NCBI GenBank assembly: GCA_945885545.1 | Contig: CAMCYZ010000012.1 | Span: 1 to 37,382 of the forward strand | Reading direction: 5' to 3' | Length of the DNA: 37,382 nucleotides | Source: Spirosoma fluviale | GTDB lineage: Bacteria; Bacteroidota; Bacteroidia; Cytophagales; Spirosomataceae | Part shown: in pieces, positions 1 to 37,382 of the stretch | How the letters are laid out: each line of letters starts with the position of its first letter | How positions within the stretch are numbered: the first letter of the stretch is position 1 | Made by a program: the position numbers and the translations under genes | The notes under the pieces: model-generated | What the model was told of the DNA's origin: nothing | The model's database searches: none | Seen by the model: the letters and a program-made list of their open reading frames with translations, nothing else

Positions 1-1112
1 CTGTCTTCGGTGAAGGCTTTCTGGGTGGCTTCTGCTTTTCCCCAATATTCCTTAAAAACATTGTCTCCTTTTATCTGGATTTCACCCGGTATTTCTTCTT
101 TTTCGATTACGCCGTTTTCGTCCATTAGCCTCACCGAAACGCCCGGGAGCGGATTGCCGATATAGCCGGCTTTTCGCTCGCCGTCATAGGGATTGCTGAT
201 GCCCATACCTATTTCGGTCATGCCGTAGCGTTCTAACAAACTATGACCCGATATCTCCAACCATTTGTCCATCACAGACACCGGCAAAGCAGCTGACCCC
301 GAAACCATCAGCCTGAATTTCTTGAGATTTTCGGTTATCTGGGCTTTCTCCGATTCTGGCAAATTATCCCAATAGGTAATGAGCTTAAAATAGATAGTAG
401 GCACCGCCATAAAGACATTGATTTTGCCCAAAGCAAATGCCCCAAAGAGTTTTTCAGGACTGAAGCCATCCAAAAACTCCACCGTGGCACCCGACCACAA
501 AGCACAAGAAATGACGTTGATAATGCCATGCACATGGTGAAGTGGCAACACACAAACGGTATGGTCAGCAGAAGTCCAATGCCAAGCAGCTACCAAAGTG
601 CTTATTTGAGCCTGCAGATTAGCATGGGTTGTGACTACGCCTTTGGGTAAACTCGTGGTGCCGCTGGTGTAGAGAATCATGGCATTGCGTTCGGTGGAAA
701 TCTCGGGCAACTGGCAAGTATCTTCTAACTGAAAATCAGTTATTCTATAAAAAGCAAAAGTCTTAGCATGCACCAATGGCTTCAGTATTTCTTCATATTC
801 AGGTCCTGCTATGACTATTTCGGCACCTGTATCCTCTATCACGTATTTCAAGGAAGGCAAGGGATAGGTAATACAAAGCGGCACCGCCACACCACCAGCC
901 TGCCAAATGCCCCACTGAAAAGCCACATAATCAAACCCCGGAGCAACCATAAATGCCACACGTTTTTGGTGTAAATCTCCTGCTCCATTTAGGAGTTTGG
1001 TGGCTATTTGCGTAGATTTTGAACATAAATCTTGATATGAAAAACCTTTGCCTTTATCTAAAATGGCACGTTTGTCTCCTAAATTCTCGGCATTTAATAT
1101 TAATTGAAGCAT
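1..1112 (-). CDS. Malonyl-CoA synthetase-like acyl-CoA ligase (MatB/ACSF3 type), 3' end outside window
   Basis: This is the N-terminal 370 codons of an AMP-forming acyl-CoA synthetase; the gene runs off the left edge. Family members activate a carboxylic acid with ATP to an acyl-adenylate and then to the CoA thioester. The P-loop motif reads TSGTTSLPKGV, followed by LPLHHVHG, INVFMAVPTIY, RLMVSGSAALP and LERYGMTEIGM. From memory this run of motifs matches ACSF3/MatB malonyl-CoA synthetases better than long-chain acyl-CoA ligases. The usual Gly after TSGTT is Ser here. The ATG at 1110-1112 is preceded by TTTTAGGA, and a -7 box lies about 60 bp upstream. The region encoding the catalytic Lys of the C-terminal domain is not in the window, so activity cannot be judged. 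A medium-chain or methylmalonyl substrate is an alternative. Confidence 0.88.
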   Translation of the reverse strand, partial: MLQLILNAENLGDKRAILDKGKGFSYQDLCSKSTQIATKLLNGAGDLHQKRVAFMVAPGFDYVAFQWGIWQAGGVAVPLCITYPLPSLKYVIEDTGAEIVIAGPEYEEILKPLVHAKTFAFYRITDFQLEDTCQLPEISTERNAMILYTSGTTSLPKGVVTTHANLQAQISTLVAAWHWTSADHTVCVLPLHHVHGIINVISCALWSGATVEFLDGFSPEKLFGAFALGKINVFMAVPTIYFKLITYWDNLPESEKAQITENLKKFRLMVSGSAALPVSVMDKWLEISGHSLLERYGMTEIGMGISNPYDGERKAGYIGNPLPGVSVRLMDENGVIEKEEIPGEIQIKGDNVFKEYWGKAEATQKAFTED

Positions 1113-1172
1113 TCCTAAAAGTTATAATTCATATTACGAACAAGATTTTTACAATAAAATCAACCTAAAATA

Positions 1173-1180
1173 CAAATGTA
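1173..1180 (-). promoter_or_regulatory. -7 promoter element (TACATTTG) for the acyl-CoA ligase gene
   Basis: The minus strand reads TACATTTG, a perfect match to the Bacteroidota -7 consensus TAnnTTTG, 60 bp upstream of the ATG. No convincing -33 TTTG was found at the expected distance. Confidence 0.5.
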
Positions 1181-1427
1181 GTTTCAGAAATATCCTTTAG
1201 AAAACATTTACCAAAAAATGATTTATCATTATTCAAATAAATAATTTACGCTTGTCACTTCAACATCCTATCTTTTTCTAAAAATCCTCCAAAGGGCTAA
1301 ATTAAGCCTACATTAAATAGCATTGTAACATTCTACCCAATGCTTGCACTATTCATATATACATGGTACTATTCCCATATTATCGTGGCATCCTGTAAAG
1401 AACTTTCATTTTCTACTATTTATACAA

Positions 1428-1459
1428 TTGACTTGTATTCAATTTGTTCTGTACATTTG
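1428..1459 (+). promoter_or_regulatory. Bacteroidota-type promoter of the small secreted protein gene
   Basis: A -33 TTG at 1428-1430 is followed after 21 nt by TACATTTG at 1452-1459, which matches TAnnTTTG. This predicts a start near 1465 and a leader of roughly 85 nt before the ATG at 1552, longer than the other leaders in this window. Confidence 0.6.
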
Positions 1460-1551
1460 CAACATCAAAGGTTTTCTAGAACGGTAGATTTACTCGAGTA
1501 CAAAAACAAGATTTAAATTTTTATCAAATTAGAAAACAAACAAAGAAAATT

Positions 1552-1935
1552 ATGAAAAAGCTTATTTTAACAGTTGCAGTTTTGATGGGAGTATCAGCTG
1601 CAAACAACACTTTCGCCAACGACAATTTCAACAGAATCAAAATCGTTGAGATCAAAGCTGAAGCTACCGAGCTTCAAGTAAAGGCCCTCAAAGGCCTTAA
1701 GTTCCAATTGACCTTAGACCATCTCGATAAAAAAACATACATAGCTATCAAAGACGCAAGCGGAGAAGTATTCCACAGCGAATACGTTGCTAAATCTACT
1801 ACCTTCAGCAAGTTGTATGACTTGTCTGCTTTGATAGATGGCGAGTATTTCTTTGAGGTGGTCATCGGAAAAGAGAAATTAGTAAAAAACTTCCAGATAG
1901 CTACAAACGTAACACGAACTGCTACTGCCCAGTAA
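1552..1935 (+). CDS. Small secreted protein of unknown function
   Basis: The 127-residue product has a clear signal peptide (Lys-Lys, hydrophobic core, cleavage probably after NTFA near residue 22). The mature part, about 105 residues, is rich in alternating hydrophobic/polar strands and ends with a segment like GEYFFEVVIGKEKLVKNFQI. This looks like a single immunoglobulin-like or sorting-domain-type beta sandwich, as is common in small Bacteroidota secreted proteins; I recognise no named family. The gene stands alone, with its own promoter and a terminator 40 bp after the stop. Confidence 0.8.
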   Translation: MKKLILTVAVLMGVSAANNTFANDNFNRIKIVEIKAEATELQVKALKGLKFQLTLDHLDKKTYIAIKDASGEVFHSEYVAKSTTFSKLYDLSALIDGEYFFEVVIGKEKLVKNFQIATNVTRTATAQ

Positions 1936-1974
1936 TAGTTTGACCTTGTAGCCGAATCTAAAAAACCTTTGAAG

Positions 1975-2006
1975 AAAAACCCAAGTTATGATAGCTTGGG
2001 TTTTTT
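1975..2006. terminator. Bidirectional intrinsic terminator
   Basis: The stem is AAAAACCCAAG/CTTGGGTTTTT (11 bp, loop about 9 nt), with an A-tract on the left and a T-tract on the right, so it can work in both directions. It serves the secreted protein gene (plus) and the TumE-like gene (minus), whose stop codon at 1986-1988 lies in the loop. Confidence 0.85.
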
Positions 2007-2357
2007 ATTTAAAACTGCATTTATTAATACTATTATTTCCTCAAAACTAATGTCATGGCTTGTTTCTATTTCTCCATTTGCTAGATGTTTGTGGTGAGGG
2101 AATGTTTCGATATTTGAATGGTGCGGAGCATTATCCCATCTCGCTATCAATTCCCCTATTTTACTCTGCCAGTGAAATGAGTACTTTCTTCCTGTTTTTG
2201 AAAGATACTCTCTATAATGCAATTCAGATTCATCATTAAAAATCAATCTGATATTGATATAGAATGCATCAGTTGTATTTCGAAAATCATTGATGGTGTA
2301 ATATTTAACTAAAGATTGGTCATCAAGCCATTTGAAAATTTCCATGCTTAATTTCAT
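1986..2357 (-). CDS. TumE-like toxin (DUF6516 family)
   Basis: The 123-residue protein carries the signature RWDNAPHH (residues 73-80) followed by FPHHKH (86-91). I associate these with the TumE/DUF6516 toxin family, partner of TumA antitoxins. Known members inhibit growth, probably as ribonucleases; that is family knowledge, not seen here. The reading frame overlaps the upstream antitoxin-like gene by 35 bp, typical of translationally coupled pairs. An internal ATG at 2345 (Met5) is an equally possible start and would reduce the overlap to 23 bp. The stop codon lies inside the bidirectional terminator. Confidence 0.75.
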   Translation of the reverse strand: MKLSMEIFKWLDDQSLVKYYTINDFRNTTDAFYINIRLIFNDESELHYREYLSKTGRKYSFHWQSKIGELIARWDNAPHHSNIETFPHHKHLANGEIETSHDISFEEIIVLINAVLNKKPKLS

Positions 2358-2589
2358 CCATTTTAGTTAAGATTTCTTCCAAAAATTCTTGATAGGCTTT
2401 CCATTCGATATAGTCGTCCCAAGCATCAAAATTTTCTACAGAAGAACTATTGATTTCTGTTTCAAAAGCGTCAAAATCAAGCTTGTATTTATTTTGAAAC
2501 AGCTCAACTTTTTCAATAATTACTTGCTTTTGAGCTGCATAATCAAGAAGAATCCAATTTGCAATCTGACTTTTAGAAAATATTTGCAT
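2323..2589 (-). CDS. TumA-like antitoxin partner
   Basis: The 88-residue, mostly helical acidic protein starts with MQIFSKSQ and lies upstream of, and overlapping, the TumE-like gene. The longer frame begins with TTG at 2607, but that codon lies inside a -7 promoter box (2605-2612), so it cannot be in the mRNA; the ATG at 2587-2589 is chosen instead. Assignment as TumA rests on position next to TumE and on size; the sequence has no DNA-binding motif that I can name with certainty. Confidence 0.65.
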   Translation of the reverse strand: MQIFSKSQIANWILLDYAAQKQVIIEKVELFQNKYKLDFDAFETEINSSSVENFDAWDDYIEWKAYQEFLEEILTKMDEIKHGNFQMA

Positions 2590-2604
2590 CAAACTATTTT
2601 TTAT

Positions 2605-2612
2605 CAAATTTA
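2605..2612 (-). promoter_or_regulatory. -7 promoter element (TAAATTTG) of the TumA/TumE-like pair
   Basis: The minus strand reads TAAATTTG, matching TAnnTTTG, 15 nt upstream of the ATG at 2589. This predicts a leader of only about 10 nt and decides the antitoxin start. Confidence 0.6.
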
Positions 2613-2727
2613 AATAAAGAGTATGATAATAGTACGTTTTTCATTCAAAAAATCTTTGTTAAACAACTTAGGCTTTCTTTAAAAACTTTAAAGTTTCATT
2701 GTTAAATTTTTTATCCCTCTTTTTTCT

Positions 2728-2735
2728 TAAATTTG
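2728..2735 (+). promoter_or_regulatory. -7 promoter element (TAAATTTG) of ffh
   Basis: TAAATTTG matches TAnnTTTG and lies 25 nt before the ffh ATG. A TTG at 2699-2701 is 26 nt further upstream, somewhat too far for a standard -33 element. Confidence 0.55.
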
Positions 2736-2760
2736 CACCTCAATTTCTAAATAAACAGGT

Positions 2761-4077
2761 ATGTTTCAGAATCTTCAGGACAAACTCAACGGTGCATTTA
2801 AGACCCTCAAGGGCAAAGGACGAATCACCGATGTAAATATAGCTAGTACAGTAAAAGAAATACGTCGTGCCTTGATGGACGCCGACGTTAACTATAAAGT
2901 AGCCAAAGACGTAACAGACAGGGTAAAACAAGAGGCTATCGATCGCAAGGTGATGATTGCGGTGGAACCGGGACAGCTTTTTGTAAAAATTGTACAGGAA
3001 CAGTTGCAGGACCTCATGGGTGGTATGGCCCAAACGGTAAATCTCAAAGGTTCCCCGGCTGTGGTTTTGATAGCGGGTTTGCAAGGTTCGGGTAAAACTA
3101 CTTTTTCGGGAAAATTTGCGGCGTATCTTAAAAAACAAGGAAAGCAAGTGATGTTGGTGGCCTGTGATGTTTATCGTCCGGCGGCCATCACGCAGTTGCA
3201 AGTACTTGGCGAGCAAATAGGCGTAGAAGTTTATGCTGAGCCAGATAACAAAGATGCCGTTTCGATAGCCAAAAATGGAGTAGCAGCAGCCAAAGTTAAA
3301 GGAAAAAGCATCGTGATTGTCGATACGGCTGGTCGTTTGGCAGTTGACGAGGTGATGATGAACGAGGTAGAAAACATCAAAAAAACCATTTCGCCTTCGG
3401 AGATTCTGTTCGTGGTGGATTCCATGACGGGTCAGGATGCTGTAAATACGGCTAAGACCTTCAATGAGCGTCTTGATTTTGACGGAGTTGTACTTACCAA
3501 GCTAGATGGTGACTCACGTGGTGGTGCGGCACTTTCTATCCGTACGGTGGTGGAGAAGCCTATCAAGTTTATGAGTACGGGAGAGAAAATGGAAGACTTG
3601 GACATTTTCCACCCTGATCGTATGGCCAGCAGAATCCTTGGCATGGGTGACGTGATATCGTTGGTAGAAAGAGCCCAGCAGGCTTTTGACGAAGACGAAG
3701 CCAAAAAGATGAACAAGAAGATGCGTGAGAACAGTTTTGATCTCAACGATTTTCTTTCGCAGTTGGATCAAATCAAGAAAATGGGTAATATCAAAGACGT
3801 AATGGGTATGATTCCGGGCATGGGATCGGCGGTGAAAGACCTCGACATCAGCAACGATTCATTTAAGCCTATTGAGTCTATCATAAAAAGTATGACACCT
3901 AAAGAGCGTGAACTACCCGAACTCATAGACGGAAGCCGCAGAAAGCGTATTGCTGGCGGAGCGGGTAGAACCATTCAGGAAGTAAACAACCTCTTGAAGC
4001 AGTTTGACCAAATGAAAAAAATGATGAAGAAGTTCAACAAAATGAGCCCAAGCGGCAAGTCCAGAATGTTTGGTTGA
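2761..4077 (+). CDS. ffh: Signal recognition particle GTPase Ffh
   Basis: The 438-residue protein, of normal family length, is the protein subunit of the signal recognition particle. It binds signal sequences and 4.5S RNA and docks ribosomes to FtsY at the membrane. The N domain (about 1-90) is followed by the G domain with G1 GLQGSGKTT (about 106-114), DTAGR (about 187-191) and TKLDGD (about 246-251), then the Met-rich M domain (about 320-438) with the IPGMG segment and the RNA-binding region near SRRKRIAGGAG. The ATG follows a -7 promoter box by 25 nt. The gene is monocistronic, ending in a strong terminator. No 4.5S RNA gene was recognised nearby. Confidence 0.98.
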   Translation: MFQNLQDKLNGAFKTLKGKGRITDVNIASTVKEIRRALMDADVNYKVAKDVTDRVKQEAIDRKVMIAVEPGQLFVKIVQEQLQDLMGGMAQTVNLKGSPAVVLIAGLQGSGKTTFSGKFAAYLKKQGKQVMLVACDVYRPAAITQLQVLGEQIGVEVYAEPDNKDAVSIAKNGVAAAKVKGKSIVIVDTAGRLAVDEVMMNEVENIKKTISPSEILFVVDSMTGQDAVNTAKTFNERLDFDGVVLTKLDGDSRGGAALSIRTVVEKPIKFMSTGEKMEDLDIFHPDRMASRILGMGDVISLVERAQQAFDEDEAKKMNKKMRENSFDLNDFLSQLDQIKKMGNIKDVMGMIPGMGSAVKDLDISNDSFKPIESIIKSMTPKERELPELIDGSRRKRIAGGAGRTIQEVNNLLKQFDQMKKMMKKFNKMSPSGKSRMFG

Positions 4078-4095
4078 TTACGCAAAAAACATATT

Positions 4096-4134
4096 AAAAA
4101 AGCCGTTTTGAGAAAACTCCGAACGGCTTTTTTT
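4096..4134. terminator. Bidirectional intrinsic terminator after ffh
   Basis: The stem AAAAAAGCCGTT/AACGGCTTTTTT has a 14-nt loop and is flanked by A- and T-tracts. It terminates ffh on the plus strand and the convergent lipoprotein gene on the minus strand; the lipoprotein stop codon (4133-4135) overlaps the T-tract. Confidence 0.88.
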
Positions 4135-5035
4135 ATTTCTTAGAATAATAATAAAGTTTTGGAGGGTTAGGTGTATTTCCTCTCTCACTTATGGTATAAT
4201 AGCCTTTGGCCTGGTAGTCCCAACAGATAGATTCTCCTTGTGGTTCTTGAATATATGGTGCTCCGACGTCTCTAGTACGTGAAAGAGCCTGAAAAACGGA
4301 TTCGTTAGCTTTACGTTTCCAATAAAATACCGCAATATAAGTCTTGAGCAAAATCTCATCGCCGTCTGCAGAAATATCTCCACCAACAATGCCCCAATAT
4401 GGAATAACACCCATATATTCAGCTTCAAAGGGTTGGTTGACAGGTTGAGGGTATTTTAGCCTAAAAACCTTAACATTAAATTGGTCCTTAGTAATTACAT
4501 ACAAATCTTTGGTTTTTGGCTCCAAGAGGAGCGTCTCTGAGTTGTTTGACTCCTTGTTTGGGTAAAAAAACTGAATGGCATCAACTTTTCCTACAAAATT
4601 CACACTCGAATTTGGCTCCTCAAACCTATAAATAGTATATTGCTTATGTACGTTTCCGTTATCTCCAATATCCGCGGCATAAATGTAACTTTTACCAATT
4701 TCTGGTCCATCGCCTGTGGCTAAATCTTCCCAGTCGCGGTTATGACCATTGATATTTACAAATTTCTGATAAGAACCGTCTTTTGAAAACACATGATAAC
4801 CTGCGGCTGCCTCGCTATCATCTACAATGAAAAGACTTCCGAAATACAATCTAGAAGGAGCTATACCGGAAGCTTCATTCGTTTTGTCAAGAGGTGTATC
4901 GAATATTTGCGGAACCGAATTAAATTGAGTGGTTGAGTCCTTTAAAATAGGTTTAGGTTCACCACCATCACTGCCGAACAAAAAGCACGAATTTAAACCT
5001 AGACTTATGAGGATAAATACCAATAATCTCTTCAA
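4133..5035 (-). CDS. Lipoprotein with probable beta-propeller fold, function unknown
   Basis: The 300-residue product has a lipoprotein signal, MKRLLVFILISLGLNSC, with the lipidated Cys at 17. Segments such as EASGIAPSR, NRDWEDLATG and YIYAADIGDNG repeat the short strand-turn-strand pattern of phytase-like or SMP-30-like beta-propellers, and the DWED/DIGDN pattern suggests bound Ca2+. Substrate and activity are unknown. The only start that keeps the signal peptide is TTG at 5033-5035; there is no in-frame ATG nearby, so this is an unusual start. It lies 61 bp downstream of hemH and may be co-transcribed with it. Confidence 0.78.
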   Translation of the reverse strand: MKRLLVFILISLGLNSCFLFGSDGGEPKPILKDSTTQFNSVPQIFDTPLDKTNEASGIAPSRLYFGSLFIVDDSEAAAGYHVFSKDGSYQKFVNINGHNRDWEDLATGDGPEIGKSYIYAADIGDNGNVHKQYTIYRFEEPNSSVNFVGKVDAIQFFYPNKESNNSETLLLEPKTKDLYVITKDQFNVKVFRLKYPQPVNQPFEAEYMGVIPYWGIVGGDISADGDEILLKTYIAVFYWKRKANESVFQALSRTRDVGAPYIQEPQGESICWDYQAKGYYTISERGNTPNPPKLYYYSKK

Positions 5036-5096
5036 ACTTCTGATTCTTTATTTTGGAAACGTAAAAAAGATTCCTTTCATTAAACTTTCAATAAAT

Positions 5097-6131
5097 TTAT
5101 TTTTGGTGGCTATTTTCCAAAACCAATTCCTCGAGCAAATTCACCCAATTCTCCGAGTCATTAAGGCTCTCCACCAAATCCCATTTTTCTCCGCCGTGTT
5201 CCTCAAAAAGTTCTTTGTATTCGTCTCCAACTTCAATGGTCGTCTCCAAACAATCCGAAACAAAAGCGGGCGAAAATGCCAAGACACTTTTTATGCCTTT
5301 TTTGCCAAATTCTTCGATAACATCATCACTATAAGGCTTTATCCAAGGCGTACTGCCAAGTCTCGACTGAAAACTTGTAGTATATGTTCCCTCTTTCAAA
5401 CCTAACTCTTTCACCAAAAGACGAGTAGTTTCAAAACACTGGGCTCGGTAGCAATGTTGGTTTTTCTCTGTAATGTTGTCACAACAAGTTCCAAACTTAC
5501 ATACATTGTGACAATCTCCTTTGGTTATTTGTCGCTCAGGTATACCGTGGTAAGAAAACAGAAAATGCTCATAATCAAACTTTTCCATGTGTTTGCGGGC
5601 ATTTGCTGCGAAACCAGCTATAAATTTTGGATAATCATAGAAGTTATTGACGATTTTTATTTCAGGTATCACCAACCATTTCGATAGGACCTCCATAACC
5701 TTTTGATACACCGATCCGCTAGAGGCCGAGGCATAATGCGGAAACAAAGGAATAACGATTAAATCCTTAATACCTGAGGTTTGAAACTCATCCAACTTGG
5801 ACTGAATAGAAGGATTTTGGTATCTCATGGCCAACTTTACAATATATTGGTCGCCCAATTTTGTTTGTAAGTCACGCTCATTGGCTAGGCCGTAAATCTT
5901 GAGTGGAGAACCGTTTTCTGTCCACAATTCTCTATATATCTTGGCCGATTTAGGTGATCTAAATGGAGCAATAATAGCATTGACCAACAACCACCGGGGT
6001 ACCGCCGGTATGTCCAACACCCGCTCGTCCCACAAAAACTCTCTTAAATATTTTCTAACATCTGGCACACTAGGTGAATCAGGCGTTCCTAAGTTTACCA
6101 ACAATACGCCCGTTTTTAACTCTTTACTCAC
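5097..6131 (-). CDS. hemH: Ferrochelatase
   Basis: The 344-residue protein inserts Fe2+ into protoporphyrin IX (or coproporphyrin III), the last or next-to-last step of heme synthesis. The N-terminal LLVNLGTPDSP, the metal-site His195 in SYHGIPERQ and the Glu296 in SDCLET are all present. Unusually, residues 207-232 hold six cysteines (207, 211, 216, 217, 227, 232) in an insertion right after the catalytic His loop, where E. coli HemH has a short stretch; a seventh is Cys294. This resembles internal [2Fe-2S] ligand sets in some bacterial ferrochelatases. The start is GTG, overlapping the upstream gene's stop (GTGA, 4 nt), so translation is probably coupled. Confidence 0.96.
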   Translation of the reverse strand: MSKELKTGVLLVNLGTPDSPSVPDVRKYLREFLWDERVLDIPAVPRWLLVNAIIAPFRSPKSAKIYRELWTENGSPLKIYGLANERDLQTKLGDQYIVKLAMRYQNPSIQSKLDEFQTSGIKDLIVIPLFPHYASASSGSVYQKVMEVLSKWLVIPEIKIVNNFYDYPKFIAGFAANARKHMEKFDYEHFLFSYHGIPERQITKGDCHNVCKFGTCCDNITEKNQHCYRAQCFETTRLLVKELGLKEGTYTTSFQSRLGSTPWIKPYSDDVIEEFGKKGIKSVLAFSPAFVSDCLETTIEVGDEYKELFEEHGGEKWDLVESLNDSENWVNLLEELVLENSHQK

Positions 6132-6859
6132 TTTATTAATTCTGGTTTTTTAAAATCTGTAAAAACACTTTCGTCAAGTTTCTGATAAACCGCTATATCA
6201 GTCAACTTTCTTTCTCCTCTATCGCCCGAAAGCAATATTTTGCCATACATTTTATAATCTTTCCAAGGCATTGTAAATCTTGGTTTTTGGTCGGCAAAAT
6301 TACCAAAATGACTCCATTGTGTAATCAAATGTGATTGCTTGTCGAAATAAATCCAATATTTATTATTTGGAGTTACACCGACTTCTTTAAAGGTCATTTC
6401 TAAATATTCGGCTTCATTTCCATCAGCTGTTTTAGCCTCACCCAAATATTTGAGACTTACTCCTGGATCGCTTAGTTTCCAAGGCATCACTAGCCAATAA
6501 GAGTGGTTTATCCAAATTCTCTTGGCTTCTTCCAAAAACTTGTTCAGGCTGTCAGGATGCGTTTGCTCAACACCTTTTTTCCAAATTTTACCCGTCTTGT
6601 CGTTTATATTGAGGATATACACCGAATTTTCTTTCAAAAAATCAATTCTTACACGGCTTTTGTGTTTATCCCAAGTCAAAGACTGGTTTCCAAAAAAAGT
6701 CCAATGTAGGTATCGGGTTTTGTCGTAGTATTTTTGGCCACCCATGGCTTCCAAAACCTTAGCTTTTAGTATTTCTACGTCTTGTGCACGCAGTTGGCTG
6801 CCCCAAACCAACAGTAGCATAACGAAAGATATTTTTTTGAGAAAACTGTATTTTGTCAT
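6128..6859 (-). CDS. Secreted LolA-like (possibly DUF6503) protein
   Basis: The 243-residue protein has a signal peptide ending near LRAQ (residue 25). The mature part resembles the LolA/LppX-type half-barrel: a long N-terminal helix (ILKAKVLEAMGGQKYY), then strand-rich segments such as RYLHWTFFGNQSLTWD and YWIYFDKQSHLITQW. The segment YWLVMPWKLSDPGV recalls DUF6503 proteins, which are periplasmic and of unknown role. It could bind a lipid or hydrophobic ligand, but that is inference from fold. It is directly coupled to hemH by a 4-nt overlap, which may mean a link to envelope heme handling. Confidence 0.72.
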   Translation of the reverse strand: MTKYSFLKKISFVMLLLVWGSQLRAQDVEILKAKVLEAMGGQKYYDKTRYLHWTFFGNQSLTWDKHKSRVRIDFLKENSVYILNINDKTGKIWKKGVEQTHPDSLNKFLEEAKRIWINHSYWLVMPWKLSDPGVSLKYLGEAKTADGNEAEYLEMTFKEVGVTPNNKYWIYFDKQSHLITQWSHFGNFADQKPRFTMPWKDYKMYGKILLSGDRGERKLTDIAVYQKLDESVFTDFKKPELIK

Positions 6860-7200
6860 ATTTTTTATTAATTAAAATGCCTTATTTTGGTCTTCAAAAA
6901 TGAGCGAATATCTTAAAATCAGAATATATTCTGCAAATTTTCGCTAGTAAACTAATCTCGAACTCAATTTATAATAACAGCAATCATGAAACAAGGCACC
7001 AACAATTTAGAAAACTCAAACACTTATTCTGGCTTAGGTATCAAGGATTGCCTACGGTTGATAGGCATTAAGGAACTAACAGCTAACATTTACGCGGTTC
7101 CTCGGGGCAAAAAGCCGAAATCTGAGTTACTGCCAGCTTAAAATCTTTTCAAGCAAATGCGTTTTATATAACAAAAACCTCTTCAGGAGGTTTTTGTTTT
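6860..7200. other. Intergenic region of 341 bp with a palindrome and a small ORF
   Basis: The gap lies between the LolA-like gene (minus, reading away) and the PurF-like gene (minus, ending here). It contains a 14-bp perfect palindrome, CAGAATATATTCTG at 6920-6933, which could be an operator; a 51-codon ORF on the plus strand; and a terminator. I found no clear -7 box for the LolA-like gene. Confidence 0.55.
6986..7141 (+). CDS. Possible small protein of 51 residues, or part of a small RNA gene
   Basis: The ORF starts at ATG 6986, reads MKQGTNNLENSNTYSGLG and ends in VPRGKKPKSELLPA, with a basic C-terminal half. It is followed after about 30 bp by a strong terminator in the same direction. 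I do not recognise the family. Codon usage includes G/C-ending codons unlike random intergenic DNA here. The DNA also has a 6-bp hairpin TGCCTA/TAGGCA inside the ORF, so a structured small RNA is an alternative. No matching -7 box was found upstream. Confidence 0.4.
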   Translation: MKQGTNNLENSNTYSGLGIKDCLRLIGIKELTANIYAVPRGKKPKSELLPA

Positions 7201-7202
7201 TT
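7171..7202. terminator. Bidirectional intrinsic terminator
   Basis: AAAAACCTC/GAGGTTTTT forms a perfect 9-bp stem with a 5-nt loop, followed by TGTTTTTT. It can end the small plus-strand ORF and, through its A-tract, the PurF-like gene on the minus strand, whose stop codon touches it at 7201. Confidence 0.85.
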
Positions 7203-9093
7203 AATATGCCCTTACTTGTTTGCCCTCCATATAATTCATAAACGCTTTATTCACAACTTTGTTTCCACCTGGAGTAGGGTAGTCGCCCGTAAAATACCAA
7301 TTGCCGAGGTGATTTGAACACGCCTTACTCAGATTTTCTACCGTTTGGTAAACCACTGCCACCTCAGCATTAATACCTATCGGACTAATGATTTCAGCTA
7401 TTTTTCTAGAAATGTCATCGTCGGAAAATGGCTCAAAAAGTGACTGAACCAAGTTTTGTTTGTGCAACTGACCGTTTTTCTGCAGTTCTAAACAGGCATT
7501 ATACACCTCTTCTTTTTTGTATTCTATACCACGCTCTTTGAGCAAAGCCATCATCGCCCTAAACGCTACAAATTCCTTCACCTTGGACATATCTATGCCA
7601 TAGCAGTCGGGGTAGCGTATTTGCGGAGCCGAGGACACAATCACTATTTTTTTAGGACCAAGTTTATCCAAAAGCTTCAAAATACTCTTCTCCAAAGTAG
7701 TTCCACGGACAATAGAGTCATCAATAATCACGAGGGTGTCCACTTTTTTACGAATAACGCCGTGTGTCATCTCATACACGTGCGACACCATCTCAGAGCG
7801 GTCGTCGTCATTGGTGATAAACGTACGAAGTTTCACGTCCTTCGATACCAACTTCTCAAATCTCGGCTTAAAATTTAGGATTTTATCTAACTCTTCATCG
7901 TTGAGTTTGCCCGATTTTATCCTTTCCTTACGCCATTCGGCTAGGTGGTCTTCTATACCCTCCACCATACCATAAAAAGCTGGCTCTGCGGTATTAGGAA
8001 TATATGAAAACACCGTATTGTCGAGATCATGGTTGATTTCTTTCAAAATCTGAGGAATCAACAAACGCCCAAGCGTTTTTCTTTCTTGGTAAATATCTGG
8101 ATCCGAACCTCTTGAGAAATAAATTCTCTCAAAACTGCAAGCTTTTCTTTCTGTTTTTGGCAAAATATTAAACTCGCCAAACTCACCATATTTGTCTATT
8201 ATCAAGGCATTACCTGGCGAAATTTCCACTATTTGGTCATATTTGGCACCAAAAGCGGCTTTTATGGCCACCCTTTCAGAAGCCACCACAATTACCTCGT
8301 CGTCGTACCAATAATAGGCCGGACGAATACCTGCGGGGTCACGCACCACAAAAGATGCTCCGAAGCCGGTAATGCCTGCCATGGCATATCCACCGTCGAA
8401 ATCTCTACAAGAACGATGCAACACCCGCTGCATATCCATGTTGTCCTCTATGATGTCGCTTAGGGCGGGATTTTCGTATATTCCTTTAAAACGCTCAAAA
8501 ACCCTTTGATTTTCTTCATCCAAGAAGTGACCAATTTTTTCCAAAACTGTTATCGTATCTCCCTGGTCTTTAGGATGTTGACCAAGATCCACCAGTTTTC
8601 TAAAAAGCTCGTCGGCATTGGTCATGTTGAAGTTCCCGGCACACACCAAGTTGCGGCTTCGCCAGTTACTTTGGCGAAGCATCGGATGACAGTTTTCTAT
8701 TTCGTTTCGACCATGCGTACCGTATCTTAAATGTCCCAAAAACACTTCGCCCGAAAAGGCAATGTTCTTTTGTAGCCAAGCAGCATCCTTCATTTTTTCG
8801 GGATTGCTTTTTTGTACTTCGAGATATTTATCGTTGATTTTCTTGAAAATATCCACCACAGGACGGTTTTCAACTGAGCGATAACGGCTGATATAGCGGC
8901 TACCCGGCGGAACGTCTATTTTAACATTGGCCACGCCAGCACCGTCTTGTCCACGGTTGGTCTGTTTTTCCATCAAAACATACAGCCTATTGACTGCGTA
9001 GAGAGGTGTGCCATATTTCTCGATGTAATATTCGAGAGGTTTTCGGAGCCGAATGAGGGCAATGCCGCATTCGTGTTTGATAGCGTCGCTCAT
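7201..9093 (-). CDS. Long PurF-like amidophosphoribosyltransferase
   Basis: The 630-residue protein combines an N-terminal class II glutamine amidotransferase domain with a C-terminal phosphoribosyltransferase domain. It would transfer glutamine nitrogen to PRPP, the first step of purine synthesis. The nucleophile is Cys9 in HECGIAL; removal of eight residues would expose it, as in PurF propeptides. LGHLRYGTHG belongs to the glutaminase site and VIIDDSIVRGTTL (about 454-466) is the PRPP loop. It is more than 100 residues longer than E. coli PurF (about 505). Bacteroidota often carry such a long form besides a canonical PurF, so it may be a paralogue with another role. The frame opens 13 codons earlier, but a -7 box (9112-9119) lies inside that extension, so ATG 9093 is chosen. 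Confidence 0.88.
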   Translation of the reverse strand: MSDAIKHECGIALIRLRKPLEYYIEKYGTPLYAVNRLYVLMEKQTNRGQDGAGVANVKIDVPPGSRYISRYRSVENRPVVDIFKKINDKYLEVQKSNPEKMKDAAWLQKNIAFSGEVFLGHLRYGTHGRNEIENCHPMLRQSNWRSRNLVCAGNFNMTNADELFRKLVDLGQHPKDQGDTITVLEKIGHFLDEENQRVFERFKGIYENPALSDIIEDNMDMQRVLHRSCRDFDGGYAMAGITGFGASFVVRDPAGIRPAYYWYDDEVIVVASERVAIKAAFGAKYDQIVEISPGNALIIDKYGEFGEFNILPKTERKACSFERIYFSRGSDPDIYQERKTLGRLLIPQILKEINHDLDNTVFSYIPNTAEPAFYGMVEGIEDHLAEWRKERIKSGKLNDEELDKILNFKPRFEKLVSKDVKLRTFITNDDDRSEMVSHVYEMTHGVIRKKVDTLVIIDDSIVRGTTLEKSILKLLDKLGPKKIVIVSSAPQIRYPDCYGIDMSKVKEFVAFRAMMALLKERGIEYKKEEVYNACLELQKNGQLHKQNLVQSLFEPFSDDDISRKIAEIISPIGINAEVAVVYQTVENLSKACSNHLGNWYFTGDYPTPGGNKVVNKAFMNYMEGKQVRAY

Positions 9094-9111
9094 GATATTT
9101 GTTGAGGAGTG

Positions 9112-9119
9112 CAAACCTA
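9112..9119 (-). promoter_or_regulatory. -7 promoter element (TAGGTTTG) of the PurF-like gene
   Basis: The minus strand reads TAGGTTTG, matching TAnnTTTG, 18 nt upstream of ATG 9093, predicting a leader of about 12 nt. It fixes the start of the PurF-like gene. Confidence 0.55.
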
Positions 9120-9266
9120 AAATTTTGCACATTTTTTTAAGACCACAAAGGTCAAAATATTTACTATCAGGTGCAAGATAAAACTCAAAATATTTATTGA
9201 CCCCAGCCCCTAATGGAGAAAAAATTCAGTTTGGTTAAATTCCATCAGTGTTCCCTTCTACCAACT

Positions 9267-9317
9267 AAAATCTGTGGAAATCCGTACTGCCAAAGGCATC
9301 CGTGTTATCCGTGTTCC
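9267..9317 (-). repeat. Dispersed repeat copy A (tandem with B)
   Basis: A 51-bp unit that reads GGAACACGGATAACACGGAT at its minus-strand start and ends in CACAGATTTT, with GCCTTTGGCA in the middle. It matches copy B at 48 of 51 positions, and the two start 72 bp apart. Confidence 0.85.
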
Positions 9318-9338
9318 ATAACAAGCAGCATAAAAATA

Positions 9339-9389
9339 AAAATCTGTGAAAATCCGTGCTGCCAAAGGCATCCGTATTATCCGTGTTCC
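9339..9389 (-). repeat. Dispersed repeat copy B (tandem with A)
   Basis: A 51-bp unit matching copy A at 48 of 51 positions. It ends only 9 bp beyond the stop codon of the sugar-binding lipoprotein gene, so it would be in that gene's mRNA 3' region. Confidence 0.85.
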
Positions 9390-9398
9390 AATCGAACA

Positions 9399-10316
9399 TC
9401 ACTTCAAATACCCCCCAACATTTTCCTTAGTCACCAATTCAAACGGAATCAAAACTTCTTTTTCAAAGGCTTGCTTTTTGGCGATTTTTACGGCCGTTTC
9501 AATGGCACCTGCTCCTTGTTGATTGGCGTTTTGGAAAACGGTGGCATTTAACTCTCCCTTTTGCACCGAAGCCAATGCATCTTTAATGGCGTCTACACTA
9601 ATTACCAATACTTTATCTTTTAGTCCGGCAGCTTGAAGGGCTTTCACTGCTCCTAATCCCATCTCGTCATTGTGTGCAAAAACAGCATTTATTTTATCTC
9701 CATAAGATTGTATCCAGTTTTGCATCAAGTCCATACTTTTGGCTCTATCCCATTCGCCAGTTTGTTGAGCTATCAATTTGATTTCTGGGAATTGTTTCAG
9801 AACCTCCTTTGCTCCTTCTTCTCTTTGGAGTTGGGCAGCTTGGCCCATAAGGCCGTGTATCATAACCACATTTCCTTTTCCACCCAATTTGTCTGCAATA
9901 AATTTCATTGCAATTCTGGCAGATTCTACGTCGTTTGAACCCACAAAAGCAGTTGGGGTGGCACTTGTGGCCGAATTGACATTGATTATTGGAATTTTGG
10001 CGGCCAAGGCTTTGGTCACGGCAGGTGAACTGGCCTCAAACTCGATAGGATTCATGATGATCACATCTACTTGTTGAGCAATGAAGCTTTCTACTTGTTC
10101 TATTTGCTTAAGAGGTGAGCGTTCGGCATCGACGATGATCAATTCCACACCCAATTCATCCGCCTTTTTTTGCATTTCATCTGCAATGTTTACGATGAAT
10201 TCGTTTTGCATACTGAGCATTGTAGCACCTATTTTTATCTTCTTTTCGTCAGTTTTTTTGGAAGAATTGCAGGAAAATAGGCAGATGGCAGTGAGAAAAA
10301 TAAGTATTTTTTTCAT
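9399..10316 (-). CDS. Sugar ABC transporter substrate-binding lipoprotein (RbsB-like)
   Basis: The 305-residue protein has a lipoprotein signal (FLTAICLFSC, Cys16) and a periplasmic-binding-protein type 1 fold: IGATMLSMQNEF near the start, VDVIIMNPIE, NVVMIHGLMGQAAQLQREEGA, AVFAHNDEMGLGAVKAL and ISVDAIKDAL. This layout is that of ribose/galactose/inositol binding proteins of the CUT2 family. It would be tethered on the outer face of the inner membrane and deliver sugar to the permease. It is separated from the permease and ATPase genes by a toxin-antitoxin pair, although a direct rbsA-rbsC-rbsB order is common. The exact sugar is unknown. Confidence 0.92.
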   Translation of the reverse strand: MKKILIFLTAICLFSCNSSKKTDEKKIKIGATMLSMQNEFIVNIADEMQKKADELGVELIIVDAERSPLKQIEQVESFIAQQVDVIIMNPIEFEASSPAVTKALAAKIPIINVNSATSATPTAFVGSNDVESARIAMKFIADKLGGKGNVVMIHGLMGQAAQLQREEGAKEVLKQFPEIKLIAQQTGEWDRAKSMDLMQNWIQSYGDKINAVFAHNDEMGLGAVKALQAAGLKDKVLVISVDAIKDALASVQKGELNATVFQNANQQGAGAIETAVKIAKKQAFEKEVLIPFELVTKENVGGYLK

Positions 10317-10390
10317 GAAATATTAAGGTTTTTTATAGCGATTTTACGAATATAGATATAATAAAAGATTCATGATTAAGATTTTATACA

Positions 10391-10432
10391 CAGAGATAAA
10401 TGATTACTTACTAGTGCCTTAGCGGTAAATTA
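10391..10432 (+). repeat. Degenerate intergenic repeat of a second type
   Basis: The string contains ACACAGAGAT and GTGCCTTAGCGGT, which resemble the wording of another intergenic repeat in this window (15625-15670). It lies in the 181-bp gap between the RelE-like gene's stop and the binding-protein start, where I see no coding sequence or -7 box. Confidence 0.3.
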
Positions 10433-10497
10433 TAAATATATAAAAGTAATATGTTTCATCTATCTGTTAAACCCCCAAAGCTTAAAAAATCAAAATC

Positions 10498-10824
10498 TCA
10501 ATTCAATCCTTCTAATCTCCTATTCAATTCTTCGTCAGGTATATCATCACTTTCAGATTTATCATAAATAGAAACCAGAAAGACCGTTTCTTTGACTATT
10601 TTGACACAAGTTATTACCCTTGCTCCACCACTTTTACCCCCCGATTTAGAACCAATGGCCATCCTTATTTTGAAAGCGTTCTTTCCTAGTGCAGTACCCA
10701 AACTAGGATTTTCCCTAATGAGCTTTGCTAAATTTAGAATATCTAGCTTAAGTGACTTGTACTTCTTAAAAAGCTTTTTGAAATCTTTTTGAAAATCTTT
10801 AGTAGGTACAATTTTATAGTTCAT
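10498..10824 (-). CDS. RelE/ParE-family toxin
   Basis: The 108-residue basic protein shows the RelE-superfamily pattern: an N-terminal FQKDFKKLFKKYKSL helix pair, then GKNAFKIRMAIGSKSGGKSGGARVITCVKI and VFLVSIYDKSE strands. Family toxins cleave mRNA on the ribosome or poison gyrase; which applies here cannot be read from sequence. The start overlaps the antitoxin stop by 11 bp, so translation is coupled. It ends 181 bp before the ABC binding-protein gene. Confidence 0.82.
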   Translation of the reverse strand: MNYKIVPTKDFQKDFKKLFKKYKSLKLDILNLAKLIRENPSLGTALGKNAFKIRMAIGSKSGGKSGGARVITCVKIVKETVFLVSIYDKSESDDIPDEELNRRLEGLN

Positions 10825-11035
10825 CTAAAAATTCCTCTAAAGTCTTCAATTCAATTTCTCCTCTCAAATGTTGATTGATTTGTTCAACACTTCGTGAGAT
10901 ACCATCCAGAATTTCCTGCTTTTTCCTAGCTTTTTGAGTCTGATTAATACTCGACCGCAGTTTTGTTCTTTTAATAAACTCGATCACAAACTGCTTTTCA
11001 CTATCATTTCTTGGCTTGATTGTTATGCTTTCCAT
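10814..11035 (-). CDS. Antitoxin of the RelE-like pair
   Basis: The 73-residue protein begins MESITIKPRNDSEKQFVIEF, a short strand and helix as in DUF2683-like antitoxins, and ends in an acidic helix (ELKTLEEFLDEL) suited to cover a basic toxin. It overlaps the toxin gene by 11 bp. It has its own promoter box 23 nt upstream, so the pair does not depend on the surrounding transporter operon. Confidence 0.75.
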   Translation of the reverse strand: MESITIKPRNDSEKQFVIEFIKRTKLRSSINQTQKARKKQEILDGISRSVEQINQHLRGEIELKTLEEFLDEL

Positions 11036-11058
11036 ATTTTTTTTGAAATATTAGTTAA

Positions 11059-11066
11059 CAAATATA
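11059..11066 (-). promoter_or_regulatory. -7 promoter element (TATATTTG) of the RelE-like pair
   Basis: The minus strand reads TATATTTG, matching TAnnTTTG, 23 nt before the antitoxin ATG. The identical octamer precedes the PIN-type pair. Repeat copy C occupies the place where a -33 element would be. Confidence 0.6.
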
Positions 11067-11076
11067 GTTTTTTTAT

Positions 11077-11110
11077 GAACACGGATGCCACGAATGAGAT
11101 ACAGATTTTT
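11077..11110 (+). repeat. Dispersed repeat copy C
   Basis: GAACACGGATGCCACGAATG followed by AGATACAGATTTTT matches the dispersed repeat in the orientation opposite to copies A and B. It lies between the permease stop (11176) and the RelE-like pair's promoter. Confidence 0.75.
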
Positions 11111-11175
11111 TCTATTATTGATTATTCCAATTATACAATCCATATCAAATTCAAAAAATACGTGTACGATATTGC

Positions 11176-12117
11176 TTATGAAGCCATTCTCTTCTGATTC
11201 CAGCTGTCTAGCAGAACAGCTCCGATGATAATGGCACCCATAATAACTTGCTGATAGTAAGAACTTACATTTAGTAAATCTAAACCATTATTTATTACTC
11301 CAATCAGCAAAGCACCTATCAAAGTTCCGGCGATGGTACCTGTGCCTCCGCTGGTACTTGTGCCTCCTATGATGGCCGCGGCTATGGCGTCTAGTTCAAA
11401 GCCTGCTCCTGAGTTGGGTTGGCCGGTGGTTATTCTGGATGTTAATAAAATACCCGCTAAACCTGCCAAAGTGCCGCAAAGTGCGTACACGGCCATTTTG
11501 ATTTTATTGACATTGATACCTGAAGCCCAAGCAGCTTGTTCGTTGCCGCCAATGGCGTAAACGTATCTTCCGAAAACTGTATTCTTTAAAAGTAAATAAC
11601 TGATTATAAACACAATAACTAATACAATAATCGGTAAGGGAATGCCGATAACATCTCCGCCGCCTATAAAATTGAAAGAATCAGAAAGGTTTGAAATCGG
11701 ACGACCCTTGCTCAAAATCAAAGCTAATCCACGACCAATGGTCATTATGCCCAAAGTGACAATGAAAGGAGCAATTTTGCTTTTGGTGATGATGAGACCA
11801 TTGAGAAGTCCAAAAGCCAAACCAGCCAAAAGTCCACCAAAAATGGGCACAATAAGCGGCAAATCGGGCTGAGAAGCTAACAATGCGGCTACGACCCCAG
11901 CTACCGCAACAATAGACCCCACCGACAAATCTATGCCGCCTGTGATGATGACAAATGTAACCCCAAACGCCAAAAGGGCGTTGATGGAAACTTGGGTCAC
12001 GATAATGGTCCAATTGGAAACAGTCAAAAACTGTGAACTTGCATAGCTCAAAAAGCAACAGATAAGCAAGAAAGCTAAGAAAATTCCATATTGTCGGAAG
12101 GCATTAATGAACGGCAT
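11176..12117 (-). CDS. Sugar ABC transporter permease (RbsC-like)
   Basis: The 313-residue membrane protein has about 8-10 hydrophobic segments and the CUT2 permease motif VIITGGIDLSVGS (near residue 57), plus AIGGNEQAAWASGI, the cytoplasmic loop that contacts the ATPase, and AAAIIGGTSTSGGTGTI. It would form the inner-membrane channel with the RbsA-like ATPase and receive sugar from the RbsB-like lipoprotein. Its start overlaps the ATPase gene's end by 14 bp, typical of an operon. Confidence 0.94.
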   Translation of the reverse strand: MPFINAFRQYGIFLAFLLICCFLSYASSQFLTVSNWTIIVTQVSINALLAFGVTFVIITGGIDLSVGSIVAVAGVVAALLASQPDLPLIVPIFGGLLAGLAFGLLNGLIITKSKIAPFIVTLGIMTIGRGLALILSKGRPISNLSDSFNFIGGGDVIGIPLPIIVLVIVFIISYLLLKNTVFGRYVYAIGGNEQAAWASGINVNKIKMAVYALCGTLAGLAGILLTSRITTGQPNSGAGFELDAIAAAIIGGTSTSGGTGTIAGTLIGALLIGVINNGLDLLNVSSYYQQVIMGAIIIGAVLLDSWNQKRMAS

Positions 12118-13597
12118 ATTGCATAATTTTTTCTTGTGAAGCCTCGGATTTTGATAAAATAGCCTTTTGTTTTCCTTTCGACAGCACCAAAATACGGTCG
12201 CTCAGACCTAAAATTTCTGGCAATTCTGAGGAAATCAAAATAATGGCCAATCCTTTGGCTTTTAGGGTATTGATTAATTTATAAATTTCAAATTTAGCTC
12301 CCACGTCAATTCCCCTTGTGGGTTCGTCAAGAATAATAACTTTAGGATTTGACATCAACACTTTGCCTATCACCACTTTCTGTTGGTTACCTCCACTCAA
12401 ATTTATTACTTTCTGGTTTAAACCTGAGGCTTTTACTTTCAAATCATTGTAAACCAATTCAGTAGCTTTTGTTTGCTCTTCTGTGTTCAGAAAACCTATT
12501 TTTGAAAATTTTTCGAAAGAAGAAAGCGAGATATTGTCTTTAATGCTCATCTGAGGAATAAATCCTAAAGCTTTACGGTCTTCGCTTACAAACCCAATTC
12601 CGAGCTTAATGGCATCTGAAGGGGATTTTATTTGGGTTTCGATTCCTTCAATTTCTATGGTTCCAGTGTCAATTTTGTCGAGACCGGCTATGGCTCTGGC
12701 AATTTCGGACCGCCCCGCTCCCACCAAGCCAGCCAAACCTAAAACTTCACCCGCTTTTACTTCAAAATTGACTTCTGAAAAAACGTTTTTTCTTGCTAAA
12801 TTTTTTATCAAAAAAAGCGTTTTGCCCACTTCAATCTTGGTGACAGGAAATAACTCCGAAATTTCCCGACCTACCATCAATTTAATTAAAGCTTGGTTGT
12901 CCAATTCCTCAGCTTTCTGGGTAGAAATTAGTTTTCCGTCCCTTAAAACTGTTATGGTATCTGCAATCTTGAATATTTCATCCATTTTGTGGGAAATATA
13001 AATTATCGCAACGCCTTGATTTTTAAGGTTTTCTATTATTCCAAAAAGTATCTTGACTTCCGTATCTGAAAGAGCCGAAGTTGGCTCGTCCATAATTATC
13101 ACTTTGGCATTATTGCTGATGGCTTTGGCTATTTCCACCATTTGGCGGTCGGCAATACTGAGATTTTTTATTTTAATTTTTGGAGAAATATCGAGTTTTA
13201 AATCTGCAAGGATTCGCTTTGATTTGGTATTTATTTCTGACTCATTTAGCCAAGAAAATTTTTGACTTTCTTTTCCCAAAAAAATATTCTGAGCCACGCT
13301 TAAGTCCGGCACCATCAATATTTCTTGGTGAATCATGGCAATGCCTTTTCCTAAAATAGTATGAACCGAATGTCCAGAAATCAGTTCGCCTTCTAACAAA
13401 ACCTCACCTTCATCAGGCTGTAATAAACCCACCAAAATTTTCATCAAAGTAGATTTTCCAGCACCATTTTCACCCATAAGGGCATGTACTTTGCCTTTTT
13501 CTATTTGCAAAGAGATATCTTCAAGCACTTTTATGCCTGAGAATGATTTGGAGATGTTATTTAAGATTAGAATATTATTTTTGAACACTGATGACAC
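12104..13597 (-). CDS. Sugar ABC transporter ATPase with two nucleotide-binding domains (RbsA-like)
   Basis: The 497-residue protein has two ABC domains in tandem, as in RbsA/MglA. Domain 1 has Walker A GENGAGKST (42-50) and VIIMDEPTSAL. Domain 2 has the degenerate Walker A GLVGAGRSE usual in this family, the signature LSGGNQQK and VIILDEPTRGID. It would power import through the RbsC-like permease. The start is GTG at 13595-13597, and this codon belongs to dispersed repeat copy D; no ATG or other good start lies between it and the conserved NISKSFSGIKVL. It begins 4 nt after the stop of the PIN-toxin gene, so it could be co-translated with that pair. Confidence 0.93.
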   Translation of the reverse strand: MSSVFKNNILILNNISKSFSGIKVLEDISLQIEKGKVHALMGENGAGKSTLMKILVGLLQPDEGEVLLEGELISGHSVHTILGKGIAMIHQEILMVPDLSVAQNIFLGKESQKFSWLNESEINTKSKRILADLKLDISPKIKIKNLSIADRQMVEIAKAISNNAKVIIMDEPTSALSDTEVKILFGIIENLKNQGVAIIYISHKMDEIFKIADTITVLRDGKLISTQKAEELDNQALIKLMVGREISELFPVTKIEVGKTLFLIKNLARKNVFSEVNFEVKAGEVLGLAGLVGAGRSEIARAIAGLDKIDTGTIEIEGIETQIKSPSDAIKLGIGFVSEDRKALGFIPQMSIKDNISLSSFEKFSKIGFLNTEEQTKATELVYNDLKVKASGLNQKVINLSGGNQQKVVIGKVLMSNPKVIILDEPTRGIDVGAKFEIYKLINTLKAKGLAIILISSELPEILGLSDRILVLSKGKQKAILSKSEASQEKIMQYAVH

Positions 13598-13614
13598 GGA
13601 TTTATATTGATTTT
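13583..13614 (+). repeat. Dispersed repeat copy D, overlapping the ATPase start and the PIN gene's 3' end
   Basis: GAACACTGATGACACGGATT and downstream bases match the repeat. Its reverse strand gives GTG TCA TCA GTG TTC, the first five codons (MSSVF) of the ATPase gene, and its far end holds the last codons of the PIN-domain gene. Confidence 0.8.
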
Positions 13615-14027
13615 ATATTCAAAAATTGCCCTGCCTGAATCAATTGGATTCCTTTCAGCGTACTATTCAAAAGTTTTTTGTCATTCGTAATGAAAAAATC
13701 CACCTTATTTTCTAAAGCCAATTGAAACAAAATAAGATCTTCCAGGTCCCCAAATTCCAAACTTACGGCTCTATCCAATATCATATTGCTACATGGTAAC
13801 ATTTGAATTTTCTTAGATATTTCTCCAAAAAACTCAGTCCTTAAATCTTTTGAAAGTAATTTTTGTAAAAGATAATCCGTCGTGGTAACTACACTTTCTG
13901 AAAAAAAAGCGATTACTTCCCCATTGTCAATTAGTTCGAAAAGCAAAACGGCTTCTTTATGACATTGGCGTTGATTATCAAGAAGATCGAGAAAAATATT
14001 GGTATCAAGAAATATCCTAGTAGCCAT
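13602..14027 (-). CDS. PIN-domain toxin (VapC-like ribonuclease)
   Basis: The 141-residue protein has the four PIN acidic positions: Asp8 in FLDTNIFLDLL, Glu44 in FFSESV, Asp97 in GDLEDLILFQLA and Asp116 in FFITNDKKL. They would bind Mg2+/Mn2+ for RNA cleavage, usually of tRNA or rRNA in VapC toxins. The start overlaps the antitoxin stop by 11 bp. Its last codons lie in dispersed repeat copy D, so the natural C-terminus may have been altered when the repeat arrived. Confidence 0.87.
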   Translation of the reverse strand: MATRIFLDTNIFLDLLDNQRQCHKEAVLLFELIDNGEVIAFFSESVVTTTDYLLQKLLSKDLRTEFFGEISKKIQMLPCSNMILDRAVSLEFGDLEDLILFQLALENKVDFFITNDKKLLNSTLKGIQLIQAGQFLNIKSI

Positions 14028-14253
14028 ATTTACTCATTAAATGCTCTTCCTTTATTTTTTCCTCATCCAATATCTTACCTGAAAGAATTCCTGCGAATTT
14101 TTTACTAATATTCGAATCTTTCGTTCCAGCTTCAATTTCTTCTTTTAATAAGTTTTCAACCAGTTTCGAAACTGATGTTTGCTTTTGAGCTGCATAAACT
14201 TTGATTTTAGAAACCAAAATTTCGTCGATTGTTAAATTTAATTTTACTGTCAT
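14017..14253 (-). CDS. Antitoxin of the PIN pair (DUF6364-like)
   Basis: The 78-residue protein begins MTVKLNLTIDEILVSKIKVY and continues AAQKQTSVSKLVENLLKEE, a ribbon-helix-helix pattern that I associate with DUF6364 antitoxins, which bind their own promoter. The open frame extends to a TTG at 14271, but that codon lies in a -7 promoter box (14269-14276); the ATG at 14251-14253 is therefore the start. The end overlaps the toxin start. Confidence 0.8.
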   Translation of the reverse strand: MTVKLNLTIDEILVSKIKVYAAQKQTSVSKLVENLLKEEIEAGTKDSNISKKFAGILSGKILDEEKIKEEHLMSKYGY

Positions 14254-14268
14254 ATCAAGATATTTATT

Positions 14269-14276
14269 CAAATATA
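14269..14276 (-). promoter_or_regulatory. -7 promoter element (TATATTTG) of the PIN-type pair
   Basis: The minus strand reads TATATTTG, matching TAnnTTTG, 15 nt before the antitoxin ATG, predicting a leader near 10 nt. The same octamer precedes the RelE-like pair. It may also drive the ABC ATPase and permease genes downstream. Confidence 0.6.
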
Positions 14277-14373
14277 CGTATGTTTTTTAAAAATGCGTAT
14301 AATGTACATGTTACTTTTACAACAGGCTTATAATAACCTCATAGTTCACAAAGGTCTAGACAATCTTTAAAAG

Positions 14374-14412
14374 CACATAGGTACATAGAAAAGCTGACTA
14401 TGTACCTATGTG
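14374..14412 (-). terminator. Long hairpin, possible terminator of the Gfo/Idh gene
   Basis: CACATAGGTACATAG and its exact reverse complement form a 15-bp stem with a 9-nt loop. On the minus strand it is followed by only a short T run (GCTTTTAAAG), so termination may be weak. It separates the sugar-enzyme genes from the PIN-type pair. The wording is repeat-like, so it could also be a mobile-repeat remnant. Confidence 0.55.
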
Positions 14413-14447
14413 GCATTTCCCTATGTTTTCTAAGTGTTTAAAAAAAC

Positions 14448-15608
14448 CTACCACACATACTTCCCATCCACGTGCGTATCTTTCCAGCTTTTAGAATTTG
14501 CCGAATCTATCACCGCAGCACAAACTTTCTGTGTTTGAAGTGCCTCCTCAAAAGTCGGAGAGCATTTTGAGCCGTCCTCCAAGCTTTTCAAGAAATCGGC
14601 TACTTGGTGCACAAAACTATGCTCCCAACCTATTCCGCAACCCGGAATCCACCAGTTTTTGATATACGGGTGGTCACCATCCGTAATGTGTATCGACCTC
14701 CAACCTCTGAGATTACTTTCGTCACGGTGATCAAAATATTCCAGACGGTTCATATCATGCAAATCCCACTTCAATGAAGCATCTGCACCATTTACCTCAA
14801 AAGTATAAAGTGCTTTGTGCCCACGAGCGTAACGTGTAGACTCAAAAAGCCCAAGCGAGCCGTTCTCGAAATGACAGTGAAAGAGACATGCATCGTCTAT
14901 TCCTACAGGTTCTACCTTTCCAGTTAACTGATGCATACGTTGTTTTACGAATGTCTCCGTCATGGCAGAAACATCGGTAATACCACCATTCAGCCACATC
15001 GCTGTGTCTATACAGTGAGCCAAAAGGTCGCCCGTTACACCAGAACCTGCAGCACCCACATCCATACGCCAAAGACCTTCGCCACCCTGTGGCAAGTCCT
15101 CGCTGATGGTCCAGTCTTGCAAGAAATTGGCTCTGTAGTGATAAATTTTGCCCAATTTACCTGAGTCAATAATATTTTTAGCGAGCGTTACCGCAGGAAT
15201 TCTTCGGTAATTGTACCAAACAGTAGTTTTTACTCCTGCCTTCTGAATTGCATCCACCATTTGTTGGCCCTCTTCCAAGGTCCTCGCCAAAGGTTTTTCG
15301 CACAAAATCATCTTACCGGCCGCTGCACAAGCCAAGGCAATCTCAAAATGCGAATCATTAGGCGTGCAAATATCCACAGCGTCAATGTCCTCACGGGCCA
15401 CCAAAGCCTTCCAGTCTGTTTCATACGACTCAAAATTCCACTGAGCAGCAAAAGCTTTCACTTTTTCTTCGTTTCTTGAACACACCGCCACCAATTTCGG
15501 CTCATATTGCAGTGCTGGAAAAAAATTATGTATTCTGTTGTAGCCGTTGGCATGAGCCCTGCCCATCAAACCTGTGCCTACCAAACCTATTCTTAGTTGT
15601 TTTTTCAT
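14448..15608 (-). CDS. Gfo/Idh/MocA-family NAD(P)-dependent sugar dehydrogenase
   Basis: The 386-residue cytoplasmic protein has a Rossmann GTGLMG (11-16), the family EKP motif at 104-106 (catalytic Lys105), and [11 protein letters not shown] (193-203) with His198 and Asp201 at the usual catalytic positions. Family members oxidise a ring hydroxyl of sugars, glycosides or inositols, often at C3 or C1. There is no Tat or Sec signal, so it acts in the cytoplasm, unlike the Tat-exported members common in Bacteroidota. It is the last gene of the carbohydrate locus, beside two TIM-barrel isomerases, consistent with an inositol-type or keto-sugar pathway. Confidence 0.93.
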
Positions 15609-15624
15609 ATCTATTTTTTTGTAT

Positions 15625-15670
15625 CACTAAGTTTCTCAACGTTTTACGCAGAGTTCCTCTAAGTTATTTT
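15625..15670 (+). repeat. Intergenic repeat-like element of a second family
   Basis: The string contains CACTAAGTTTCTC, TTTTACGCAGAG and TTCCTCTAAG. From memory, very similar wording occurs between genes in many unrelated bacteria. It fills the gap between two carbohydrate genes. There is no second full copy in this window. Confidence 0.35.
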
Positions 15671-15687
15671 CTTACAAAATCGTTATT

Positions 15688-16719
15688 TTACTCTACCCAA
15701 CCGTGTTGTTTTCTTACCTGAATCATCGCAGCCAAAATATCGTTCCAAGTTTTGGGTTGGGTCATCACATCGTTGGCAAACATACAGCCATCCCAACAAA
15801 TATGCTTGAATGCCTTCGTCAGTTCTCCAGATTCATCTCTCAGCCAAAGACCAGCATCGTGGGCAATGTCTAGTTTACCATTCGGATCTGTAGCCAAGCA
15901 GTGGCGACCAGTTTTATCATGAGAACCCGTTCCGTGAACAGTTCCATCGTTTTGAGCTACATGAAAATCTATTGTCCAAGGACGAAGTGCAGCTGTCAGT
16001 TTTTTAAGTCCTTCCAAGAAAGTCTCTCTATCGCCCCACTGAAAATCTACAGGCAAAACTCTGTCCTCAGGAGCATTATAGCCCAACAAGTACAGTGTAG
16101 TATGCGACATATCTGCTTGAAATCCAAGTAATCCGGGTCTATCTACCATTTCCATGGTTTCGATTACTTTCTTCCAAGAGTGCATACCACCCCAGCAAAT
16201 TTCACCTTCAGCAGCTAAACGCTCGCCATAGTCAGCTGCTACATCACAAGCTTCTCTCCAAGTTTGGGCAATCAGTTTTGTGTTGGCAGCAGGGTCTTTC
16301 GCCCAAGCATCAGGACTCGAGGCAGAGTCAATCCTCACTATTCCGTTTGGCCTTAAACCCATATTTCGGAGTTTTTGACCTATTTCGCAGGATTTTTTTA
16401 CCATTTCTACGAAAGTCTTACGTTCGTCGGCAGTTCCCATGGCTGGGCCTCCCCAAATCGGAGCCACCAAACTTCCGATTTCTAAACCGTGTCTTGAAAC
16501 CTTGTCGGCCAATCTTTTTACGCCATCGTCTGATGTATCGAGGTCGTAATGGGGGTCAAAAAGGCCTAAATCAACGCCGTCAAATTTCACGCCGTCCACT
16601 TCAGCGGCGGCGGTCATTTCTAACATGGTGTCGAGGGCTATTGCAGGCTCCGAATCTGGGCCTTTTCCAACTATGCCTGGCCAGGTGGCATTATGGAGTT
16701 TTGGATAGTTATTTTCCAT
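15688..16719 (-). CDS. Xylose-isomerase-like TIM-barrel protein (sugar isomerase/epimerase family)
   Basis: The 343-residue cytoplasmic protein belongs to the AP_endonuc_2 superfamily. Probable metal ligands are Glu173 in EGEICW, Asp203/His206 in QADMSHT and a His in DFHVAQNDG (about 254). Family reactions include epimerisation, isomerisation, inosose dehydration and, in newer work, elimination from keto-sugars; which applies here is not visible. It sits between the Gfo/Idh dehydrogenase and the cupin, and with two other TIM barrels forms a set of three in this locus. It starts at ATG 16719; repeat copy E lies just upstream. Confidence 0.87.
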
Positions 16720-16759
16720 TTATATTTTTTATTTAAGATTATTCAATAATTTATTTTTA

Positions 16760-16804
16760 GAACACGGATGAAACAGATTTTACTGATTTACATTATATTT
16801 TTTT
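16760..16804 (+). repeat. Dispersed repeat copy E (inverted relative to F)
   Basis: GAACACGGATGAAACAGATT followed by TTACTGATTTACATTATA matches the repeat. It faces copy F across about 55 bp of AT-rich DNA, forming a large imperfect inverted repeat in the gap upstream of the TIM-barrel gene. Confidence 0.75.
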
Positions 16805-16859
16805 AAAATCAAGTTTTTAATAGAAAAATACCCCTATCAGAATCAAAAATAAACTAAAT

Positions 16860-16901
16860 AAAATCTGTGTTTATCTCTTCAATCTGTGTTATCTGTGTTC
16901 C
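16860..16901 (-). repeat. Dispersed repeat copy F (inverted relative to E)
   Basis: The minus strand reads GGAACACAGATAACACAGAT and continues to CACAGATTTT. It ends 5 bp beyond the stop codon of the cupin gene. Confidence 0.75.
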
Positions 16902-16906
16902 AATAT

Positions 16907-18109
16907 TCAAAACGATTCTACCACCAAATCAGGGTTTTTCGGCCCAAAATGCTTCAGAATCACAATCGGGTCTGTGCTCGATGGGTTCGAAATTACAACT
17001 CCGTCGTTGGCAGCTTTTTCGGTAATGAAAAACTCGTCGTTGGTCAATTGTCCATAGCGAATCAAGGCCGGAGTTTCGATGTCCCAAACGCCCATTTTGC
17101 CATGCCCTTGCATCACGATACAGCCATAAGCCGCCGAATCTTTAATGGTTACGGTTTGGCCAGGCAACACAGTCAATTCCTTGGCACTAAAGTCTTCAGA
17201 TTTGTAGCAAATCCAATTTTCTATGTATCCTTCGGCTTCCATTTCGCCCACTGCTTTTACTGGTTTAGGAAGCATGAAAAACTTCTCAACAATATTCGGG
17301 TCGGTGTTCAATTCCCAGTCAATTACGCTGACTAGTTCGTCATAATCGCCGATTTTATCTTTCGGTGTTCCTTTCCAAAGCAATTCTTCAGGCACAATAG
17401 CCTCATTTACAAGACTTTGATACATCGCAAAAATATCTGAGGCTTTCTGTGGCTCGTAGGTACATAAGCTACCTGGTGCATGCAATACACCCGGTGGCAC
17501 AAACCAACCTGTGCCCGGCTCGAGACGCTGAGCAGCCGAATAATTCGTAATTTTGTTATCGCCTTTGCTGAAATTCATCAAGCATTCCTTTATCTGCTCT
17601 TTGGTAGTTCCGGGAGTTATTCCAAAGAAAGTGTAAGGAAAATCGCCACCATGGTTGTTCAATTGTGGTGGAAAATAATAGGCCTCTGGTTTGCCATTTT
17701 GACCCACTAATGCTGCTTTTTCGTCGTTATGGTGAATATGATGCGGCAAAGGACCCATGTTATCAAAAAACTTGGAGTACATCGGCCAAGCTTTGAATTC
17801 GTTCCAAAGTCTTTCGCCTATGATTTCGGCACCGACTTCGTCAATGGCATCCTTTAAAGTTATTCTCTCGTTGTTGTAAACCACCATACTGAGTCCTTCA
17901 TTTTCGCCAGTAAGTGGACCGTTTTCGGCTGGTGTTGTTGATGAAAGCCAACGCTCATCTATGCCTCCACGAACGCCTCCAAGCACATAATAATCGTCGG
18001 GATGTAGTTTTATTCTACGACCGGGCACACAAAACGAACGTGGAACCCATGTTGGGGCTAATCTCAATATTCCTTGGCCTTGTTCTAGGGCATTTTTTAT
18101 ACTACTCAT
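16907..18109 (-). CDS. Cupin protein related to class I mannose-6-phosphate isomerase
   Basis: The 400-residue protein has a first cupin with PLPHHIHHNDE (His123, His124, His126, His127 as metal-ligand candidates), the segment GTGWFVPPGVLHAPGSL closing that barrel, and a second cupin-like C-terminal region (LPGQTVTIKDSAAYGCIVMQGHGKMG). This is the layout of mannose-6-phosphate-isomerase-like sugar isomerases, though the match is not close enough to assign manA. It would act in the cytoplasm on a sugar made in this pathway, probably with Zn2+ or Fe2+. The start ATG is unambiguous. A dioxygenase-type cupin is the alternative. Confidence 0.78.
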   Translation of the reverse strand: MSSIKNALEQGQGILRLAPTWVPRSFCVPGRRIKLHPDDYYVLGGVRGGIDERWLSSTTPAENGPLTGENEGLSMVVYNNERITLKDAIDEVGAEIIGERLWNEFKAWPMYSKFFDNMGPLPHHIHHNDEKAALVGQNGKPEAYYFPPQLNNHGGDFPYTFFGITPGTTKEQIKECLMNFSKGDNKITNYSAAQRLEPGTGWFVPPGVLHAPGSLCTYEPQKASDIFAMYQSLVNEAIVPEELLWKGTPKDKIGDYDELVSVIDWELNTDPNIVEKFFMLPKPVKAVGEMEAEGYIENWICYKSEDFSAKELTVLPGQTVTIKDSAAYGCIVMQGHGKMGVWDIETPALIRYGQLTNDEFFITEKAANDGVVISNPSSTDPIVILKHFGPKNPDLVVESF

Positions 18110-18233
18110 ACTTGAATTTTTGTTTAAATATATAATTTTTTAAGGATTGAATATTCTCTTTTTTTAGATATTTTTTTGCTTTTGTTTTTTCTTAACGGTG
18201 CGTACCTCGCAGGGCCGAACCTACTTCTTTCAA

Positions 18234-19262
18234 TCATTTAGTAACCTTCAAAGACACTTCAAACTTTCTTGATTCTTTTGGTTTTAAGAAAATCAATTCT
18301 CCGCTTTCTCTGGCTTGTTTTTGGCCGATGGGCCAATTGGTGCCTGGCTCTAAACCTGTTACATACTCCCCTTCACCGAAATGCTGCCAATTGGTGAGCG
18401 TGGGCAATTGAGTTTTATCAAATTCCATTTCTATACCAAAGTTAAGTTTTGGATTGAATAAGCCACATTTACATTTTCCATTTTTATCAGATTTCGGGAT
18501 TATCAAGGCCACTTCTTCGCCTCCGCCTGCATGACTTTCTAGTGGTGCTGGACAAGTTTTGAAATCATTGCCTTCTTTGAAAATCTTTGGATAATCCCCG
18601 CCAAATCTGGGCTTCCACTCTCCTTCCCAAAGGATTTTTGTACCTTCCTGCACAAATGGATAACCAAAGTTGAAATGATATAAAAGCATCAAGGGAGTTT
18701 CTGTATTTCCGCGATTGATTACTTCGTCTTCAATTTTTATCTCTGCTGAACCCAAATGACATGTAATCTTTCTTCTTAATTCCAGATTTGGACCAAATAT
18801 TTTGGATTCTTTGACGATTCCAGTGATACTCATTTCCATTTGTCCTCTGGCTATATCAGGCTGAATGATCGATTCAATTTCAGCAGGTAAATTACTTATA
18901 TTTCCATGAATTCCTCTTTCACCAAATTCGTCAGATTCTGGTCCGCCAACGTGTTGAAGTCCGCAGGTAGTCAACAAGCCTCCACCAAAAGTTCTCAACC
19001 AATTCAGTCCAATATCTGACAAAGTTTGTGGTGCAGGAATACCACCATGACTTAGCCAAGTGAGGCAATGTTGGTTATAAAAAGCCTCACCGATATCCAT
19101 TCCACGGTCAAAATTCACTTTAAAACGTAAACCAGAGCCTGTATTTATCCAAGCGATACGGTTTCCTCTTCCCACGCCATTATCGAGAACAGAGGTTTCA
19201 ATGCCGCCTATTTGGTGGTGGTTGTTGATATATTTGCTACTATTTTGGAACACGGATGACAC
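18234..19262 (-). CDS. DUF4432 aldose-1-epimerase-like protein
   Basis: The 342-residue protein resembles the DUF4432 branch of galactose mutarotase-like beta sandwiches: ETSVLDNGVGRGNRIAWINT, FKVNFDRGMDIGEAF, WLRTFGGGLLTTCGLQHVGGP and LLYHFNFGYPF. Such proteins bind sugars and may interconvert anomers or epimers; the activity of this branch is poorly known. The only start codon upstream of the conserved core is GTG at 19260-19262, inside dispersed repeat copy G; the next GTG is codon 30, within the conserved region. The N-terminus MSSVFQN is therefore repeat-derived. It lies between the alpha/beta hydrolase and cupin genes in one run of minus-strand genes. Confidence 0.85.
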   Translation of the reverse strand: MSSVFQNSSKYINNHHQIGGIETSVLDNGVGRGNRIAWINTGSGLRFKVNFDRGMDIGEAFYNQHCLTWLSHGGIPAPQTLSDIGLNWLRTFGGGLLTTCGLQHVGGPESDEFGERGIHGNISNLPAEIESIIQPDIARGQMEMSITGIVKESKIFGPNLELRRKITCHLGSAEIKIEDEVINRGNTETPLMLLYHFNFGYPFVQEGTKILWEGEWKPRFGGDYPKIFKEGNDFKTCPAPLESHAGGGEEVALIIPKSDKNGKCKCGLFNPKLNFGIEMEFDKTQLPTLTNWQHFGEGEYVTGLEPGTNWPIGQKQARESGELIFLKPKESRKFEVSLKVTK

Positions 19263-19290
19263 GGATTAAACTGATTTACACTTATTTTTT
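19247..19290 (+). repeat. Dispersed repeat copy G, overlapping the DUF4432 gene start
   Basis: GGAACACGGATGACACGGAT followed by TAAACTGATTTACACTTATT is the cleanest copy. It fills the whole gap between the DUF4432 start and the alpha/beta hydrolase stop, and its reverse strand encodes the GTG start and codons 1-5 of the DUF4432 protein. Confidence 0.85.
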
Positions 19291-20099
19291 TAATTATTTA
19301 ACAACCAACCACTTACCCTTTCATTAAAATCTTCCAAGTTTTCGAAATGGAAAATATGGCCTGCTTTTTCATATAAAAAAAGTTCGGCATTTGGAATGGC
19401 ATTCGTAACTTCCTCGGCCATCCAAACAGGTGTAAAAATATCTTCTTTACCCCCAATGACTAATGTTTTTTGACTTATTTTAGGCAAATCAGCCAAAGCA
19501 TCGTGGTTGATACACGCATGTGCCTGACCCACCAAGCCATGCAAAGGCTGCGGATTTGGGTCAAGATGGGCATTTTTTCTTCCCTCTGCTAAATCCTTGG
19601 CCACTTTTTCATCATCCCAAGATGCCTTAGAATAAATCAAAAGCTGAATATATCTCGAAAATTCTTCAGGATTTAGATGTGCTTTGCAAGCCATAATGTG
19701 CTGAAAAATACCTTTGGCGGTATTGTCGCACCTCGCCCATGGGCACATGAGTACTAAAGAATCCACTTTTTCAGGATGGCGAATGGCTAATTTTTGGGCT
19801 ATTGTGCTACCCATTGAACAGCCTATCACTTTCGCTTTTTTTATGCCTAAATTATCCAAAAGACCAGCATAATCATCCGCCATTTCGTCTGTACAATATG
19901 CTCCAGCGGGTTTATCGGACTTTCCAACTCCTCTGTTGTCACCTACTATACATCTAAAATGCTTCTCGAACTCGGCCAAATGGGGTTCCCAAACAGAACC
20001 CGGTGCCGTAATTCCCATAACTAAGAGTAGCGGTTCAGCGGTCAAATTGCCCCGCTCCTCATAATACATCATTATTCCATTAGTCTCTACAATTGGCAT
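19290..20099 (-). CDS. Alpha/beta hydrolase
   Basis: The 269-residue cytoplasmic protein has a complete triad: Ser95 in GCSMGS, Asp220 in GGKEDIFTP and His248 in KAGHIFHFE, with the oxyanion segment LLVMGITAPGS. It could be an esterase or lactonase; beside a sugar dehydrogenase a lactonase role is attractive but only inferred. It starts 1 nt after the stop of the TIM-barrel gene upstream, so the two are translationally close. Confidence 0.9.
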   Translation of the reverse strand: MPIVETNGIMMYYEERGNLTAEPLLLVMGITAPGSVWEPHLAEFEKHFRCIVGDNRGVGKSDKPAGAYCTDEMADDYAGLLDNLGIKKAKVIGCSMGSTIAQKLAIRHPEKVDSLVLMCPWARCDNTAKGIFQHIMACKAHLNPEEFSRYIQLLIYSKASWDDEKVAKDLAEGRKNAHLDPNPQPLHGLVGQAHACINHDALADLPKISQKTLVIGGKEDIFTPVWMAEEVTNAIPNAELFLYEKAGHIFHFENLEDFNERVSGWLLNN

Positions 20100-20100
20100 C

Positions 20101-20964
20101 TTATTTCAAAGCTGGAATTAAGTCATTTTTAATCCAATTACCGTCATGTAATGTCACATAATCAGGATCTTCTAATGCTTCGGGGCCTTCGTCTTCACAA
20201 ATAATCCATCCGCCGTAATTTATATCCTTCAACCATTGGGTGATTCCTACCAAATCCACTTTTCCGTTACCCATGATAGTCCACTCGGGTGTTCCATTCC
20301 AATCTTTATAATGAACGTGATTAATCAGGTGCTGATATTCTTTCATCTTTGCCAAAGGATCCATTTCACCATTGATAATATGGCCTACATCTGGCGTCCA
20401 GCCTGTTACTTTTTCGTTAAGGCTTTCCAAAACTATTCTGTAGTCTTCAGCAGTGCGAATAATAGAACTATGAGGTGAATTTGGATGATAACTACAGGCA
20501 ATTCCTTTATCATGAGCCCTTTGCGAAACTGCATTTACAATATTCACCAATGATTTTTGTCGTGTCTCTAAATCGTGTCGGCCAGTCGGAATTTGAACAG
20601 TATTCAATATGGCTTTCGGGAAATGTTCTAAAAGGGCGATGGCATTATCAGAAATTATTCTTTCCTCGGCAGTTTCTTCTTTGGCATTCCACTCTTGAGC
20701 CAACGCCAGAGCTGCCAATTCAATGCCATTTTCCTGAAGTTTTGCCGCCAAAAGGCCTGGGTCCACCAAGTCGCCCATCCAAGTGAATATGGGCTGAATA
20801 CCCGTAAAACCAGCTTTGGCGATGACTTCTATCATGTGGCCCAATCGGCCTTTGTGGGTTTCGCCATTGCCGGCCATGTACCAAGTGTACACTTCTGAAC
20901 CGAAGCGGAAGAGGAAGTCTTGACTGTGATTTTTATGATTTATGTGATCGTTTTGATTTTGCAT
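20101..20964 (-). CDS. TIM-barrel sugar isomerase/epimerase with inosose-dehydratase-like motifs
   Basis: The 287-residue protein is an AP_endonuc_2-type barrel. Probable metal ligands are His160, Asp192/His195 in PDVGHI, His218 in HVHYKDW and Glu257 in WIICEDE. The closing MGNGKVDLVGITQWLKDINY resembles IolE (2-keto-myo-inositol dehydratase), but the family is too diverse to call iolE. It lies in one block with the alpha/beta hydrolase. The N-terminus (MQNQNDHINHKNHSQ) is polar and probably unstructured. Confidence 0.86.
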   Translation of the reverse strand: MQNQNDHINHKNHSQDFLFRFGSEVYTWYMAGNGETHKGRLGHMIEVIAKAGFTGIQPIFTWMGDLVDPGLLAAKLQENGIELAALALAQEWNAKEETAEERIISDNAIALLEHFPKAILNTVQIPTGRHDLETRQKSLVNIVNAVSQRAHDKGIACSYHPNSPHSSIIRTAEDYRIVLESLNEKVTGWTPDVGHIINGEMDPLAKMKEYQHLINHVHYKDWNGTPEWTIMGNGKVDLVGITQWLKDINYGGWIICEDEGPEALEDPDYVTLHDGNWIKNDLIPALK

Positions 20965-20991
20965 ACTTGAACTTTAAAATATTTACGGCTA

Positions 20992-21378
20992 TTAAGGTTT
21001 GAATTTTTTATTTTGTAATCTACTAAAATTTAAGCTTCGTTCTCCAAAATTGATTAATAAGCCAATTTCAAGATTATATGCCTCTAAATAATTAATGGCC
21101 TGAGCGTAATGAACGTCTTCTAATTTTATTACCGCCTTTAATTCCACAGAAATTAATCCCTCAACTAAAAAATCAACTCTCCTGGTACCAATATGATGGT
21201 CTCGATAATAAATAGGCATATTGAACTCTCTTTCAAAAGGAATTTTTTCAATCAACATTTCAATTTCCAAAGCTCTCTGATATATCACTTCCTGAAAACC
21301 ATTCCCCAAAGAACTATGAACTTTCATAGCACAACCTATTATTTTACCGGTTAATTCTGAATACTTATAAGCAGTCAC
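20992..21378 (-). CDS. GxxExxY protein (PD-(D/E)XK-like)
   Basis: The 128-residue protein opens with LTGKIIGCAMKVHSSLGNGF and QEVIYQRAL, the GxxExxY family signature, followed by VDFLVEGLISVELKA, a PD-(D/E)XK-type catalytic pattern. The family's role is unknown; a nuclease-like core is the usual guess. It starts with GTG. It is unrelated to the sugar genes on both sides and interrupts them, so it looks like an insertion. Confidence 0.85.
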   Translation of the reverse strand: MTAYKYSELTGKIIGCAMKVHSSLGNGFQEVIYQRALEIEMLIEKIPFEREFNMPIYYRDHHIGTRRVDFLVEGLISVELKAVIKLEDVHYAQAINYLEAYNLEIGLLINFGERSLNFSRLQNKKFKP

Positions 21379-21467
21379 CTTATTCTAAAATAAAAATTCG
21401 AAAAATTGTGATTAAAAAAAGCAAATTTTGCAATCCAAAAAAAACATAAAAATCAAATAAGTCTCAG

Positions 21468-22322
21468 TTAAGACAATTGGTGCTTCTCGCACATCATTTT
21501 TATGAATTTATAGCCATTTTCTGCAATATCCCAGGGTGCATTGTATTCTCTCCAAACTCCTATGGCATTTGCAAAATCTGGGTCGTTTCTTGAGAATGCT
21601 TCTATGGTCAAATAGCCAGAATAGCCGATTTTTTTCAATGCTGAGAAGGTATCATCGAATTGAATATGGCCTTCTCCAGGAGTTCCACGGTCGTTTTCAC
21701 TGATATGTACGTGGTGCAAATATGGAGCTATGGTTTCTATAGCATTCCCAAATTTCTTTTCCTCCATATTGGCATGGTGGGTGTCAAACATGGCTCGTAC
21801 ATTTGGATGATTGGTTTCCTTTAAAAGCCTCGCCAACTGCTCCATGGTGTTGCAAAGGTAGCATTCGAAACGATTTAATGCCTCGGGACCGAGAACTATC
21901 CCCGCTTGTTGTGCATAATCTCCTGCCTGATAAAGCACCTCTGCAGCACGTTTATACTCTTCGTCCAAAGCTGGGTGTGCCTCGAAATGATTGTGAGCCG
22001 AATGAATAGGACCACAAAGTAAGGTTCCGCCTAAATCATGGGTCCTATCTATTGCAATCTTTATGGCATCAAGACCAGCAGCTCTTATGGAGGCCGAAGC
22101 ATTGATGGGATTGGTATCTTTCCCTACAACTGTAACCGTGGTAACATCCAATCCAAGATTCTTTGCATGTTGACCTACTTTTTTGCAATTTTCAGACTCC
22201 GCCCCGCCGACAAAAAACTCTACACCGTCGTAGCCGATTTTCTTGATTCTATCCAGTGTGGGAAACAAATCCTCCGTGACATTGGCCGTCCATGCCAATA
22301 CATTAAATCCAATTTTAACCAT
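21468..22322 (-). CDS. TIM-barrel sugar epimerase of the tagatose/psicose-3-epimerase type
   Basis: The 284-residue protein shows the four metal-binding positions of ketose 3-epimerases: Glu147 in LGPEALNRFE, Asp180 in FDTHHANMEE, His206 in HVHISEND and Glu241 in LTIEAFSR. HISENDRGTPGEG is the usual substrate loop. It could epimerise a keto-sugar at C3 or act as a hydroxypyruvate-isomerase-like enzyme. In this locus, beside a DUF1080 protein and a dehydrogenase, a 3-keto-sugar substrate is plausible. No signal peptide, hence cytoplasmic. Confidence 0.88.
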   Translation of the reverse strand: MVKIGFNVLAWTANVTEDLFPTLDRIKKIGYDGVEFFVGGAESENCKKVGQHAKNLGLDVTTVTVVGKDTNPINASASIRAAGLDAIKIAIDRTHDLGGTLLCGPIHSAHNHFEAHPALDEEYKRAAEVLYQAGDYAQQAGIVLGPEALNRFECYLCNTMEQLARLLKETNHPNVRAMFDTHHANMEEKKFGNAIETIAPYLHHVHISENDRGTPGEGHIQFDDTFSALKKIGYSGYLTIEAFSRNDPDFANAIGVWREYNAPWDIAENGYKFIKMMCEKHQLS

Positions 22323-22334
22323 TTCTTAGATTAC

Positions 22335-22371
22335 AGCTTTTAGCAGTTAGCTTTTAGCTAATAGCCAAGCT
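22335..22371 (+). repeat. Short low-complexity TTTTAGC repeat
   Basis: AGCTTTTAGCAGTTAGC followed by TTTTAGCTAATAGCC forms imperfect direct and inverted repeats of TTAGC in the 60-bp gap upstream of the epimerase gene. It may be an operator or leftover repeat. Confidence 0.35.
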
Positions 22372-22382
22372 TATTTTATATT

Positions 22383-23153
22383 CTACAAATTTTTAATTCT
22401 CATGTTTCGATACTGCACTTTCATCGGTGGCCCAACGTGCACCTGAACACCCAGAAGGCCTTTTGATTTACCGTTAACGGTATCATTATCAGTTACATCG
22501 CTCATCAAAATTCCGTTTACATAATGCTGCAATCTATTTCCTTTCACAACCAACCTGATTTCGTTCCAATCTTCGGCTTTGATTTTGGTCTTTAGTGCTT
22601 CATTTTCGCCCAATGAGCCAGTTACTTTAAGATCAGTCCAAGCATTTTTTGCCACTTTGGCTCGCACTTGTTCAGAGGTCATATTGGCACTTTGTACGTT
22701 TATTTCGGTTATTTGCCCTCTATAAGCCAAAGTTGTTCGTCCTCTTTCTTCGTAATTCTGACCTGTGTATCTATTTGCCCCATCGATGTCGGCTTGGTAA
22801 CCTTTCAAAGCATTGGGTACATCAGGAAATATCACACTTCTATAATTTATACCAGAGTTGCCTTTTTCTGTGATATTACACTCTGCTATTAGTTCAAAAT
22901 CAGCCGGTTCACCTCCTTGCCATGTCAAAAATGAATTGGTTTTCAAAAGAGTTTCTGGGGTGATTTCACCTACAATGCAGCCATTTTCAACTCTCCAATA
23001 TTTGGTATCGCCTGACCATCCTTTTAGACTTTCTCCATCAAAAATAGACTTAAATCCTTTTTCTAAATTTTGCGAAAAATTAGAAGTTTTACAACTAAAT
23101 GCTATCATAGCTGCAAAAAAAAGCACAGAATAAATCCACTTATTTATTTTCAT
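22383..23153 (-). CDS. DUF1080 (3-keto-disaccharide hydrolase family) lipoprotein
   Basis: The 256-residue lipoprotein (AMIAFSC, Cys21) has a concanavalin-like lectin/glucanase fold typical of DUF1080: FKSIFDGESLKGWSGD, YWRVENGCIVGEIT, FELIAECNITEKGNSGINYRS and DWNEIRLVVKGNRLQHYVNGI. Family members hydrolyse, or hydrate after elimination, glycosides oxidised at C3; that is established for some members, not shown here. It would act at the cell surface or in the periplasm. It has its own -7 promoter box. Confidence 0.88.
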   Translation of the reverse strand: MKINKWIYSVLFFAAMIAFSCKTSNFSQNLEKGFKSIFDGESLKGWSGDTKYWRVENGCIVGEITPETLLKTNSFLTWQGGEPADFELIAECNITEKGNSGINYRSVIFPDVPNALKGYQADIDGANRYTGQNYEERGRTTLAYRGQITEINVQSANMTSEQVRAKVAKNAWTDLKVTGSLGENEALKTKIKAEDWNEIRLVVKGNRLQHYVNGILMSDVTDNDTVNGKSKGLLGVQVHVGPPMKVQYRNMRIKNL

Positions 23154-23211
23154 ATCATTTTATTATTAGGTTTATCAAATGTCTAAGAATCGAGCTTGAG
23201 ATAGCTGTATT

Positions 23212-23219
23212 CAAATTTA
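23212..23219 (-). promoter_or_regulatory. -7 promoter element (TAAATTTG) of the DUF1080 gene
   Basis: The minus strand reads TAAATTTG, matching TAnnTTTG, 58 nt before the ATG, in the 218-bp gap that separates the glycosidase-like gene from the DUF1080 gene. No clear -33 element. Confidence 0.5.
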
Positions 23220-23371
23220 AAATTAAATATTTAATGTCATATATTTTTTAATTTTTTTCAAAAAATCAATCTTTAAAATAAAGGAATTTGGAAAAAGAAA
23301 CCATCCTTTACTCTCCTTCTCTTATGTATTTTTTCAAAAAAACTCTATATTTATTTTTTGGCTTAGAAAAC

Positions 23372-24478
23372 TTATCTCTTTGGCTTAATCAATTGTCCGC
23401 CAGTGATTTCCTTTGTTTTAATAAAAAATGCTTTCTTTCTTTCAGAATTAATTCCCCAATCAACGGGAACACTTTGAAATCCTTCTTTTTTATCAGTTTC
23501 GCCTGAAAATCTAAAATCGAAGTAGCCCCATGACACATAATTATTTATCGATACCAAAAAATTATTGGTTTCTTTTTCAAAATCATAGTGATCGTCTTCA
23601 TTATTTACAATGGGAATGTTTCTGCCAGCAAGATTAGCTTTGGTACTATCTATCAATAATTGGATTTGGTTAGGTTTTTTGGCACCGTTGCCATGAATTA
23701 AAGCAAAATCAACTTCTTTTAAAACCTTGCTTGTAGGCACTTTGATTCCGCTAAAACTTGTACTAACCAATAGCCTATGGCCATTTATCTTTTTACTTTT
23801 TACTTTTCGTATTAATTCGACAATTCTTTCTGGATAAATTATTGGATGATTGTAAGCACTTTTCAAATCACATTCATTAGCAATTTCAATCAATACATTT
23901 CTATACCCTTTATTTAAAATCCAATTGGTAATATTGTCTACTGCAGCAATCACCGAAGCTTCATCTTTCAAATTCTGATCTTGTCCAAAATAAAAAATAC
24001 CCAGAATTACCACCATTTGTAATTCGTCTGCCTTTTTAAGAATGCGTTCTAATCGAGCCATATAAGGCTCCATTAATGAACCATCAGTATTAAAACCTGG
24101 ATTTAAACATTTTTTGTTGCCATATCCGTAGGGACTTCCTCCTTGCATATTTAATGTAAAGGCATTGAGTCCATTTTCATACCAAAGGGGCATGTTTTGA
24201 ATAAATTCATTTGTATTTCGATTTGGGTCCCATTTTTGTGTATCAGGATAAGCGAATTCATTAGAACTTTCAGGATTCAAATCATCAAAAATCCCTTGAA
24301 CCATTCTGCTGTTGATTAGCAAACCTTCTATTTTTTTTCCGTTCCAATACCGATTAGGGTATGTTGGCTTGCCGTTAATGAAAAATTGATTTTCTTTAAT
24401 GCTCACTACAGTTTTTTGTGCCATTCCCATCTCTAGGAAAGAACATATTGTAGTAAAAACGACTATGAATTTTAACAT
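23372..24478 (-). CDS. Secreted glycosidase-like TIM-barrel protein (clan GH-A type)
   Basis: The 368-residue protein has a signal peptide ending near GMAQ (residue 21). LQMVVILGIFYFGQ, NVLIEIANECD (Asn201-Glu202, candidate acid/base) and IPIVNNEDDHYDF (Glu294, candidate nucleophile) are arranged about 90 residues apart, as expected for strands 4 and 7 of a clan GH-A barrel. I cannot name a GH family. It lies 2 nt downstream of a sulfatase gene and probably acts on the same glycan in the periplasm. Confidence 0.72.
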   Translation of the reverse strand: MLKFIVVFTTICSFLEMGMAQKTVVSIKENQFFINGKPTYPNRYWNGKKIEGLLINSRMVQGIFDDLNPESSNEFAYPDTQKWDPNRNTNEFIQNMPLWYENGLNAFTLNMQGGSPYGYGNKKCLNPGFNTDGSLMEPYMARLERILKKADELQMVVILGIFYFGQDQNLKDEASVIAAVDNITNWILNKGYRNVLIEIANECDLKSAYNHPIIYPERIVELIRKVKSKKINGHRLLVSTSFSGIKVPTSKVLKEVDFALIHGNGAKKPNQIQLLIDSTKANLAGRNIPIVNNEDDHYDFEKETNNFLVSINNYVSWGYFDFRFSGETDKKEGFQSVPVDWGINSERKKAFFIKTKEITGGQLIKPKR

Positions 24479-24480
24479 AA

Positions 24481-26196
24481 TTATAATTTGAATATCTGAA
24501 TATCTGAATACTCCCCAGTTCGGTTCAATTCATCCCAAATTCTTACTTTCCAAAAAATGGTTTGCCCTTTTTTTAATGTTATGTTTTCAGGCAGATTTAC
24601 ATTGGAAGATGCCGACTTAATTTGCAAAGAATTCCATATATCCCCAATGTTTTGATCTATTTTTGATTTGGAAGAAGAGGCCAGCAATTGATAAGAAGTT
24701 TGGGATCTTATTTTTGTCGAAATATCCCAGCTAAACTTCAATGATTTTTCAAATTTGGCATTCAAATCCGTACATTCCCCCAAAAACGGGTCTTGAAATT
24801 TATTTATTAAAACCGTTGTTTCCTTTTTTAATTGATTCAAAACCAATCGATATTTAGGATTTTTGGCTAAGTTATATAACTCCAATGGATCAGTTTTTAA
24901 ATTATACAATTCTTCCCAAGACATATCATTCACATATCTGAAATACTTCCAATCCTTAGTTCTGACGCCTTCACTTGGAGGAATACTTTCAAACTCCCAG
25001 AGGTGTTCAATTAAAACTGCGTCTCTGTTTAACTTAGGTGTTTGTTTGTTTAATAATGGAACCAAACTTTTCCCTTGATAAATTTTGGGTTGCTTTACAT
25101 TTGCCAATTGCAGAATTGTTGCCGGAATATCTACATTTAATGCCATTTCATTTAGGTCCTGATGAAAATTATTTCTAGGATCGTACACAATTAATGGAAC
25201 CCTAATAGACTTGTCATACATGAGCCATTTGTCGGCTAATTGCCTTTCTCCTAAAAAATAGCCGTTGTCCCCCATTAAGATAATTACTGTATTCTTATCT
25301 TGACCTTGTCTTTTTAATTCTGCTCGGATTTTGGCTATTTCAAAATCGATGCCGGCTATCATTCTATAATAACCTTTGACCATTTGCTGGTATTTGGCTG
25401 GTTCGTCAAATCGCCAAGTCCAACGAAGTCGACTAAAACCATTTTTTACTTCATTGGGTTGTACATTAAAAAACTTATCCTCGCCCAATAAAGGTGATTC
25501 AATTATCTGATTTTCAAGCAAATGAGCAGTTTGTTCATCATAAAAATACTGATCTGGGGCGTTGTCATGGGCATGAGGAGCTGAAAAACTAAGCGACAAG
25601 CAAAACGGTTTGTCTTTGGGGGCATTTTCTATAAACTCTATGGCTTTTTGGCCCGTATAGCGTGTCAAATGAACAGTATCAGTACCTATTGTTTTGAAAA
25701 AATAACCTCGCTTATCTGGATACTTTACATTCCTATCAAAGTTTTCATGGACGTCGAACAATTCGTCAAGCTTTTTGTAATTTACTCCAAATTTGCCATA
25801 AAAACCTGTAAAATAGCCCTCATTTTTTAAAATTTTAGGATAGGCATTTTCCATATATTCTTGCTTAATATCGCCAGTTTGAAAGGTATAACGGTGGCTT
25901 CTTTCATGCATTGAACTCAAAATACTTGCTCTACTAGCAGCACAAATTGGAGTTGTAACTAAGGCATTTTTAAAATAAGTACCTTCTTTAGCAAGCTTAT
26001 CCATTTCTGGTGTATAGGCATATTTATTTCCTGCATAGCCCAATGCTTCAGCACGATGATCATCTGTGAGAATAAAGATGATATTTGGCTTTAAAATATT
26101 TTCCGAATTTTTTTTTGCTTTAAAAGAAAAACCCAATGCTATTGAAGCAAAAATAAGCAAAGCATAAAGGCCTAAGTAAATTTTGGTTTTTATCAT
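24481..26196 (-). CDS. Sulfatase with a C-terminal rhamnosidase-type Fn3-like domain
   Basis: The 571-residue exported protein (hydrophobic N-terminus, residues 9-24) is a type I sulfatase. Cys85 in CAASR fits CxAxR for formylglycine formation, with metal ligands Asp45 and Asp46 and the late GDNGYFLGERQLADK. It would remove sulfate from a sugar. After about residue 490 it carries an extra domain (YQLLASSS, GDIWNSLQIKS, IFWKVRIWDELNRTGEYSD) that resembles the N-terminal Fn3-like domain of GH78 alpha-rhamnosidases. Its ATG follows directly on the TAG of the other sulfatase gene. No sulfatase-maturing enzyme is in this window. Confidence 0.9.
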   Translation of the reverse strand: MIKTKIYLGLYALLIFASIALGFSFKAKKNSENILKPNIIFILTDDHRAEALGYAGNKYAYTPEMDKLAKEGTYFKNALVTTPICAASRASILSSMHERSHRYTFQTGDIKQEYMENAYPKILKNEGYFTGFYGKFGVNYKKLDELFDVHENFDRNVKYPDKRGYFFKTIGTDTVHLTRYTGQKAIEFIENAPKDKPFCLSLSFSAPHAHDNAPDQYFYDEQTAHLLENQIIESPLLGEDKFFNVQPNEVKNGFSRLRWTWRFDEPAKYQQMVKGYYRMIAGIDFEIAKIRAELKRQGQDKNTVIILMGDNGYFLGERQLADKWLMYDKSIRVPLIVYDPRNNFHQDLNEMALNVDIPATILQLANVKQPKIYQGKSLVPLLNKQTPKLNRDAVLIEHLWEFESIPPSEGVRTKDWKYFRYVNDMSWEELYNLKTDPLELYNLAKNPKYRLVLNQLKKETTVLINKFQDPFLGECTDLNAKFEKSLKFSWDISTKIRSQTSYQLLASSSKSKIDQNIGDIWNSLQIKSASSNVNLPENITLKKGQTIFWKVRIWDELNRTGEYSDIQIFKL

Positions 26197-27654
26197 CTAT
26201 TCCACTATTGGTTTACCTTCATAATTAATTTTTAAATAAGGCACAGTTTCAGTGTCATCTACTACATAGTTCCACTTTTTTATATATTCTATACCAGGTT
26301 CAAACTTATCCTTCCTCTTTTGTAATTCTGATTTTAATCTTTCTTCCAAATCATTTTGAAGAATTGCGAATTCAGGCTTTCCAACAAGATTATTCATTTG
26401 AAATGGATCCTTTTCATTATCAAAAAGCAACCAAGGCCCATTTAAATCTCTGGTGTAAGTATATTTTCCTGTGTACACTCCACGGTATTCCTTGCCGCCT
26501 CTTTGTCTATCCCATTGGCCAAATGGCTGATAACAAGCAATTAAGGCTTGTGTGACTTTGTCTTTCCTTGTTCCTTTCAAAACGCCAGAAAAATCTAAGC
26601 CTTCTACAGAGTTAGGGATTTTGATTTTGGCAAGTCCTAATAGCGTAGGCATTATATCCGGTGAATTTAGTAATGTAGCGAGCGTTTTAGGTTTTTTCCC
26701 GAGCAATTTTGGATAATGAATTAGAAACGGAACTCGTATGCTTTCCTCATAAGGTTGCTGTTTGTTCCAAGCACCGTGGGCCCCTAAAAGATCTCCGTGG
26801 TCCGAAGAAAATACAATTATTGTGTTCTCATCGATTCCTAAATCTTTCAAAGTCTGCCACATTTTGCCGATACATTCGTCTATTGCAGTAATGTGCGAAT
26901 AATAGCCCAAAAGGTCTTTTTTTACTTTTTCAATTTTATCGGAGGGAACATTTGGATTAACTTCAAAATCCTTATTCTCATACAACTTCCGATATTTTTC
27001 AGGTGCTGACTGATAAGGATCGTGTGGGCTACCAATAGAAATAAACATCAAAAAAGGATTTTCTTGAGCGGCTTGATTTTTCAAATATGCACAAACATCC
27101 TCAGTTTGGGCAATTACATCATAGCCCTCCCAAGTCAATTTCCTCTTGGAATTTCCAACATAATAGTCAGAATTATTATAATTGTGAGTGCATTCTAATG
27201 CTTTCCAATATTGGAACCCTTGTTGGCGAGTGGGAGGAATAAAGCTATTTCTTCCATGCCCATCCAAATGCCATTTGCCAACATATCCCGTATTATAACC
27301 TGCTTTTGAAAATACTTTTGACATAGTTGTGGCATTTGTATCTAACAAAACATCATTCATAAACATGCCGTTGGATAGCGGATATTGGCCCGTCATAAGT
27401 GAGGCCCGATGAGGGGTGCAAACTGCTGTTCCTGAAATAGCATTTTTTAGATTTATACTTTCCGATGCCAATTTATCCAGATTGGGCGTAATGGCATTTT
27501 TGTCGCCTGCGTACCCTAATGCTTGAGCTCGCCATTGATCAACCAAAATGTAGAGTATATTGGGCTTTTTGGTTTCCTGACCAAAAACCATTGTAGTGTT
27601 TATTCCAAAAAAAATAAATAGGATCAAAAAAAATAATTTGTTCTTATCCTTCAT
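26197..27654 (-). CDS. Sulfatase
   Basis: The 485-residue protein has a signal peptide (cleavage near VFGQ, residue 26) and the type I sulfatase core: YILVDQWRAQ (metal ligand Asp39, with Gln40 where many have Asp), Cys79 in CTPHR for formylglycine, GKWHLDGHG and VFSSDHGDLLGAHGAW. It differs from its neighbour in the CxPxR motif, in the DQ pair and in lacking the extra domain, so it likely removes a different sulfate. Stop and next start are contiguous (TAGATG), so the two are co-translated. Confidence 0.94.
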   Translation of the reverse strand: MKDKNKLFFLILFIFFGINTTMVFGQETKKPNILYILVDQWRAQALGYAGDKNAITPNLDKLASESINLKNAISGTAVCTPHRASLMTGQYPLSNGMFMNDVLLDTNATTMSKVFSKAGYNTGYVGKWHLDGHGRNSFIPPTRQQGFQYWKALECTHNYNNSDYYVGNSKRKLTWEGYDVIAQTEDVCAYLKNQAAQENPFLMFISIGSPHDPYQSAPEKYRKLYENKDFEVNPNVPSDKIEKVKKDLLGYYSHITAIDECIGKMWQTLKDLGIDENTIIVFSSDHGDLLGAHGAWNKQQPYEESIRVPFLIHYPKLLGKKPKTLATLLNSPDIMPTLLGLAKIKIPNSVEGLDFSGVLKGTRKDKVTQALIACYQPFGQWDRQRGGKEYRGVYTGKYTYTRDLNGPWLLFDNEKDPFQMNNLVGKPEFAILQNDLEERLKSELQKRKDKFEPGIEYIKKWNYVVDDTETVPYLKINYEGKPIVE

Positions 27655-27668
27655 TTTTTTTAAAGATT

Positions 27669-27703
27669 AAAAACGGCTATATCTATGAAAATTAGATATA
27701 GCC
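27669..27703 (-). terminator. Intrinsic terminator after the cytochrome gene
   Basis: GGCTATATCT and its exact complement form a 10-bp stem with a 9-nt loop; on the minus strand GTTTTT follows. It ends the cytochrome gene before the sulfatase genes. Confidence 0.75.
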
Positions 27704-27724
27704 TGATTTTATTATAAATGATAT

Positions 27725-30415
27725 TTATTTCTGTACCTGAGTTTTGAACATCGGGTTTTTAGGATTTCCTGCCGAAATCAAATAGGCCATCAAGTCCTTA
27801 AATTCTTCTTCATTCAGACTGTTGATGAGCCCTTGAAACATCATAGATACGTTCGAGGTTTTGGTTGAGCTTACGTTCTTTTTCAATACTTTCTCCAACG
27901 ATTCTGGAGCATAAGGATTTTGAGACACGTAATACGCCAACTTATCTTCATTTACTAAACGGCCCACTATCGAAGTACCATTTTTTAATGAAAATTGAGT
28001 AGCCGCATATTGATCTGAAATGGTTTTGTCAGGATCCACAATGGCTTCCAAAAGATCTTTTGGTGAAAAACGAGTACCTATCTGAGTCAAATCAGGGCCG
28101 GCAGCTCCTCCTTGACCTAGCATGGTGTGACAACCCTTACATGTTGTTGCCGAAAACATAGCCTTGCCTTGCTCAAAATCTCGGTCAGTTAAACCTTTGT
28201 CTAAAACTGGCGAGCCAGACTCTAGAGTCCATCTTCTTCCGGGCCCTTTTGGATATGCAGAAGAAACCAAATTATTACCATTAGAACTTAAAAGCTCGGC
28301 ACCGGAAAGTTTGTCAAAATATGACCTTTTGTCCTCAGGAACATTTTTTAAGGCCAATTTTCTAGATCTATCAATAAATCCAACGTAACTATTACCTCCT
28401 TTAAATTTGAAGGCGTTATTAAACCACTTGAAATAAGTTTCTCTTTCGGCGTTGGTCCAACCTTTTTTAGCCATTGTCAAAACATTGGCATAATAGGTGT
28501 GTTGCATAGGAGGCAAATTAGCCAATGTGTTGGCTATATCCCCACCGTACTGTGTACTTCTTGCAATCAAATCGTTTGAATTCGTTGCTGTTTTGAGCAT
28601 ATTATCGTTTGCACCTGGCTCGTCTTTTAGTTTCATCAATGCCAAGGTCTTTTGAATAGCTCCTGGGGCATCAAGATATAATAGATTTTTGCTCAACATT
28701 TTATTTAACTCTGCGGTATTTGCCGGATAATTGGGATTCATGAAGGCAATAATTTTTGCTTTATTTGCCTCTGTAGGCATTCCCATTCTCAAAAATGACA
28801 ATTCAAAAGCTCTCAACACATCAATCTTTTGAGATTCGGTTAAAGTTTTGAAATTGATTTTCAACAAAGCATTTATAATTTCATTTTGCTTCTCGCCTTT
28901 GCCCATTCTTATCAATGAAATCAAGGACTGAGTTGAGGCAACGGGGTCTTTTTCTGTCAAAGCCAAGTCTTGCCATTGAGACACGGGTTGGTGTTCCAGA
29001 GCCAATCTTGCCGCGTAACGAATAAACCTATCCGTGCTTTTTAGATGTGGCCATGCTGTTTTAACAGCCTCAGGATTTGGACCACCCGAGTGGAATTTTT
29101 CCAAACTGCGACGTAGAGTATTGGCTTCGTTTATGGGTGTAACGGTCAGGGGTGTTGTAGACTCACTTCCAACATAAGTTACTCTGTATAAGTCAGATTC
29201 CAATCTGCGGCCACCCGTCAAAAAATAAATGGAGCCATCTGGACCAACTACGCCATCGGTAAGAGGCAATGGCAAACCTGAGAGAAACTCAGTACGCTCA
29301 GAAGTATAGGTAGAACCCGAAGGTTTCAAGTGAATGGCGTGCATAATACCAAAGCTCCAGTCAAATGCCAGAAGCGTCCTTTGATATTTGGCAGGAACTT
29401 TTGCATTTTTAAGGTGAATTAAATTCGTTGGAGAGCCCTGTCCAATATTTATTACTGGCGGAAGGTTATCTGGGTAGGTCTGTGACCATTTGCTATTACC
29501 CGTTCTCCAACCAAATTCAGCACCAGATGTAGAATGAGAAACTCTTGTAGGTCTATACCATGGGGTACCAAAATCCCATTCCATGTCGGCATCATACACA
29601 AACAAATCGCCCACTTCGTTGAAATCAAAATCGTATGCATTTCTGTAGCCTGCATTTAGCAATTCCCAATGCTTACCTTCAGGGTCAAGCTGAGCAACCC
29701 AGCCACCAGGTGCCATACGGTCATTTGCATGTCCGCGTGGGTCTTTTATCAATGGAAAAAGCTGATCTTCCTGCCAATTGTTAGGCAAACGATAATGATT
29801 CATAGGCGGTACATCGGTATGGTTTCCAGAAATTACCACTAATGATTTTCCATCGGGAGAAAGTTTAATACTATGCGGGCCATGCTCTCCATCGCCATCC
29901 ATAGGTTTCATGAAAGTCACTTTCTCAAATTGGTCATCGCCATCCATATCTTGCAGGCGATATAGGCCACTTTGTCTTGTGAAGGTTTTATTATTTTTGC
30001 TGTTATTTACCATCACATAAAGACTGTTGAAAGCATATAATAGCCCCTGAGAATAGCCCATGCCCATGGTGTCTGCACCTATACCTGTGCCAATTTTAAG
30101 TTTCTCCACCTCTGGAGTTAAAGATGAGGAACCTATTGCAGGAATTTTTAACCTGAATAACTTTCCATACTGATCAGAGGTTATCAAGCGGCCTTTATCA
30201 TCAAAAGCCATAGCTACCCATGAGCCTTGGTTGTTGGCCGAAGGGCTGTAGATATGTTCGGCAGCGAAACCTTCTGATAATCTCAGTTTCTTGATTTTTG
30301 AATTATCTTCAATGGCGTGTTTGGAGAAGGGATTCTTGGTAATAGTAAATGAAGCCGCTCCTAAAACGGCAACAATAGCCAAGAAGAAAATTAATTTTTT
30401 AAGATTGAATAACAT
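27725..30415 (-). CDS. Propeller/HEAT/cytochrome c protein (membrane-bound sugar-dehydrogenase-like)
   Basis: The 896-residue protein begins with a membrane anchor or signal (residues 8-25). An N-terminal beta-propeller (about 40-430) resembles soluble-glucose/sorbosone dehydrogenases: LITSDQYGKLFRL, DGEHGPHSIKLSPDGKSL and VGPDGSIYFLTGGRR. A helical HEAT-like middle (about 450-680) follows, then a C-terminal cytochrome c with CKGCH near residues 758-762 and GPDLTQIGTRFSP, as in the 'putative heme-binding' proteins of Planctomycetes and Bacteroidota. It may oxidise a sugar in the periplasm using PQQ or pass electrons from such an oxidation; no cofactor site can be proved. It lies between terminators, downstream of susCD. 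Confidence 0.85.
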   Translation of the reverse strand: MLFNLKKLIFFLAIVAVLGAASFTITKNPFSKHAIEDNSKIKKLRLSEGFAAEHIYSPSANNQGSWVAMAFDDKGRLITSDQYGKLFRLKIPAIGSSSLTPEVEKLKIGTGIGADTMGMGYSQGLLYAFNSLYVMVNNSKNNKTFTRQSGLYRLQDMDGDDQFEKVTFMKPMDGDGEHGPHSIKLSPDGKSLVVISGNHTDVPPMNHYRLPNNWQEDQLFPLIKDPRGHANDRMAPGGWVAQLDPEGKHWELLNAGYRNAYDFDFNEVGDLFVYDADMEWDFGTPWYRPTRVSHSTSGAEFGWRTGNSKWSQTYPDNLPPVINIGQGSPTNLIHLKNAKVPAKYQRTLLAFDWSFGIMHAIHLKPSGSTYTSERTEFLSGLPLPLTDGVVGPDGSIYFLTGGRRLESDLYRVTYVGSESTTPLTVTPINEANTLRRSLEKFHSGGPNPEAVKTAWPHLKSTDRFIRYAARLALEHQPVSQWQDLALTEKDPVASTQSLISLIRMGKGEKQNEIINALLKINFKTLTESQKIDVLRAFELSFLRMGMPTEANKAKIIAFMNPNYPANTAELNKMLSKNLLYLDAPGAIQKTLALMKLKDEPGANDNMLKTATNSNDLIARSTQYGGDIANTLANLPPMQHTYYANVLTMAKKGWTNAERETYFKWFNNAFKFKGGNSYVGFIDRSRKLALKNVPEDKRSYFDKLSGAELLSSNGNNLVSSAYPKGPGRRWTLESGSPVLDKGLTDRDFEQGKAMFSATTCKGCHTMLGQGGAAGPDLTQIGTRFSPKDLLEAIVDPDKTISDQYAATQFSLKNGTSIVGRLVNEDKLAYYVSQNPYAPESLEKVLKKNVSSTKTSNVSMMFQGLINSLNEEEFKDLMAYLISAGNPKNPMFKTQVQK

Positions 30416-30450
30416 GATGTTTTTTATTTAAGCTCTTAAATTAGGCATTA

Positions 30451-30496
30451 AAAAACATGCTACACAAGAAATTTGAAATTTTTTCTTGTGTAGCAT
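30451..30496 (-). terminator. Intrinsic terminator after susD
   Basis: ATGCTACACAAGAAA and its exact reverse complement form a 15-bp stem with a 10-nt loop; on the minus strand GTTTTTT follows. It separates susCD from the downstream cytochrome gene, so any read-through would make the degradative genes less abundant than susCD. Confidence 0.85.
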
Positions 30497-30515
30497 TAAA
30501 TTTTATTAAAATGAA

Positions 30516-32024
30516 TTAAAAATGCGGTGTTAGGGATGACTCTACGTCTGGCAAAGCGTAGAGCAACTGGATATTTGTAAATGCATTGCTCCGGGTAGTG
30601 GCACCTTCAGGATAATAATAATCCAAAGGATTAGCTTTAACTCTATTTCCATAAGCAGTGATAGTCTCAATAGCCTTGCCCGTTCTAACCAAATCTAACC
30701 AGCGTTTGTTTTCAAAGGCTAATTCTGATCTGCGGTCTTGGTAAATTTGGTCTCTTAAGGCAGTTTGAGATGTGGCCGTAGTATTAGCCAAACCAGCTCT
30801 GGTTCTTACTAAATTCAAATTCGCTGCAGCATCTGCAAGTTTATTTTGCTCCATTTGAGCCTCCGCTAAAAATAAAAGTACCTCGGAGTAGCGATAAACT
30901 GGCCAGTTCATACCATGATTATTATGTAAAGAATGAGGTCTTACAAACTTTTTAATATATGGATAAACCTTGTTACTTCTTAAACTTCCGCTAAGTGTTA
31001 CATAACCAACAGAAGCGTCTTTGCGTAAATCACCAGTTTCATAGGCTGCAATTACATCTGGTGTAGGTGTATTGTTTCCTTCACCAGTTAAGGGCTGAGG
31101 GTTAGATGTACCAGCAAGAGGTGTTAATTCTGCCGGACTCATAGGTCGAGAAAGGAAACTATACATAAAATTACCTTGTAAACCATTGGCACCCTCTTGG
31201 TATTGTACCTCAAAAACAGATTCTTTATTGTTTTTATTACCTGAAGTAGTCGTGAAGGCGTCAACATAGCTTGGCATTAAAGAGTAATGCCCACTGGCTA
31301 CTATCTCTTTCAACAATGCCTCTGCTTGTGCCCATTTTTTCTGCACCATATAAACATTAGCCAGAAGCATTTGAGCAGCCCCTTTAGTTGCTCTACCTGG
31401 TTCTTGAGTAGTTTTGGGAAGAAGGCCTGCTATGGCCTCAGTAGCATCTTTTATAATCTGGGCATATAATTGATCACTGGTTGAAAGTGGTTTTGTAGAG
31501 CCCTCTCTATCTTTTACTGGTTCTGTATGCATAGGGACTTTTCCAAACAACTGAACCAATTGAAAATAAGCAAATGCCCTTAAATACTGTGCTTGACCTT
31601 TGATGTTGTTTTTTCGAACTGCATCAAATTGAACTCCATCTATCAATGCAAGAACCTGATTCGCTCTCGCAATTATTTGATAATCTAGTCTATACTGGTT
31701 TAATACGTGAACATTTGCTGTTAGACCTTTAGCTTCTGGCACTGAAAAGTCTGCAATGTCTTCTTGCTGCTCAGTAGCACCAAAAAGGATATTTCGAGAA
31801 TAGTAGGTATTGTCAGAATGCATTTCACACAAAAGCCAATTCCTGTCGTTGTAAATACTCCTTAATGGAACATAAGCACCATTTACAGCCTGCTGAAAGT
31901 CAGCTTCTTTGTTAAAAAATATAGCTGAACTTAGGCTTGTTTCAGGAATTACAGAGAGAAAGTCTTCTTTACAACTTACTAAACCTGTGAATACCAATAA
32001 AACGGTTAATATTATTTTTTTCAT
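30516..32024 (-). CDS. SusD/RagB-family nutrient-binding lipoprotein
   Basis: The 502-residue lipoprotein (LVFTGLVSC, Cys18) has the SusD pattern: SAIFFNKEADFQQAVNGAY near the N-terminus, the TPR-like GQAQYLRAFAYFQLVQLFGKVPM and the C-terminal RYSEVLLFLAEAQ and DRRSELAFENKRWLDLVRTG. It sits on the cell surface and caps the SusC transporter, binding glycan. It starts 23 bp after the susC stop. Confidence 0.96.
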   Translation of the reverse strand: MKKIILTVLLVFTGLVSCKEDFLSVIPETSLSSAIFFNKEADFQQAVNGAYVPLRSIYNDRNWLLCEMHSDNTYYSRNILFGATEQQEDIADFSVPEAKGLTANVHVLNQYRLDYQIIARANQVLALIDGVQFDAVRKNNIKGQAQYLRAFAYFQLVQLFGKVPMHTEPVKDREGSTKPLSTSDQLYAQIIKDATEAIAGLLPKTTQEPGRATKGAAQMLLANVYMVQKKWAQAEALLKEIVASGHYSLMPSYVDAFTTTSGNKNNKESVFEVQYQEGANGLQGNFMYSFLSRPMSPAELTPLAGTSNPQPLTGEGNNTPTPDVIAAYETGDLRKDASVGYVTLSGSLRSNKVYPYIKKFVRPHSLHNNHGMNWPVYRYSEVLLFLAEAQMEQNKLADAAANLNLVRTRAGLANTTATSQTALRDQIYQDRRSELAFENKRWLDLVRTGKAIETITAYGNRVKANPLDYYYPEGATTRSNAFTNIQLLYALPDVESSLTPHF

Positions 32025-32047
32025 TACTATTTCTTTTTTAGGATTAC

Positions 32048-35000
32048 TTAAAAATTCAAATTAACGCCAACAGTGAAAGTACGTGGTACCGGATAGTTTG
32101 AGAGATCAACACCTGGTGATAAATTACCACCATCACCTTGTCCGTTTGACTGAGCACTAGTTTCTGGATTAGGCCCACCCCAATATTTTGTAAACACCAT
32201 AAGCTGTTGAATAGAAGTATAAACTCTTGCAGATTTAAATACCTTGTTTGCTTTAGGTATTGTATATCCTACAGTTACATTTTTTATGGTAAAGAAAGAT
32301 GCATCAGCTACAAAACGGCTGTTCATCCAGTCTCTTTCAATACCAGTAACGTTACCTCCTCCCACGGTAGTACCATACATACCAAGTCCAGGATTTGCTT
32401 CTGACCTAAATCTATTTTTAACTCCTTCTACCATATTAAAAACACCGTCTAAGTTAGCAGTAGAGTAAATATGACGTACTAAAAGTTCATTGCCAAAAGA
32501 ACCTGAACCTACGATATTAGCATCCCAGTTACCATAAGAGAAGTTATTGGTGATACCATAAATAAATTTAGGAAAAGGATTCCCCATAATAACTCTGTCG
32601 TCATTATCACCACCATTTGTTATAATGCCATCTCCATTTTGATCAGTAAGTTTTATGCTTCCCACCGTAGATCGGCCTGGAACTTGTGGAGAATTTTTTA
32701 AATCCTCCGCATTTTGATACATTCCTTGGGAAATATGTCCATAAAATTGACCAAAAGGATAGCCAACTTTTGTAATATGAAAGGTACCATAAACACGGTC
32801 TATACCGTCTGCCAAAGCAATAACTTTATTTCGGTTAAATGAAATGTTGGCATTAGTTCCCCATTTAAATTTACCAATAGTATTTTTTGTATTTAATGCT
32901 ACCTCATGACCCCAAAACCTAATTTCACCTATGTTGTCATTGAAATTAGAAAAACCAGATTCTTGGGCAATTTGCACACTGTAAAGCAGGTTAGAAGTAA
33001 GTTTTCGGTAATAATCATATACTAAAGTAATACGATCGTTTAGTAGACCTAGATCAACACCAAAGTCAAACTGTTTGGTTGTTTCCCAGCCTAAATTTGA
33101 ATTATCTAAAGAAGTTACAACCGAACCCGGAGAAACTGTATTACCAAAAACAGCATTTACTGTATTATTAATTAAAGCATATGAAGTGTAATTACCTATA
33201 TTGTTATTACCGATTATACCATAACTTGCTCTAATTTTTGCAAAGGATATTTTATTACTATTTTTAAGAAAACTCTCGTCTGATAATACCCACCCTGCTG
33301 ATACAGAAGGAAATGTACCCCAACGGTTAGCCGACCCAAAGCGGGAAGACCCATCACGTCTGATAGAGGCTGTCATCAAGTATTTGCCTTTATAATCATA
33401 AGTTAATCTCGATAAAACCGAAGTAAGTGCCCATTCTTGAACTCCAGAATTTGTACCCCCACGGTTTATATTAATAGCACCTTGTACTGTAGGTAAGCGG
33501 TCATCTGCATAAGTATCTGCTTGGAGACGAGTAGACTCTTGTGTAAATTTTTGGTTAGAAAAACCAGCTAAGACTTCAATATTGTGGTTATTAAAACTTT
33601 TAGCATATGTAGCGAGGTTTTCATTTAACCATGTCAGGTTTTCCACATTTTCTCTAATAGATGCTGCTGTAGTGGGAATGGCTACATTTATAGCCGAAGT
33701 GGCCGTAGACGGGTTAAAAAAGAAAAATTTAGATCTAAACAATTCAACATTAAATGTCGATTTTAAAGTTAAATTTTTAATAGGCTTATATTCCAAATAG
33801 CCATTACTAATAAGATTCGTATTAGTAGTTTCATTTACAAGTTCGTTGGCTGCCCTTAACCAGTTTGGATAAGCAAAAATATTACCTGTGCTAGCTGGAA
33901 AGCGGTTAAAAAGTGTTAGTTCTCCTTTGTCATCATATATTGGCATTACCGGCCAGGTATGCAAAGCATTGAATAATATACCTGTACCACGATCACCATC
34001 AGTACGAGGTGTATCATCATAAACAAACTGAGGAGCTACATTAAAGCCAATCTTTACTTTGTCTGAAATGTTGTATTCAGAATTCATCCTAAAAGAATAT
34101 CTAATGTACTCATTATTCAATACCACACCTTTTTGATTAAAAACACCAGCTACAATAGAGGTTCTTGATTTACTAGTATTATTGGACAAACTTAAATTAT
34201 AACTCTGTAATGGGGCTCTTCTTAATAAGGCTCCGTACCAGTCGTTATCTTTGTCACGATAGATTGACGGGTTTTGAAATTCCGCAGGAACAGGCTGTTT
34301 AGCATCTTCATAAAACTCTTTTTTAAACTGGGCAAATTCTTCAGCATTTAACATTTTTACTCTGCCTTTTACAGGAACTTCTTGAATACCAGTAAAGACA
34401 TTGAAACTCACACTTGAACCTGCTTTTCCCTTTTTAGTTGTAATCAAAACCACCCCATTTGCAGCCCTTGAGCCGTATAATGAGGTAGAGGAAGCATCTT
34501 TCAAAATAGATATATCTTCAATTTCATCTGGATTCAAATCTCCAATATTGCCCGTAATTGGAAAACCATCAATAACATAAAGTGGATCGCTACCAGCCGC
34601 AACCGAAAGCTGACCCCTTATCCTGATGTTCATGCCTTCACCAGGCCTACCTGTAGTTTGGTTTATTTGAACTCCCGCCAATTGGCCTTGTAATTTTTGC
34701 CCGATTTGAGATACTGGTATATCTTTAATTTCTCTAGCACCAATGCTTTGAACCGATCCAGTTACCGATTTTTTCAATTGAGAGCCATAACCAACAACCA
34801 CTACCTCGCTCAATAGCTTATCGTCGAGGCCAAGAGAAATATTAATGTTTTTTTGATCAGAAACTAATGCTTCTTTGGTTTCATAACCTACAAAACTGAA
34901 TACCAAAACAGTGTTATTGGCAGCATCAATACTGTAGTTGCCGCCCACATCTGTTTGTGTACCTTTGGTGGTACCTTTAATAGCGACACTTACACCAACT

Positions 35001-35134
35001 AGAGGGTCGCCCGTAGAATCAGTCACCTTGCCTTTGATCTGGGAATACGCAAGTGAAGAACAGAGGAACATCATACCAGTAATTAAACTTAATAGATGAA
35101 AACCCCCACTTCGAAAAGTAATTTTTTGGTTCAT
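32048..35134 (-). CDS. SusC/RagA-family TonB-linked outer-membrane transporter
   Basis: The 1028-residue protein has a signal peptide (to about residue 31, SLAYSQ), a carboxypeptidase-regulatory-like domain (KGKVTDSTGDPLVGVSVAIK, about 33-105), a plug domain with EVVVVGYGS and LYVIDGFPITG ... SLYGSRAANGVVLITTKKG, and a large barrel ending RTFTVGVNLNF. It imports oligosaccharides with SusD, powered by TonB. There is no sigma/anti-sigma or hybrid-sensor gene in the window to regulate it, and I found no -7 box upstream on the minus strand. The specific glycan is unknown. Confidence 0.97.
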   Translation of the reverse strand: MNQKITFRSGGFHLLSLITGMMFLCSSLAYSQIKGKVTDSTGDPLVGVSVAIKGTTKGTQTDVGGNYSIDAANNTVLVFSFVGYETKEALVSDQKNINISLGLDDKLLSEVVVVGYGSQLKKSVTGSVQSIGAREIKDIPVSQIGQKLQGQLAGVQINQTTGRPGEGMNIRIRGQLSVAAGSDPLYVIDGFPITGNIGDLNPDEIEDISILKDASSTSLYGSRAANGVVLITTKKGKAGSSVSFNVFTGIQEVPVKGRVKMLNAEEFAQFKKEFYEDAKQPVPAEFQNPSIYRDKDNDWYGALLRRAPLQSYNLSLSNNTSKSRTSIVAGVFNQKGVVLNNEYIRYSFRMNSEYNISDKVKIGFNVAPQFVYDDTPRTDGDRGTGILFNALHTWPVMPIYDDKGELTLFNRFPASTGNIFAYPNWLRAANELVNETTNTNLISNGYLEYKPIKNLTLKSTFNVELFRSKFFFFNPSTATSAINVAIPTTAASIRENVENLTWLNENLATYAKSFNNHNIEVLAGFSNQKFTQESTRLQADTYADDRLPTVQGAININRGGTNSGVQEWALTSVLSRLTYDYKGKYLMTASIRRDGSSRFGSANRWGTFPSVSAGWVLSDESFLKNSNKISFAKIRASYGIIGNNNIGNYTSYALINNTVNAVFGNTVSPGSVVTSLDNSNLGWETTKQFDFGVDLGLLNDRITLVYDYYRKLTSNLLYSVQIAQESGFSNFNDNIGEIRFWGHEVALNTKNTIGKFKWGTNANISFNRNKVIALADGIDRVYGTFHITKVGYPFGQFYGHISQGMYQNAEDLKNSPQVPGRSTVGSIKLTDQNGDGIITNGGDNDDRVIMGNPFPKFIYGITNNFSYGNWDANIVGSGSFGNELLVRHIYSTANLDGVFNMVEGVKNRFRSEANPGLGMYGTTVGGGNVTGIERDWMNSRFVADASFFTIKNVTVGYTIPKANKVFKSARVYTSIQQLMVFTKYWGGPNPETSAQSNGQGDGGNLSPGVDLSNYPVPRTFTVGVNLNF

Positions 35135-35455
35135 AAAAAAGTAATTTAAGGTTCAGAGTAAATGATAAGTCAAAAACTAACTGTTGTTATTTTTTATAAA
35201 TTTTGAAAAAGAATTAAGAATAAGTGTCCTGCTGTGTACTGCTTTTGGTAATAAATTGATTAATAATATGATATTTTCAAGGAACAATTACCAATATGCT
35301 CAGCAAACCGGTTTTTTATCCCAAACAAAACTGATTTTGTAATTTTTATTAAAATCGATACAGATGACTAAAGAGAAAAAAAATCAGCTTTACGATTTAT
35401 AAAATATGACTTTTGTCACGTTTATTTTTAAATCCTATTTTAACTTTGCACCCGA
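35135..35455. other. Divergent intergenic region between susC and the copper group, 321 bp
   Basis: AT-rich DNA with a 10-bp palindrome AAACCGGTTT (35305-35314) and a short inverted repeat ACAAAACTGATTTTGT (35325-35340). The palindrome could be an operator. The plus-strand -7 box at 35441-35448 belongs to the next gene. No ORF is supported. Confidence 0.5.
35441..35448 (+). promoter_or_regulatory. -7 promoter element (TAACTTTG) giving a leaderless start
   Basis: TAACTTTG matches TAnnTTTG and ends 7 nt before the ATG at 35456. With the usual distance from -7 box to start, transcription would begin at or next to the ATG. A TTTTG at 35411-35415 is a possible -33, but its 25-nt spacing is long. 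Confidence 0.65.
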
Positions 35456-35848
35456 ATGGAACTGACTAAAAAAATAATCGGAGCAACGCTCTTTGTTTCC
35501 CTGACATTTAAAATGCTCATGGCTCCGATTTTCTTTGTCAATTATGAACTCCGCAAAGATTATATCATCAAAAATTATTGCGTAAACAAAAATCGCCCTG
35601 AAATGCATTGCGACGGAAAGTGTTATTTGGCCAAACAAATACAAAAAGCCGAGCAAGAGGACGAAAAACAAGCTACCAATAATTTTATTTCCAAGTTGTT
35701 GTCGCTCGAAGTAGTTCAGAAGAATCCCCTTTTCTCAAATTATTTTCCAGCAAAAAGTTTTAGAGAAAAATCTATTCAAAATTTTCAATATAAAAACCGC
35801 ATTTCACACCTACACGCCTTTTCATTTTTTCATCCTCCGCAGGTATAA
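35456..35848 (+). CDS. Small membrane-anchored protein with CxGKC motif, unknown function
   Basis: The 130-residue protein has one hydrophobic N-terminal segment (residues 7-28) and a conserved-looking NYCVNKNRPEMHCDGKCYLAKQ (about residues 41-61, three Cys), then a charged, probably coiled region (QKAEQEDEKQ). I recall similar small proteins in many Bacteroidota next to MbnP-type and TonB receptor genes; a role in metal (copper) handling is a guess from the Cys pattern and neighbours. The promoter leaves almost no leader, supporting ATG 35456. Confidence 0.65.
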   Translation: MELTKKIIGATLFVSLTFKMLMAPIFFVNYELRKDYIIKNYCVNKNRPEMHCDGKCYLAKQIQKAEQEDEKQATNNFISKLLSLEVVQKNPLFSNYFPAKSFREKSIQNFQYKNRISHLHAFSFFHPPQV

Positions 35849-35967
35849 TTTTTTAAGACAAGTTTTATTAAAATCAATCATCGTGGAATTGTCAAAAGCA
35901 TAATCCTTTGATGGTTAATGACTTTTTTTCTATCCAAGTCATTACATATTCTTATTTCTTAAAAAAT

Positions 35968-35975
35968 TATATTTG
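35968..35975 (+). promoter_or_regulatory. -7 promoter element (TATATTTG) of the MbnP-like gene
   Basis: TATATTTG matches TAnnTTTG and ends exactly 7 nt before the ATG at 35983, the same spacing as the previous gene, again predicting a leaderless mRNA. Confidence 0.65.
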
Positions 35976-35982
35976 AATTAAA

Positions 35983-36768
35983 ATGAAAAAAATAGCGTTT
36001 GCTTTATTTTTAGGTATTTCTGTGTTTTTTGCTGCTTGTGAAACTTCTGATATCAATCCCAACGATAAAAACAGTGTGAGTCTTTACTTCGAAAACTTGG
36101 TGGGTACTGAGCCTATGGTATTAAATACCAAGACTTACACCAATGCATCGGGTGAAGATTTTACCATTTCTACTTTCAACTACTTCGTGAGCAATATTAG
36201 CCTCAAAAAGTCTGACGGGACAGAGTTAAAGTTTGCCGATAAATATTTCTTGGTTAAAGAATCTGTTGAAGATAGCAAAACGATCACCTTGTCGGATGTA
36301 CCTGCTGGTGATTACACTTCGGTGTCATTTATGGTAGGTGTAGATAGTGCAAAATCTGTTTCTGATGTTTCACAAAGAACGGGTGTTCTTGATCCTGCCT
36401 CATATGGAACAGACAACATGTATTGGTCATGGAACTCGGGTTATATTTTCTTCAAAATGGAAGGAAAATCGACCAAATCTGCAAATGCGGCTAAAGATTA
36501 TAAGTTCCACATCGGAGGCTTTGGTGGATTAACAGCAAAGACGGCAAACAACCTAAGAACTATTTCTTTACAAATTGCAGAAAAAGCCAAAGTAAGAAAA
36601 AACATTGCACCAGAAGTTCACTTGGCTATCGATGCCCAAAAAGTGTTTAAATCAACGCTAAAAATTGCAGAAAGTAACACCATCATGAATCCAACCTTGG
36701 GTACGGCAGTAGCGAATAACTACAAAGACATGTTTGCGGTGGAACACGTTCATAACGACGAAATGTAA
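35983..36768 (+). CDS. MbnP-like copper-binding lipoprotein
   Basis: The 261-residue lipoprotein (SVFFAAC, Cys19) shows the MbnP layout: VSLYFENLVGTEPMVL, NYFVSNISLKKSDG, YFLVKESVEDSKTITL, VSFMVGVDSAKSVSDV and MYWSWNSGYIFFKMEG, then KFHIGGFGG. MbnP proteins carry a copper site in which a Trp is oxidised to kynurenine by the partner MbnH. It sits 6 bp upstream of an MbnH-like gene, as expected for the pair; no methanobactin biosynthesis gene is visible. The C-terminal MFAVEHVHNDEM is His-rich and could help bind metal. Confidence 0.9.
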   Translation: MKKIAFALFLGISVFFAACETSDINPNDKNSVSLYFENLVGTEPMVLNTKTYTNASGEDFTISTFNYFVSNISLKKSDGTELKFADKYFLVKESVEDSKTITLSDVPAGDYTSVSFMVGVDSAKSVSDVSQRTGVLDPASYGTDNMYWSWNSGYIFFKMEGKSTKSANAAKDYKFHIGGFGGLTAKTANNLRTISLQIAEKAKVRKNIAPEVHLAIDAQKVFKSTLKIAESNTIMNPTLGTAVANNYKDMFAVEHVHNDEM

Positions 36769-36774
36769 GCCGAA

Positions 36775-37382
36775 ATGAAGTTGAAAATAGAAATTATACT
36801 TATTGTTTCCATATTGCTTTGGGCTTGTTCGAAAGAAGAAACTACCGAACCCGATACTCCTTTGGTATTGTTCGAAAAGCCGAGTACTTTTCCTAATACT
36901 TCTTACAAAATGGAATCCAACCCCATCACGGAGGATGGATTCTTATTGGGAAAAAAGATATTTTTCGACGGTAAACTCTCGCGAGACGGCACCATTTCTT
37001 GTGGCGAATGTCATAACCAACCGTATGCATTTACACACCATGGACACGCTCAAAGCCACGGTATCGATGGCCTGGTGGGTCCACGAAATGCACCCGCTCT
37101 GCAAAATTTGGCTTGGGGGAAGACCTTCTTTTGGGATGGCGGAGTTTTTGACTTAGACCTTTTTTCTTTGGCTCCTATAGAAAATCCAGTGGAAATGGAC
37201 GAGCAAATAGGTAATGTACTAGAAAAACTCAGGAAAGACAAGAGTTATCCGCCAATGTTCAAAAAGGCTTTTGGAACCGAGGATATAACCACTGAAAGAT
37301 TTCTAAAATCGCTCTCACAGTTTATGCTCACCTTGGTCTCTGCCAACGCTAAGTACGACCAATACAAAGCGGGTAAGGCCAG
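36775..37382 (+). CDS. MbnH-like di-heme cytochrome c peroxidase, 3' end outside window
   Basis: The first 202 codons are in the window. The lipoprotein signal ends in LLWAC (Cys18); the first heme motif CGECH is at 76-80, followed by HGHAQSHGIDGLVGPRNAPAL and FFWDGGVFDLDLF, typical of the MauG/MbnH family of di-heme enzymes that oxidise Trp in the partner protein. The second heme motif lies beyond the edge. It would act in the periplasm or outer membrane with the MbnP-like protein. The ATG is 6 nt after the MbnP-like stop. Confidence 0.9.
   Translation, partial: MKLKIEIILIVSILLWACSKEETTEPDTPLVLFEKPSTFPNTSYKMESNPITEDGFLLGKKIFFDGKLSRDGTISCGECHNQPYAFTHHGHAQSHGIDGLVGPRNAPALQNLAWGKTFFWDGGVFDLDLFSLAPIENPVEMDEQIGNVLEKLRKDKSYPPMFKKAFGTEDITTERFLKSLSQFMLTLVSANAKYDQYKAGKA

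Follow-up and report, generated by a model that had tools for sequence, protein, structure and literature searches.

A candidate oxidative operon for glycoside breakdown in Bacteroidota, with sulfatases as lineage-specific additions

The window analyzed here, a 37,382-nucleotide stretch of DNA from contig CAMCYZ010000012.1, carries an outer-membrane uptake pair and two sulfatases next to a cytochrome c protein and a set of sugar-converting enzymes. The original prediction read these genes as an oxidative pathway for a sulfated glycan, which raises the question of which of them belong together and what they act on. Our preferred answer, to which we give an even chance, is a two-part operon, in which a core would break down glycosides via oxidized, most likely 3-keto, sugars, and a desulfation module would be a lineage-specific add-on.

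Gene content of the locus

The predicted gene list is real, as every open reading frame (ORF) was confirmed on the minus strand within outer bounds of 14448 to 35134, where the genes form a single run with intergenic gaps of 0 to 218 bases. Profile matches identified SusCD, the sulfatase pair, DUF1080, three AP_endonuc_2 barrels, Gfo/Idh/MocA, DUF4432, and the alpha/beta hydrolase; the GH-A-like protein scored slightly below its cut-off of 23.5 bits. The propeller/cytochrome c protein passed the TIGR02603 heme-domain cut-off of 68 bits and scored 65 bits with TIGR02604, below the cut-off of 122. The clustering is beyond chance, the genes co-occurring in dozens of genomes. The features are as follows.

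32048..35134, minus: SusC/RagA TonB-dependent outer-membrane transporter (TIGR04056, 826 bits, cut-off 368)
30516..32024, minus: SusD-like surface glycan-binding lipoprotein (PF07980, 112 bits; PF14322, 98 bits)
27725..30415, minus: propeller, helical repeats and C-terminal cytochrome c, candidate periplasmic sugar dehydrogenase (TIGR02603, 97 bits)
26197..27654, minus: sulfatase 2, accessory (PF00884, 196 bits; best PDB entry 2qzu, 222 bits)
24481..26196, minus: sulfatase 1, S1_25 type, accessory (PF00884, 163 bits; PDB 6hr5, E 4e-196; Ig_Rha78A_N, 42 bits)
23372..24478, minus: GH-A-like secreted enzyme, accessory (PF00150, 22.8 bits)
22383..23153, minus: DUF1080 lipoprotein, candidate 3-keto-glycoside hydrolase, core (PF06439, 121 bits, cut-off 26.8)
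21468..22322, minus: TIM barrel 3, ketose 3-epimerase-like, semi-core (PF01261, 149 bits; NF051856, 146 bits of 300)
20992..21378, minus: GxxExxY protein, inserted ORF, probably unrelated (TIGR04256, 133 bits, cut-off 35)
20101..20964, minus: TIM barrel 2, IolE-like, semi-core (PF01261, 74 bits; TIGR04379, 61 bits of 290)
19290..20099, minus: alpha/beta hydrolase, PcaD-lactonase-like, semi-core (PF00561, 119 bits; TIGR02427, 128 bits of 256)
18234..19262, minus: DUF4432, aldose-epimerase-like, core (PF14486, 328 bits; PDB 3ty1, 92 bits)
16907..18109, minus: metal-cupin-like protein, core (conserved in 18 sequences)
15688..16719, minus: TIM barrel 1, very conserved AP_endonuc_2, core (PF01261, 48 bits)
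14448..15608, minus: cytoplasmic Gfo/Idh/MocA dehydrogenase, levoglucosan-dehydrogenase-like, core (Gfo/Idh/MocA, 106 bits; NF052479, 319 bits of 650)
13602..14027, minus: PIN-domain protein, probably unrelated (PF13470, 50 bits)
12104..13597, minus: sugar ABC importer ATPase (PF00005, 193 bits)
11176..12117, minus: sugar ABC importer permease (PF02653, 168 bits; ribose permease model, 306 of 398 bits)
9399..10316, minus: sugar ABC importer binding protein (PF13407, 212 bits; RbsB model, 190 of 337 bits)

The GxxExxY ORF within the run, and the PIN protein and sugar ABC cassette (9399 to 14027) farther along the same strand, had not been listed before. Scanning the window for Rfam families and tRNAs gave no matches. 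The cupin had been called phosphomannose-isomerase-like, an assignment weaker than the others: none of the Pfam or NCBIfam models matches the protein at 1e-3, and a PDB sequence search gave nothing useful, phosphomannose isomerases appearing only at E 0.34 over about 60 residues. Residues H124, H126, E142, and H210, a cupin-like metal set, are nevertheless invariant in 18 sequences.

A core shared across Bacteroidota

Conservation was scored in the loci around the best 80 of at least 585 confirmed cupin matches, a sample biased to close relatives. Orthologues were called at 40% identity with length filters, and the longest among overlapping ORFs was retained, by which the TIM barrel 1 frame of one locus (L174) was missed. 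Most of the 80 loci span only 10 kb on each side, so that SusCD is clipped and was seen in 17 to 18 of the 54 well-covered loci. Among these 54 (from the best 80 of at least 585), 51 have the full set of DUF1080, DUF4432, the cupin, a TIM barrel, and a Gfo/Idh/MocA enzyme; DUF1080 is present in 53, the propeller-cytochrome in 33, all six genes including the cytochrome in 31, and the sugar ABC cassette in 28 to 30. The cytochrome is not within 10 kb in 21 loci, although one clipped locus (L011) has it farther upstream, and the alpha/beta hydrolase is absent from 29. The six-gene set was also found in 5 of 12 loci retrieved with TIM barrel 1 in a phylum-wide search, none of the 12 being from the family of the window, which places the core in other orders of the phylum. 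Within the family, 147 of 200 searched genomes have the cupin. The core, a putative sugar-breakdown unit, occurs in many relatives without any sulfatase. A search of the literature found no paper describing it. Among plasmids, the cupin matched a single record (Arthrobacter, 35%), whose polyol-type cluster is unrelated, and TIM barrel 1 matched none.

TIM barrel 1 is 69 to 88% identical across 20 sequences and has no PDB sequence match. A fold search bearing on an eliminase or hydratase role placed AtHYD (8ro4) at Z 21.8, level with the 21.2 to 22.9 of epimerases and isomerases; with its rows tied across many enzymes, this search does not discriminate. In TIM barrel 3, E147, D180, H206, and E241 are invariant in 11 sequences.

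Proposed oxidative chemistry of the core

A broad 3-keto pathway in gut Bacteroides is reportedly the subject of a 2024 Nature paper. DUF1080 proteins are active in lactose and trehalose 3-keto pathways, and periplasmic cleavage is proposed for Caulobacter, according to the available portions of PMC9007349; likewise, the available portions of PMC7676230 and PMC10628242 describe TIM barrels and Gfo enzymes in the oxidation, elimination, hydration, and reduction of levoglucosan and O-glycosides. The DUF1080/Gfo/TIM-barrel set of the window fits this chemistry. By analogy, the locus can reasonably be read as an oxidative pathway, given this gene set of 3-keto-glycoside type and the sugar-dehydrogenase fold of the propeller-cytochrome.

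Across an alignment of 20 sequences, the N terminus of the DUF1080 protein appears by eye to be lipobox-like, suggesting export. The Gfo enzyme retains catalytic-type residues, with EKP (104 to 106), D194, and H198 invariant in 17 sequences; it is nearest to the model of levoglucosan 3-dehydrogenase (LgdA) at 319 bits, under the cut-off of 650, scoring 116 bits with IolG (cut-off 355) and only 33 to 34 bits with the BT_2158 and BT_2159 3-dehydrogenases (cut-offs 750 and 650). An exported dehydrogenase of known 3-keto type was not found in the window.

Within what the available part of PMC9007349 describes, the locus resembles Bacteroides BT2156-2160 and Caulobacter lacABC with CCNA_01705 in that Gfo and TIM-barrel enzymes accompany a DUF1080 lipoprotein. 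It differs in having the propeller-cytochrome c instead of a GMC-type LacABC or an exported Gfo dehydrogenase, and in adding the cupin, DUF4432, SusCD, and the ABC importer. The levoglucosan LgdA-B1-B2-C and Agrobacterium GlycDH/AtOGE/AtHYD operons, as far as the consulted portions of their sources go, share a Gfo dehydrogenase, PF01261 TIM barrels, and a sugar ABC cassette with the window; here, however, there is one Gfo rather than two, below the LgdA cut-off, and outer-membrane SusCD, the cytochrome, DUF1080, and the cupin are added.

The propeller-cytochrome consists of a propeller (residues ~40 to 415), helical repeats (~430 to 703), and a C-terminal cytochrome c with CxxCH at 759 to 763. 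In the AF2 model (mean pLDDT 77), the best fold match of the propeller is the PQQ sugar dehydrogenase 3a9g (Z 29.3, rmsd 2.8, 301 residues aligned); PQQ aldose sugar dehydrogenases span Z 27.6 to 29.3 versus 22 to 24 for unrelated propellers, and the AA12 pyranose dehydrogenase 6i1q gives 25.4. Since these six-bladed-type enzymes are its nearest solved folds, the cytochrome-linked oxidation originally proposed is plausible for a sugar. Unlike them, the window protein adds cytochrome c and helical repeats, the only parts with sequence-level matches, and its PQQ and Ca binding residues are uncertain: H178 and R258-N259 are invariant in 23 sequences, and relative to glucose dehydrogenase the residues appear only partly kept. 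A search for pqqC was blank in all 61 family genomes, as was its control. An exported (Tat-signal) Gfo related to the BT_2158 glycoside 3-dehydrogenase lies near 13 of the 21 well-covered loci without the cytochrome versus 1 of the 33 with it (best 80 of at least 585), an exclusion for which a single genus, Dyadobacter, is responsible (13 of 13 cytochrome-lacking loci).

We infer the following reactions, site of oxidation, and order of steps for the core, which comprises SusCD, the propeller-cytochrome c, DUF1080, DUF4432, the cupin, TIM barrel 1, and Gfo, often with the ABC importer and the TIM barrel 2, TIM barrel 3, and hydrolase genes. SusCD would bring a glycoside into the periplasm, where the propeller-cytochrome (or another exported dehydrogenase) would oxidize a ring hydroxyl and the DUF1080 lipoprotein would cleave the glycosidic bond activated by the 3-keto group. 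After uptake of the sugar into the cytoplasm by the ABC importer, DUF4432, the cupin, and the TIM barrels would interconvert it, and NAD(P)H-dependent reduction by the Gfo enzyme would yield an ordinary sugar. A more pointed version is tentative and, in our view, rather unlikely: that in a widespread Bacteroidota pathway a quinoprotein-like propeller-cytochrome c, not a GMC enzyme or exported Gfo, makes periplasmic 3-keto glycosides for DUF1080, that cytoplasmic cupin, TIM, and Gfo enzymes recover the keto sugar, and that Lacihabitans added ulvan-type sulfatases feeding in desulfated rhamnose glycans. If a 3-keto route operates, nonhydrolytic sugar breakdown would be commonplace among environmental Bacteroidota, with the propeller-cytochrome as a novel type of entry oxidase tied to respiration.

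Oxidation could instead take place at C1, the propeller-cytochrome acting like PQQ aldose dehydrogenases, the hydrolase opening the lactone, and the TIM barrels processing the sugar acid. The nearest propeller folds are indeed C1-oxidizing, enol-lactonase models are the closest match of the hydrolase, and in one locus (L173) a GntP permease and an IlvD/EDD dehydratase come after a TIM barrel 1-TIM barrel 3-TIM barrel 2-hydrolase set. We nevertheless consider this route unlikely, as the hydrolase is so often missing from the well-covered loci (29 of 54; best 80 of at least 585), the window has no sugar-acid dehydratase, and the nearly constant DUF1080 would be left unexplained. More doubtful still is an anhydrosugar or cyclitol pathway, with Gfo and TIM barrels acting on levoglucosan-like or inositol substrates imported as such: the Gfo similarity to levoglucosan dehydrogenase and IolG, that of TIM barrel 2 to IolE, and the ABC cassettes also described in the consulted parts of the levoglucosan sources point that way, but the three scores are far under their cut-offs, and SusCD and DUF1080 indicate a glycoside.

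Sulfatases and the GH-A enzyme as additions

Sulfatase 1 matches PDB 6hr5, which we take to be P36 of Formosa, at 656 bits (next entry, 176) and is the sulfatase half of an S1_25-GH78 rhamnosidase fusion: it ends at 571 amino acids after a C-terminal Ig domain, and the GH78 catalytic domain is absent. The GH78 domain is full in loci L120 and L145. A congener (G022) has the fusion complete, with a GH88/GH105-type enzyme, in the same slot. The translations of sulfatases 1 and 2 contain CAASR and CTPHR, respectively, both agreeing with C-x-[PA]-x-R, the type I sulfatase maturation motif. Formosa P36 S1_25 removes the 3-sulfate from nonreducing rhamnose, as stated in the available part of PMC8511951. 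The substrate is accordingly less open than originally noted, sulfatase 1 being one part of an ulvan-type sulfatase-rhamnosidase fusion; to judge from this relationship, an ulvan-like glycan with 3-sulfated rhamnose is the probable sulfated substrate. The accessory sulfatases and GH-A enzyme would strip sulfate before or alongside the core reactions, probably the 3-O-sulfate of terminal L-rhamnose.

The S1_25-type sulfatase and GH78-type Ig domain recall the Formosa agariphila ulvan locus (P36 S1_25-GH78, P33 GH105, dehydratase P29), which the congener resembles further in its whole fusion and GH105-type enzyme. The window differs in its truncated fusion, which sits in an oxidative operon, and in its own genome (92.9% complete), where GH88/GH105 (PF07470) gave no matches (control positive in 3 of 14) and only partial GH78 was found. 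A complete ulvan locus in the strain is therefore rejected, and with these gaps the strain could not carry ulvan breakdown to completion along the Formosa pathway.

Sulfatases 1 and 2 and the GH-A enzyme have been added to the core in this lineage. Among the best 80 of at least 585 cupin matches, either sulfatase is matched in 3 loci, and no sulfatase lies in any of the 19 loci that combine SusD, the cytochrome, and DUF1080; hence the core taken by itself does not appear to be a pathway for sulfated glycans, and that part of the original prediction is not supported. Both sulfatases are also missing in 2 of the 5 congeners having the operon. Sulfatase 2 occurs without sulfatase 1 in G034 and G021, and in G183 a different sulfatase, with 28% identity, lies upstream of DUF1080 at a distance of 3 kb. 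A GH-A homologue is present in 44 of 200 family genomes and in 0 of 9 other congeners. Its neighbors are of the ulvan/rhamnosidase kind in 3 of 12 loci (one with the S1_25-GH78 fusion, a sulfatase, and GH105; one with GH105; one with a GH106 rhamnosidase); in the other 9, the gene search gave at most matches to SusC or DUF1080.

That the sulfatases are integral to a dedicated sulfated-glycan pathway is highly improbable: both lie inside the run with gaps of 0 to 70 bases, the genome has four matches to FGE-type maturation proteins (the anSME type, at 20 bits, being below the cut-off), and G093 and G061, without both sulfatases, also have far-diverged SusCD and a core 93 to 95% identical, but the 19 sulfatase-free loci and Emticicia loci with window-type SusCD (77 to 78% to the window) and no sulfatases stand against it. 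In G093 and G061 the uptake pair and the sulfatases were thus exchanged together; given Emticicia, SusCD type as a sulfatase marker is only partly right. The locus shows an ulvan-type sulfatase set plugged into a preexisting catabolic operon, a caution that accessory genes are unreliable for naming substrates.

Rhamnose was also considered as the core substrate and rejected, RhaD-type aldolase genes near the core in only 4 of 80 loci (best 80 of at least 585), and in G021, being too few. L-Rhamnose genes follow the core in two Mongoliibacter loci, where the rhamnose isomerase scores 489 bits of 647, and follow the ABC genes in two MAG loci and G021.

Operon organization

The original prediction of a candidate oxidative pathway for a sulfated glycan at 14448-35134 listed genes that were borne out by ORF positions and family-model matches; the GH-A and cupin genes are likewise present, although family-model backing for these two labels is weak. 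Read on the minus strand from 35134 to 14448, the run encodes SusC, SusD, a propeller-cytochrome c protein, two sulfatases, a GH-A-like enzyme, and a DUF1080 protein, followed by the AP_endonuc_2-type barrel TIM3, a GxxExxY ORF, the barrel TIM2, an alpha/beta hydrolase, DUF4432, the cupin-like protein, the barrel TIM1, and a Gfo/Idh/MocA enzyme, with intergenic gaps of 0 to 218 bases. A PIN protein gene lies 420 bases beyond the Gfo/Idh/MocA gene and is followed by a sugar ABC cassette reaching 9399, also on the minus strand.

20992-21378, minus strand, GxxExxY protein within the operon, between two TIM barrels
13602-14027, minus strand, PIN protein between the Gfo and ABC genes

The GxxExxY ORF occurs in none of the 14 other genomes or loci compared, and the PIN gene is present in four of five congeners. 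Divergent from SusC, the segment 35983-37380 (plus strand) carries an MbnP-family copper-binding protein (PF20243, 196 bits) and then an MbnH/MauG-type di-heme enzyme that runs past the window end.

A conserved core without the sulfatases

A cupin scan of 84,980 species genomes yielded at least 585 confirmed relatives, from which the best 80 loci were kept; 54 of them are well covered (at least 9 kb upstream and at least 9.5 kb downstream). In these 54 loci, drawn from the best 80 of at least 585, cupin and Gfo are always present, DUF1080, DUF4432, and TIM1 each occur in 53, and all five occur jointly in 51; the cytochrome is found in 33, ABC genes in 28 to 30, TIM3 in 27, TIM2 and the hydrolase in 25, SusC in 18, and SusD in 17. 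Within the family, 147 of 200 genomes carry the cupin (133 of the 167 good ones), and TIM1 was found in 16 of 395 genomes sampled across the phylum. Twelve loci fetched from the phylum-wide TIM1 search contain all six core genes (the five plus propeller-cytochrome c) together in five cases and five of them in one more, the remainder having TIM1 or other subsets of the core.

The core is conserved and independent of the sulfatases. All 19 loci with SusD, cytochrome, and DUF1080 among the best 80 of at least 585 lack a sulfatase, which argues against the predicted pathway as a sulfated-glycan system. Within the same best 80, a match to either sulfatase is confined to three loci near the window's genus (L009, L010, and L011), and the GH-A enzyme is found in none. 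The operon stretch was compared in ten further genomes. Three congeners (G022, G084, and G117) have both sulfatases in the same place, while two others (G093 and G061) have neither in an otherwise equal operon; G034 and G021, from other genera, have sulfatase 2 without sulfatase 1. In G183 another sulfatase lies 3 kb upstream of DUF1080, whereas none showed up in the stretch examined for G063 and G031. The sulfated part is an add-on that has its own history.

Upstream of the core, genomes of the Sphingobacteriaceae and Cyclobacteriaceae type have DUF1501 (L022, L025, L056, L065, L071, L072, L075, L076, L079, and L082) and several of them PSCyt2/PSD1 genes as well, a planctomycete-style set. 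Downstream of the core in Cyclobacteriaceae loci L064, L078, L084, and L056 are genes for a dehydroquinate-synthase-like protein, a type I phosphodiesterase, and unknown proteins of 303 aa, reminiscent of the ebo cluster. The sole plasmid-borne cupin relative (L113, Arthrobacter plasmid, 35%) neighbors a ribose-type ABC cassette and genes of the dihydroxyacetone kinase, RpiB, and TPI-like kinds, which may together form a polyol pathway.

Origin of the added enzymes and the uptake pair

The G022 version of sulfatase 1 joins a sulfatase to a GH78 rhamnosidase in one protein of 1182 residues and is followed by a GH88/GH105-type enzyme; the versions of the window, G084, and G117 stop after the Ig domain. 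Among solved structures, sulfatase 1 best matches 6hr5, named "alpha-L-rhamnosidase/sulfatase (GH78)" (656 bits; next entry, 176 bits). One report describes Formosa P36 as an S1_25-GH78 fusion, in which S1_25 takes sulfate off the nonreducing Rha3S of ulvan trisaccharides and GH78 then removes rhamnose (PMC8511951). Homologues of the GH-A enzyme occur in 44 of 200 family genomes and in none of nine other congeners. Three of 12 fetched GH-A neighborhoods read SusCD, S1_25-GH78, sulfatase, GH-A, DUF4861, heparinase-like, GH105; SusCD, GH-A, GH105, lyase-like genes; and SusCD, GH106 rhamnosidase, GH-A; the searches made found none of these rhamnosidase, S1_25, or GH105-type genes in the other nine. 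Together, the S1_25-GH78 relatives and GH-A neighborhoods argue that the added sulfatases and GH-A enzyme are fragments of a locus of ulvan type. The strain itself seems unable to complete an ulvan-type route, because its genome has no GH88/GH105 and only a partial GH78.

Window SusC and SusD are 80 to 81% identical to those of G022 and G084, 77 to 78% to those of two Emticicia loci, and 69 to 70% to those of G093 and G061, whereas six-gene core identity is 93 to 95% for G084, G093, and G061 and 90% for G022. The SusCD tree sets G093 and G061 apart (100/100), while the core tree puts both inside the genus (100/100). The two congeners without sulfatases have thus changed their uptake pair as well. 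The window-type pair is not specific to a sulfated substrate, since Emticicia has it without sulfatases.

Proposed route

We favor a route in which a glycoside would be taken up, optionally desulfated, and oxidized in the periplasm to a 3-keto glycoside, which the DUF1080 protein would cleave; the product would then be imported, isomerized, and reduced. The route would work in like manner to the 3-keto pathways in the literature, but membership tests did not place the window's enzymes among the dehydrogenases of those pathways. The main rival is oxidation at C1 to a lactone and then a sugar acid. A literature search for the gene set, with subscription papers mostly outside its coverage and supplements unreadable, returned no paper describing it.

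The predicted propeller-cytochrome model (pLDDT 77) scores Z 27.6 to 29.3 against PQQ aldose sugar dehydrogenases, ~25 against AA12, and 22 to 24 against other propellers, and Foldseek agrees with this ranking. H178 and R258-N259 are invariant in 23 sequences and reminiscent of glucose dehydrogenase residues that act in catalysis and contact PQQ; the other PQQ contacts of that enzyme are, we believe, not kept. pqqC was found in none of 61 family genomes, with the control likewise blank.

Dyadobacter loci lack SusCD and cytochrome within 10 kb, and 13 of them instead encode a BT_2158-related Gfo enzyme with a Tat signal (146 bits of 750). Among the 54 loci (from the best 80 of at least 585), this enzyme occurs in 13 of 21 without cytochrome versus 1 of 33 with it (Fisher p 2e-6, resting on one genus). 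Another contig of the window's genome (C2; L185 7609-17294) carries L-rhamnose isomerase (RhaI)- and RhaD-type genes and a further sulfatase, with adjoining short and full GMC-like oxidoreductase ORFs recognized by eye; a different exported 3-dehydrogenase elsewhere in the genome is therefore possible.

As to the cytoplasmic end of the favored 3-keto route, inspection by eye shows no signal peptide on the Gfo enzyme, which has levoglucosan dehydrogenase as its nearest match (319 bits of 650; PDB 6a3f, 257 bits) and retains EKP, D194, and H198. TIM1 is 69 to 88% identical across 20 sequences, with conserved histidines and acidic residues suited to a metal site, and its model scores much the same against epimerases, isomerases, and the hydratase AtHYD (Z 21 to 23). 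By sequence models, TIM3 is ketose-3-epimerase-like and TIM2 is IolE-like.
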